From contig NC_088867.1 in the NCBI RefSeq assembly GCF_032884065.1, forward strand, positions 24,726,018 to 24,790,017: DNA of 64,000 bases, written 5' to 3'. This DNA is from Artemia franciscana. Its lineage: Eukaryota; Arthropoda; Branchiopoda; Anostraca; Artemiidae. The position numbers and the translations under genes are program-made. The notes beneath the pieces are model-generated. The model had not been told where the DNA came from. It worked only from the letters and a program-made list of their open reading frames with translations, and did not search any database. Shown in pieces: positions 1 through 64,000 of the stretch (within the stretch, counting starts at the first letter, position 1; each line of letters begins with the position of its first letter).

Positions 1-19
1 ACGCGCCATTGTAGTTGTG

Positions 20-330
20 TCCCTGTGTCTTTTAGTTTTATTATTGGTTTTTACTTTTTTTTAGCTTTTTTAGTTTTTTTTCTTTTTAGTTTTTTTTCTT
101 TTTCAGTTTTTAGTTTTTTTATTTGTTTTTAGTTTTTCTTTCGTTTTAGTTTTTTTTCGTTTTTACCTTTTTTTTAGTTTTTTTTAGGTTTTAGTTTTGT
201 AGTTTTTTTAGTTTTTTTTTCTTTTTTAGTTTTTTAACTTTTATTAGTTTTTTTTAGTATTCTAGCTTTTTTAGTTTTTTTAGTTTTTTTTTGTAGTTTT
301 TACCTTTTTTAGTTTTTTTCTTCTTTTGTA
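20..330. repeat. T-rich minisatellite (TTTTTAGTTTTT)n inside Helitron H1
   Basis: Short imperfect units of T-runs joined by AG, with occasional C. The same block, reverse-complemented or not, occurs in the other Helitrons of this window (7540-8340 and 11320-11590), so it is a component of the Helitron family rather than a chance low-complexity tract. Confidence 0.75.
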
Positions 331-408
331 TTCAAGGTTCGAACCTGCAATCTCTCGAACCTAGAACCTGAAACATACCGCGTTACCAACTCAGCTACAT
401 CAGCTTGT
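325..408 (-). other. tRNA-like module (A box and B box) in Helitron H1
   Basis: On the minus strand the sequence has an A-box match around TAGCTGAGTTGG and a B-box match GGTTCGAACC about 50 bases further on, as in pol III internal promoters. Two near-identical modules lie in Helitron H2 (7918-8003 and 8343-8427 continuing at 8585). No clean anticodon stem can be drawn, so it is not proposed as a working tRNA gene. Confidence 0.45.
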
Positions 409-486
409 ATTCTTTCGTTTTTGAATTGGTATATGATGAAATAATTCAGACGTCATATGCGGACAGACAGACAGACATAACCCACA

Positions 487-509
487 AACAACTTATTTTT
501 ATATATATA

Positions 510-580
<71 letters not shown>
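487..580. repeat. (TA)n microsatellite
   Basis: About 90 bases of nearly pure TA adjoining the 5' end of Helitron H1. It is followed at 580-672 by two copies of a ~50-bp unit containing AGAGTTAAACTCT, itself a short palindrome. Confidence 0.9.
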
Positions 581-584
<4 letters not shown>

Positions 585-678
585 TTAAACTCTATATATA
601 GAGTTTTATATCTATATATATATATTATATATAGAGTTAAACTCTATATATAGAGTTTTATATCTATATATATATCCT

Positions 679-747
679 AGAGTTTTGGTAATTATTGAGG
701 CACAGATCGCTCTTTACTTCAAGTTTTGTTACCATAAACTGTTCGGA
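679..747 (+). mobile_element. FB17 foldback element, 3'-terminal fragment
   Basis: The stretch follows the conserved FB17 3' end: GAGTTTTGGTAATTATTGAG, a diverged GATCGCTCTTTACTTC, then a decayed copy of the terminal hairpin and CTGTTCGGA. Only the last ~70 bases of the 1.7-kb element are present. It ends 18 bases beyond the stop codon of the minus-strand hnRNP L-like gene, so it would form the start of that gene's 3' untranslated region. Confidence 0.6.
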
Positions 748-764
748 AAGAATTAGTTCCTTCT

Positions 765-2924
765 CTATTCAGCTTGACGCTTGAAATTTAGTCGTAGGAT
801 TATAGTTTCGTCTTCTTCAGTTATTACTTTGTTATTTAATTCTGATATAGTCTCGAGTGCACTTTCTTCAGACCCCATATCTATAGTCCCGTAAGTGTAG
901 TTTTTTCTGTGGTTGTTTACTTCTAATATTGCTGGTAAGGGTAATTTAGATTGTGACATTATTGTTGCTATATCTATTTTCAAGTTGTTTATAGGAAACC
1001 GAAAGTACAAAAGAGACGATGCTTTGGCTATATTAAATCCTGGATGGAATACATTACGATCCAAATACCACTTCCAGCTAGGCTTATCGTTTTTTAATGA
1101 TAACACTGTTTTATTGTATTCTGGAAGCCATGACTCTAACGCCTTTATGCGGAGCGTCCGTCCAAATAGTGATTTGCCATTTAGATTAGGTATAATACAA
1201 TTGTTCTCTGAATGTTTGATCTCGACCAGTGCTCTATTAAATTCGAAGAAGCGTATTTGTTTAATCTTGCTATACAAACAGAGAATATTGAACAGAGAGT
1301 CGCAACTAATATCATCGCTCAAATTATCTATCAATAGAACATTCCAGAGACACAGACTCCGGTATGGTGTCATGCTAGGAGGACGAAATTTGAAAGATAC
1401 TGCATTTTCTTCTTTATTTTCAAAAGCTACTTTCATGAGATTATATGCTGTAGCTGCGAGGTCAGGGGTCCGAAATATCAGTTTGCCACTGTAAGTAAAA
1501 TTGATTCTGATACTAAATAAAACAATGATATCTGGCTGCGGTGCTTTGATGTCTGTAATCATCCGTCGTATTTTTTCTTCTGAATTAAGGCTGAATGTTA
1601 GGTCCTGAAAATATAATTCTTTTTGGCTGCTATTTAATGAAATAGTAGCTGGAAGATCTGCAATTGCTCGAGGGACTTGTAATTTTTTTCTTTTATTTCT
1701 CTGGAAGTTCAACTTTAGTGAATAAGTTTCGTTTTTCAACTTTATTTTTTTGTTATTCAGGATTGCAACCGTCTGTAAGGCACTGTCTTCCGACTGAAAA
1801 CAAACAAATGCCGTTTCACTGGAAAAACTTTTCGAAATTGCTGGCATAGTGATTGGAGGCTGCATTTGAGCTTCAATGAATAGATTTTGTATGTCTATAA
1901 AAGTGAAGCTAGGTGGAAAACTTTTTATAGCCAAATCTTGACATACCTCAGGAACTTTGTCAATATCGAAGGATTTTATGTATTTGGGATTCGAAAAGGA
2001 TTTATACTCGTAGAACTTGCCATCATTCAGGAGAAGGGAATAAGTGCTTATATTTTTAACATCGATCTTTTTTCCAAAAAGAATTTTTTTCTCCAGGCTC
2101 TTACAAACGGAAACTGCACATTCCGATCCTCTTAGCTCTATTAATGCTCGATGAGCATCCAAAAAACCTATTTTTTTTACGATTCCATAGATACTGAGTA
2201 AATTGAATAAGTATTCACAATTCATTCGGTCACTCATATTTTCTATTAGAATGATATTTTGTAAATCCAAATCCTCACAACCATGGACATCAATAGGAAT
2301 CTCATCAGGAAAACAATGTGTTTGATCCCAGTCACCATTAATATCTGCATTATCTTCCAAGAGCTTTCTTGCTAATTGCATATCTTGCTCAGTTTTAAAA
2401 GTCAATTGGCCATAGTTTAAATACTGAAGGTATCTGCAGAAAAATAATATAGCCTCTGGCTTTGGTGCTCCAGCGATATGAAGTATTCTTTGTACTTGTT
2501 CTTTGCTCGTAATTTTGTGGTGCAAATTTGCGAAGTATAGGATTTTGCTGGTATTTATTAGTTTTTCTGCATCATTTGTGCCATGTTCACCCTCTTCTGA
2601 AATTAGGGACACACCTCCTCTTAGTTCATTTCTTAGCCGTTCAAAAGTATTTTTAGCTATCTGCTCTGTTTTAAATGCTATTAAAGCACTAGGATATCCT
2701 CTTGTTGGAGTAATTTTGATGGTTTCAATGTCACAGTTACCAATATTAAATAATTCACTATGCTGAATAAATTCTTCAGTTATTGGCTGATTTTTCTTCT
2801 TCTCTTTTTCTTCTTTTTCTCCAGTAAAAATGATGCCGTCAAAAATACATTGTCGGCATCTAAATTCTACAACTAGAGTCTTCGGTTTTTTTAATTGAAA
2901 TGTTACAGTGTCGTGGTTATTCAT
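765..2924 (-). CDS. hnRNP L/PTB-like RNA-binding protein with a duplicated RRM module, single exon
   Basis: A 719-residue uninterrupted ORF from an ATG at 2924 to a TAG at 765. Residues 221-295 match the third RRM of hnRNP L: the core MNCEYLFNLLSIYGIVKKIG is followed by an alanine-rich strand and LFGKKIDV. Residues 335-410 resemble the fourth RRM, ending in SLKLNF. A weaker RRM-like fold precedes them (127-195). All three recur in order at 434-510, 527-597 (core ISCDSLFNILCLYSKIKQIR) and 635-717 (ending LRLNF). The N-terminal ~110 residues are lysine- and glutamate-rich with a possible degenerate RRM. hnRNP L proteins bind CA-rich RNA and regulate splicing in the nucleus; the same role is inferred here. 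The usual protein has four RRMs in a multi-exon gene, so this looks like a retrocopy or diverged paralogue that later duplicated internally. The intact frame argues for selection. No neighbouring gene belongs to it. Confidence 0.8.
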   Translation of the reverse strand: MNNHDTVTFQLKKPKTLVVEFRCRQCIFDGIIFTGEKEEKEKKKNQPITEEFIQHSELFNIGNCDIETIKITPTRGYPSALIAFKTEQIAKNTFERLRNELRGGVSLISEEGEHGTNDAEKLINTSKILYFANLHHKITSKEQVQRILHIAGAPKPEAILFFCRYLQYLNYGQLTFKTEQDMQLARKLLEDNADINGDWDQTHCFPDEIPIDVHGCEDLDLQNIILIENMSDRMNCEYLFNLLSIYGIVKKIGFLDAHRALIELRGSECAVSVCKSLEKKILFGKKIDVKNISTYSLLLNDGKFYEYKSFSNPKYIKSFDIDKVPEVCQDLAIKSFPPSFTFIDIQNLFIEAQMQPPITMPAISKSFSSETAFVCFQSEDSALQTVAILNNKKIKLKNETYSLKLNFQRNKRKKLQVPRAIADLPATISLNSSQKELYFQDLTFSLNSEEKIRRMITDIKAPQPDIIVLFSIRINFTYSGKLIFRTPDLAATAYNLMKVAFENKEENAVSFKFRPPSMTPYRSLCLWNVLLIDNLSDDISCDSLFNILCLYSKIKQIRFFEFNRALVEIKHSENNCIIPNLNGKSLFGRTLRIKALESWLPEYNKTVLSLKNDKPSWKWYLDRNVFHPGFNIAKASSLLYFRFPINNLKIDIATIMSQSKLPLPAILEVNNHRKNYTYGTIDMGSEESALETISELNNKVITEEDETIILRLNFKRQAE

Positions 2925-5464
2925 CTGAATGTGTAATAGTTGGTAAACTCATTTTGTATGTATTGAAAATAATGAAACGTCATAGTAATCTAAAACGAAA
3001 TGGTCTTAGTTTTCTTGTTTTTATTTTTTGTAGAAGGATAAACAGCTAATCTTCATGAAACAATATATAAAAAACTTTTTTACCTTCGTAAACTTCTGTT
3101 TTTGTAAGTGTTTAGTCTTAACTTAAAGATATTAGTTATATAAATATGAAACTAATCCTTACATCATAAGTACGAGATCATACTGAGAAAATTTTGTGAC
3201 GTCATTTACGACTGCTCATTACAATTGCTAAGACTCTCATAGTTGTAAGCTCGGTGTTGGAACTATTTAATGGTCAATCCACAGTTGTATTTGATATGTA
3301 CATTTTCAAAACCTGATTTCAAATTTTTGCTTGCTATGGGCAAGTGTTCGTTCTTTATTTGCATCTGACAATGACAATGACTAAACTGAACTATTTCTCT
3401 TTACAAATTTAGAGTCGTACATACTAAAAGTGGAAATTCGCTTGCCTAGCTACATTTTTTCCAGTGTAGACATTTGTTGATGACAACATCAAGATTTTTA
3501 GAGAAGAAAATTGTGAGATTCCAAACAGTGAATTTTTAAGTGCACATTGAATTCCGTAGCTTCACAAGAATATGCAAGAACATTATCTGTCTCACGATAA
3601 TTTTCCGCCTTATGGTTTCCATGAAAACTGCACATATTTCTTTGAAAGACTACCAGACTGCTCTCTCAGGAAAATTTAGCAGTCTTCGGAATATTCATCA
3701 ACTGTTAATGACTGTCCGGTTAGTCCTCCACCAATTTCTTCTTTAAGTTTGACATCAATAACTTTGGGAAGTTTGAGAAAATTTAATTTGTAGAAAATTT
3801 ATCCGTGACTTCGACGAACTTGTTTAGTTAACTTAATATGCAATGGAAATAATTCTTGATTTGCGCTAGGAACATTGTCCGGACCATAGGTAAAAGCTTC
3901 ACGTTTATTCATGATTTACTAACGTACTGAAACTTCTTATCTCTGTTGTGTAGCTGCAAATTACCGCATTAAATTTATATTCTTGCATCTCTTTAGAGCG
4001 AATTCCACCCTTTGAGTCTAGAAGTTAAAATTTTAGCTTCTTATTTTGACAGATTTAAATTCTGAATCAGGTCATTAAGGTCTTCTTGATTGAAAAAAAT
4101 AGATCTGACGAACAAGATACAGGTTTCTTATGGTCTATAATCTTTATTTATATCCGAATAAAAATTTTTGAGCATAAAGTATGTTAGGTCAGAGTTATTA
4201 CTACAGTTCATATCTACATATGCTGCTAGAAGGAACTCTTCATTATGTGTGACAGGCATGGTTGCAGATTGCAAACTTGAATGCTTAAGTGTATACTTTG
4301 TTCTTGGAGCATTTACTTCAATATTCATCAGACGAAAATGCAATCTAGTTAAAGGATCCTTCGGTTCCCTCTGAATAATTGAATTGCAAAGCGCATATGA
4401 TGTTAGCCAGTTTTTTTACCCAGTCTGAAGTTTAACACACCGAACACAGCCAACTTCTTTACAAGTGGAATAAATTTTCGCATCTGAATCATGAAAGTAA
4501 ATATAGCAGAAATCAAGTGTATGATATCCACAATTTCTTCCCATGATGATAATTCAAATGACTAAAACGCAAAATTTACAATACCATTCAATCTTCTTAT
4601 AATTTATTTCAATCCAGTTCGATGAATGAACATAATAAATGCAAAGATCTCACATCAAGAAAATATTTCTTAACTTTCTCTTCCCTGTCACCGATCTTCT
4701 TCTTCAGACAAAACAATCTAAGCAACAGCGCGCTCGTGATACTATACAATTCCGGACAGAAGGAAGGACATATCTTACTATTGAACAAACTCACAGTCAG
4801 CTCAATACTGACACATCATAATGTCAGCTTAACAGGTCTGAGCATGTTCAAGTATGAATACACTTACACAGTTATGTTTTGTGGTGCTTTTACATGACAT
4901 TACAAAAAAATTCCTTGAATTTTAAACAGCTTGTTTAAAATCGCTATATATGAGGTACATAGCCCTATGAGTGGTCAAAGAAAACTGTAAAATCAGATTT
5001 AGAAATATAGTGCTCACAAAAAATGATAAACTTTAGACTACTTATCTGAAATATAGGACTTGCTCATGGTTTATTGGCTGAACCCTCCTGAACACATTGC
5101 TTTTTACGCTAGAGTCTTATGCTGAAATGTTGTGTTTGAGAAGTCGTTATTAACGAATTGAGACAAAAAAAAAGACGAAAACTTTAACTCTTGTACCAAG
5201 AGACAGGGGCTCAGGAGGAGGAGTCGCCAAGCCGCAAAAAGTTTTATAGTGGTTTGATAATAAATCTTTGGTCAATACCGACGGCGTTTGTATTTGGAAG
5301 TACTTCTTAAGGAACTGAGGCACAAAATTAAACTTTAGCGTAAAAAGCGGATAACATAGAACATAGTTGCGAAAGTGTTCTCCTCTTTGGTTTTTTTTTT
5401 AACAACGGACTTCTTTAAAATTATAGATAACTTCGAAGACCACACTGCCTTTCCATGACGAAAT
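2925..5464. other. Intergenic sequence with no recognised feature
   Basis: AT-rich, apparently unique. Short open frames (3540-3746, 4128-4374 on both strands, 4622-4897) show no recognisable motif. A few words near 5100 (CTTTTTACGCTAGAG) recall the FB17 arm but are too short to call. Confidence 0.5.
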
Positions 5465-5719
5465 TAAAACAGTTCAAAATGGGGATGATACCTTTTTATT
5501 GACAGTGAATAGATATAAAATTATTTAACTGGATATTTCGAGCACATATACAGTGTGCATCATCAGCAGTAAAATTCAGCAGTAAAACATCAAAAAAAAT
5601 CATCAGCAGTTTTACTGCTGATGATGAACACTGTATATGTGTTCGAAATATCCAGTTAAATAATTTTATATCTATTCACTGTCAATAAAAAGGTATCATC
5701 CCTATTTTGAACTGTTTTA
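5465..5719. repeat. Long inverted repeat, two 110-bp arms
   Basis: Arms 5465-5574 and 5610-5719 are near-perfect reverse complements around a 35-base centre. On the plus strand the right arm carries CTGATGATG, a possible stem GAACAC...GTGTTC, then GAAA: the order of core elements of a type of hammerhead ribozyme often found in Penelope-like retroelements. One extra base after CTGATGA and the missing outer stems leave the ribozyme reading uncertain. No reverse transcriptase lies nearby. Confidence 0.8.
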
Positions 5720-6460
5720 CTTTAAAATTATAAGTAAGATCAAAACAGAAACAGAAAAAGTTTTAAACGTTTCAAATATCTTAGGAACATTTTTGAATAA
5801 CAGTAAAAGTAATGCCTAAACATTCAATTTTTTGCCCGCCGTTTTTACATCTGAATCCTTGTTCTAAATTCTAGACCCCGTACCATTCAACGTTAAGTAA
5901 CAATTACCAAGATGAAATTAATACCATTGTGAACAACGAGGGCTTGTCCTTTTCCGCTTCTGTCCATTGAAACTAACTTATTAAATCAAAAGTGTTTATC
6001 AGGTCTGTACTTGTTAGTTCTGTGGAGTGAACCTAACTTGATATTTGATAAGTTTGTTAGAAAAGACTTGAAAGTTTGATATGTCCTATCTTTCTAATGC
6101 TTTTTTTATTCTTGTTGAAGAAAATATGACAGCAGAAATCTGATACTCCTCTTCGTTGCTGTATCATTTTAAAGAGCTTCTTTGAGCTCTTTGAAATGTC
6201 TTTCAAAGAAGAAATGTTCTTCTTTGATGTCTTTTGAGAGCTTCCACTTCCGCATCCTGTTTTCATCTGTTTTTACACAAAACTTGACAGCATCCTTTTT
6301 TACTCATAGTGCTCTTTTTTTGTCAGATACTTGTGCAGCTCAACTTTCTAATCTTTCTTTCTCTCTAAGGTTCTTTCTATCAATCTTATGGTTCCAAAGA
6401 GTATGGATCTGGTACCTTTGTAAGTCGAAGGCTGTTTTTTGAAGCTATCAATTTGAGAAA

Positions 6461-6715
6461 CTTTCCACGAAATAAATTTCTTAGAAAAATCACAGAGCTA
6501 CATTAAATAAGAATTAGAAGAAATAAAATCAAATAATCTTTCAAACATAAGACTATCAGAATGTAACCTTCAGTAAATAAATGAAACTCAAAATGAAAAA
6601 GAATTACACTAAATAACCGAGTCAAACTCAAAACGAGCCGAAAATGAGATGAGTGGGGCTAAAGCCTCCCCCCATGTCTTCTGAAGACATGAACTTGGTT
6701 TGCACTATAATGAAA
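6461..6715 (+). repeat. Dispersed repeat 'R2', copy 1
   Basis: About 255 bases from TTCCACGAAATAAATTTCTT to GGTTTGCACTATAATGAAAA, with internal AAATAAATGAAACTCAAAATG and CGAGTCAAACTCAAAACGAG. Two further copies occur at 37164-37423 and 41053-41308 in the same orientation. No coding capacity is seen. Confidence 0.75.
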
Positions 6716-6789
6716 AAATCCATATTTCGAGCTGAATCGTCCTATTTATTATAACTAAAAAAGAAAAAAAAAACAAGACCCAACGTGTA

Positions 6790-6910
6790 TGGTCATCTAA
6801 ATAAGAGCTTTAACTTTACCTTTGAATGAGCTCCCTCCTAATTACCTTGTACCTTCGGTTTGATACAATCACCCCTGGGAAAGAACAAAACAAATAAACA
6901 TAGGCTATAT
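6790..6910 (+). mobile_element. FB17 fragment (body)
   Basis: Contains the FB17 body words TGAATGAGC, TTTGATACAATCACCCCTGG and AAACAAATAAACA in the correct order, diverged from the full copies. It lies directly after repeat R2, the reverse of the arrangement at 40.6-41.3 kb, where an FB17 body fragment precedes R2. Confidence 0.55.
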
Positions 6911-7029
6911 CGACGGTGTTTCTTCGAAACCTGTTTTTTGCATAAGATTATTGTTGATAACAAGGAATGATCTAAGGTGATTCGAATTAGATCTTAATTA
7001 TTGATTTACTAGCTGTTGGGGTGGCGCTT

Positions 7030-7230
7030 CATATATATTTAACTACGTAAAACTTGCGAATGTACAACATTCTTCGCTGTCCCATTGTCTGTACATATAA
7101 ATAGATTGTCAGGTTTACCGACTCTTGAATATGCAACATATAATTGTCCATGGGAAAAACAATCCGTATTCAGGTCTATACCTCATTATTCTAATGATTG
7201 CCCTTGAGCTTTGTTGATGGTGATTGCTAA
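7030..7230 (-). pseudogene. Helitron Pif1-type helicase, C-terminal remnant
   Basis: Minus-strand reading gives pieces of the conserved Pif1/Helitron helicase end: INKAQG, then FSHGQLYVACSR, a [11 protein letters not shown]-like stretch and a final arginine-serine-stop. Motif VI of superfamily 1 helicases corresponds to the YVACSR part. Related remnants lie at 10741-10893 and 12050-12242. The reading frame is broken in places, so no product is expected. Confidence 0.7.
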
Positions 7231-7539
7231 TCAAATATTCCCCGTGTCCCCATCTTCATTTATATATCCCCCTGTGCCCCCCCCCCCCGCGTCCCCGTTG
7301 TAGTTGTGTCCCTGTGTCCCAGTCGTCATTTATAGTCGACAAACATGACGTCAGTCGACGCACAAACATGACGTCAGTCGACACACACGTCCCAGTCGTC
7401 ATTTGTGTCCCGGTGTCCCAGTCTGTAATTTCTCTTTGAGTGTCCCGGTCGTCATTTATATCCCTGTGTCCCGGTCTGTATATACATTCGTTTTTGAATT
7501 GGTATATGATGAAATAAATTTTTTGTTTTTTTCCTTTGT

Positions 7540-8340
7540 TTCTTTTTAGTTTTTTTTTTGGTTTTTACCTTTTTTTTAGCTTTTTAGTTTTTTCTTTTTT
7601 CTTTTTAGTTTTTTTTTAGTTTTTAACTTTTTAGTTTTTTATTTTTATTTTTGTTAGTTTTCTTTTTCTCCTTTATCTTCTAGTTTTTTTCCTTTTTTAG
7701 TTTTTTTTTCTTTTTCAGTTTTTAATTTTTTTATTAGTTTTTAGTTTTTTTCTTTTTAGTCTTTTTGCTGTTTTTACCCTTTTTTCAGTTTTTTTAGTTT
7801 TTTTTCTTTTTTAGTTTTTAGTTTTTTACCTTTTTTTAGTTTTTTAGCTTTTTTAGTTTTTTTTAGTAGTTTTTACCCTTTTTTAAGTTTTTTTTTTTTT
7901 TTTTCTTCTTTTGTATTAATGCTAAAGCCAAGGTTCGAACCTGGAACCTCTCGGACCTAGAACCTGGAACATAACGCTTTACCGACTCAGCTACTTCGGC
8001 TTGAATACATTTACCTTTTTTATTTTTATTTTATTTTTTTTAGTTTTCTTTTTCTCCTTTATTTGTCAGTTTTTTTCCTTTTTTTAGTTTTTTTTCTTTT
8101 TCAGTTTTTAGTTTTTTTAGTTTTTTTTTTAGTTTTTTATTAGTTTTTAGTTTTTTTTTTCTTTTTAGTCTTTTTGTAGTTTTTACCTTTTTTAAGCTTT
8201 TTTTAGTTTTTTTTTTTTACTTTTTTAGTTTTTAGTTTTTTACCCTTTTTTAGTTTTTTTAGTTTTTTAGCTTTTTTAGTTTTTTTAGTATTTTCTTTTT
8301 AGTTTTTTTGTAGTTTTTATCTTTTTTAGTTTTTTTCTTC
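7540..8340. repeat. T-rich minisatellite blocks in Helitron H2
   Basis: Two blocks of T-runs separated by AG (7540-7915 and 8015-8340), each followed by a tRNA-like module. The block-plus-module arrangement is therefore duplicated in tandem (unit about 420 bp). Confidence 0.75.
7918..8003 (-). other. tRNA-like module in Helitron H2, first copy
   Basis: Minus strand: AGCCGAAG, then A-box TAGCTGAGTCGG, B-box GGTTCGAACC and a closing TTGGCTT able to pair with AAGCC at the start. The T-arm CCAGG/CTTGG also pairs. The middle is an expanded GGTTC repeat in which I cannot find an anticodon stem. Confidence 0.5.
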
Positions 8341-8342
8341 TT

Positions 8343-8427
8343 TTGTATTAATGCTAAAGCCAAGGTTCGAACCTGGAACCTCTCGGACCTAGAACCTGGA
8401 ACATAACGCTTTACCAACTGAGCTACT
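8343..8427 (-). other. tRNA-like module in Helitron H2, second copy, interrupted
   Basis: Same sequence as 7918-8003, but split by the insertion at 8428-8572. The missing start (ACTTCGGCTTG on the plus strand) resumes at 8582. Confidence 0.5.
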
Positions 8428-8572
8428 GTATTCGTATCGGATTAACGACGCTTCTTGACTACTAAGGTCCCTGTGTCGGCCCTGTAGTGCATTCCTGCAG
8501 CATGGTTCGATCTCTGGGTCCCGTATTACCACGCTAAGGTCAAGCCCACTGCGCCAACACAGGTAGTTATGT
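8428..8572 (-). mobile_element. tRNA-derived SINE-like insertion with a 12-bp target duplication
   Basis: The insertion is flanked by AACTGAGCTACT at 8416-8427 and again at 8573-8584. Removing it restores the tRNA-like module found intact at 7918-8003. On the minus strand it has an A box (TGGCGCAGTGGG), a B box (AGATCGAACC) and matching 10-base ends CCTGTGTTGG/CCGACACAGG (8563-8554 and 8479-8470) like an acceptor stem. The last ~40 bases are not tRNA-like and there is no poly-A tail. A target duplication of this length implies LINE-type retroposition. Confidence 0.65.
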
Positions 8573-8709
8573 AACTGAGCTACTTCGGCTTGAATACATT
8601 CGTTTTTGAATTGGTATGTGATGAAATAATTCAGACGTCATATGCGGACAGTGACGTCACTCGACACACACACACAGACAACTTATTTATATATATATAT
8701 ATAGATTTA

Positions 8710-9430
8710 ATGATGGCGAGCGTCAGCAAAAAGGATTTTGAGGACTTTAAAGTTAGTATTAATGCCAAGCTGATGAAACTTGATATAATTTTGGCAAACC
8801 AAACCGAATTGTCACTGAAGTTTGTGAGTTGATATTGAAGTCATAAAATCGGATGGAATAGAATGTGGCAATAGGATTCGTGAACTCGAAAGTCAACTGA
8901 ATGCTCATAAAGCTTCCTGCGAATTACTGTCGAAAGAACTATTGCTAATTGAATTAAAAAGCAGAAGAAAAAACCTCATCATTCATGGTCTACGAAACGA
9001 AAAGGGTAGCCAAATCCTGGAATATAACATGAAATCATGGATCAGTGATACTTTGAGAATTTCTAGCCCTATTACAATTGACAATTTTTATAGACTGGGG
9101 TCTAAAACAAGGAATAACATTACCACTAGGCGGGGCTCATCGAAAACTGAGACGTTAAAACCAGTTTTTCCTTCCCTTAGCAACAACAAAGATGTGCAAT
9201 TAATTATGCGTAATGTGGGGAGGCTTAAAGGGTCCGGAGCTTGCATTGTGTCTTATCTTCCTCCCAAATTTAACGATATCAGGAACAGCATCCTTGCTAA
9301 GGCTAAAGGTCTGCGCGAAGCTGGAAAATGTGAGTCCTCCAGGATCAAACAAAAGGGAGTGGATCTTTGGTTAGAAGTATGTCACCTGAACTCTGAAAAA
9401 TGGATAAAATACGATGATTATTTAAAATGA
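8710..9430 (+). pseudogene. LINE-A ORF1 protein, frameshifted
   Basis: Two overlapping ATG codons at 8710 and 8713 open a frame of 41 codons that stops at 8832. The following frame continues as one protein to 9430, so a single-base indel near 8830 separates them. The first part plus residues to about 8950 is heptad-like (LESQL, ELLSKELLLIELK), a probable coiled coil. It is followed by RRKNLIIHGL, the first strand of the RRM-like domain in many LINE ORF1 proteins, then VQLIMRNVGRLKGSGACIVS and a basic C-terminal region. Such proteins bind element RNA as trimers. Helitron H2 sits just upstream, and the H4/H3/H5 cluster separates it from ORF2. Confidence 0.75.
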
Positions 9431-9544
9431 CTATTATTCCTTTTAAGTGACAACAGTTGAAAGTTCTTCTTTTTTCTTTTTTTATTATGGGGTTTTGTCG
9501 AGATAAGTGATGATTTTTGCTGTTAGTATGGGTGATATTTTAAT

Positions 9545-9554
9545 TTGTAGAGAA

Positions 9555-9622
<68 letters not shown>
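9545..9622. repeat. (TA)n microsatellite
   Basis: About 78 bases of TA between the LINE ORF1 region and the AAATAAGTTGTTTG start of a Helitron fragment. Confidence 0.9.
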
Positions 9623-9628
<6 letters not shown>

Positions 9629-9764
9629 GTTGTTTGTGTGTGTGTGTGGTCTGTCGGGTGACGTCATGTTTGTGTGTTGACTTACGTCATGTTTTCGACT
9701 GACGAAATTACAGACCGGGACATCGGGACAGAAATGACGACCGGGACACCGGCACATCTTATCT
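9623..9764 (+). mobile_element. Helitron (H4) 5' fragment
   Basis: Starts with AAATAAGTTGTTTGTGTG, the second half of the Helitron 5' end, and carries the TGACGTCATG and GACCGGGACA motifs typical of the family. It is cut off where H3 begins at 9765; its own TC start has been lost in the (TA)n tract. Confidence 0.6.
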
Positions 9765-9846
9765 TCTATATATATAAAAATAAGTTGTCTGTCTCTGTGT
9801 CTGTCTGTGGATCAGGTGACGTCATGTTTCTGTGTTGACTGACGTC

Positions 9847-10218
9847 ATGAAATTAGTTGTCGTCATTTTTGCTTTGACGGTGACGTCATTAACGGTATTT
9901 AAGACATTTGTTCACGGAAAAATGTTTAATTGTAAAATGACTGAAGAACCTACAATGGCAACAGCCGAGGAAGCTGCTCAAAGAGTTTATGCCAAAAAAC
10001 TTGCTGCTGATAGAGAAAGTAAGAAAAGAAAGCGTTCCGAGGAATCACAAGAACAGCAAGAAAACAGGCTTGCGGCTAAAGAACGCAAAACCGCGCAGTT
10101 AGATGAAAATCCACCTGGACAGCGAGAGTCAAAACATATCAAAACTGAAAATGATAGCGATGATGATTGGGTTTGGGATTTTGACTTGGATAAGGTCATC
10201 AATGCCTACCAGATTTAA
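9847..10218 (+). pseudogene. Helitron-encoded N-terminal Rep leader, truncated ORF
   Basis: From ATG 9847 the frame gives 123 residues. After a hydrophobic start (LVVVIFALTVTSLTVF) come basic repeats of the kind ESQEQQENRLAAKERK, which match the ExxEQxExRLAAxR repeats found before the Rep domain of Helitron RepHel proteins. The end is acidic (DSDDDWVWDFDLDK). No HUH nuclease motif follows. It could be a neutral remnant or a small protein made by the element. The nuclear-localisation-like KKRKR is visible. Confidence 0.5.
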
Positions 10219-10339
10219 GTTAAAAAAACAAAGGTTCGTCGATATGTACTTCATAGTGACGCTGAAAAATAAAGAAGAAAAAGAAAACTGAAAAAAGAAA
10301 AAAGGTAAAAAACTAAAAAAAAAAAAAACTAAAAAGAAA

Positions 10340-10740
10340 AAACACTCAAAGAGAAATTACAGACCGGGACACAAATGACGACCGAGACAGAGGGAATATA
10401 AGTGACGACCGGGAACCTCAAAGAGAAATTACAGACTGGGACACCCGGACACAAATCACGACCGGGACACAGGGAATATAAATGACGACCGGGACACAGG
10501 GACACAACTACAACGGGGACGCCGGGGGCACAGGCGGGATATATAAATGACGACCGGGACACAGGGATTGTTCGAATAGAAATTACAGACCGGGACACAA
10601 ATGACGACCGGGACACAGGGAATATAAATGACGACCGGGACACTCAAAGAGAAATTACAAACTGAGACACTGGGACACAAATGACGACCGGGACACAGGG
10701 AATATAAATGACGACCGGGACACAGGGACACATCATTAGA
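10340..10740 (+). repeat. Minisatellite of GACGACCGGGACAC units
   Basis: At least ten irregular units built from GACGACCGGGACACAGGGA, ATATAAAT and CTCAAAGAGAAATTACAGAC. The same modules occur in the other Helitrons (7260-7480 minus, 11150-11330, 11650-12050). They lie between the coding remnants and belong to the Helitron family. Confidence 0.8.
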
Positions 10741-10893
10741 ATAATGAGGTATAGATCTGAATACGGATTGTTTTTCCCATGGACAATTATATGTTGCATG
10801 TTCAAGAGTCAGTAAACCTGACAATCTATTTATATGCACAGACAATGGGACAGCGAAGAATGTTGTATATTCGCATGTTTTACGTAGTTAAAA
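10741..10893 (+). pseudogene. Helitron Pif1-type helicase, C-terminal remnant
   Basis: One frame reads DLNTDCFSHGQLYVACSR, then a lysine-proline-aspartate stretch, [14 protein letters not shown] and a stop at TAA after VLRS. This is the C-terminal end (motif VI region) of Pif1-like Helitron helicases. Everything upstream of it has been replaced by the minisatellite. Confidence 0.75.
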
Positions 10894-11319
10894 ACATATA
10901 TTTATATCTATCTCTATTCACAGGTGGGACACAGGGACACAACTACAATGGCGCGTAACTAATATGGCGCGTAACGACTTACGCGTGCGGGGGGGGGCTT
11001 GGGGTGGCGCGAAGCGCCACCCCAACAGCTAGTATCTATATATATGAAAATAAGTTGTCTGTGTGTGTGTGTGTGTGTGTCTGTCGAGTGACGTCATGTT
11101 TGTGTGTCGACTGACGTCATGTTTTTGACTGACGAAATTACATACCGGGACATCGGGACAAATGACGACCGGTACACCGGCACGTAGGGAATATAAATGA
11201 CGACCGGGACACTCAAAGAGAAAGCGACTGGGACACAAGGAATGTCCGATTAGCAATCACCATCAACAAAGTACCGGGACACAAATGACGACCGGGACAC
11301 AGGGAGTATAAATGACGAC

Positions 11320-11590
11320 CAGGACTTAAGTAAAAAAAACTAAAAATACTAAAAAAAGGTAAAAATTACACAAAAACTAAAAAGAAAAAAAAGCTAAAAA
11401 CTAATAAAAAAACTAAATAAGCTAAAAAACTAAAAAAGAAAAAAAAAATAAAAAAGGAAAAAAAATGAAAAATAAAGGAGAAAAACAAAACTAAAAAAAA
11501 ATAAAAATAAAAAAAATAAAAAGAAAAAAGAAAAAAAAAAAAAAACTAAAAAAAAAAGTAAAAACCAAAAAAAAAAACTAAAAAGAAAAA
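11320..11590. repeat. A-rich minisatellite in Helitron H5
   Basis: Runs of A joined by CT, the complement of the T-rich blocks in H1 and H2, in keeping with its opposite orientation. Confidence 0.75.
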
Positions 11591-12049
11591 AGGGGAAAAA
11601 TACAAAAATTTATTTCATCATATACCATTTCAAAAACGAATGTATATACAGACCGGGATACAAATGACGACCGGGACACAGGGAATATAAATGACGACAG
11701 GGACCCAACTACAACGGGGACGCCGGGGGGCACAGGGGGATATATAAATGACGACGGGGACACAGGGAATGTTCGATTAGCAATCACCATCAACAAAGCT
11801 CGAGGGCAATCATTAGAATCATGAGGTATAACTAAAAAAACAAAAAAAAGGTAAAAAACTAAAACCTAAAAAAAAGACCAATTCAAAAACGAATGTATAT
11901 ACAGACCGGGACACCGGGACACCGGCACACAAGGAATATGAATGACGACCGGGACACATGGAATATAAATGACGACCGGGACACAACTACAACGGGGACG
12001 CCGGGGGGCACAGGGGGATATATAAATGACGACGGCGACACAGGGAATC

Positions 12050-12242
12050 GTCGATTAGCAATCACCATCAACAAAGCTCAAGGGCAATCATTAGAATCAT
12101 GAGGTATAGATCTGAATACGGATTGTTTTCCCATGGACCATTATATGTTGCATGTTCAAGAGTCGGTAAACCTGACAATCTTTTTATATGCACAGACAAT
12201 GGGACAGCAAAGAATGTTGTATATTCGCAAGTTTTACGTAGT
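12050..12242 (+). pseudogene. Helitron Pif1-type helicase, C-terminal remnant
   Basis: LAITINKAQGQSLES (12053-12100) is followed by a stop. After a frameshift caused by a lost T in TTTTCC, the reading continues [23 protein letters not shown] and ends VLRS-stop. Q and G of KAQGQS correspond to a conserved helicase motif. Confidence 0.75.
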
Positions 12243-12246
12243 TAAA

Positions 12247-12357
<111 letters not shown>

Positions 12358-12493
12358 GTATTCACAGGTGGGACATAGGGACACAACTACAATGGCGCGT
12401 AACGACTTACGCGCGCGGGGGTGCTTGGGGGGGGCGCGGAGTGCCCCTACCAACTAGGTGTTGGGGTGGCGCGAAGCGCCACCCCAACAGCTC

Positions 12494-12495
<2 letters not shown>

Positions 12496-12559
<64 letters not shown>
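12496..12559. repeat. (TA)n microsatellite
   Basis: About 64 bases of TA between the end of Helitron H5 and resumption of the LINE. Confidence 0.95.
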
Positions 12560-12562
<3 letters not shown>

Positions 12563-14401
12563 TCTTTTTTTCTGGTCGTCATCATGGTTTGCTTAGAAAT
12601 CAAATACGATCTTGCCGTAATAATCATGATCCGTTTTTTGTCTTTTGTTGTCTTCTCTTTTGTTCTTTTTGTTTTTTATTGTAGATGTAGATCAGGTTCT
12701 TAAGTGTACAAATGTATTTTATTGCATTCAGTTATTAATTTCCCTTTCTTTGCCGTTTTGCCTGCCCCGTTTTGGGAGCGCGTCCAGCGATTATTTATCT
12801 ACTAAGAATGAATGTCTAAATTTACAAATGTTGGGAATAGGCTTGATAGGCTAGAGGCGGATCCGCTTGACCTTAAACAAATTAATAAATGAGCTTAAAT
12901 CGAATAAAAATATGTTTTCCAAAAAATCACGGTTACTCAATAAAAATACGCTACGACTATTAAAAGAAAGATTAAGTATAATGAATGATAATGGACCTTT
13001 CGAATCTGAGGATGTGAACCACGTCATGTATTTATTTTTAAAGCAGTTTAAGGAAATATTAGATGAGACATTCCCGGTGAAAAAGATTGGTCTGAGACGT
13101 TATCAATCTCCTAATAAGCCGTGGATAACCGAAGGCATGCTACGATCTATAAAGTTTAAAAATCAGTTATTCCGGAGGCAACTTAACTGTCCATCTAATG
13201 AAAATATTTCTGAATTTAAAAGGTATAAAAGTCAATTGTCAAAAATTCTTCGTTTGGAAAAAAGGAATTATTATGAACGTGAGTTTGTGAAAGTTCGTTT
13301 TTCTCCGAAAAAGACTTGTTTTCTAATTAACGAATGCCTTAGTAAAAGGAAGGACCAAAGTTTTCCAGATGAAATGTGCATGCCTCAAAATCAAGTACCT
13401 CTTAATGATAAGAAGGAAATAGCAGATGCCCTAAACCGGCATTTTGCTAAAATAGGGGAAAAAACTGCTGAGTCTGCTGCCTCATCAGGGTCAAGTAGTC
13501 AAAATAAAAATGACTTTAGAAATTTCCTTTCGCCATCACATGATAAGTCAATATTTTTAACACCGGTTTCTGAACAAGAATTAAAGAATGTAGTTGCTCT
13601 TTTGAAAAATGGTCATTCTGAGGGTATTGATGGATCATCGACATTTCTGTTGAAAGAAATACTACTCCAAATTTCGCACATTTTATGTCATATAATAAAC
13701 CTGGCATTTAAAAATGGGACGTTTCCTTCGTCGTTAAAAGACTCAAGAATATTGGCTCTTTACAAAGGAAGAGAGAAAACAAATCCATCAAATTATAGGC
13801 CTATATCACTCCTGTTGGATTTTTCCAAAATAATTGAACGTTGTCTGTATAATAGAATAGTGCGTTTTTTAGATCATTTTGAAATGATAAATCACCTTCA
13901 GTTCGGATTTTGCAAGTGTCACTCTACCGATCATGCTGTCCTATTGCTAACACAGCATGTCCATGATAATCTTGACCATGTAGAAATTCCAGCTTCCATT
14001 TTTCTTGACATTAAAAAAGCGTTTGATTCAATATCTCATATTATTTCAATACATAAGTTGGATCATTACGGTATAAGAGGGCAAGCAAAATCCCTAATAG
14101 CATCTTATATTAAGGACCGTTCTCAGAATGTTGATGGAGGTAATGTTTCATCTGAAATGACTCGTCAATCTAATACCGCTGGTGTCCCGCAAGGGTCAAT
14201 ACTTGGTCCCCTACTTTTCTTAATTTATGTGAACGACCTGAATTATTTAATGAGAATATTTGGTTTAAATTTGCAATTTGTAGATGACACTGCGTGTACT
14301 GTCGCAGGGAAAGATGTGAGCTGTTTGAAACTTGCATTGGAAGAAGCTTTCAACCATCTTCTATTGTGGCTTGAGTCAAATTACATAGCTCTTAACGCTG
14401 A

Positions 14402-16145
14402 TTAAATAAAAAAAAACTAGTTTTTTTAACTGAAAGTAAGGAGCGACATTAAAACTTAAAACGAACAGAAATTACTCCGTATATGAAATGGGTTGTCCCC
14501 TCCGCAGTCCCTCGCTCTTTATGCTAAAGTTTGACTCTTTGCCACAATTCTACTTTTTAAAACAATTAAAAACTTTAGCGTAAAGAGCGTGGGACTGCGG
14601 AGGGGACAACCCATTTCATATACGGAGTAATTTCTATTCGTTTTAAGTTTTAATGTCGCTCATTACTTTCAGTTAAAAAACTAGTTTTTTTTTATTTAAT
14701 TTCTGAACGTTTTTGAATTAATGCATGTTTGATTTTGGCTCTCCGCACATAAATTATTGAAATGAAATTAGTATATTAATTTTTTTTGGCTAAATGGCTT
14801 TCTCTTAGTTTTGATCAGACGATTTTGAGAAATAAGGGGTGGGGAAGGAGGCCTAGCTGCCCTCCAATTTTTCGGTTACTTAAAAAGGCTACTAGAACTT
14901 TTAATATTCAACGAACGTTTTTATTAGTAAAAAATATACGTAACTTAAGAATTAACTTACGTAACAAACTTTTATATTCTTATATTTTTATTATGTGTAC
15001 GAGGGGGTTTGTACCCTCGTTAATACCTCGCTCTTTACACTAAATCGTAAGTTTTGTCCCAATTCTTTAAGAATGACCCCTGAATCAAAAAGGCCGTAGA
15101 ATAAATAGTTGAAATCGCTAAAAATATTTTAGCATAAAGAGCGAGGTATTTATCTCCTCCTAAATACCTCGCTCTTTATGCTAAAGTATTTTTAGAACCC
15201 CTCATATGCGTAATAATCTCTGTTCGTTTTAAATTTCAATGCTATTCCTTACTTTCATTTGAAAAAACGTTTTCATGTTTATTTTTTCATTGTTTTTTTT
15301 TAAAGTAATGCTAGAAAATCCTGCGCCCTTTTCTTTGAATTTTTCTTCCCCCATGACATATTCCTCAAAGGAAAGATCCTCCCACAAAGCCCTCTCCCAT
15401 CAACCCCACCCCCAAACCAAAAAATCCCCATGAAAACGTCTGTACACTTCCCAATAACCATTACTATATGTAAACACTGGTCAAAGTTTGTAACTTGCAG
15501 CCCCTCCCTCAGGGATTTTGGGGGAGTAAGTCATTCCCAAAGACATAGTTATTATGGTTTTCGACTATGCTGAACAAAATGGCTATCTTAAAATTTTAAT
15601 CTGTTGACTTTTGGAAAAAAAATGAGCATGGGAGGGGGCCAATTTGCCCTCCAATTTTTTTGGTCACTTAAAAAGGACACTAGAACTTTTCATTTCCGTT
15701 AGAATGAGCCCTCTCGCGACATTCTAGGACCACTTGGTCGATGAGATGACCCTTGGAAAAAAAAAACAAAACAAATAAACACGCACCCGTGATTTGTCTT
15801 CTGGCAAAAAATACAAAATTCCACATTTTTTAGATAGGAGCTTGAAATTTTTGCTATAGAGTTCTCTGATATACCGAATGCGATAGTGTGATTTTCGTTA
15901 AGATTCTATGACTTTTAGGGGATGTTTCCCCCTTTTTTCCAAAATAGGGCAAATTTTCTCAGGCTCGTAACTTTTGATGACAAAGACTAAATTAATTGAA
16001 ACTTATATATTTAGAATCAGCGTAAAAATTCGATTCTTTTGATGTATCTTTTAGCATCAAAATTTTTAGCATCCGTTTTTTAGAATTTCGTTTACTATTG
16101 AGCCGGGTCGCCCCTTACTACAGTTCCTTACCACGAACTGTTTGA
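14402..16145 (+). mobile_element. FB17 foldback element, copy A1
   Basis: Starts TTAAATAAAAA after an A, carries the foldback hairpin (arms about 14412-14530 and 14575-14697, four or so mismatches), the body, and ends with a slightly altered 3' hairpin and CTGTTTGA at 16145. There is no ORF of note. With A2 it forms the insertion in the LINE RT. Confidence 0.85.
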
Positions 16146-16477
16146 AAAGATAATAATTCGGTATTTCGGGGCTTCTGACATTATTACTCCTTGGCGGAAG
16201 TTAGGCTCAAAATTGAAAAAGGATTATATTTTTTCTCTAGGCCCCTTCCACCTCTTAGTTCGTTTATTTTCCCGTTAGTTTTCACCTGTTTTCGCTTTAT
16301 AGTTGTGTTATCTCTTAGCAGTTCTTTCGTTAGTTGAGTTATGGTTGTGGTATATATGTTTTATCGCTCGTATAGTTGTGTTATTTTCAAATTATACTCC
16401 ATAATAGAGAGGCTCCGAACACCCAGCATTGTATATTAAGCTCTTAATTTGACGTTTTTTTCTAACGTGACCAGATT
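16146..16477. other. Spacer between FB17 copies A1 and A2
   Basis: About 330 bases unlike FB17, with several GTTGTGTTAT-type words (for example near 16300, 16345 and 16375). It belongs to the LINE insertion as a whole and is not LINE sequence. Source not recognised. Confidence 0.5.
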
Positions 16478-17297
16478 CGTCCTGCGCCCTTTTCATTGAA
16501 TTTTTTCCCCCATGGCATATTTCTCCAAGGAAAGATCCTCCCACATAGCCCCCTCCCTCAACCCTACCCCCAAAACCAAAAAAAATCCCCCTGAAAACGT
16601 CTGTACACTTCCCAATAACCATTATTATATGTAAACACTGGTTGAAGTTTGTAACTTGCAACCCCTCCCCCAGGGACTGTGGGGGAGTAAGTCATACCCA
16701 AAAACATAGTTATTATGATTTTCGACTATGCTAAACAAAATGGCTATCTCAAAATCTTGATCCGTTGACTTTGGGGAAAAAATGAGCGTGGGAGAAGGCC
16801 TAGATGCCCTCCAATTTTTTTGGTCACTTAAAAAGGGCACTAGAACTTTTCATTTCCGTTAGAATGAGCCCTCTTGCGATATTCTAGGACCACTTGGTCG
16901 ATACGAGAACCCCTGGAAAAAAAAAACAAACAAATAAACACGCACCCGTGATTTGTCTTCTGGCAAAAAATGCAAAATTCCACATTTTTGTAGATAGGAG
17001 CTTGAAACTTCTACAGTAGGGTTCTCTGATACGCTGAATCTGATGGTGTCATTTTCGTTAAGATCTTACGACTTTTAGGGGGTGTTTCCCCCTATTTTCC
17101 TAAATAAGGCAAATTTTCTCAGGCTCGTAACTTTTGATGGCTAAGACTAAACTTGATGAAACTTATATATTTAAAATCAGCATTAAAATGCGATTCTTTT
17201 GATGTAGCTATTGATATCAAAATTCAATTTTTTAGAGTTTTGGTTACTATTGAGCCGGATCGCTCCTTACTACAGTTCGTTACCACGAACTGTTTGA
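16478..17297 (+). mobile_element. FB17 foldback element, copy A2 (3' half)
   Basis: Begins in the body (CCTGCGCCCTTTTCATTGAA) and runs to a perfect 3' hairpin and CTGTTTGA. The next base, T at 17298, completes the interrupted LINE codon. The 5' foldback part is absent. Confidence 0.85.
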
Positions 17298-18026
17298 TAA
17301 AACGAAATTTGTCGTTTTCTCGCGTTGTAACACTGCAGTTCCTGAGCTTCAACTAATTGAATCAAATGATTTTAAAATAAAGATTTCACGAGCAGCAACT
17401 ATGCGATACCTCGGAGTCCTCCTTGACTCTAATCTATCATGGAAGCCTCATATATCTAATCTGCGGATGAAATTGGGGAGAAATATAGGTATAATGCGAA
17501 TACTCAGGTCATCCCTTCTCTTTGAAGCAATGAGATCACTTTATTATGCACTTATTCATTCTCATTTAATGTTTTCATCCCTTGTTTACCTTAACACATT
17601 TAGTTCTCATATTATGCCACTTCAGAGACAACAGAACAAAGCTTTGCGGGTTCTTAAGGGCTATTTGCCTTCCCCTAAATTATATCCAGCGAAGTCATCA
17701 GCTGATTCTCTGTATTGCTTCCTTAATATTCTTCCTTTAAGACATTTTGTGCCGGTTGAATCTATCCTTTTCGATTTGAAGTATGGCCGTGGTTTGCTTC
17801 CCTCGTTTTTTTTTTCTGGAACCTTTTCCCACTTAAAAATATTGACCACGGCCATTTAACTAGAAATTTCAATAAATTATATCAGCCAAGAATAATAAAT
17901 GAAAGATCGAAACTTTCCTTTCGAAACTCGGTAATTCGGTATTGGAATATTTATACGTTTAAATTGGATACTTCAAAATCAATTAAAACAGCTAAACGAA
18001 AACTTAAATTTACGTTGATTTATTGA

Positions 18027-18395
18027 TAATTTTTTGTGATAAGTGAATTGCTGTTGGTTGGTGGGGGTCGCCTTTGGGATGTTAAGTTTGTTCCCATTTT
18101 ATATGGTTTTTTATGATACTGGACCTGGGCATTCTCCAGGGTTCTTATTATCTTTTATTTATTTTTATGTTTATTTCGCTGGACGCGTCAACGGGTGGTG
18201 CTGTTGACCGGGCTATTGACGGGGGAATATGTTTAATTACACTTGTTTGAATTGTATGTAGCGAAGTATGGATGTTGTTTTTATTTAAAGAAGTTTTTTT
18301 TTTCCATCCCGTGCATTACGAATTTGTCTTCTCAGCCGGGCTTTGGACATTTTGTAACTTGTCTTATTATTAAAATGAACCTGAACCTAAAGATT
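18027..18395 (+). mobile_element. LINE-A 3' untranslated region and tail
   Basis: Follows the ORF2 stop and ends near AATGAACCTGAACC, a short tandem 6-mer of the kind that closes L2/CR1-type LINEs in place of poly-A. FB17 copy B starts 17 bases further on. Confidence 0.6.
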
Positions 18396-18411
18396 GGAGC
18401 TTGAAATCTAA

Positions 18412-20048
18412 TTAAATAAAAAAACAAGTTTTTTTAAATGAAAGTAAGGAGCAACATTAAAACTTGAAACGAACAGAAATTACTCCGTATATGAAAGGGG
18501 CTTTTCCTCCTTAACGTCCGCTCTTTACGCTAAAGTTTCTTACTGTTTTAAAAATTGAGTTAAGAGAAAGAGTCAAACTTTAGCGTAAAGAGCGAGGCGT
18601 TGTGGAGGAAAAGCTCCTTTCATATACGGAGCAATTTCTGTTCGTTTTAAGTTTTAGTGTTGCTCCTTACTTTCATTTAAGAAAACTTATTTTTCTGATT
18701 TAATTTCTGGACGTTTTTGAATTAATGCATGTTTTGATTTTGGCTCTCCGCACATAAATAATCAATACAAAATTTGCATATTGATTAATTGCAATTAATC
18801 GGAAGATCTTGAGAAAAAAGGAGCGAGGGAGGAGGCCTAGTTTCCCTCCAATTTTTTTATTACTTAAAAAAGCAACTAGAACTTTTAATTTTTTACAAAC
18901 GTTTTCATTGGTAAAAAATATACGTAACCTACGAATTAACTCACGTAACGAACTTCTATATTCGTATGTTTTTATTGCGTATATGATTTGGTTCAACCCT
19001 CGTCGATACCTCGCTCTTTACACTTAAGCTTAAATTTTGTCCCAATTCCTTAAGAATGACTCTCTGAATCACAAAGGCCGTAGAACAAATAGTTGAAATT
19101 ACTAAAAATACTTTAGCGTAAAGAGTGAGGAATAACGAGGAGGTAAGCCCCTCATATGAGTAATAATTTGTGTTCGTTTTAAGTTTTAATGCTGCTCCTT
19201 ACTTTCAGTAGAAAAACCTTTTCATATTTACTTTTTCATTGTTTTTTTTTCAAATAATGCTAGAAAATCCTGCGCCTCCTTCATTGAAATTCTCTTCCCC
19301 CATGAGAAGTTTCTCCATGGAAATATCCTCCCACGTAAACCCTCCCCTCCTCAACTCTCCCCCCGAAACCAAAAACGTCTGTACACTTCCCAGTAACCAT
19401 TACTATATCTAAACACAGGTCAAAGTTTGTAACTTGCAGCCCCTCCCACGGGGACTGCGAGGGAGTAAGTCGTCCCTAAAGACATATTTATTAGGTTTTT
19501 CGACTATGGTGAATAAAATGGCTATCTCAGAATTTTGATCCGGTGACTTTTGGGAAAAAATGAGCGTGGGAGGGGGCCTAGGTGCCCTCCAATTTTCCGT
19601 TAAAATGAGCCCTCTCGCGACATTCTAGGACCACTCAATCGATACGATCACCCCTTGAAAAAAAACAAACAAAAAAAAAACAAATAAACACGCATCCGTG
19701 ATCTGTCTTCTGGCAAAAAATGCGATATTCCACATTTTTGTAGATATGAGCTTGAAACTTCTACAATATGGTTCTCTGATACACTGAATCTGATGCTGTG
19801 ATTTCCGTTAAGATTGTATGACTTTTAGGGGGTGTTTCCCCCTATTTTCTAAAATGAGGCCAATTTTCTGAGGCTTGTAACTTTTGATGGGTATAACCGA
19901 TCTTGATGAAACTTATATATTTAAAATCAGCATTAAAATGCGATTCTTTTGATGTAACTATTGTTATCAAAATTTCCATTTTTTAGAGTTTCGGTTACTA
20001 TTGAGCCGGGTCGCTCCTTATTACAGTTCGTTACCACGAACTGTTGGA
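18412..20048 (+). mobile_element. FB17 foldback element, copy B
   Basis: About 1.64 kb from TTAAATAAAA to CTGTTGGA. The hairpin arms share copy-specific variants (AAATGAAAG for AACTGAAAG, GAGCAAC for GAGCGAC, GCTTTTCCTCC), but the distal parts have begun to diverge. Confidence 0.85.
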
Positions 20049-20059
20049 TAAGGGGATTT

Positions 20060-20310
20060 TCAATTAAATCGCTTACTTTTCTGCGGTGGTTCCCCTTTTT
20101 CAAAAAAAAAAAAAACAAGCAAATTTTCTCCGATTTTTGGTTTGAGTGGGAAACAATAAACTGAAAGAATTTATATATTTAGAATCAGCTTAAAAAGCCA
20201 ATACTGCAGGTATAGCAATTGGCTTGAGAATTCCATTTTTAGTTTTGGTGAATACTGGTCTAAGTTGCTTTGTACTACCAGCTTTTTTTTATCACAAACT
20301 ATTTGACAAG
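20060..20310 (+). mobile_element. Old FB17 3'-end fragment
   Basis: Strongly diverged copy of the last ~230 bases: TTTATATATTTAGAATCAGC, CATTTTTAGTTTTGGTGAAT and a decayed terminal hairpin ending ACTATTTGACAAG. Its divergence shows that the family has been active over a long time. Confidence 0.55.
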
Positions 20311-21125
20311 ATTCTTTTGTGACGAAAATTTTTGTGAACCTGCTCATTTTATTTAGTTGAATAAGACGATAAAAGAAAAAAGCTAATTTGACAGCTGGAT
20401 AACAAATTTAATTTTTTTTTTCTTTCTCTATTCTATTTTATTACTTTGTGAATAAATATGGAATGTAAGTTCAAGGGGGAGAAAGGTCCTGTTATGAAAT
20501 AGGTACATTTTTCATGGCCATTATAAAATCAAAACGTGATATCTATGCAGGCAGGATGATTTTTTAGGATCTCTATCTGTAAACTATTTCATGGCATAGA
20601 TAACTGCATAAAGACAAGTGTACATCTCTTACAGTCTACGGAAGTTATAAATCCTTCTGCAATTTTTGTTTGATTTTGATTTTCTGATTAAATGCATAAT
20701 AATAAAAATATTATTGATTAAATAAATTGGTCCCTTTGCCAGGAATCCTTGTCGTTTGAAATTTACTGTATTTTATTTTGCAAGCAATTTCATTGCTCTT
20801 TTTATTTGAGAGTTTTTTCTAAGAGTATTTAAAATAAACTTATTGCTACAAAAAAAAATTCCTTAAATATATTCCCTTTCACCCAACCACCACTGAAAAA
20901 TTTTCTGCTGGCACCCTGTTTTCTTAAACTTTGTTGTTCATAAGTTTGTACAAACCACCAAGCTAATAACTTTCATTATACCATAGCCAAAAAATATAAA
21001 TAATCTAATTTTTGCTAATTAAATTTAACTAAGTTTTTTTGTTAACTAATTTCAAACACAACATTTCTCGTTCTTAACTAATTCTTGAAACATTTTTTTT
21101 TCGTAAACTAATTTATAATATGAAC
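20311..21125. other. No recognised feature
   Basis: AT-rich sequence without coding signals or similarity to other parts of the window. Confidence 0.5.
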
Positions 21126-21127
21126 TA

Positions 21128-21850
21128 TATCTATCTGGCATGTACGCAGGGGGGGGGCCTTCAGGCCCGCCCCTCCCCCCGTAATTTTGTGAAATGTTGA
21201 ATTTCCCATGGTTTTTTGGGATTTCTGGCAAAAGTGGGACATTTATTAAGAATCTAGATACATGTGTGAAGCCTTTTTTGGGGAATTTTACTGCTTGCAA
21301 TTATCCGGTCAAGTCACTGCCCAATTATTAACCCATTTTCTGTCTAACTTTTTACCCTCTTTGAAGTAATTAGCAATTGTACTGTTATTTTATTTTTTTG
21401 TAAAGAGAGTTTGCTTTTCACAGCAAAATAGAATTATTCTTGATAGTAGGGCGTTTATCTCCCCCCCCCCTTTTCAGGATAAAGTACAGCTTTTATTGGA
21501 TCAATTTTGGAAACTATCATTTTTCATTAAAATCTACATTTTTGCAATAGAAGAACTACCCCCCACAGCACCCATATTGCACTGTTAACCCTAAATTTCC
21601 CTTTCAGTGGGATATAATAGATTAATAACTGGTTCTTAATCGCTATGAACATAACCTGAGCCTATAACGTACTTTTGAGGCTTCAGTCTTCTTCCCCCCA
21701 TCCGCTACAATATTACAGATTAAATTTAATCTGTATTTTCCGATATACGTGCTTTTTGCATTACTAAATAAAAAAAGTGCTACTATATATCTGCTGTTTC
21801 GAAGGTTTTGCCCCCCCCCCCCGAAAAAAAAATCCTGCGTACGTACCTGA
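21128..21850. mobile_element. Possible non-autonomous DNA transposon with short inverted ends
   Basis: The left end reads GGCATGTACGCAGGGGGG and the right end, reverse-complemented, AGGTACGTACGCAGGATTTT, both followed inward by long G or C runs. A CGTACGCAGG-type end with an adjoining G-run recalls hAT-like elements in invertebrates. The shared part is only about nine bases and no target duplication is evident, so the call is tentative. Confidence 0.35.
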
Positions 21851-22020
21851 TGTTTATGCAACTAATTGACATCTAACTATTTTTTCACTAGGCTTACTTT
21901 TCACGCCAACTTATTTCAGGCGATATTTTTTTTGCTATCTAGATAGTAACAACTTTTCTCTTTTATGCTAACTTAAATTGGTTAGTTTTTAAGTGAATCT
22001 GTTGCAGTAACTTATCCTCC

Positions 22021-23381
22021 ATTAACCAAAAATTATTTATATACGGATCAGCTAAGAAATGTCTCCTGAAGAAACTTGACACCACACCTCATGCAATCTT
22101 AAGAAGGGCCCTTGATGGCCTAAAATCTACTCCTATTGTAGCTATGTATTGTGAAGCAGGGATCCAGTCCCTTCACTCCAGAAGAAAATACCTCCTTGCA
22201 AGATATTTTGCTAAGAAAATAAGACTCAGGAACCATATTATCTACAAAGAAATTATCAGCCACCGCAACCCTGAAATCCACTTAAACCAACAGAGATGTC
22301 TTCTTTCCAGAGATTCCTTTGCCTCCCGGGCATGGAAGAGTTCATAGAGAATGGCAGGCTGACTGTCAATTTGGATGATGATTTGTCTTAGTGCCTCCAA
22401 AGGAATTAATCAATTGATTATTCCTAAGATCACCATCAAAAAAAGGAGGGCCTCCCCCAAGCACTGATGAAAATCATATTCCTGGGAAAGCTGGCAGAAT
22501 ATGAGGAATACATTCAAGTTTATACAGATGGCTCAAAGACAGTAACAAAATGCAGTTGTGCAGTAGTTATACCCTCCCAGAGCCTGTCTCTTTCATACCG
22601 TTTACCCCCTAACCTGACAATTTTCTCTTCAGAGCTTATGGCAATTAAGTTTTCACTTCAAGCCATATCAAGCCAAACAGAGAGCAAACATCAGAAGTAT
22701 ATTGTCTGCTCCGATTCACTTTCAGCTCTGGATTACCTCTCACACCAGCAACACCAAGCAAGAAATGTTGCCATTGAGATTGAAAATTTGGTTACTCAAC
22801 TTGCAAAAAAGGGTATATCTGTTCTATTGATATGGGTTCCAGCACACTGTGGTATAACAGGAAACGAACTAGCAGATCAGGCTGCAAAACAAGTCTCCCA
22901 ACTAGGCCTGATCACCCAAACCCCTATCACTGGTCCTGAACTTCTTTCTTCAATTAGCTCAAAAATTTTTGAAGAAGAAGAAGCCTGGCTCCATTCTTCT
23001 CATACTCAGCTCCTCGATCTCTATGATTATAAGCAGCCTTCAAAAGAAATGTACCTCACTTCTCGCATCCTTTCTACCTGCCTATTTCGTCTTAGATGTG
23101 GCCATGCAAAGACAAAATCAACACTATTCCAGTGGAAAATGGCTCCATCCCCCAACTGTGACACTTGTGGAGTGTCTGAAGATATACGTCACATCATCTT
23201 AAACTGTAGAAAATACGAAAAAGAGAGAGAAGTACTAAGAAATTGCTGTGAGAAGGTATTTAGTGCATTCACAATGCGTTCTGTTCTGGGACATCAAACG
23301 TCTCCTCCTTGGGATAAAAAACTAAGCACAAACCTATTAGGTAGATTTCTTAAGACTACTGGTTTGGTTCATTCCCTATAA
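22021..23381 (+). pseudogene. LINE-B: end of RT, RNase H and zinc-finger C-terminus
   Basis: The frame from about 22021 reads IYGSAKKCLLKKLD and continues to 22346 (RRALDGLKSTPIVAMYCEAG, LHSRRKYLLARYF), the region behind the RT of I-like LINEs. After a frame break at about 22346-22467 comes an RNase H domain: VYTDGSK with the first Asp, SSELMAIKFSL with Glu, IVCSDSLSALD with Asp, and WVPAHCGITGNELADQAAK with His and Asp. All four catalytic residues are present. A CDTC-x-H-x-C zinc knuckle (CDTCGVSEDIRHIILNC) follows. The protein ends at 23381. RNase H points to the I/LOA/R1 group. The element is 5'-truncated and degraded. Confidence 0.85.
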
Positions 23382-23790
23382 TTTTTTTCTTTTTTTTATT
23401 ATTGTTATTATTACCTGTTTAATAGGATTTTTAGAATTTCCCTATTTATCATTTTAGATATATTTTATCGACATTTGGTTGTATTGATATTGGTTATAAT
23501 GTGTAAAAATTGTATTACTTTTTATTATTGTGTTGTACATGTATTTTAATTGCTGTTTGACAATGCATAGTTGCAGTACTGTGATTCCCGTTTTTCAACG
23601 CAGTCAGTTGCTGTAGGCAAATAACCCCCCTCCATTAGCAAGTCAAGCGATACTGTTCTGGCTCAGTGAATACTGACTGAAGTGACACCCAAGCAAGCTA
23701 GTGATTATAAAAGGCACAGAACAACTGAGTGATACGAACGCATATGACCTATTGGTCAAACCCCAAACAACAACAGCAACAACCAAAAAT
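23382..23790 (+). mobile_element. LINE-B 3' untranslated region
   Basis: Non-coding, ending in a CAACAACAGCAACAACC tail near 23790, a plausible simple-repeat 3' end for the LINE. Confidence 0.45.
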
Positions 23791-26700
23791 GCAAACCAAA
23801 GATAATGTAACTTTGAATAATTTAACCCTACCCAAAGGAAGATTGTTTTTCAGTGGTAACTGGACTATTTAATTAAGCGCTATGAAACATCACCAAAACT
23901 GAAATCTTAGCCAAACTATAATAACCAAGTTAGTTTTAGTGATGAATCAAGGATGCATTTTCAGTGGTCATACGGATTACGCATGATTAAACATTTGCAG
24001 GCGTATTTAACAAGGTAATTACAACCTAGGATAATTCAGTCTAACCTAAATCAGAGATGAATTTTCTGATGTCATTTAGCTTTGTGACTCAGCATGGTCG
24101 AACGTACCCGATCGTAATTCACCAAATCATAACAACAAATTGTCTGTGATTATGATTTTTTTTTTACTTATTTGACAGTATTTGGACATTAAGGCGAAAA
24201 TATTGAATATAATATGACATTGCCCTTACAGAATTTTAGATTAAATCGACTTTTTTCTTTTCTCTTAAAGAATACTTGTAAAACATTATTTTTATTTGAA
24301 TTTTAGGTAAGGTAAACTCTAGGAAATACGAATTATGATTTCTAGAGGTAGTTCAAAGTGATCTTACAATTAGAATAACGCGCTTAAATTTATTTGTTGT
24401 TGACAACTTAAATTTGTTAGATATCTTATGTTTTTGAAGCTTTATTCAAAAATGAACACACAAAAAACAGACTTGTAACTACTTATTATGGTTTTTAATA
24501 GATGACTCAATCCAATTTCCTTTATGTGTTTGACAATTGCTTTAGATTTGTCCTAAATGGTGGTTATGTTCATTAAGTTCACTTTTGTACAAAATATCTA
24601 AACGGACATCATTGCTATTATCAATCTAATCTCGTTCTCATCCCATTCATATGTTAATACAAGCTCTAATATGATATTTACTGCTCTTATTTTCACTTTA
24701 CTTTCTAATCTGTTAATGTCCAAGAGTTTGAAATCGCGTATTGTTGTAATATTAAACTGTAGAGGCAACATACCACTTCTTAGGAATTGGGATTCTTATT
24801 GAATTCCTTTTGGTATTTATACGGTATCCTATAATTACCATTCCTTTCAGATATTAAAAAGGAGTTCAAGCATTTCATGTCTCTTATGATGACATTCTAT
24901 GTTATTTTGAAAAGAATGTGAAAAACCAAAATGATCATCATCATTACTTTTCTTTCCTTAGTCTCTTCTTTCGACCTTTCTCCTTGATTGACTATTTTTA
25001 TGAGTTTTCTTGAAATGACGTTGGTACTTCTTCTGTCTTCAGCCTACTTTGATAATTATCTCTCTCTTCTATTGCTCGAGATATTTTATTGTGAGGTGTG
25101 GAGAGGTGTCTGAAATGTCAAACATAATTTTCTCATCATAATATCTAGTTGTTTAAAGCGGATCTTTTATTTGACAAGTGTTGCTCCTGTGGGATCCCTT
25201 TTGCCTTTTGTTAAGGTATGCATATCAGTGTAATTGCAAAATTCAAACTGGAAATATTTCCAAATTAGTGGGAGAGCTGTTATCTCCTAATCAACCATAA
25301 TGGCTATTTAGTTGAAAAATCTATTCCCAAATAAATGTAGGGTGAATTTCTGCTCCATTTTTAATCTAAATACCTATCATGAGATGTTTGCAAATAAATC
25401 CCGAATAATCCACTATCAAGAAATCAGACGCCCTTTCTCCCAGCCAAAATATTTGCCTTCTTTACCCGTCCCATTCCGTCATACCATTGTTATGCGTCCA
25501 AATATGCGATGGCGTATAACTTGCTACAGTAGCCGCCATTGGGCTACGAAACGGAAATAAGAACCACTGGTTTGGACCTTAAGGGTCTAGTGCCGTCATA
25601 CTTTCATGCTTATACACCATTCTTCAACGGGGTTGGACAGGCAATAAATCATTCCTTGATAAAACAACAAAGGTCTGCCTATTCTTTTTTAGTTTAATAA
25701 AGTTAACATCGTTTCTCAATTAAACATAAAAATCTGAGAATGAACTAGAAAGAAGCTTTGCAAACAAAACAGACCAATAGCTCATTATTTGATGGAAGAA
25801 ATTTTTCACTATTTGGAGTTTTTGTTTGCCTATTGATTTTTATTTATATCTCAAATTTTAGTGATTTTACCTCGGATGAGTCATTTTTTTGTAACTTGCC
25901 GGCAACTCTGTAATACTAGTACGTTTATTCCGTGAGGGTTACTAACTATCACTCTTTTGTGTTTTTTTTTCGAACTTTTTTACATCATTTCACTCTTTCA
26001 CTCAAGTGACGGGGAGAATCTTTCCTTTTGCAGATTTTGAACTAAAATCTCTATTATCACCCTTTTGCAGAATAAAGATGGTAAAAGCTTTAACGAAAAA
26101 TTGCAAAGTAAATAACTCGAATCAAGCGGTATAAATGCTCCCTGGTACTATTCTCTCTTGCCTCTGCTTTGTCCCAGTCGTCCAGTCACCTTTCCGGCAC
26201 ATTATGTCAAAAGGAGAAGAAAAATGATCAAGTGGAGGGTAAAATTATGAGCCACCTTAGCAGTCTACATAAATATAAAAAGAAATTCTTTATAAAAAAA
26301 ACAACCATTGTTCTTGAATATTAAAAAGTAAGCATACCCCCCTACTGGAAAAGTAGATCAAAAAGCAACCACCAGAACATAACTATTGTAATATCTAATT
26401 TGTTACTCTTAAAGTTGATTTTAAAGTTGATTTTAGTTGAATAACTAAAAAGTTATTCTGAATATGGCCCATAATGCCAAAGTGACAGAAAGAAGGAAAA
26501 TTGAGGATATGTGGTTTCAGCCATATTGGCCTCTGACAAGTAAAAGATTGACAAATGAGAATATAGATATTTTATTAGGTTAACCCAAACAGATCAGACA
26601 ATTTTCTTTGAGATTTCAAAAGGGCCCAAACGCTCTTAATGACTAAAGTATCTTGTACCCGACTATAGCTGAACATTTTCTTTGTTTATTGGTATGCTTT

Positions 26701-27695
26701 GGATGTCTTTTGTAGCTAGGATAATTTTAAGGCTAATAGCCAAGCCCAACTTTTAGAAGGTCTCTATTTTTAAGAGCTTTTCAGATTACTACGTATATAA
26801 CATAAATAATGCTTACAATCGACGGGCTCACTTAAAAGTCGCCAGAAGTATTTGACATTTCATACGTAATATTATAGGACAGGTGGCATATAGTCCAGAA
26901 ACGGACAGAATGACCTACAAGAAAACCAGGATCTTGTTAGGCAGGAAACTGTAAGTTGCGGCAGACCGCAATTATGCTATTGATATCCCTAAAAGTATTG
27001 TTAAACAAATTTTGAAGCAGTGGACCCCACTCCCCATGTTCTTCATGAACTCTAAAGAAGGTGACGCAGCTGGAGATTGAGGAGTTAAAGAAAATGCTTC
27101 AAAATATCATACTTCCTTGTGACACCTTAATAACAATTAGTCTATACTTTCTTTTGTTTGTCCTAAAAAGAGCCAATATTCTGAATAAAGTATTTAAGGT
27201 AGTTAAAACACGTATCCACATGCTTTTTGAGAGCTTATGATGTACTTATTTATCGCTACTCAAGTATTCGCTCTTGACATCCATTCAAAGATTGAATAAT
27301 CCAAGGCTATTTTTGGCAGTTTGAAGTTCATATCAGATGTACTTTATAACATGCAGAGCCTGACTTATTGAGCAATGAACGGGCTAAACGGATCTCGGTG
27401 GGTTGTCCTAGTTTGTTTGCAGGAATGTGCTCAAAAACGAGTAAGCAGATAGACCACAACGATTCGACGGTAGAAAACCTTGAATGTTTAAAGCCAAATG
27501 CTCTCTAATTGGAGATATGAACTTCCTCGTTCACCCGTCTCAACGATTTTCAATTTTAGTGGTAACGAAGAGGTGGGATCTGGTAAAATGTGCAGTTTAA
27601 TTAAAAATCAGTGGTTCATACTTTGAAAAAGACAACAAGATTTTATGATGATGGCCAGAGATGAATGTTGAGAAGATCCATTTGTTTTTTGGTCA
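23791..27695. other. 3.9 kb without recognised feature
   Basis: Apparently unique AT-rich DNA. The 25312-25560 open frame has no recognisable motif. No repeat of the window is represented here, which makes it the longest repeat-poor stretch. Confidence 0.5.
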
Positions 27696-29396
27696 TCAAA
27701 CAGTTCGTGGTAACGAACTGTAGTAAGGAGCGACCCGGGTCAGTAGTAACCAAAACTCTAAAAAATGTAATTTTGATACCATTAGTTACATAAAAAAAAT
27801 TTCATTTTTACGCCGATTCTTAATATATAAGTTTCATCAAGTTTTGTTTTACCCATCAAAATTTAAGGGGCTGAGAAAATTTGCCTTATTTTAAAAAATG
27901 GAAGGAAACAGCCACTAAAAGTCAAAAAAGTTTAACGAAAATCACATCATGAGATTCAGCGTATCAGAGAACCCTACTGTAGAAGTTTCAAGCTCCTATC
28001 TACAGAAATGCGGAATTTTGTATTTTTTTTTTTTTTTTGCCAGAAGGCAGATCACGGATGCGTGTTTACTTGTTTTTTCTTTTCCCCAGGGGTGATCGTA
28101 TCGAACCAGTGGTCCTAGAATGTCACGAGAGGGCTCCTTCTCACAGAAATTAAAAGCTCTAGTGCTCTTTTTAAATGATTAAAAAATTGGAGGGCACCTA
28201 GGCACCCTCCTACGCTCATCTTTCCCAAAGTTACTAAATCAAAATTTTGAGATAGCAATTTTGTTCAGTATGGTACAAAAATTTAATAATTATGTCTTTG
28301 GGGACGACTGACTCCCTCACAGTCCCCGGGGGAGGGGCTGCAAGTCACAAACTTTGACCATTCTTTACATAAAGTACTGGTTATTGGGATATGTACGGAT
28401 GATTTCACGGGGACTTTTTCGCTTTAAAGGGGGGTCGGAGGAGGAGGTTACGTTGGAGGATTGCTCCATGGAGGAATTTATCATGAGGAAAGAAAATTTC
28501 CATGAAGGGTCCGCCAGATTTTCTAGCATTCTTTAAAAGAATAATGAAAAAATAAATAAATAAAAAGTTTTTTGCGGTGGAGGTAAGGAGCAGCATTAGA
28601 ACCTAAAACGAACAGAAATTTTTACGCTTATAAGGGGCTTCGTCTCCTCCACAATACCTCACTCTTTATGCTGAAGTATCTTTAGTAATTTCAACTATTT
28701 ATTTTTCGGCGTTTGTGATTCAGGGGCCATTCTTAAAAAATTGGGACCAAGTTGAATCTTAAGTGTAAAGAGCGAGGTATTCACGAGGGAGAGCACCCCC
28801 CTCATATACGTAATAAAAATATACAATTATAGAATTTCGTTATGAAAGTTAATTCGTAAGTTACGTATATTTATTACTAATAAAAATCTTCGTAAAAAAA
28901 GTTCTAGTTGCCTTTTTAAGTAGCCAAAAGTTGGAGTGCAACTAAGCTTCCTTCTCCACTTTTTATTTAACAAAATCATCTGGTCAAAACTACGAGAAAG
29001 CCTTTTAGCGAAAAAAAAAAATACTGTGCAAATTTCGTTTTAATTATTCATGTACGGTGAGCCAAAATCAAAATATGCATTAATTCAAAAACGTTCAGAA
29101 ATTAAATGAAAAAAAACAAGTTTTTTAACTGCAAGTAAGGAGCAACATTAAAACTTAAACCGAACAGAAATTATTCCGTTTATGAAGGGGTTTTCCCCTC
29201 CCCAGTGCCTCGCTCTTTACGCGAAATTTTTAATTTTTTTTTAAAGTAGAGTTGTGAGAAAGAGTCAAACTTTAGCATAAAGAGCAAGGTATTGAGGAGG
29301 GCACAACCCCTTTCATAAACGGAATGATTTTTGTTCGTTCTAAATTTTAATGTCGCTCCTTACTTGCAGTTAAAAAACTTGTTTTTTTTCATTTAA
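27696..29396 (-). mobile_element. FB17 foldback element, copy C
   Basis: 1.70 kb. Minus-strand 3' end TCAAACAGTTCGTGG at 27696 with A before it, and 5' end ATTTAA at 29391-29396. The foldback hairpin lies at about 29100-29390. The arms share TGCAAGTAAGGAG in place of TGAAAGTAAGGAG, a copy-specific change on both sides. Confidence 0.85.
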
Positions 29397-30227
29397 TCCG
29401 TAAAAAAGATCCGCAAAAAATATGCAATAAGGTTTAAAGAGTTGCTTGAAATTATGCATAGTTTAATTACTTTGCCACGGTCTGGTGCATAGGGTAGCAA
29501 AAATTATCTCAGCTCAACAGCCTGGTAACGAAGCACGGAAACCGACTATTGGCTGAAACAGTACAGGAGTATTTTATTTCAAGCAGTACATTCGCTGTGT
29601 AGACAGTTGGCTACTTTCTTGTGCTCTGTCCAGAAAGCTACACATATATACAAATTTTTACAACAGCAGTCTATTTTCTTGTAAGGTGCCCAGAAATCTA
29701 CATGTACCTGGGAAGAAGTTTTTAAAAAAGAAAAAATGGAAAAAATCCTGTTGAAAAAGAGGAAAAAAATTTATGAGTGACTGAGGCTTTATTCTTGGCA
29801 GATCCAAAATTGAATAAAAAGTTACTTGGTCATACATGATTATCTGCGGTAGTAACCAAGGAGTGTGTTTGAGATCTGAACTGCGGTTGTTTGCATGATT
29901 GCTTTGATGTCAGAAATAATTTTGATCTTAGTTCAGTTGAAGGTCCGAAAAATAAAAAAAATAAAACATGCAAATATCTAGCACATTCATACCTTTTGAT
30001 CATGAAAATACTGAAATTAATGATGTTACTAATTTTCTATTAGAAGTTCATTAAAGTAGGGAACCGTCCTAACTTTTATTTCAAGCGGATTTTAAAAAGT
30101 TTAATTCGTTTTTTTTTAATGTTTAACGGCAATAGGTAAGTTATAATCACTAAATGAAGCAACAGAGATGAAAAGAGAGGAAGGGTAGCGTACGTTTAAA
30201 TGTTTAGACTCCAGTCTCTTTGAGGGA
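29397..30227. other. No recognised feature
   Basis: About 830 bases between two FB17 copies in opposite orientation; no coding or repeat signal. Confidence 0.5.
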
Positions 30228-31965
30228 TTAAAAAAAAAAACAACATTTTTTTTAACTGAAAGTAAGGAGCGATATTGAAACTTAAAACGAACAGAAACTA
30301 TTCCGTATATGAAATGGGTTGTCCCCTCCGCAATCCCTCGCTCTTTACGCTAAAGTTTTTAATTGTTTTAAAAAGTAGAATTGTGGCAAAGAGTCAACCT
30401 TTAGCGGAAAGAGCGAGGGGTTGCGGAGGGGACAACCTATTTCATATACGGAGTAATTTCTCTTCGTTTTAAGTTTTAATGTTGCTCCTTACTTTCAGTT
30501 AAAAAAATAGTTGTTTTTTATTTCTTTATTTAAAAAAATTGTTTTTTTTATTTAATTTCTGAAAGTTTTTGAATTAATGCATGTTTGATTTTGGCTCTCC
30601 GCACATAAATTATTAAAATGAAATTTGCATATTAATTCTTTTTTTTGGCTAAATGGCTTTCTCTTAGTTTTGATCAGACAATTTTGAGAAATAAGGGGTG
30701 GGGAAGGAGGCCTAGTTGCCCTCCAATTTTTCGGTTACTTAAAAACGCAACTAGAACTTTTAAGTTTTAACGAACGTTTTTATTAGTAAAAAATATACGT
30801 AACTTAAAAATTAACTTACGTAACAAACTTTTATATTCTTAAATTTTTATTTTGTATATGTGGGGGTTTGTCCCCTCGTTAATACCTCGCTCTTTACGCT
30901 AAATTTTAAGTTTTTTCCCAATTCTTTAAGAATGACCCCTGAATCAGAAAGGCCGTAGAATAAATAGTTGAAACTACTAAAAATGCTTTAGCATAAAGAG
31001 CGAGCTATATCTCCTCCTAAATACCTCGCTCTTCATGCTAAAGTATTTTTCGAACCCATGATATGCGGAATAATCTCTGTTCGTTTTAAGTTATAATGCT
31101 ACTCCTTGCTTTCAATTGAAAAAACTTTGTCATGTTTATTTTTATATTTTTTTTTATAGTAATGCTAGAAAATCCCGCTCCCTTTTAATGGAATTTCTCT
31201 TCCTCCAAGATATATTCCTCTAAGGAAAGATCCTCCCAAATAGCCCCTCCCCTCAAACCCACCCCAAAACCAAAAAATCCCTCTGAAAACATCTGTAAAC
31301 TTCCCAATAACCATTACTATATGTAAACACTGGTCAAAGTTTGTAACTTGCAGCCCATCCCCCAGGGACTGTTGGGGGAGTAGGTCATCCCCAAATATAT
31401 AGTTATTATGGTTTTTACTATGCGGAACAAAATTGCTCTCTCAATATTTTAATCCGTTGACTTTGGGGAAAAATGAGCGTGGGAGGGGGCCTATGTGCCC
31501 TCCAATTTTTTGGTCACTTAAAAAGGTCACTAGGACTTTTCATTTCCCTTGGGTGACATTCTAGGACAACTTGTTCGATACGATGACCAAAAGAACAAAA
31601 AAACATGCACCAGTGAACTGTCTTCTGGCAAAAAATACGAAATTCCACATTTTTGTAGATAGGAGCTTGAAATTTTCTTTATAGGGTTCTGTGATAAGCT
31701 GAATGCAATGGTGTGATTTTCGTTAAGGTTCTATGGCTTTTAGGGGGTGTTTCTCCCTATTTTCCAAAACAAGTCAAATTTTCTCAGGCTCGCAACTTTT
31801 GATGACAAAGACTAAATTTGATGAAACTTATATATTTAAAATCAGCAGGAAAATTCAATTCTTTTGATGTATCTTTTAGCATCAAAATACTGTTTTTTTA
31901 TAGAGTTTCGTTTACTATTGAGCCGTGTCGCTCCTTTCTACAGTTTGTTACCAGGAACTGTCTGA
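30228..31965 (+). mobile_element. FB17 foldback element, copy D
   Basis: 1.74 kb, TTAAAAAAAA to CTGTCTGA. The hairpin (30240-30525) keeps GTTGTCCCCTCCGCAA/TTGCGGAGGGGACAAC in both arms. Mid-body differences in the second, imperfect palindrome resemble those of copy A1, so A1 and D form a subgroup. Confidence 0.85.
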
Positions 31966-32399
31966 AAATCGTTCTTCTTTTCGTTCAATTTTCATTTTCT
32001 TGAAACGTTCGCAGTTGGCAACGTTAATTTCATATTCCCAAATCCCAAGAAGAATAGAAAGGCTTAAATGTAGGCTAATTCGTGATTATTTTAGTGTTAA
32101 GTTTACTTGTTAGATATCCCGTAAATCCGGCAGATCTATTTTCTTCTGACCAATAGCCTTCTCCAGAATGTCTCTTAGTCCGAAATAGGCACCAATCTAG
32201 ATTTTAAAATGTGGATAGTAGCCTATCACAAAGGAAGGAAACATGATAGGCTACTAGCCTATGGTTAAAGAAACACAGGCTTGTTTAGCCTATATTATAA
32301 AATAAGAATTTATTATTTCAGTATTTTCTTTTAGTTTTGTGTATAATCTAGGAGTGAAATTGCTGTAAAATTCTAGACTAGCTGCTTTTTTTCTATATT

Positions 32400-32960
32400 T
32401 GAAAGGGGTTAGGTTAGGAAAATTAAAATTTCAAGGATGGATCTACAGACTAAAGTGTGTCTGTGGAAGGTATCTTGAGTACCTATCTCCACTCCTTCTC
32501 CCTCTAGAGGCATTGATCTTTGATAACCCTTAAAAAACTACATTAGTACTTTAAAATTGCCTTAAATGTCACCTTTGAGAAAATCTAAGGATTTTCTATC
32601 CTTGTAAATGTTACAGAAGTTTAACCATGCAAAATAGAATTTCTGCTTAAATGAATTTTAGGAAAAGTAGGCCTATTGGTAAAAATCTAGATGAGCTAAT
32701 TTTTGCTAGGCCTAGGCTATCTTAGAAAGTGGCCAGGCTAGGAAAATGAAACTCTCAGGGATGGATCAACAGACTAAAGTCTGTCTAAAAAGGAATTATG
32801 ATGTACCTGCCTCTACTCTTTCTCTCTCTAGAGGCCATTGACCTATGAAGATCTTATTGTTTTATAAGTGAGACCTTGCAAAATTGATCTTCTGCTTAAA
32901 TGAAGCACAAGAAAGTGTTGATATTTGTCTAGCTAACTGCAGGAAGATAAGAAAATGTAT
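32400..32960 (+). repeat. Tandem duplication, two units of about 330 bp
   Basis: GGTTAGGAAAATTAAAATTTC, GGATGGATCTACAGACTAAAG and CCTCTAGAGGCATTGA (32405-32515) recur in the same order at 32730-32840, followed in both by CTTCTGCTTAAATGAA-type sequence. A smaller pair, TAATATGCAGAATAATYATA, repeats at about 32982 and 33101. Confidence 0.7.
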
Positions 32961-33175
32961 TGATAAAACAATTCTCACTTTGTAATATGCAGAATAATTA
33001 TACTTGACACATTTTGCATGCAGCCCCCTAACCCTCCCTAATATGCAAATATATAGCCCAAATTATATATTTCTTCTCTCAGAAAGCAATTTTTACTTTA
33101 TAATATGCAGAATAATCATAGTTAACCTATTTTGCCTTACCCCCCCCCCCTCAGATGTACAAATTACATGTTTCC

Positions 33176-33870
33176 TATCTTGTCTCAGAATAGGACTGCA
33201 TCCCAGTTTGTTTCAACCTATGTACCTGTAAATTGAATCAACTATGACAAGCAAAACAAATTATGGGTGGCATAATGCATTGAAAAAGATAGAATTTTGG
33301 TTATCTCTTTGCACAGGGTCAGGGGTAAAATATAGCAAGACTGCATCTAAAATATGTTAGCTATGTTTTTTCTTCATATTATGAAGTGCAAATTGTTTTC
33401 TTCCATATCTCAAGGTAGCTATCCTGGCAATTACCAAAGTGTTTTCAGCTTCACAGCTTTGCTTGGTCCTAATTTAAGGGGTTTCAAAGATCTGCAATGA
33501 CATTATGTAAATTTAGTAAAAAAACAAAAGTCATTGATGTGGCTTAAGATTTCCCCTCAAATAGCAGGAATTGCATTTTTAAAATTAAAACCAGAAAAAA
33601 AAATTTGAAAAATAAGGCATAATTTTATTTTGAAAAAAAATTTCTTAAGATAAAACTTATCAAGTGGATAAATTTCTAAGATATAGTAATTAGAAGAGGT
33701 TCAACATAGTAGCTTGGAAATACTTTCCTAGGGTATGTTTTTGTCCCTAGATAGGGACTAGTTCTACTAGTTCTGTCACTATTGCTCCAATTACTACTTC
33801 TATATCAACTATTTGTTAGGCTAACAAAAATTTCAAAGAAGAATATCAATATACAAGTTATAAAAAGAGC
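33176..33870. other. No recognised feature
   Basis: AT-rich sequence; no coding or repeat signal. Confidence 0.45.
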
Positions 33871-34460
33871 ATATCTACAATATCATAGCAATGGCTAATT
33901 ATATTAAGTTGAGTAATTATACTACTGCTATGGCTACTATGACAACTATATTTAAGCGTATGAAGGTGAAATTTTTAGATACTATTTCTGAAAATTTCTG
34001 TTGTGCTGATGACAACCTGCTATTCATTTGTAGGTCTTCAAAAGGACAGCAGCAATATCTTAGGTACAGTTTTTTGTGTGAAATTAAAAATTACACAATA
34101 CTTGTTGTGGGTGATTTTGAACTAATCAAAACACAATATTTGCATTATAATACTACTGCTTCTACTCCTACAGCGACTTCTATTGCTATTACCATTATTA
34201 CTGCTTATCATTACTATGAACTCTGCTCCTTTGGCTACTAGTATAACTACTGGTGCTACTACTACTAATAATAAACCTAAGAGTCTTAAGGCAAAAAATT
34301 TGGGGAACTTTGTAACTTTATTGAATTAAATCAAAACTCACTATGCCCTCGTACATTGTCAAGAGGACAAGTTGTTATGTGCATACTGCTACTATTGCTA
34401 TTACTGCTACTGCAACTATTGTTTCTACACAAGATAAGGCTATTAAAGTTTAAATGAACT
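33830..34460 (+). repeat. Trinucleotide-rich repeat, short copy
   Basis: Contains ACTACTGCTATGGCT-type trinucleotide stretches, a middle part (GAAATTTTTAGATACTATTTC ... GACAACCTGC) and CTAATAATAAACC. Its reverse complement forms the start of the array at 41450-43080. The open frame at 33891-34241 is rich in T and A residues because of the repeat and is not proposed as a gene. Confidence 0.65.
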
Positions 34461-34749
34461 TTTAAAATAAAATAAAAATGAACTATGACCATGTAAATTT
34501 TTATTAGGATGACAAAGCAATATCACATAACAGCTTAAATTATTAAGTTAGATTTTTTGGGGTAAGTTTTGACAGATTTTGAACAAGCCAGAAGATACTA
34601 TGTCTATACTTTTTATTCTAATTCACAGGTACTTAACTAATGACAATAAGGGCATTAAGTTGAAAAGTTTGGAGGTAATTTCAATTGAATGAAAAAACTA
34701 TGTGCAGGCAAGTATTAAAGGGCATATAAGCAATATTATATGCAGCACT

Positions 34750-34990
34750 GCTCTATCATAGCAAGTAATATCTTTGATATTTTAAGGGAGCTGATTTCAT
34801 GGAAATTAAATGTTCTAGTATCCTTTTTAAGAGCTAAAAGTGATTGGAGGAAAATCAGCCCTCCAATTTAGTTCATAACTTTCTAAATACTTCCAGTCAA
34901 AATTTAGGATAGCCATTTTTTTCAGCATAGCTGAACTGTCTTGTAACTGTATCTTTTGGGCTATTGGGTAGGTTAACCCCCCATGGCTAT
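34750..34990 (-). mobile_element. FB17 fragment (body)
   Basis: Diverged minus-strand body: ATGGAAATTAAATGTTCTAG, GGAGGAAAATCAGCCCTCC and a TTTTTTCAGCATAGCTGAAC part corresponding to the GACTATGCTGAACAAAATGG region of full copies. Confidence 0.5.
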
Positions 34991-35038
34991 GCAGTTTGCC
35001 CATTGTGTTTAAAAACTAAATGTTGCCTTAAGAATAAA

Positions 35039-36729
35039 TTTAATAAACAGAAACAAGTTTTTTCTTTTTACTATAAGTAAGAAGCAACATTAAAACATGA
35101 AACAAGCAGAGTTTTGTATATGAAAGAGGCTGTGCCCTCCTGAATGACTTGCTGTTTACAATGAAGTTTTTTATTGTTTTAAAAAATAGAGCAGTGAGAA
35201 AGAGTCAAGCTTCAGCGTAAAGAGCGAGGTGTTAAGGAGGGGAATTCTCTTTCTTATACAAAATAATTTCTGTTCATTTTAAGTTTTAATGTTGCTCCTT
35301 ACTATCAGTTAAAAAAAAACTTGTTTTTTATTTAATTTCTGAACTTGTTTGAATTGATGCAGGTTTTGATTTTAGCTCATCATAAATGAGTTATTAAAGC
35401 GAAATTTGCATATTAATTTTCCTTGTTTTCGGTTAAACAACTTTCTTGAAATATTGATTGGACGATTTTGAGAAAAAGGGGCAGAGGAGAGGATCTAGTT
35501 GCTCTCCATTTTTTGGTTACTTAAAAAGGGCACTAGAACATTTAATTTTATTCATGAACGTTTTTATTAGTAATAAATATACATAACTTATGAATTAACT
35601 TGCATAACGAACATCCATATTCGTATATTTTGATTACGTATATTAGGGGGATTGTCCCCTAATCAATACCTTGCTCTTTACACTAAAGTTTGATTTTTTT
35701 TCCAATTCTTTAAGGATGACCCATTAATCACAAAGGCCGTTTGATTAGAATAAATTGTTCTTATGAAAGTACTAAAAGAACTTTTATGTAAAGAGCGATG
35801 TATTGACTAGGGGCGTAACCCTTCATAGACGCAACAATTTCTGTTCGTTTTAAGTTTTGATGTTGCTCCTTACTTTCAGTGGAAAAAAACTTTTTTTTTT
35901 TACTTGATTCCTGATTATTCTTTAAATAAAGCTCGAAAATGTGGCGCCCCCTTCATAGCAATGTTTCTTTACCTGTGAAAAATTCCTCCACAGAAAGATC
36001 CTCCCATGTAACTCCTGACCCCCTCCACTGCCAGAAAAAATACCCCTTGAAAACGTCTGTATACTTCCAAATAACCAATACTATATGTAAACATTGGGCA
36101 AGTTCATAACTTGCAGCCATTCCCCTGGGGACTGTGGGGGATTAAGTCATCCTCAAAGACATAGCTATTATATTTTCGACCATGCTGAACAAAATCATTA
36201 TCTAAAAATTTTGATTGGGTAACATTGGGAAAAAGTAGCGTGGGAGGGGGCTTAATTGCCCTCCATTTTTGGTCACTTAAAAATTGTCACTTTAACTTTT
36301 AATTTCCATTCGAATGAACCCTCTTGTGATATTCTAGGACCACTGGGTTGATACAATCAGCCCTGGGGGATAAACACGTATCTGTGGTGTATCTTCTGGC
36401 AAAAAAATACAAAATTTGACATTTTGCCTAGGAGCTTGAAACCTCTACAGTAGGGCTCTCTGATATGTTGAATCTAATGTTGGGTTTTTTCTAAGGTTCC
36501 ATGATTTTTAGGGGGTGTTCCCTATTTTTCCAGAAAGAAAGCAAATTTTCTCAAGCACGTAATTTTTGATTGGTAAGATCAAACTTGATGGAACTTTCGT
36601 ATTTGAAACCAGATTAAAAATTTGATTAATTTGATGTATCTATTGGTATCAAACTTCCTTTTTTTTAGTTTTGGTTACTATTGAACCGGGTTGCTCCTTA
36701 CTTACAGTTTCTTCCCATGAACTGTTTGA
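35039..36729 (+). mobile_element. FB17 foldback element, copy E (older)
   Basis: 1.69 kb with both ends recognisable (TTAATAAACAG and CTGTTTGA) but more diverged than the others: the two arms of its hairpin agree less well and the 3' hairpin has lost pairing (CAGTTTC/CATGAACTG). Confidence 0.8.
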
Positions 36730-37160
36730 TCAAAAACCACTGTGTATATGCTGATTGCCAATAAGGAATCTCAGTTGTATCCGAAGAACGACTGAGGGTA
36801 TTATATTCAAACTTTTGGAGCTTCTCTTACTTCTACTTCTGCTCTTAAAATTTAACTAAATCAAAAGAGTGTAAGTGTATCCAAGTTGTCAAAAAGCATA
36901 GATTTTTTTTTTGTAAATGGTATCAAGTTTCATTTTTCATGTACTAGAGGAGGCATAGAACTAAATTAAACACTAGTATTTGTGTCCAGATTTTTTAAAT
37001 GTTGTATGTTGTTAAACATTGTCGAAAAATTTATCCAACATACAAATAGCAGGCCAAATTATAAATTCCTAAAGAAAAACTGAAAGAAATCGAACTATTA
37101 TTTTCTTTTTCCTTGGAAAGACTACGTCAATATGAAATAAACATAAATTAATTTACAAAA
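36730..37160. other. No recognised feature
   Basis: AT-rich sequence between FB17 copy E and repeat R2. Confidence 0.45.
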
Positions 37161-37163
37161 AAC

Positions 37164-37423
37164 TTCTTCCACGGAATAAGTTTCTCAAACAAAAATAAAG
37201 AACTCATTTAAACCAAAAGTGGAAAAAAAAATCATATCAAATAATCTACCAAGCGTAAATTTACAACAAATCAAAATCAATAAATAAATGAAACCCAACA
37301 CAAGCAGAAATTACAATACAAAACCGAGTCAAACTCAAAACGAGTTGAAATTAACATGAGTAGGGCTCAAAACCCCTATACTTTCCCAAGGCCACAAAAT
37401 AATTTGCACTTTGCTGAAAAATA
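37164..37423 (+). repeat. Dispersed repeat 'R2', copy 2
   Basis: From CTTCCACGGAATAAGTTTC to TTTGCACTTTGCTGAAAA. Shares CGAGTCAAACTCAAAACGAG and ATGAGTAGGGCTCAAAAC with copies 1 and 3. Confidence 0.75.
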
Positions 37424-37489
37424 ATTTAAATGTTTTCACTTTTGTGTAATAAATCAAATATCATTAACATCAATGATGTTAAAAACACG

Positions 37490-39570
37490 ATGAAAAATAT
37501 CATGATAAATTAAGTTTCATGAAAGAATGAATCAACATACAACAAGTTTCACGAAGAAAAATGTCGAGATAAATTAAGTTTTGCGAACAAAAATCAGCAT
37601 GCATTAAGTTCCTTCAATATAACTGGCTTGACGAGGCGAAAAATCAATTTAAAAGTTTTAAGAAGAGAAAAATCGACATGCCTCAAGTTTCATGAAGAAG
37701 AAATAAAAATATAACAAGTTTCTTTAAGATTTAATTCAAGATACATTTAGTTTCTTGAAGAAATAATCCACATGGAACAAGTATAATGGAAAAAAATTAG
37801 TATGCATCATATTTCACGAAGAAAAGGAACATGCACCAAGTGTCACAGAAAAAGATCAGAATAAATGAAATTTCACCAAAGAAGAAACCAACATACAGTA
37901 AGTTTCGTGAAGAAAAAGATCAAGATAAATTAAGTTTCAAGAACAAAAATCAGAACACAAGAAGTTCCAGGAACAAAACCGGTTTCACGAAAAGGAAAAA
38001 ATCAATGTACTTTTTTCACGAAGAGAAAAATCAACATGTAAAAAGTTTCATGAAGGAGAAATAAAATATATCAATTTTCTCGAAGACATAAATCAAGATA
38101 CATTAATTTTCTTGAAGAAATAATTCACATGCAACATGTTTCACGAACAAAATCAGCATGCATCTAGTTTCAAGAAGAAAAAATCAACATGCAACAAGTT
38201 TCATGAAGATAAACATCATGATAAATCAAGTTTTGCGAAAAAATAAATCAACATACAACAAGTTTCACCAAGAAAAATATCAAGATTATTTAAGTTTCAT
38301 GAACAGAAATCAGCACAAAACGAAGAAATAAATCAAAATACATTAAGTTTTGTGAAGAAACAATCCACATGCAACAAGTTTCACGAACATAAACCAGCAT
38401 GCATCATATGTCACGAAAAAAACCTGCGTGCCAAAAGTTTTATGAAGAAAAGTATTATGATAAATTAAGTTTCACGAAAGGATAAATCATCATACAACAA
38501 GTTTCACAAAGAGATAAATCACGATACATTAATTTTCTTGAAGAAATCATCCTGTTTCACGAAGAAAACCCACCATGCAACATGTTTGACAATGAAAAAT
38601 ATCATGATAATTGAATTTTCCCGAAAGAATGAACCAACATACAACAAGTTTCATGAAGAAAAATATCAAGATAAATTATGTTTTACGAACAATAATCAAT
38701 ACGCAACAAGTTCTATGAACAAAACCGCTTTCACGAGCAGAAAAATCATTGTGCAAGTTTCACGAAGAGAAAAATCAACATGCAACAAGTTTCATGAAGA
38801 TGAAATAAAATATCTAGTTTTTTGATGACATAAATCAAGTTTCATTACATTAATTATTAAGTTTCTTGAAGAAATAATCCTCATGCAGCAAATTTTATGA
38901 AGAAAAATCAGCATGCATCATGTTTCATGACAAAAAAAGCAACATGCAATAAAAATATCAAGATAAATTAAGTTTTATGAAAGGATAAATTAACATACAA
39001 TAAGTGTCATAAAGAAAAATATCAAGATAAATTAAGTTTCATGAACAAAAGTCTACACGCAACAAGCTCCACGAATAAAACCGGTTTGCCAGAAGAAAAA
39101 TCAAAGTACAAGTTTCACGAGCAGAAAAATCAACGTACAACAAGTTCCATTTAGAAGAAATAAAAATATAGCAAGTTTCTTGAAGATATAAATCAAGATA
39201 CATAAGGTATTCTGAAGAAGTAATCCGCATGCAGCATTTTTTTTATGAGCAAAAATCGACATGCATCATGATTCACAAAGATGCAACAAGTTTCATGAAG
39301 AAAAATGTCATGATAAGTGAACTTTCACGAAAGAATAAATCAACCTACATTATATTTCACGAGCAGTAAATCAGTATGCAACAAGTTTTACGAACAAAAA
39401 AAAACAACATCCAACATCTTTCACAAAGAAAAATACTCAGATAAAATAAGTTTCATGAAATACAAAATTAATGTACAAGTTTCACGAAGGCAGACTAAAA
39501 GTACAACAAATTACATAATGATAAACTAATGTGAAACAGGTTTGACGAAGAAATAATACCATGTGTTTGA
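37490..39570 (+). repeat. Satellite-like array of ~30-bp units
   Basis: About 2.1 kb of degenerate units approximating AAGTTTCACGAAGAAAAATC followed by AACATGCAAC. Marker variants recur at wider spacing: GAACAAAAATCAGCA-type units near 37580, 37945, 38305, 38680 and 39040, and ACCGGTTTCACGA-type units near 37976, 38702 and 39078. This indicates a higher-order period of about 360 bp, with a partial rearrangement near 38320. The open frames inside (37831-38064, 38538-38825) encode only the repeat. Confidence 0.9.
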
Positions 39571-39714
39571 AGAAATAAACATGTCTGGAAACGTTGTGAA
39601 TCAAGACATCCCAAGTGTCCCCCTTCCTCTAAACCCACAATTGGCCTGATCCTTCTTTTTTCCGGGAAGAATTGAAGAAGTTGGGATCTAGAAAAACACC
39701 ATCCAAATTTGAGC

Positions 39715-40020
39715 TGTCTCCTTGCCTAAGGAAGATTCGCTCATTAGTCAGGTCCATAAGTCAGTCACAGACTCCGTCAAAGAAAGTCTACAAAATATAA
39801 TATTAGTGTTCAGGAGAAGAATATCTAGCTTTATATCCACAACATGCCAAGTTACCAAGGAATTCGGTACAACGAAATGACCGACTTACTTCCAAATAAA
39901 ACAGCTGAAATCTGCATAGATTCAACATTCAAATCAAACACTCTATGTGACACAATTCGGAAAATAATTCTTAATAAGAATCCACCAAAGCTGGTACTCA
40001 TTTTTTCATCACGTGAATAA
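39715..40020 (+). other. Unrecognised short open frames after the satellite
   Basis: Two overlapping frames: about 39720-39880 (SLISQVHKSVTDSVKESLQ, no ATG start seen) and 39844-40020 (ATG start, 58 residues, including LPNKTAEICIDSTFKSNTL and KLVLIFSSRE). The second is locally less AT-rich and reads like protein, but I recognise no family and see no splice context. It could be a decayed gene or element ORF. Confidence 0.25.
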
Positions 40021-40599
40021 AATGCCCTGTGTTTAAGAAAATGAAATTATTTGTTAATGCCTAGAAAAGAAGAAAATGATATTAAAAAAGAGGGCATCCG
40101 AATTGCATATTTTGTTCTTCAGTTCCTGAGACCCGCTATGCAAAAAGTGGGGTAGCAAAGTACCAATACTACTTAGCAGTTTTCAAATTTGTTGGCAGAA
40201 TTTGTCTGAAAATACAATTTTACATATAAAAATAAAAAGAAAAGCTGTCAAAACAATGAACTTCCGGATCATTCACTAGATTATTTTCAGAGAGAGTTCA
40301 CGTATATATGAGGAAGTGAGAACAAACAAGTGAACAACTATAAACTCAACGTTTCGTTTGCAGTTAAAAGACACGGAAGGCTTTGCCACCTTCATTGGAA
40401 ATTTGTTTTACTTTTGGGCAAGACTAAAGAAGGAAATTTACATCAAGGCTTCGGAACTCTATGAAAATAATCTAGTGAATAACCCGGAAGTTCATTGTTT
40501 TGTGAATTACCCGGAAAAGGTTTTTTTTGTGGGTATAATCCAGAGAATGTGGAGGGGGGGGGGTATATGTTATCTCCAAAAGCACACTTTTTTTTACCT

Positions 40600-41045
40600 T
40601 TAAGCGGTGCTGAAGAAAAAAATTTTCATCGACAATTTGGGAGAAAAGGAGATTTGAAGGGACGGGGGCTAGATTCCCTCCAGTCTTTTTTGATCACTTA
40701 ATAAGGACACTACAACTTCTAATTTTGCTTTGAATGAGCCCTTTCTCGATGTTCTAGGAAAATTGGTTGGATACGATCACCCATGGCAAAAACGAATAAA
40801 CGCGCATCTGTGATCTTTCATCTGACAAAAAAAAATTCAAATTCCATGTTTTTGCAGATATGTGCAAAACGATCTTAATGAAAATTACGGTGTATGATTT
40901 TCGTTAAGATCTTTTGCTTTTAGGACCCCCACTTTTTTTTAAAGTTAGGCAATTTTTCAAGCTTGTAGTCTTTGCTGGGTAAAATTGAACTTAATTAATC
41001 TCATATATTTAGAATCACCATAATAAGCCAATTCTTTTATATATC
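40600..41045 (+). mobile_element. FB17 fragment (body)
   Basis: Body words in order: GGGCTAGATTCCCTCCAGTC, GATCACTTAATAAGGACACT, TGGATACGATCACCCATGG, AACGCGCATCTGTGATC. It stops short of the 3' hairpin, and repeat R2 copy 3 follows at once. Confidence 0.65.
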
Positions 41046-41052
41046 AATTAAA

Positions 41053-41308
41053 AAATCCACAAAATAAGTTTTTCAAAGAAAAATAAAGAACTCTATTAAA
41101 ACAAATTTAAGCAAAAATAAAATCAAATAATCTCCCAAGCGTAAAACTGCCACAAGTCAGCATCGATAAATAAATGAAACCCAAAAAGAACAGAAATTAC
41201 GGTAAATAACCGAATCAAACCCAAAACGAGCAGAAATTAACATGAGTAGGGCTCAAAACTCCTACGCCTTCTCAAGGCCAGAACATAATTTGCACTTTAC
41301 CAAAAAAA
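41053..41308 (+). repeat. Dispersed repeat 'R2', copy 3
   Basis: Ends TTTGCACTTTACCAAAAAA. Contains CCAAGCGTAAAACTGCCACAAG, also nearly present in copy 2. Confidence 0.75.
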
Positions 41309-41449
41309 TACAAATGAATGTCCATTGTCAGTGTATTTTACATATACTGATATTTATTAATTAAAATGTTAATAATATTTGTTTTCTTATAAAATGTCAT
41401 AATTATCTTATTAAAAACATATAAAATCGAAAACATGAAAAAAAATTAA

Positions 41450-43080
41450 GTTAAGTAGTAGTTGTAAGAGTAGAAGTAGTATTATGATGCAAACATTGTC
41501 TTTAGGTTATTTCAACGTCCTCGACAACAAGCGTCGTAAGTTTTAATTTCTCATATGAAATTATTCCTAAGATATTGGTAATATGCCCTTTTGACAACCT
41601 GCATACGGATGATAGGTTGTCATCCTTACAAAAGAAACTTTCAGAAATATTCTCTGAAAATTTTACCTTCATACCCTTAGGCATAGTTGTAATTGTAGTC
41701 ACTGCAGTAGTATAACTATAGTATAACTATAATTAGCCATTGCTATGATATCGTCGATTTGCTCTTTTCTAACCTGTATATTTTTATACTCTTTGAAAAT
41801 TTCGGCTTAATGCCCTTAACATCACAGATAATTGCGATAGAAGCAGTAATTAGAGCAATAGTAGTAGCAGAGCTATTAGATGTTGCAGTAGCTGTAGTAT
41901 TAGTAGTTGTGTGTACGTATTGCCTTTCGGTCAATTGATAATCCCCTTTAAGTATTTTCTGAGAGTTTCAACTGAATACACAAACCAATTCTTAAGATAC
42001 GCCATTTTGACAATCTAAATCCACATAGTCTCTTTTGTTAGTTCGAATTTGCTATCAATATTCTCTCAAGTTTTACCTTTATAGACTTAGCCTATTATCA
42101 CAGTAGTTTCGGTGGTTGTAGTATATGTATATTAACTTTTGGTCAGTTAAACATTGCTTTCATGATGCCCCGGAAGTTTCACCTTGACACGTTAAGCTGT
42201 TCCAAGAATATGGTTGACGTGCTTTTTTACATCCTTTTGACATCCTTTCCACCTTAAGGAACGCCCTTTCCACCTCTAAGCTTTACAAGTTGTTGTAATG
42301 AAAGTGGTATTTGGAGTTGTTCAGTAGCAGTAGTAGCCTAAGGAAAAGTAGCAGGGCTATTAGTATTAGTAGTGACATGCATATATTCGCTTTTTATCAA
42401 CTGATCGTCTTAATACCAAAGTCAGTTCTTGAGATACACCTCTTTGACAATCTTCATGCGCATAGTGTGTTTTGGTTTAGTTCAACTTCTCCCTCAATAT
42501 TCTGTCAAATTTTCACCTTCATACGCATAGCCTTGATTTTACTTGCATCATAGTAGTAGTGGTAGTAGTAGGAACAGTAGTAACAGTAATAGTTCATAAT
42601 TGTAATTAGTAATAGCAGTAGTAACCAATACATTTTGCCCTTTGGTCAACTGAACATCCCACCAATGCGCCCCTGAAGTTTCCTCTTGGTATGACAAGCC
42701 GTTCCAAAAATATTTCTGATACGCCCGTATCAGCAATCTTTATAGACATACTTTGTTTTGATTTAATTCAGATTTTCCTCATATTTTCCTCAGATATGTT
42801 TTTTCAATATCCTCTGCCTTAGTAGTGCTCGCTACAGAAGTAATAGTTTTAGTGATAGTAGTGGTAGTAATAATAGTACTTGAGGTAGCAGTAGTTGTAG
42901 TAGTAGTTGCAGTAGTGTGCAAATATTGCCTTTTTGGCCAATTGATCATCTTGCTTATCATTTCCTAAAAGTTCCAATTTAATATACTCAGTCATTCCTG
43001 AGTTACACCTTTTTGACAACCCATATACACATAACAAGTTATTATTTTGTCCAACATTCCTTGAAAGACTCATCTTACTG
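41450..43080 (-). repeat. Trinucleotide-rich tandem array, units of about 215-295 bp
   Basis: Each unit has a (GTA)n-like trinucleotide stretch, a TTTGGTCAATTGATC-type core (near 41925, 42140, 42395, 42640 and 42935) and a GATACRCCTTTTTGACAA segment. The first unit (41500-41760) is the reverse complement of 33830-34110. The open frames here encode only T- and A-rich repeat peptides. Confidence 0.75.
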
Positions 43081-43134
43081 CCCTTCGTATTTTGGGTAAA
43101 TAGAAGTCAAACATTCATATCTTTTCTCAGTAAC

Positions 43135-43250
43135 ATAAACTATATGTAAACGATAAATAAGTTGCATAACGGGGGGGGGGGGGTTGACATCCCAAAACAC
43201 ATAATTGCTAGACTTTAAAAAAAGGAACGTGCTAAACGTGAAAAAAGGGG
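43135..43250 (+). mobile_element. Possible FB17 fragment (body)
   Basis: ACTATATGTAAACGATAAAT, a long G run in place of the GCAGCCCCTCCC part, then ACATCCCAAAACACATAATTG. Very diverged. Confidence 0.35.
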
Positions 43251-43526
43251 TTGTAGGGGAGGGGTGGGGGTAAATTCGCCTTTTTTCTGTGTCGGTACAT
43301 TTGCGTAGATTTGAGCCTTGTGGGAAGGAGGAATTCAAAGCTAAAAAAAATCCATTTTTACCCCCCAATTTCCCATATTCTCTAAGAAGGAATATGTCTT
43401 GGAGGAGTTTCTTCTGTTCCCACTGTCATTACGTCCTGCCCACCCCGTATTTTTGTTGTACTGTATATTATAGGCTATTATTTTCTGCTTTCAGTTTCCT
43501 TCAGATGGTTTTCAATCTAACTGAAC

Positions 43527-43633
43527 ATGGGCAATTTGTGGTCTAGATCGTCTCCGTCAAAAAAGGAATTTCCTGCAGATTTTGAAACACCACCTTCTAT
43601 ATTGACGAATCCCTTCATACTATTTCGCTCAGG
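43527..43633 (+). CDS. TUSC2: TUSC2 coding exon 1
   Basis: 35 codons plus two bases. ATG at 43527; donor AGG|GTAAGT at 43634, a strong consensus site. Encodes the myristoylation signal and the proline-containing lead-in PPSILTNPFILFRS. Confidence 0.9.
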
Positions 43634-46600
43634 GTAAGTGTCTCTGTGCTTGAAATAATCCGTCTTAGATTAAATAAGTTATGTATTATTTTACATGATT
43701 TTATTAGGTTCTGAGACACTATTTAAGGAATAGAACTTTATAGAAAGGAATTGTACCATATCTGCACCAAAATGCGTGATATGGGGACTGGCTACTTGCC
43801 TCAAATAGAATCGTAAGACCCCCCCCCCCCTTCACTTACTCATTTGATCAAAAACCTACATAGATATAATTAACCTAAACTGAAGCTCAAAATCTATTCA
43901 GCGGGCTGAAGATTGCGCTCACCACTCCTAAGGTTGTTTTTAATAATTCCAGTTGGAAGGACTCTGTCATTGATTTTTATACTTTCTTTTTGGTTTCGCA
44001 GGTCATTTCTTTTTGCCAAAAAATGTGACAAGAGAATTGAGGCAGCTCTATATTTGCCATGTTCCAACTTTAAAGCCATCCTATGGTGAAAGTACGCGGG
44101 GAAAGTTTCATCTTTTCAATATTTTGCAAGTCATAGGAATGGTATTGCCGAAAAGGCTAAAACTTGATTTTTGATAACTTTTTAAATATGGCTAAAGTAT
44201 AAAACTGTTAAGCTCCAAAAATAGTGCTTCATGTTATGACAACAGTCATTAAGAAAAGAACATAACATTTGAAACTTCTACTTATAGTAGTCTGTTTAAC
44301 TGACATTGTAAATAGGCGTACCAGGGGATTCGCCCAAGGATTAGTGTGAAGGATCTTCCACAAAAAGTTGAGAGTTCAATTTTTTTTTCTCTCATTTTTT
44401 TGCTTCGCTCCTCTGCTTTACTTGAAAAAAAATCCCACGGTTTTTGCTTCATTTCAAATTGTGAGCTTCTGTGTATAAAGGCTGTAAAGTATCCTATTTT
44501 TTAGTTGTTTTTTTTTTTTTTTCTTAACCACTTTTATACCAAATTTGGGATAATGCGTAAAATTATCTTGAAAAGACGTTAATAATACAGATTTAACTCA
44601 GATATTTGTTTTAAAAATCCAGTGTCCAAATTGCAATTTCACAAGCCAGACTGGAGAGAATTAGCACAATGAAATATCGATTTTTATAACTATTGTTTTG
44701 TTGCTAAATTATATGTTGTTCTTTTCTTTTTGTAGGTCAATGTTCCTTGATGAAGATGATGATCTGGCTCATGAATTTTACGTTGAAGAATTGCAGAGTG
44801 GGAAAAAGCCTAGATTGAGGAGAGTCAGTCAAAGAAGATTGCGGCCCCAGGTTATTTTTTTTTCATTGATGGGATAATTTGTATTATTTAGGGTGTCTGA
44901 AGAGTGATCCCATATCAGATATAAGGAGGTATACATATCAGGATATTGTCACTAAAGAAACAGTGTTAAAGCTGCTGTTTCTCTTCCAATAACTCTCTTC
45001 TTTTCTTTGACACATTCTCTTCTTTAATCATTCATTTTGGGAAAAATCACTCAAAAAGTGACTTCTTAGAAAATTAAGGTAGGCCTACTGGTTGAGATGA
45101 AAAAAAAGAAAATAAATACTGAGTTTTAGAAAAGCGATCAATAAAAAGACATCTAAGGAATTCGCAGACGTAACCAATAAACCAAGCAGAATTGATAGAC
45201 TACTATTTATTTTATTTGAATCACAAAGAAAGTTATTATATCATCGTCCCCTGCAAGATTCCATGGCCTGATAAAAGCAGAAGGGAACAGAACAGATACA
45301 GCTACTTGAACTTAACAGGTTTTAATTGCACAATTATTTTGGATGGCATATATCTGCCACCCGAATGTAAAAAAACTCAAGTTCTAAAACAAGTTTTGCG
45401 CAGTTGTAGTGTGATCTTTGAAAAGGAGGTGTTAGTAGTCGTTTACCAAAGAAAAGGGTACTTAGACATCTTCTTGCGAGATGTCTTCCCATCGTCGAAT
45501 GCTGCTATTTCACCTTCAACAAAAGCTGAAATTTAGGGGATTAGCCGTTAGAAAAAAATGGGTTGATAGCAATATGTAGTGTTTCTGCTCAAAATTGGTG
45601 TGTACAAGACTTCATGATTATAGACAGCCCAAACGTGTGCTCTTGTTGTTCCTGTGCATGCAGCTCAAATTGTATATGCGTTTGATGTGGCTATTGAAAA
45701 GTCTAAAGATGACTAGTACGCACTGGTAAATTTGACATAATTTTGTGTATGAAACAATTTCAACGAGCCAGTTGATCATATATGTGTTAAAAAAAAACTG
45801 TAGGCTTTCTCTCGGGTGTGCCCAATCAGGAAGATGTAGAGGATGTGTATTTTTCAAAATCTTAGGAGGGGGTGATTTTTTTTTGATTTTTTTCAATGGA
45901 ATTTATTTAAAAATGGTGTTTTTCAATGAAAAAAACAAAAAATAAGATAATATTCAAAATCCATGAGGGGGAGAGGGCAATCATTATTTTAATAACAATT
46001 TTTTAAATATTATTTTAATTTTTAGGGGAGGGGGCTAAGAAATTAATAATCTGAATATATTTTCTGTTCAATATTCCTGTGTTTATCTTGTTTTTTTCTT
46101 TGTTTTTTTTTTTCAAAAATTTTTCATCATAAAAGGATTATCCTTTAGACCTTCCAAATACAGTATTGGTGGTATGTTGGCTCCATTTCTTCATTAAATG
46201 TAAGAAGAAAAGAATAACAACCATAAACATCTTTCTCTGGTTTCACTCAACAGTTTGCCTTCTTCAAAGTCGTAAGTGGCTAAGTTTGTCTTAGTTAATC
46301 ACTAAGGATGAGGAGCAACAGCCTCTGAAATCTGAGTTTTTTAAGTCTTACTTTTTATTTTTTGAATTGTACTGCTTTTTATGGCACTTGGTATTTACCA
46401 AGTGACATATAGCGATCGGAGATTCTGTCGGTCAGTCGGTCTATCTGTCTGTCTGCCCCGGTTTTGCTAGTTTAGGCACTTTCAGATAAGCTTGGACGAT
46501 GAAATTTGGTAGGCGTATCAGGGACTAGACCAGATTAATTTAGAAATAGTCATTTCTCCGATTCGACCATCCGGGGGAGAGTGGGAAGACGGTTAATTCG

Positions 46601-49483
46601 GAAAAATTAGAAAACTTAAGAACGGGTGATCAGACCTTAATGAAATTTAATATTTAGAAGGATTTTGTGCTTCAGCGCTCTTATTTTAAATCCTGATCAG
46701 ACCCGGTGAGAGTGGGGGTAGTTGAAGGGGAAACCGGAAATCTTAGAAAACGTGAAAATTGAGGTATCTTTATCTCATGTATGGGTGATTGGATCTTAAT
46801 GAAACGGGATATATAGAAAGATCATATGTCTCAGATGCTCCATTTTCAATTCAGATCGGACTCGGGTCGTAGGGGATTGGAGGGGGGAAACAGAAATCTT
46901 GGATACTGGAAGTCTTGGAAAACGCTCAGAGTGGAGAGATCGGGATGGAACTTGATGGAAAGAATAAACACACGTTTTAGATACATGATTGACAGATGGA
47001 ACGGATCTTCTCTCTTTGGGGGAGTTGGGGTATTCCCAGTGCTTTGGCGAGTTTGGTGCTTCTTTACGTGCTAGGACGATGAAAATTGGTAGGCATGTCA
47101 GGGATCTGCACAAACTGACTTGATAACAGTCTTTTCACCGATTCGACCATCTGTGGGCTGGAGAGAGAGAAAAAAATTGAAAAAATGAGTACGAATATCT
47201 CAGAGCTCTTATTTTAAATTTCGACCAGATCTGGTGATATTGGAGGGGGGGGAGATAGAGGGGGAAATCGGAAATCTTGGATAACGCTTAGAGTGGAGAG
47301 ATCGGGATTAAACTTGGTGGGTAGAATAAGCAAATGTCGTAGATACGTGATTTACATAACCGGACTAGATCCACTCCCCTTGAGGGAATTAGGGGGTCAA
47401 GTGCGTTGGCGAGTTTAGTGCTTATGGACGTGCTAGGACGATGAAAATTGGTAGGAGTATCAAGGACCTGCATGAATTGACTTGATAAAAGTCGGTTTCC
47501 CCGATTCTACCATTTGGGGGGCTGAAGGGGGAGGAAAAACTAGAAAAAAAATAAGTATTTTTTAACTTACGAATGGTTGATCGGATCTTAATGAATTTTG
47601 ATAATTGGAAGGACCTCGTGTCTCAGAGCTCTTATTTTAAATCCTGACCGGCATTAAGCCTCTGATTTTTCTATTTAATCAGTCTATTGATTCTTAGAAT
47701 TTTGCTAGAGCTCATACCATATGAGCTCTTGGCTCTTGGCTCTTCCGACCTCGTCACAAGTGTCATATGAGCTCTTAGCTCTTGTTTTAACAACTATTGT
47801 TATTATTACGATGGGGATGCACCCACTATCCCTGGTTCGAGACTTGTATCTTTAAGTCCCATTGCCTCCAAGAAGGTAATGACACTGTTAAAATACTACT
47901 TTAATTTTTGCATGTCTAGTTGCTATTATTTTTTTTTATTTTTTTTTTATTTTTTTTTTTTTATGTACAGATGCACAGCTGGCAATAACACTGCTTTTGT
48001 ATAGGATGACTTATGAATACCAATTACCAAACAATGAACTCCTGTAAGACAACACAATAACAGTTGAAAATTCGCTCTCTGTACTCTGTGTTTCAAATGT
48101 CAAATTGTTATTGTAAAATTATTTTTCTTTGACAGATAAAAGTTAGACGACTAGATAAGACACTAAAAAAAAAGTGAATTTTTGTGTATTTCCTGTTGAT
48201 GGTCAATGCTTAAACTCTGAACAAATTGTACTAGCAGGAGCGTCTGCCACTGCTTCGGTGGGGGAAACACATAGAACTGTCATTATTAAGTTTTTATAAC
48301 AGATCCTTATGCAAGTTTTGGTATGTTATTTTGTGCCGCGCTGGGGTTTAGTATCTTTTGATAGCTAATATTCAGTTTTGTCTATTTATCAATTTATATT
48401 TTTGAAGTGTATTTTTTGTAGATTGAAAAATACGTTGGATTGATACGAAAATAGGAAATACAACTTCTGTAGTCCTTCTTTATGAAAAATCCTAAGCAAT
48501 ATTAGCATTCTGACTTGGTGAATGAATAGTTTTGAAGCTTATGAATCTAGTATTGTTTCCTGTCCTTGTGGAGCAAATTACATTTTCAGGTTTATCGTAA
48601 AATAGCCTTTTTCACGAGGAAGATAAACTATCTATTTGTTTACTAAAAGTAGCTCATTCATTTTCGAAGTTAATTCGGAATTTGTAGCGTTAAATTGAAT
48701 AGTGACCTTTTGGATTTGGAAGCTCTGCGGGAATTATTAGCATTAAGCAGAGGCATCAATTAAGGGTGTGGTTGGGGCAAGGTGGTGGTGGTATTCCTCC
48801 TCCAAGACTTTTAAAGAGTTTTCTGGTATTTTCATTGAAAAACACGCCTTTTTCTCCTTTTCATTGAAAGCGCCGAATGGATAAAAAAATAGTCTGCTAT
48901 TCCCCCTGGATTTTGAAAAATACACTGTATCCCTTCCCCTAGATTTTTTGAATTGTGCCCGTGGTTGTGAGCTGTTTACCTCATTTTTTAACATGTGCAA
49001 ACCTTAACCCATTAGCAGCTGGCTAACGTTCTGTCAGTAGCCAGTCTGTGTTGAGCAACGAATTTGAAATTCTCTGTCTATATTAAGTATTACGTAATTC
49101 CTTAATGATATTAAATAAAAAAAAAACAAGTTTTTTTAACTGAAAGTAAGGAGCGACATTAAAACTTAAAACGAACAGAAATTACTTCGTATATGAAAGA
49201 GGCTGCTTCCTCATCAACGCCCCGCTCTTTACGCTAAAGTTTGACTCTTTCTCTCAATTCTTCTTTTTAAAACAGTAAAAAACCTTAGCGTAAAGAGCGG
49301 GGCGTTGATGAGGAAGCAGTCTCTTTCATATACGAAGTAATTTCTGTTCGTTTTAAGTTTTAATGTCGCTCCTTACTTTCAGTTAAAAAAACTTGTTTTT
49401 TTATTTATTTAATTTCTGAACGTTTTTGAATCAATGCATGTTTTGATTTTGGCTCTCCGCAGAGGAAATATCAAAACGAAATT

Positions 49484-49514
<31 letters not shown>

Positions 49515-52500
49515 GGCTAAATGGCTTTCTCATAATTTTGATCGAATGATTTTGAGAAAAAAAAGAGCGGGAGAGGAAGCCTAGTTGCCCTCCGATTTTT
49601 TGGTTAATTATAAAGGCAACTAGAACTTCAAATTTTTTACGAATCTTTTTATTAGTGAAAGATTTACGTAACTTATAGATTAGCTTACGTAAAGAACTTT
49701 TGTATTCTCATGTTTTTATTACATATATATGAGGGGGTTCGCCCCCTCGTCAGTACCTCGCTCTTTACACTAAAGCTTAAATTTTGTCCCAATTCATTAA
49801 GAATGACCCCTGAATCACAAAAGCCGTAGAATAAATAGTTGAAATTACTAAAAATACTTTAGCGTAAAGAGTAAGGTATTAGAAGGAGGTGAGCCCCTCA
49901 TATGGGTAATAATTTCTGTTTGTTTTAAGTTTTAATGCTGTTCCTTACTTCCAGCCGTAAAAACTTTTTCATATTTATTTTGTAATTGTTTTTTTTTCAA
50001 TAATGCTAGTAAATCCTGCTCTCCCTTCATGGATATTTTCTTCTCCCATGACAAATTCTCGATGGAAAACTCCCCTAGCATATCCCCCTCTTCTCAACTC
50101 CTCCCCCCAACCAAAAAAATCCTCCTGAAAACGCCTGTACACTTCCCAATAACCATTTCTATATGTAAGCACTGGTCAAAGTTTGTAACTTGTTGCCCCT
50201 GCCACGGGAACTGTGGGGGAGTAAGTCGTCCCCAAAGACATAGTTATAAGGTTTTTCGACTACGCTGAATAAAATGGTTATCTCAGAATTTTGATCCGTT
50301 GACTTTGGGAAAATAATTAGTGTGGGAGGGGGCCTAGGTGCCCTCCAATTTTTTGGTCACTTAAAAAGGGCACTAGAACTTCTCATTTCCGTTAGAATGA
50401 GCCCTCTTGCAACATTCTAGGACAACTGGGTCGATACGATCACCCCTGGAAAAAAAAAAAAAAAAACAAATAAACACGCATCCGTGATCTGCCTTCTGGC
50501 AAAAAATGCAAAATTCCACATTTTTGTAGATAGGAGCTTGAAAATTCTACAGTAGGGTTCTCTGATACGCTGAATCAGAGGTGTGATTTTCGTTAAGATT
50601 CTATGACTTTTAGGGGGTGTTTTCCCCTATTTTCTAAAATAACGCAAATTTTCTCAGGCTCGTAACTTTTGATGGGTAAGACTAAACTTGATGAAACTTA
50701 TATATTTAAAATCAGCATTAAAATGCGATTCTTTGGTATCAAAATTCCATTTTTTAGAGTTTTGGTTACTATTGAGCCGGGTCGCTCCTTACTACAGTTC
50801 GTTACCACGAACTGTTTGACAATTACGAGGTCGTATTAAAAAAGCATCGGGAATGATAAGATTAATCGTAAATCGGTTTGAGCATGAACTTGCACGTGCT
50901 ATATTAATCTAATTTTTTGTGTTGGGAAAATATATTAGACATAGATTAGATTAAAATTGTGTCAATCGGCTCCTAGATGCGATTAAGTAAAGTGTGTTTT
51001 TACGTCCTATCGGATTTCATTATGAGTTGCTCTCAGATGAGCAAAAAGATAGCCGAAAATAGATCGCCACTGATTTGCTAGTGTTCTGAATTTGATGATA
51101 TTTTTTTTTTTAAATCAATTATAACTGGCGACGAGACTTGGGTATAAGAGACTCGTATGGCTATGATTCAGAAACAAAGGTAAAATCTTTGTAGTGGAAA
51201 ACACTTGATTCACGACAACCCAAAAAAGTTCGCAAAGTGAAGGCTGTGTTGACTGGCTTTTTTAACTTCCAAGGTGTTGTTCGTCATGAATATGCTCCAA
51301 AAGGACATACCATAACAAAGGAGTACTGCATTGGTGTTCTTTGTCGTTTTTGAGACGCTCTGCGGAGAAAAAGACCCGAATTTAAAGAGTCATTGGAAAT
51401 TGTATCACGGTAATGCACCAGCCCATTCAGTCCGTTTTGTGCAGCGATTTTTGGCCAAACATGATTTCCCAGTTGTTTCTTACCCCCCCCCCCCCACCTT
51501 GTCCCCTTATTCACCAGACCTAGCTCCATGTGATTTTTTTGTATCCTCAGAGACAAAAATGGCACTTAAGGGTAAATGTTTTCAAGATGTAGATGAAATA
51601 AAACAAAATTCGACGGAGCAGCTACAAGGTGTTTCTAAAAAAGACTTCAAGAAGTGTTTTGAAAAATGACAGGCACCGAGACTTCAACAGGCACATGTAT
51701 AGACTCAGGAGGAGCATATTTTGAAGAGGATTGAATGTAATTAACTCTATCTAATAAACATGTATGCCTTTTTTTGTAGTAGTTTTTTAGTAGTATGCCT
51801 TTTTTTAGTAGTTTTTCGGTAATAATATGTTCCATAAATCTTTTAGTTTTCTCCATATTGTAGAAAAATGAGAGCAGCAAAGAGGAAGATAGATAGATAG
51901 ATACATGTTTATTTACAACAAGAATTAAACCATATAAACAAACAGCGCAACTGCCTAATGGCATACTTAAGCGCGTGGTATTCACAAAAAAAAAATAAAC
52001 ACAAACAAAAGAAATAACCGTCCTTACTTCGGCTTAAACTAATGTGCACTTCTTAAGGAAATCAAACTTCAACACTCACAACGGAAAATACTGTGGGAGA
52101 CTAGCAACATGATTCCTTAATAACTTCAGAAATTTGTTTCTATCATTACTATTTCTCACAGCTATTGGGATTAAATTCCAAACTTTTGGGCCAATATGAC
52201 GCAAACTAAATCCCGATCGCACCGTTGGCCTAATTTAAAAAGAGAAATCAGAACTATAAGATGTTGGGTAATTGTGGAATTGTGAAGATCAGGACTGAAA
52301 TTAATCTAGATATAAATTGGCAATTATAAATAAGTCTACAGTTTGTAATTCTACTTTTTTAGAAAACTGTGCGATTTTACTTACAAGTAAAATCATATTT
52401 GGAAAATTAGTCCAAAAATAGTTCAGCTATTCAACACAATGCCGTGTAGCTTTAATTTGGTACTTTCGAATCGTGTAAAAAATTTCCTGTGTAACAAAGA

Positions 52501-52999
52501 GCCAGGCTGTAATAGCTTACTAGCAGATTTATTTGCTCTGTTGTACTTTTTTTTGGTAGAAATCATGCACATATTTTAGGTTCAAAATTTCCATTGAGTT
52601 GTGAACAATATACATGTTTTTAGTCCACTGTTCATAGACTATAAGCGAATTGCTAAATAAAACATTATTTAGGCTCTCACTTAGAACTGGTCACAGACGA
52701 CTGGCAACTGGTAATTGGAAACGGAACTAGTGCTGTGCCTGAAGAGTTCATAATCCTGAATCAACATGCAGAAAACACGTCTGTTTGGTAAAAAAATTTT
52801 CGGTAGGAACTGTTTGTTCGTTTCTGTTTTTTTCTTACCATAGATGGGTCCAAAAGACACATACTGTCCTTTTGTTGATTGTACAAAAAGAATTCCTCAT
52901 TGTAATCGTTTGACTTTAATTAATCTTTTTCAGGGTAAAGTTCGTTATCCCTACCCTCGTATCAATTGTGATCTACCAGTTGTTATGTATCAGACTTGA
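43527..52999 (+). CDS. TUSC2: TUSC2 (FUS1) tumour suppressor homologue, three coding exons
   Basis: Exons 43527-43633, 44736-44850 and 52934-52999 join in frame to 95 residues plus stop; introns follow GT-AG. The start MGNLWS fits the N-myristoylation signal (Gly2, Ser6) known for TUSC2. The family's hallmark block follows at residues 35-53 (SGSMFLDEDDDLAHEFYVE), then the basic KKPRLRRV and the C-terminal PRINCDLPVVMYQ. Human TUSC2 is 110 residues with the same blocks; the shortening lies before the hallmark block and in the linker after it. TUSC2 is a small myristoylated protein linked to mitochondria, calcium handling and immune or apoptotic control in mammals; its role in invertebrates is less clear. 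Codon phase is 2/1 at the first junction (Gly) and 0 at the second. Intron 1 is 1.1 kb; intron 2 is 8.1 kb and full of repeats. A CTGCTTTCAG at 43484-43493 could be a 5'UTR splice acceptor. Confidence 0.92.
44736..44850 (+). CDS. TUSC2: TUSC2 coding exon 2
   Basis: Acceptor TTTTTGTAG at 44735, donor GTTATT at 44851 (valid GT, weak consensus). One base completes Gly36, then 38 codons carry the acidic hallmark block and the basic LRRVSQRRLRPQ segment. Confidence 0.92.
45838..46040 (+). repeat. Dispersed repeat, copy 1 (intron 2 of TUSC2)
   Basis: GTATTTTTCAAAATCTTAGG, GGTGTTTTTCAATGAAAAA and AAAATCCATGAGGGGGAGAGG are matched in reverse complement at 48755-48990. Function unknown. Confidence 0.5.
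46380..47770 (+). repeat. Complex tandem repeat region (intron 2 of TUSC2)
   Basis: Opens with CACTTGGTATTTACCAAGTG (itself a palindrome) and closes near CACAAGTGTCATATGAGCTC. Inside, TAGGACGATGAAAATTGGTAGG followed by GTCAGGGA occurs near 46490, 47075 and 47435, and ATCTTGGATAACGCTTAGAG-like, CGGATCTTAATGA-like and CTCTTATTTTAAAT segments also recur. Unit length varies (about 365-580 bp). I see no protein. It looks like a dispersed, internally repetitive element. Confidence 0.65.
48755..48990 (-). repeat. Dispersed repeat, copy 2 (intron 2 of TUSC2)
   Basis: Minus-strand counterpart of 45838-46040. The open frame at 48743-49000 (minus) falls in it and is not proposed as a gene. Confidence 0.5.
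49111..50819 (+). mobile_element. FB17 foldback element, copy F (best preserved)
   Basis: 1.71 kb from TTAAATAAAA (A before it) to a perfect 3' hairpin and CTGTTTGA. The hairpin arms at about 49125-49245 and 49275-49395 differ at only about two positions, yet carry GCTTCCTCATCAACGCCCCGC where copies A1 and D have a different sequence. It lies in intron 2 of TUSC2 in the sense orientation, right beside the mariner relic. Confidence 0.9.
50825..51760 (+). pseudogene. mariner transposase, decayed
   Basis: Left inverted-repeat-like end TTACGAGGTCGTATTAAAAA at 50824. Then, across frameshifts: ITGDETWVY (first Asp of D,D34D), FNFQGVVRHEYAPKGHTITK, WKLYHGNAPAHSVRFVQRFL (second Asp changed to Gly: HGNAPAH for HDNAPAH), SPYSPDLAPCDFF (third Asp) and FQDVDEIKQNS. 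A C-run at 51485 and internal stops break it. With the altered second Asp and no visible right end it cannot be active. The best open stretch is 51331-51669. Confidence 0.85.
51885..52260 (-). mobile_element. LINE-C 3' end fragment
   Basis: Minus-strand reading includes FSLRHIGPKVWNLIPIAVRN and KFLKLLRNHVASLPQYF before a stop, the typical C-terminus of CR1/L2-like RT proteins, followed by a short 3'UTR and a (TATC)n tail (plus strand AGATAGATAGATAGATA at 51886). Everything upstream in the element is lost. Confidence 0.75.
52934..52999 (+). CDS. TUSC2: TUSC2 coding exon 3 (C-terminal)
   Basis: Acceptor TCTTTTTCAG at 52933; 21 codons and TGA. Contains VRYPYPRINCDLPVVMYQ, equivalent to the conserved PRIxVDFPVxxY end of TUSC2 proteins. 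Confidence 0.92.
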   Translation, partial: GKVRYPYPRINCDLPVVMYQT

Positions 53000-53198
53000 A
53001 TTCAGAGATAAATCCGAAGAGGAAGAAGGGGAGTCCAGCATCTAAGGTCATAAAGGTTGTTCTATGTTTGAATGGAGGGAAATTTAACTAGTCCATATCT
53101 CGAACAGAAATATAATTTGGTTATTAGCGTGTAGAGTTCTAGTTTACTGGATTGTAAAAACGATCAAGTTATGTTTCTTGTATATATTGCTGTTTTTC

Positions 53199-53204
53199 AA
53201 TAAA
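53199..53204 (+). terminator. TUSC2: TUSC2 polyadenylation signal AATAAA
   Basis: AATAAA in TTTTTCAATAAATGTTTCCG, 200 bases after the TUSC2 stop and followed by a T-rich stretch. It is the first such hexamer downstream. Confidence 0.6.
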
Positions 53205-54010
53205 TGTTTCCGTATTTTTTAGAAATAAAAACAAGGATTAATACAGTTTATTTCGGGATGCTCTTGGGGGATGTGTAAGCTCTCCCTTCATTTTCAGGGA
53301 GCTGCAAACAAGTGCAGTTACCAGGAGATGCTGTAAAATATCTATTTTGAAAAATGACTCACAAGCCGAGATAAGCTGGCTTTGCATTTTCAAATGAAAA
53401 AACAAAACAGACGATTAACATGAGAAGAAAGGAAAAAAACAATTTGACTTCCCAAAGCATAAAATGATTTAAAAGTAGAAATTCGCATAAGATTGGCCAA
53501 AGAATAAAATAACAGTTTACAAGACAGAATTATTAGTCTTGATTAAATATTAGATAATTCTCTTCTGATAAATTAGTTAAATAAAACGCAATTCATAGCA
53601 CGGCAAAAGAGTAGAAACAAGTAAAATTCATAAAGAAGTTAAATAAGCCAATAAACTCAAAAAAGAAGTAAACGAGGGAGCTGGTATAGTTTAAAACTAG
53701 GGAGATTATTTTGATGATTTCTTTGCTTATTTAGCAGACGAAGTTCTGTTATATTTTGAAGTAAATCAACGAACGGGGACAAGGTCTTATCCCCCTGAGA
53801 AATTGAAGGGTGACCTTGAGGAGTGGTGCCCGTCTAGAAAATTATAGCGTAGTAAACAACATTTGCACTAGATTCTGACGAATTGATAATTTTTTCTGGG
53901 TTTTATTTGTTTTGGTGGGTTGAAAAACCTATTCCTAGCTAAGTTGTCTATTATGGGTTGCCTCCCAATAGTAGCAAAATATTTTTATACATGAATACAT
54001 AATTAGTCGG
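53205..54010. other. No recognised feature
   Basis: AT-rich intergenic DNA downstream of TUSC2. Confidence 0.45.
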
Positions 54011-54014
54011 GGGT

Positions 54015-54330
54015 AATAGACTTGAGGTCCAATAACTATGGCGTTGGGAATGACATGACCCCTATAGTCCCTGGGGAGAGGACTGTAAGTTCTGCAATTT
54101 ATCCATTGCTCACGCATAGTATTTATTATTGCGAATTGTACGGACATTTTTTTTGGGCGGGGGGTATTTCTACGTGAAGAGGTTTCTATGGAAGCAGAGT
54201 TTCCGGAAGGAATTTTCCAGAGGGAATTTTAAACAGGGATGGGGGAATATTTCCTTTCGTGGTTTGAAAAACGGTCAGAAATTAAATAGAACAAAAAGTT
54301 TTTTCAACTGATAAAAAGGATTAGCATTGA
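54015..54330 (-). mobile_element. FB17 fragment (body)
   Basis: Minus-strand body words: AATAACTATGGCGTTGGGAA, CCCCTATAGTCCCTGGGGAG, GGACTGTAAGTT. The following GAATTTTCCAGAGGGAATTT matches similar words in the FB17 relics at 58.6-58.9 kb and 62.1-62.4 kb, so these minus-strand copies form a subgroup with a shared middle part. Confidence 0.6.
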
Positions 54331-55232
54331 AACACCTTCAAATCCTGACTTTCTCAATGTTTTTTTGAAGGAGCTATGAAATCCCGTCTCTGTGGAAATG
54401 ACCCAAAATCGTTAAACTCGTTTTTTGCAAGAATGTATATACGACCAATAAAATCAATGAATATTTCGCTCCCGAATCATATCTGCTTTCATAACATATA
54501 TTTTGAAGAAAAATATACCTACCCTATTAATAACTATTGGTTCTAAAATTGTGTACAGACTTTTAGCTCCTAATTAATGTTTTTCGGAGAAATTGATGAA
54601 AAATCCGTTGGAAAAGGTGCTAATGACTTCAAATACCGGTAATATAATGGGGATCTTAATGTTGAAATGAGGTCACAAGACGGCAGTGTATACCCTAACT
54701 TCTGGGTTGTTTTCTTTTATATTGAAGCTTTCCATTAATATTTGTGCAGGGATTCCTGAAACTTGACATTCCATTTTTTTAAATAGTAACTATGGTGTTT
54801 TGTGTGTGTTTCTGAATGATGTTTCTAACCACTTTAGAATACTAGCCGTCTTTGGAATTTACGTGTAGACCTCAAAGGGATGGTACCAAACAAGTTTATG
54901 TTGACAGAACCTCATTAATTGCTTTGTAAAAGAGACTAGAAAGTTCCATTTCTTTTAAAATATTATTTTCCTTTATCCCACTTTAACCAAAGTAGTAGCT
55001 TACTTCCCTGTACAAAACATAAAGATATCTTTTATTGGGCCTTAATCTCACTATTTTAAGAAGGCATATGTTTTAAATATAAGGATGTTTTATATGTGCA
55101 TAATTTCTCTTATTTCAAATATCCTTAATAATGGAAACATCTTCTAATAAGTGAAATATTTGTAAAAATTGGTAGGTCGACATATTAAATTATTGGCAGA
55201 CAACAAACTAAGTAGATTTTTTTTATCAATTA
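54331..55232. other. No recognised feature
   Basis: AT-rich DNA without coding or repeat signal. Confidence 0.45.
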
Positions 55233-55690
55233 TCCAACAGTTCGTGGTAATGAACTGTAAGCAAGGAGCGACTCGGCTAAATAGTAACCGAAACTCTAAA
55301 AGACGGAATTTTCATATCAATGGATACATCAAAAGAATCAGATTTTTATGCTGATTTCAAATCAAGTTTAGTCTTACCCATCAAAGGTTACGCGAGAAAA
55401 TTCGCCTTATTTTGGAAAAAGAGGGAACGTCCCTTAAAAGTCGTGGAACTTTAATAAAAATCACACGATTAGATTCAACGTATCAGAGAACCCTAGTATC
55501 TACAAAAATGTTGAATTTTGTATTATTCTTTTTGCCAGAAGAAAGATCAACGGATGCGTGTTTATTTGTTTTTTTCCCAGGGCTGATCGTACCGACTCAA
55601 TGGCCCTAGAATATCGTGGAGGGCTCATTCAAATGGAAATTTAAAGTTCTAGTGCCCTTTTTGAGTGACCAAAAAAATGAAGGGCAACTA
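55233..55690 (-). mobile_element. FB17 fragment (3' end)
   Basis: Starts TCCAACAGTTCGTGGTAATG with T-to-A flank as in full copies and runs inward to GTGACCAAAAAAATGAAGGG, where similarity stops. Confidence 0.8.
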
Positions 55691-55789
55691 GCATTGCATT
55701 TTCTGTGTTTTTCAAATCAGTTATTTTGTAAGCTACTGAAAGCTATATAATAAATATGTTATGCATAGAAAAAATATTATGGAAAATTC

Positions 55790-56110
55790 TTCTTGAATAG
55801 TGAAGCTGCCAACATAAAAAGACTTGGCACGACCATTTTTCCGCGGGTCTTTGCTGCCAAGCCTTTTGGCCACGTGCTGCCGTGCCGATGATCGAACCAT
55901 CAATGGCCGTGATGTTTTCAGCTTTAACGTAAAAAAAGGTAAAGAATACGGCATTTGACTTGACAGTCCCTACCGGCGGTGCTGATCTTCGTTTCTTGGC
56001 TCTCAGCCAGGAAGTGCAATGGGGGGGGGAGCCAGCCATCCTGTACTTTCGCACACGCTTCCTGTTTACCTTCCCCAGATTTCTCCAGGTACCCATTTAG
56101 AGCTTCAACG
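55790..56110 (-). other. Locally GC-richer, possibly coding relic
   Basis: Roughly half G+C in an AT-rich region. Minus-strand frames read like protein: SYVEALNGYLEKSGEGKQEA and KVQDGWLPPPLHFLAESQE, and after an apparent shift in a T-run, KAENITAIDGSIIGTAARGQ followed by KAWQQRPAEKWSC. I recognise no family. It may be a decayed exon or captured gene piece. Confidence 0.3.
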
Positions 56111-56494
56111 TAGCTAATCACAAAATCAATCTAGTCCCACATCCATCACAGACCCCTGAATGTGATTTTAAACCACTTCCATACGGCCTTCTAAAAGGTA
56201 CTTTTTAGACCCCGATGAAGCTCTTAGACCCAAAAAACACCTTGCGCATCCTTTAAACTATGGGATCCCTCGTAACTTAATGGATCCTTTGGAAGAAATA
56301 TTGGGAGATTCAAATAACTATGTCAAATGTTATATGAAAATGCAAGGATTCGGGGATGGTGTAAGTCAACCTTCTGCTTCATTGGGGCAACAGCCTCGGA
56401 TTAAAGGCAAGTGAAAATGAAAATCTATATATAGAAACCTGCCGTCTAGCCGTTCCCGGGACCGGCGGAGAAGCCACTGTTTTCTCGGTGCTAT

Positions 56495-56499
<5 letters not shown>

Positions 56500-56583
<84 letters not shown>

Positions 56584-56586
56584 TAT
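56500..56586. repeat. (TA)n microsatellite, left of LINE-D
   Basis: About 75 bases of TA preceded by ACACACACACA. LINE-D begins directly after it. Confidence 0.95.
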
Positions 56587-57935
56587 GTGTAAGAAAGGTG
56601 ACAAGAGTGAGTGTCATAACTATCGAGGCATTAGTCTGGTCTCTGTAGGTAGCAAATTACTTAGTAATATGATAATTTTTAGACTGGGAGATGCTGTAGA
56701 CAAAGTTTTAAAAGAAGAACAGTGCGGTTTTAGTAGGGTAGAGGATGTGTCGACCAAGTTTTCACTCTTGGGTTAATAATTGAAAAGTTCCTTCGTTTTC
56801 AAACACCTTTGGTCCTCAGTTTTATAGATTATGAGCAAGCGTTCGATTCTGTTGATAGAAGAGTTTTAGCAGAGGTCTTATCCTTATATCATATACCAGA
56901 CAAATACATTAAAGTGATTTGTGCTATGTATGAGAAGAATCCTGCTGCGGTTAAGGCAGGAAATGAGGTTAGCAACTGGTTTTGTATTAAAATCAGGAAT
57001 TAAGCAAGGTTGTGTTCTATCCCCCTCTATATGGATCATTTTGATGGACTTCGTCTTAAGGAGCATAGGAAAGGCGATTGGAGACCAAGGAATCAAACGG
57101 GGAGAAAAAGCTCTGCTGGACTTAGATCATGCTGATGATTTAAGCATATTAGATGAAAGTGTGAGCAAAATAAATGAATTTTTGAGGTTTTGCGAGGTCA
57201 GGGTGCTAGAATAGGTCTGAAAATTAATGTTAATAAGACTAACTCATTAAGGCTAGGAATAAGTGAAGATGAAAAAGTGACGTTAGGTAACGAAAAGATT
57301 GATAAGGTTGGCAGCTTCAATTACCTTGGTAGTGTTATTAGTAAAGACGGTGGAAGCAGTGAAGATATTAAAAGTAGAATAGCTAAGGCTCAGTGTGTTT
57401 TTTCAAAGTTACAAAAAGTTTGGAAGAATAGGAAGATAAGTCTGCAAACCAAGATTAGAACATTGGAAGCTACAATGATGATAGTGGTCAAATATGGCTC
57501 TGACGCATGGGTAATCCGAAAAGCGGATGAAAATTTACTAGATGTTTTCCAGAGAAATTGCCTATGGATTGTTCTGGGTACCCGGCTGACTGACCGTGTT
57601 TCAAACAGGAGGTTGTACGAAAAATGTGGTTCAGTCCCGCTTTCTAGGGCTATAATGAAAGAAACGTTGAGATGGCCTGGCCACGTTTTGCGGATGAAGG
57701 ATGCAAGATTGCCGAAGATTGTCCTTTTTGGCCAACCGTCTGGGGATACACGGAAAGCAGGTCGTCCTCGTCTGGGGTGGAAGGATGTCATAAATATGTT
57801 TAAGAAAAGGTTTAAAGGAAATGGGAACTTCCTGGGAGGGTGTAAAGAGAAAGGCCTTGAATAGATTAGGTTGGAGGAGGAGCGTGCGTAGCTGTGTTGG
57901 CCTCAGGTGGCTTGGTGCTGCAGTGAGTTATTAGT
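56587..57935 (+). pseudogene. LINE-D: RTE-like reverse transcriptase, 5'-truncated
   Basis: Open pieces at 56587-56776, 56809-57003, 56921-57214 and 57190-57864 overlap into one protein with three frame breaks: [19 protein letters not shown] (fingers), FIDYEQAFDSVDR (motif A with Asp), IKQGCVLSPSIW (motif B), HADDLSIL (motif C, HADD for YADD), FNYLGSVIS, then KYGSDAWVIRKADENLLDVF, TDRVSNRRLYEKCG and LRWPGHVLRM, the C-terminal domain usual in RTE-like elements. The endonuclease and start are missing. The frameshifts and the HADD change suggest an inactive copy. (TA)n tracts frame it on both sides. Confidence 0.8.
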
Positions 57936-57936
57936 A

Positions 57937-58008
<72 letters not shown>

Positions 58009-58010
58009 GT
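57937..58010. repeat. (TA)n microsatellite, right of LINE-D
   Basis: About 65 bases of TA directly after the LINE-D 3' end (GTTATTAGTAG). Confidence 0.95.
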
Positions 58011-58214
58011 ATATAATGAAAAAAGAAATCTCCAATGCATTAGCACAAACACACCACAAATCCGAACACAAAAAATATATTGAACTTGAATTTTGCGAAA
58101 ATATTTAATAATTAAAAAGGGACCATCAAAAATTCTAATCCCCCCCCCCAAGTCGATCGGGCCCTGAGTGAAAGTATAACCTTTCACTACGATTACTTCC
58201 TGCAATTATCCCCA

Positions 58215-59430
58215 ACCATTGAAGCGATCTTATTGAAAATCACACCATGAAAATCCAGTATCACAGAGAACGCTAATGTAGAGGTTTGACGCTCCTCTAC
58301 ATTTTTCATTTTACCAGAAAAAAATCATGGATGTGTGTTTTTTTATATTTATTTCCCAAGAAACGATAGTATTGAACCAATGGTCCAAGAAGGTCGGGAG
58401 AGGGCCCATTCGTACGGAAATTAAAAGTTTTAGTGTCCTATTTAAGTGAACAAAAAGATTGGAGGGCAATCATCCCTCTGCCGAGATCCCTTTTCCCCAA
58501 AGATATTCGATCAAATTTTGAGAAAGACATTTGGTTCAGAATAGTTTAAAGTTCCAATAGCTTTACCTCTGGGGATGGCATTACCCCCACAGCATCTTGG
58601 CAAAGGGCTGTAAGTTATATAATTTGTGAGGATTTTCTACGGGGAGAATGTTCCGTGGGGAGGAAAATTTCTGGGTGAATTTTTCAGGGGAATTTTCTGA
58701 AATTCTGTTTATTTGTCTTTCGGTCTCTCTGGCTGGCCAATTTTGCATGTGGAGAGAATGTTCCGAGGAATTCCATGGGGAGAATTTTCAGCGAGGATGG
58801 AATTGTCTGGGCGGATTTTACAGTGGTGGTGGGGTGTTTCCCGGGAGCAATTTTTCATAGGGTAATTATCTGCGAGATGAACTGTATATAGGGATTTCTG
58901 GTATGATTTGAAAAATGATTAGGAATTGGTCTAATAAAAAGCTTTTTTTTCAATGAAATTAAGGAGAATTTTCAGGTGGAATTTTAGTTTCAAGTGGGAT
59001 TTGAAGCGGAAGGAACTTTTCCCTGGGCAATTTTCTGCGAGAAGGTTTCCTAGGGGTAATTCTCCACGGAAGGAGGAGGGGGCAATTTTCCGGCATGATT
59101 TGAAAAACAATTAGATATTAAAAGAAAATCAGCTGAAAGTAAAGAGCAACACCAACATTTAATGCATCAAAAATTATTCTGTGTATGGGGGGGGGGCTGC
59201 CCCCTCCTCAATTCCTTCCTCCATATGCTGAAGTTCGACTTTTTGTCTTAATTCTTTAAGAAACACTCAACTTGAATAAGTTCAACTGGAATAAGAATCT
59301 TTTTTAAAGCAATTAAAAAAAAACTCTAGCGTAAAGAGCGTGGGATTGAGGAAGAGGCAGTGTCCCGCCCCTCATATACGGAATAATCTATCTTCTTTCA
59401 AGTGTTAATGTTGGTCCTTACATAAGGCTA
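58215..59430 (-). mobile_element. FB17 relic, older, lacks 3' end
   Basis: Runs on the minus strand from the AAAATCACACCATG region through GATTGGAGGGCAATCATCCC, GGAATTTTCTGAAATTC and the imperfect palindrome with GCGTAAAGAGCGTGGGATTG (59332-59351). The terminal hairpin is missing and the centre differs from the young copies. Confidence 0.65.
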
Positions 59431-59454
59431 AGTTACTTTCATTTCGATTTAAGG

Positions 59455-59545
59455 AAAATGAAGCTGTGACTGGAGTTTGGGGGAAGAGGAGCGGGCATAG
59501 CCGTGTTGGTCTATGATGACTTGGTGCTGTGGTAAGTTGTTGGTA
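59455..59545 (+). mobile_element. LINE-D family 3'-end fragment
   Basis: GGAGTTTGGGGGAAGAGGAG, CCGTGTTGGTC and CTTGGTGCTGTGGTAAGTTGTTGGTAG follow the last ~80 bases of LINE-D (57855-57935). Confidence 0.65.
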
Positions 59546-60169
59546 GCAATAGCATTATTTCTTTCTTCTTGAAGAGTAACAGTCATTTTCATCACAAACT
59601 AGAAGGTTTGGATATACTTGTGGGCTGACAGGAAAAAAGGATATTCTTGTGAAATCAGAAAAAAATGTATCGAAGAGGATTGAAATAGCGCCGAATTAGG
59701 TAAATTACTATTCCATAATGTTTTCTCTTTCAAAAAGGGTAAGAAGGTATTTTAGCAAGCTACTAAAGATGACCAGCTAAATTTTGTCAGTGTGAGGGGC
59801 ATAGGAGGTAATAGTAGTCCAATATAAATTTGTCCTAGTCAAATTCTTTCAAAAGCAATTTTTGCATGAGTTTTACCTGAGTCATTGATTGCAATACTAG
59901 ACAAAAAGTATAACTTGAAATAACTAAGAAACGTTAATAGAAATGGAAGGAAGTATGATAATCTGATTAGGCTAATAGAAACCTGCTGCATATTATGAAG
60001 TAAGAATTTGATTTTTTTAGTGTTTTTTGTTTAGTCTTATACATATTCTAGAGCTATACATGAGACCATCAGAGGAGAGGGATGTATCGTTAGACCATGG
60101 TGTTTGGAAATAGGATAAAATAAAGGATCTAATGTTATTGCTTTTTTTGTTTACAATGTTTCCTTCAGA

Positions 60170-60235
60170 AGACCCGCTAAATCGCAGTTTTACCAGGCTT
60201 AGTCTCTAGTAAGTTGTTTGTAGCAGTAGTGGTAA
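60170..60235 (+). mobile_element. LINE-D family 3'-end fragment, more diverged
   Basis: ACCAGGCTTAGTCTCTAGTAAGTTGTTTGTAGCAG resembles the end of LINE-D and of 59455-59545. Short and uncertain. Confidence 0.35.
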
Positions 60236-60639
60236 TATAAGAAATACAAGGCACTCGAACCTGTAGTAAAATAGGATAGAATTCCATCAGAAATGAAACT
60301 AATCGATTAATCCAACAATAATTTACTGAAAGGACTAGCATAAAACTTTTGAGATCAATTTATACATAAGACCAGATAAACTTTTAAATTAACAGCAGGT
60401 CTGGTGTTACACTTCTGTTGTAGTAATCTGTTCTGACGAGAGCTCTTTTTCTTTAGACCTGAAAAATAATATATAAAGTACAAATTTATTGAAAAATGGC
60501 TTATAAACGTTCCTAAGGAGCCAGATCAATATTTTAATGCGGTGAACTTTTTATCAGTCAACTTAAAACTAGAAAAAGAAATCAAAATAGTTGTTCATCT
60601 AGTGCAAAAATGACAAGCAAAGCGGCTAGTGGGATAATC

Positions 60640-60998
60640 TACGTAGAAGAGATTCATTTTTCGGTTACTGAATATATTGAGTCCTATGTGTGGAGAGATT
60701 TATGAGTGTTTGCATCATTTTTTAGGGAATTGTAGGGAGTTGCGCTTGGAAATATTTGGTAGAGAGGTCGTGAGGAGAGATTGGACTTAGGAAATTTTGA
60801 GAAGTAGGTATTACTTAAGTATAAATAATATTGGAAAGCTCGTCCGGGTATTTATGAGGTATTGTAATGATTTTCTTAAATAATTAGTTTTAGTGTCTTT
60901 TCAGTCTATGTTTTGGTTCTGTATTTTTTCGCTTGTTTCGTGTATGTCACCATGGCCCAATTGGGCTTTCGTGTGAATAAATCTATCTATCTATCTGT
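60640..60998 (+). mobile_element. LINE-E 3' end fragment
   Basis: One frame gives PMCGEIYECLHHFLGNCREL, a C-x-H-x-C zinc knuckle like that closing I-like LINE proteins, then a stop and RYYLSINNIGKLVRVFMRY. The 3'UTR has GGCCCAATTGGGCTTTC and ends AATAAATCTATCTATCTATC. Heavily 5'-truncated. Confidence 0.65.
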
Positions 60999-61315
60999 AC
61001 ACTGCTCTTCAGTCGTACAACATTCGTGCGAAAGGAGAATTACTAGTAACAGGTTGTCAAGATCTAATGAAAGAAAAAGTTTCAGTGAATAAATATTCTT
61101 TACTAGGAAATTGAAATGAATTTCTTACAATAAGTGTGTGCAAGCTTGTGTGAGGATAGGAGCTACATATATATCACTCCTTTAGGGGCTCAGCCAGTGC
61201 TTTCACTGTCCCTGAATTTTTAGGGTTTTCACCAAAAGAAAATAATGTCTCCATGAAAATTGAAGCTCCAAAAAACAAAGAGTCTTACTTTAAATTCGCG
61301 CCTTTTGGCAAAATT

Positions 61316-62762
61316 TCAAACAGTTCGTGGTAACGAACTGTAAGTAAGGAGTGATCCGTCTCGATAGTAACCGAAACTCTAAAAAATGGACTTTTGATAC
61401 CAATGGATATATATAAGAAATAGGCTTATTGTGTCGATTTCAAATATATAGTTTCATTAGTTTATGTATAAGTTTCATTAAGTTTAGTCTTACTCATTAA
61501 AGACTACAAGTCTGAGAAAATTTGCCCTGAGCCTGAGAAATATATAAGTTTCATTAAGTTTAATCTTGTCCATTAAAGAATACAAGCCTGAGAAAATATG
61601 TCCTATGCTCGAAAAAAGAGGGATACACGCTCCAAAAGTCATAGAATCTTAATGAAAAGCACACAATCAGATTCAGCGTATCAGAAAAACCTACTGTAGA
61701 AATTTCAAGCTCCTATCTGCAAAAATGTGTAATTTTGTGTTCTTTTTCAGAAGAATGATCGCACCTGCGCGTTTTTTTTTTCTTTTTCTAGGGGTGATCG
61801 TATCGACCCAGTGGTCCTAAAATATCGTGAGAGGGCTCATTTGAACGTAAGTTCTAGTGCCCTTTTTAAGTTAACAAAAAAATTTGGGGCAACTAGGCAC
61901 CCTCCCTGCCCCTTTTTCCCAAAATCTTCCGATACCATTTTGGGATAGCTATATTTTCCTCATACTTGAAGAGCCCAATAACTATGCCTTTGGATATAAC
62001 ATGACCACCCTCCCAGCCTAAAGGAAAAGGTCTCTAAGTTTTAAAATTTGCCCATTGTTTACGCATAGTATTCGTTTTTGGGAAGATTGCATACATTTTC
62101 GGGTGGGGGGAGAATTTCTGCTAGAGGTTTTTACACGAGGGAATTTTCCATGGGAAGGAAAGTTTCCTCGGGGCGAACTTGTCAGAGAAAATTATACACT
62201 GGGGGAATTTGCCAGAATTCCTATACAAAATTATTTTATATGTCTTGCTTTCTATTTTTCGTCTCAGTTTTACAGGTGGAGTTGTTAACGGTAATTATTC
62301 CGGGGTAAATTTTTACCAAGATTGAATTGTCTAGAAGATATTTCCCTGGGAAGGAGTATTTCCCTGTGGAGGTGGGGCCAGATTTCCTGGCATTATTTAA
62401 AAAACAATCAGAAATTAAATATTAAATAAAAACAAGTTTTTTCAAATGAAAGTAAGGAATAAAATTAAAACTTAAAACGAACAGAAATTCTTACATATAT
62501 GAAGGGGTTTATCCCCTCCTCAACATCTCGGTCTTTTAGCTAAAGTTTGAATTTAGTCCCAATTCTTTAAGAATGACTCCTGAAACACAAGGGTCGTTTA
62601 ACTAGAACAATAACCTTTTTAACAGTACTAACATAGTTTATCGTAAAGAGCAAGATGTTGAGGAGGGGGTAACTCCCTTCATATACGTAATGATTTCTGT
62701 TTTTTAAGTTTTAATGTTGCTCCTTTCTCTCAGTTGAAAAAAACTGTTTTTTGTATATTTAA
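61316..62762 (-). mobile_element. FB17 foldback element, copy H
   Basis: 1.45 kb. 3' end TCAAACAGTTCGTGG at 61316, 5' end ATTTAA at 62757-62762. The 5' hairpin has a longer centre with AATTCTTTAAGAATGACTCC, so the first arm appears joined to the second palindrome by deletion. A local duplication of ATATAAGTTTCATTAAGTTT lies at 61455-61565. Confidence 0.8.
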
Positions 62763-63350
62763 TTTTCTGTAATAAGTTCCATACTGCAAGATTTGATTGC
62801 AATCGTTAATGCCTGTTCAGTCGGTGTTCATTTTCTCAGTTTTGTATTGGATTAAGAGAAACATTCACCAGTCAGTTCCTGGAATGATTCCTTACACGGA
62901 AAGGTCCAATGGTGTTTTAAGTCTCGTCAATCGATATAAAGAAGAAAATTAGAATGTTGTTTCACTTGGTTCATTTTTGTTTGTCTCACAGAAAAAAAAA
63001 AATCTCCTGCTATAAACTAGCCCTTGGAATCCAGGTCTTATATCTTTCAGTTTCAAAAATTTTTGGGCGAAATTGGATTTCAGTCCATTTTTGCCAGTCT
63101 CAGTAAACAAAAGTAATATGTAAACTAGTTGTGGATAGAGTATATTAAACTATATTATTACACATCACTAAGAGGATAATATCACTAAATAGTCTTTTTT
63201 GTTTCGAAAGATCTTTGTTTTGAAATGTTAAGAAAGATACTAAAATTTTTGTTTGCTGTTTTCTATTGTTAATTTTACATAATTATTGAAAGTCGTTTTT
63301 GTAAGGGTTGTCGGCGGAATAGACGTCTTTTAGAAGTTGTTGTATCTTAC
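62763..63350. other. No recognised feature
   Basis: AT-rich DNA; could be intron if the candidate exon at 63351-63674 is real. Confidence 0.4.
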
Positions 63351-63674
63351 CGTGGAATAGTCCAATGAGACAGGTTTTCCTATGTTTAAGAAACTCAAAG
63401 AAATGTTGGAAAGACCTAAGAACAGGATTTCTGCTTCAGAATGGCAAATTCGATGATGTTTTTCAATAGTTCCGTAGCAAAATTGATCAGCAGCAATTGT
63501 CAATGGGTGGTAGTTTGCAAATATAATCGCTACTCCATTTATTTTTGTGCCTAATATGCAACTAAAAAGCCTAAGAGTATTATTTGCTAAAAGTTCAGCT
63601 GGGTAGTTCCATTTTACACACCCGATATTAAAACCAAAAAATACGTCCAATTTACCACAATTCTTCAATATTCT
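63351..63674 (-). CDS. Candidate internal exon of an unknown gene
   Basis: A 324-base open frame (108 codons, phase 0 at both ends) lies between a possible acceptor (pyrimidine-rich stretch ending GGTTATATAG, at 63675) and a good donor (CACG|GTAAGA, at 63350). It has no ATG start, which fits an internal exon. The protein reads naturally: CVKWNYPAELLANNTLRLFS, IIFANYHPLTIAADQFCYG, HHRICHSEAEILFLGLSNIS. I recognise no family. The next exons are not visible. It might be a chance frame. Confidence 0.35.
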
Positions 63675-64000
63675 CTATATAACCAATAACAATGAAGACA
63701 ACACTGCCTTTCTGTCATTAAATTTTAGTTTCAATGACCGTATTTGATTATAAATCTTATTTTATTTTTGCATGTATTTTCATGAGGACTTCAAGGATAT
63801 AGAGCCGAAATATTCATTTGAGGTTAAAAAAAAAAGAAATCATTTTCCTCCCTTCTGTAGATACATCCTCTCCTGGTATAAAATTCTTTCGGCCAAAAAT
63901 ATCTCTATTTTCTCATCCTCTATTTTTTATCAGAATTCTATTTAATCTCTGCAAAAAGGCGTAACTCCCCTTACTTTCCAAACTTGACAGTAGAATCATT

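Follow-up and report, generated by a model that had tools for sequence, protein, structure and literature searches.

FB17, an abundant non-coding element of Artemia franciscana with asymmetric ends, a 5' palindrome in two loop orientations and a two-tailed composite that has spread

In the window, by which we mean the whole 64,000-nucleotide stretch of Artemia franciscana DNA analysed here, 18 FB17-like intervals account for 14,808 bases (23.1%). Seven are copies and 11 are other pieces, which bears out the initial annotation of seven copies and at least nine fragments over more than a fifth of the sequence. With copy F (49111-50819, plus strand, loop flip) as BLAST query, copies A1 (14402-16145, plus, full length, TTAAAT...CTGTTTGA), B (18412-20048, plus, flop), C (27696-29396, minus, flip), D (30228-31965, plus, flop) and E (35035-36729, plus, flop) were recovered as long single matches at 73-81% identity; E has diverged furthest among the six complete copies, and its left end is uncertain by a few bases. 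Copy H (61316-62762, minus), which carries deletions and a larger, different loop, matches F piecewise at 67-76% identity. The same search placed 3'-end fragments at 678-743 (plus) and 55232-55691 (minus, fragment G), a palindrome fragment at 59129-59421 (no strand assigned) and further fragments at 20112-20306 (plus, downstream of B), 40619-41049 (plus) and 58227-58626 (minus).

FB17 is a real, abundant and non-coding element. Its longest ATG-initiated reading frame, in the consensus and copies A1 to F (H left out), is 79 codons, in agreement with the earlier statement that it has no ORF. The hairpin CAGTTCGTTACCACGAACTG occurs eight times in the window at three or fewer mismatches (five exact) versus 0.00 expected, and AGTAAGGAGCGAC occurs 26 times at two or fewer mismatches versus 0.44 expected; across the 1.27-Gb genome, the exact hairpin is found 30,572 times and its reversed control 0 times. 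The available part of the published A. franciscana assembly paper, the only one concerning an Artemia genome among the partly available literature on Artemia and Helitrons, assigns 8.81% of the genome to Helitrons (PMC11492255), and FB17 may be a large part of that fraction. Additionally, self-matches of F reveal a second, degenerate internal palindrome (49726-49980, plus), a trace of a tandem dimer, and units 1 and 2 of the FB17 consensus match at 80-86%. This internal palindrome was absent from the initial annotation, as were the two loop orientations and the extension of the A1 insertion to 17297 (A1, spacer and A2).

The ends of FB17 are asymmetric, as had been described: the 3' end carries a hairpin and lacks a terminal inverted repeat. 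The 5' terminus, its boundary set by the empty site of A1, is TTAAAT, that is, a 5' T, and a left end of the form TTA[AC]A[TA] was recognized in 61 of 70 cases. At the other end, the 20-nt hairpin ends 5 nt before the terminus, and TTTGA directly follows 27,661 of the 30,572 exact hairpins genome-wide (90.5%), in line with the initial annotation. Neither 5'-TC nor CTRR-3' is present (TTAAAT...TTTGA), again as claimed; the 3' end of copy D is CTGA. The word noticed earlier in inverted orientation near both ends is a 13-bp subterminal inverted repeat, AGTAAGGAGCGAC / GTCGCTCCTTACT. Its 3' copy lies 26 nt from the end, directly upstream of the 3' hairpin (in F, 50781-50793 on the minus strand and 50795-50814 on the plus strand, respectively), and its 5' copy lies 33 nt inside the 5' terminus in A1, as fixed by the empty site, and is included in the 5' hairpin. 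A is the left-flanking base in 62 of 66 cases, as first reported. The right-flanking T, put originally at about half of the copies, is commoner: TTTGAT occurs in 19,489 of the 27,661 exact ends (70.5%), and the base after this T is A in 15 of 21. The flanking DNA has a pyrimidine tract 8-12 nt before the insertion point.

The insertion that begins with A1 interrupts a reverse-transcriptase ORF, whose 5' part lies at 12855-14401 (plus; Pfam RVT_1, E=1.1e-23) and whose reading frame picks up again at 17298. Copies of the interrupted element serve as empty sites at all 12 fetched loci, the joined flanks of 14402-17297 having matched 40 scored loci (the best 40 of 80 candidates). The empty site GCTGA|TAAAACG is exact in 10 of the 12; in the other two (L047 and L048) a single base is different, at the fourth position ahead of the junction. 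All 12 can be explained without any duplicated base. For the one insertion examined in this way (14402-17297), FB17 entered at A^T and duplicated no target bases, in agreement with what had been proposed. The letters at this site alone would allow a duplicated AT, but the end statistics disfavour it, because the terminal A goes with the TTTGA block (90.5%) and a T comes next in only 70.5% of those ends.

What fills this exact empty site is a two-tailed composite of 2,896 bp (14402-17297, plus), made up of A1, a 334-bp spacer that is not FB17 (16146-16479, plus) and A2 (16480-17297, plus), the 3' half of a second FB17 and the source of the used 3' end. The first 3' hairpin, now internal (16121-16140, plus, one mismatch), was apparently bypassed, and the terminal one, CAGTTCGTTACCACGAACTG at 17273-17292 (plus), is followed by TTTGA and then a host T. 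The spacer with six bases on each side is at least 99% identical at all 40 scored loci, which are the best 40 of 817 candidates and include the window itself. In a separate search with the composite and its flanks (element at query 61-2956), which also scored 40 loci, the whole composite is spanned at nine non-self loci, where matches start at 45-60 and end at 2956-2960; 11 more match at the left end only and 18 more at the right end only. With both of its 3' ends, the composite has multiplied as a single unit. Its origin would lie in read-through of a 3' end, as described for Helraiser, in which a missed 3' hairpin leads to read-through to a downstream terminator (PMC4778049, available part). 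The same structure would result if neighbouring copies had been joined by chance and had afterwards moved together.

The 5' end of FB17 is a palindrome of about 290 nt with a 121-bp stem and a 40-nt loop (14402-14700 in A1, loop flip, and 49111-49410 in F, both plus), matching the foldback of about 290 bp first recognized there. The arms covary: 94.9% of cells in the 121 stem pairs are paired, versus 89.9% when shuffled and 51-53% when slid by one column, and both-side changes affect 30 pairs and 68 cells, where shuffles give 15.1 and 22.4 and none of 500 reaches the observed values. Arms are 120-145 bp long and about 93% alike within a copy; their coupling is weak beyond the subfamily level, own arm 2 being nearest in only 12 of 65 copies and nearer than the arm 2 of relatives in 41 of 65. 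The loop occurs in two reverse-complement orientations, with four flip and six flop among ten copies, and 22 flip and 48 flop among the 70 of 80 fetched stretches that have both arms. Orientation changes at least 10 times on a 65-copy tree, an approximate count with several branches lacking support, and is partly inherited (10 changes versus a mean of 16.9 and a minimum of 12 in 200 label shufflings). Inverting the palindrome alters the score by +64 to +92 in the 12 closest opposite-orientation pairs and by -28 to -36 in the 12 closest same-orientation pairs. Four of five pairs (L109/L128, L102/L112, L085/L091 and L061/L104) need no more than a central inversion of 38-82 nt; for L098/L060, the best inversion extends over almost the entire palindrome. 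We claim no general choice between whole-palindrome and loop-only inversion, crossed-minus-direct distances being small and mixed. The partly available literature on Helitrons with palindromes, inversion or read-through showed no comparable element, and no paper in it combined a rolling hairpin and flip and flop forms with a transposable element.

A RepHel gene between FB17 ends, named at the outset as evidence that would support a rolling-circle reading, was looked for in flanks read at a few loci, a minority of the RepHel copies, and none was found. Helentron-type enzymes are present in the genome, including an intact 2,446-aa Helentron ORF with UCH, DUF6570, Helitron_like_N, PIF1 and endonuclease domains, whose element has another 3' end than FB17. 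Helentrons also make up the C4112/C11/C3 family, and the element of C4112 was rejected as the partner of FB17 for its different 3' end. Homology between two loci continues to the left of a 919-bp FB17-like monomer that lies 1 kb upstream of a C4112-family ORF, which identifies this monomer as a nested insertion. Many copies of this family's 3' end stop at query 131-132, and just beyond the Helentron 3' end L152:517-561 bears a weak likeness to the FB17 3' end (score 32 versus a maximum of 31 in 300 shuffles), which we read as an old FB17 remnant. DUF6570 proteins (PF20209) gave 47 matches and RPA-carrying Helentrons (PF08646) one. FB17 ends are absent from the fetched flanks of C6 (2,701 aa), C10 (2,492 aa) and the degenerate C8; the long ORFs of C6 and C10 are not alike in DNA.

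The genome also holds a young canonical Helitron, with a RepHel of 1,663-1,688 aa and TC...CTAG ends. Among five 10-kb loci fetched around RepHel matches (L039-L043), in L039-L042 the RepHels are intact and lie in elements with TC...CTAG termini and a hairpin unlike that of FB17, on which grounds this Helitron was rejected as the partner; L043 contains 3,372 N, its element ends being unread there, and also carries an FB17 5' end. An apparent shared end in L042 was likewise rejected: the FB17 3' end stops at 1528 and Helitron homology runs from 1533, within a TA tract, so that the two are neighbours only. A Helitron-like Rep protein query had no match in viral contigs; a Rep motif pattern hit three viral contigs, with no RepHel ORF in the two read (L059 was left out). 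The FB17 3' end had no exact match in viral contigs, nor the hairpin in prokaryote genome contigs.

We conclude, with a probability of roughly 0.8, that FB17 is a rolling-circle transposon of the Helitron2/Helentron kind and is non-autonomous. The rolling-circle reading is supported by the lack of a target duplication at the insertion tested, by the position of the 3' hairpin, 5 nt short of the terminus, and by the spread of the two-tailed composite. Thus, the Helitron-type likeness proposed in the initial annotation stands on empty sites, 3' hairpin and spread composite, and its suggestion of a separate class is unneeded, since the Helitron2/Helentron plan fits; membership in the Helentrons is less certain, the A^T target and the 33-nt distance of the 5' repeat from the terminus being at odds with that family. 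A RepHel (HUH) transposase acting in trans would nick the 5' end beside the host A, and one strand would be displaced, with a stop at the 3' hairpin. Were that hairpin missed, the next downstream 3' end would be used, giving a composite, and an earlier read-through of a monomer of about 0.9 kb probably produced the tandem-dimer FB17. In the single-stranded stage the 290-nt 5' palindrome may fold as a hairpin, whose occasional copying or resolution would keep the arms alike and invert the loop.

DDE foldback or MITE-like elements have foldback ends and subterminal inverted repeats, and a cut-and-paste element of this sort, with the 5' palindrome as one foldback end and the other decayed, would fit these features of FB17; the right-flanking T in 70%, together with the terminal A, might be mistaken for a duplicated AT. 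We hold this to be very improbable, however, given exact empty sites without duplication (one insertion), a 3' hairpin in place of a terminal inverted repeat in 30,572 exact copies, and the spread of the two-tailed composite. It is also unlikely that FB17 is a degenerate Helitron1 derivative moved in trans by the young canonical Helitron. That Helitron has the same A^T target and many similar RepHels (the best 150 of 7,435 candidates were scored), its four fetched copies are 99.3-99.9% alike over 5.4-5.7 kb, and the CTGA of copy D points the same way, but terminal sequences and hairpins are unrelated, and FB17 has no TC or CTRR and possesses a subterminal inverted repeat and 5' hairpin, which canonical Helitrons lack according to the available part of PMC3627910.

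For the loop orientations, a rolling-hairpin step, in which the 290-nt palindrome would be folded, copied and resolved by an HUH Rep so that orientation flips and the arms are rewritten from each other, is a tentative and rather doubtful proposal. Recombination between inverted repeats can invert intervening DNA, and ordinary chromosomal recombination between the palindrome arms, unrelated to transposition, has a little under an even chance of explaining the two orientations. Partial inheritance (10 changes versus about 17) and the sufficiency of central inversions in four of five pairs favour such recombination, although the arms are just 120-145 bp and about 93% alike, and the L098/L060 inversion covers nearly the whole palindrome. 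This alternative bears on the flip-flop alone and leaves the rolling-circle reading of everything else untouched.

Flipping terminal palindromes are a signature of hairpin replication in poxvirus telomeres. The same signature is described for the terminal palindrome of parvoviruses (PMC1131931, available part). If the rolling-hairpin step is true, FB17 would be a eukaryotic transposon joining rolling-circle 3' termination with parvovirus-like 5' hairpin replication. With tens of thousands of copies, FB17 offers a natural record of the frequency of terminal-hairpin inversion per lineage. Additionally, the composite, with identical ends at several loci, looks like in-vivo 3'-end read-through founding a subfamily, and the flanks supply a target rule, a pyrimidine tract 8-12 nt upstream of A^TAA.

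Among known systems, DDE foldback and MITE-like elements are defined by terminal inverted repeats and a fixed-length target duplication, and FB17 has neither, duplication having been tested at one insertion. With the adeno-associated virus ITR, as far as the available part of PMC1131931 describes it, FB17 shares a terminal palindrome in flip and flop; in contrast, that of FB17 is at one end only, with no viral genes and a partly inherited orientation, and we compare the way of working only, claiming no relationship. Helitron1/Helraiser (PMC4778049, in part) has in common with FB17 an A^T insertion (with the right-flank T of FB17 in 70%, not all), a 3' hairpin terminator and, probably, read-through to a new 3' end, but FB17 is without 5'-TC and 3'-CTRR and carries a 5' palindrome and subterminal repeats. 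DINE-1/HINE, in the available text of PMC4067079, is like FB17 a very abundant non-coding arthropod repeat with a 3' stem-loop, internal repeats and 13-bp subTIRs; FB17 differs in its A^T rather than TT target and long terminal palindrome, and no partner Helentron with the same ends was found for it at the few loci read. Helentrons insert in TT and Chlamydomonas Helitron2 after TTTT, whereas FB17 uses A^T, and its 5' repeat at 33 nt falls outside the 0-4 nt from the terminus that characterizes Helitron2/Helentron. For Helitron2 itself, the accessible portion of PMC3627910 gives 0-2 nt for this distance, and FB17 further differs in its stem of about 121 bp, two loop orientations and A^T target. 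The two nevertheless share a 5' T, a 5' hairpin formed by the 5' repeat with compensatory changes therein, an asymmetric inverted repeat (8-15 bp in Helitron2, 13 bp in FB17) whose 3' copy immediately precedes the hairpin, at 20-30 bp from the 3' end in Helitron2 and 26 in FB17, and a TSD that is usually absent in Helitron2. An asymmetric subterminal inverted repeat with a hairpin at each end is the Helitron2/Helentron plan, as set out in the available parts of PMC3627910 and PMC4067079.

FB17 is a major component of this region, with FB17-like sequence totalling 14,808 bases, or 23.1% of the 64-kb window, in agreement with the initial annotation's estimate of more than a fifth. Searching the window with copy F (49111-50819, + strand) recovered five more complete copies along with copy H, which carries deletions, the 3' half-copy A2 and fragments; identity to the seven-copy majority consensus is 82-92% per copy, and 76% for H. 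The element had been described as lacking an ORF, and the consensus and copies A1 to F contain no ATG-initiated frame longer than 79 codons. Across the 1.27-Gb assembly (6,468 contigs), in which the window is G000:C5:24726018-24790017, we counted 30,572 exact 3' hairpins, 27,661 of them (90.5%) directly followed by TTTGA; a 28-base word lying just within the 5' palindrome has 9,598 exact occurrences. As the five exact hairpins in the 64-kb window represent about three times the genome density, FB17 may account for roughly 7% of the genome, a rough figure derived from hairpin density and not a direct measurement.

The ends of the element are defined by a two-tailed composite insertion at 14402-17297 (+), in which copy A1 is followed by a spacer and A2. 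An RVT_1 reverse-transcriptase ORF (Pfam) is interrupted after ...GCTGA at 14401 and picks up again at 17298 with TAAAACG. Joining the flanks gives a query that matches 40 scored loci (of 80 candidates), and the empty site of this one insertion is exact in all 12 loci fetched. Thus, FB17 starts with TTAAAT, ends with TTTGA and inserts without target duplication, as originally proposed, with the qualification that neither an AT duplication nor a one-base T shift would read differently at this single tested site. Genome counts disfavour an AT duplication, because a duplicated AT should retain the T along with the A, and TTTGA follows 90.5% of hairpins whereas T comes next at 70.5% of the 27,661 TTTGA ends. 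T is the commonest right-flanking base, at a higher share than the half first reported.

The left-flanking A noted at first was found in 62 of 66 ends, comprising six window copies (E omitted) and 60 distinct genome ends, the latter drawn from the 61 of 70 palindromes with a recognisable TTA[AC]A[TA] start (nine without the motif were dropped). Copy F, cut two bases too far left in this count, is also flanked by A. Upstream of the insertion point, these 66 ends are rich in pyrimidines from -12 to -8: purines stand at -11 in 7/66 (p = 2e-11), compared with 40/66 at -25. On the right, 21 distinct ends read, in order, T in 16, A in 15 and A in 13.

The surprising feature of FB17 is its flip-flop palindrome. 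The central loop of the 5' palindrome, of about 40 nt, occurs in two reverse-complement orientations: flip in window copies A1, C and F and genome stretch L043, and flop in window copies B, D and E and genome stretches L005, L008 and L050. The 100 listed places of the 28-base word all lie on contig 1, and we sampled the first 80; 70 stretches with both arms comprised 22 flip and 48 flop, and the ten without a recognisable outer arm comprised three flop, two flip and five uncalled. On a tree of 65 of these copies (19 flip; five of the 70 were left out because of arm position or score), orientation changed at least ten times, an approximate count since several branches lack support, and fewer times than with shuffled labels (mean 16.9, minimum 12 in 200 shuffles). 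Loop orientation is partly inherited, yet has switched repeatedly. In the closest opposite-orientation pair (L060/L098), the arms differ by 1.4%, and the best inversion spans almost the whole palindrome, raising the score from 536 to 616; a central inversion of 38-82 nt is enough in four other opposite pairs. As a control, inverting raised the score by 64 to 92 in the 12 closest opposite-orientation pairs and lowered it by 28 to 36 in the 12 closest same-orientation pairs.

Aligning ten 5' palindromes gave a 121-bp stem with both-sided changes at 30 pairs; 94.9% of cells are paired, against 89.9% in shuffles and 51-53% after a one-column slide. Most of the arm covariation is seen between subfamilies (doubly changed cells: 226, versus 81 shuffled). 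Within copies the excess is slight, with a copy's own arm closer than relatives' arms in 41/65 and its own arm 2 the nearest arm in 12/65, which fits arm matching during copying followed by independent decay after insertion.

The composite has itself spread as a unit, its internal 3' hairpin unused: both its spacer and its full length recur at other loci. The 334-base A1-A2 spacer is of other sequence than FB17; with six FB17 bases on each side, it matched at full length and at least 99% identity in 40/40 scored loci (window included; 817 candidates). The whole composite with 60-base flanks (element at query 61-2956) matched end to end at nine further loci, 95-97% identical, starting at query 45-60 and ending at 2956-2960; the other scored loci were 11 with the left end only, 18 with the right end only, one with neither and the window itself (40 scored of 12,517 candidates). 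We infer that the composite originated by read-through of the 3' end. Common internal breakpoints were also seen among these 40 loci, with long matches starting at query 502-503 in ten and matches ending at 2597-2600 in six. The consensus also carries an older head-to-tail doubling, in which positions 1-322 and 393-508 resemble the second unit (80-86%), and a 919-bp FB17-like monomer without this second unit lies beside a Helentron (L148:817-1735). Separately, G000:C1:908953-909691 (L068/L069) has the 28-base word of the palindrome twice, in the same direction and 351 bp apart, which may reflect a tandem duplication close to the 5' end.

The initial annotation proposed looking for a RepHel gene between FB17 ends. 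A Helentron-type ORF is present in the genome, but no RepHel gene between FB17 ends was found at the few loci read, against 7,435 candidate RepHel places in the genome. Of the 56 stretches matched by a protein search in 27 scored candidates, a single one is open over its full length, an intact Helentron ORF of 2,446 aa at G000:C4112:9808-17145 (L145, L150) with UCH, DUF6570, Helitron_like_N, PIF1 and endonuclease domains. It thus carries a ubiquitin hydrolase (UCH) domain in addition to RepHel and endonuclease. Its 3' end recurs in many copies whose matches break off at query 131-132 (...GAGCTCTTAGCTCTTGTT), an end unlike that of FB17. This end has 2,460 candidate places (40 scored), some in tandem (C7:41894578-41895055, C13:45805801 and C4:52244265), so this Helentron may have a non-autonomous family of its own. 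Two other DUF6570 ORFs likewise showed no FB17 ends in their flanks.

A young canonical Helitron also differs from FB17, ending TC...CAGCTAG and adjoining TA tracts. It encodes an intact RepHel of 1,663-1,688 aa with an N-terminal STPR repeat array (L039-L042); the four fetched copies are 99.3-99.9% alike, many contigs carry RepHel matches (150 scored out of 7,435 candidates), and the element looks recently active. With all these ends different, no FB17 partner emerged from the few loci read. Within the window, an ORF at 9820-10218 (+) is by eye like the STPR-rich N-terminus of this Helitron (EEAAQRVYAKKLAADRES...), with no Pfam match at E 0.001.

Other window ORFs resemble parts of further transposons. 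Pfam identifies an RNase H domain at 22428-23381 (+), in an apparent non-LTR retrotransposon, and at 57178-57864 (+) a DUF6451 match alone, below its cut-off, in an ORF that resembles the terminal part of a non-LTR reverse transcriptase. The ORF at 51316-51669 (+; HGNAPAHSVR...DLAPCDFF), with no Pfam match at E 0.001, we take to resemble a mariner transposase C-terminus.

Compared with known systems, FB17 departs from Helitron2/Helentron elements in two features, the position of the 5' repeat and the TT target, but shares five: a subterminal repeat, a 5' hairpin, a 3' hairpin, a 5' T and the lack of target duplication. FB17 works like a Helitron2/Helentron, and is a variant of such elements that we place in no named family.
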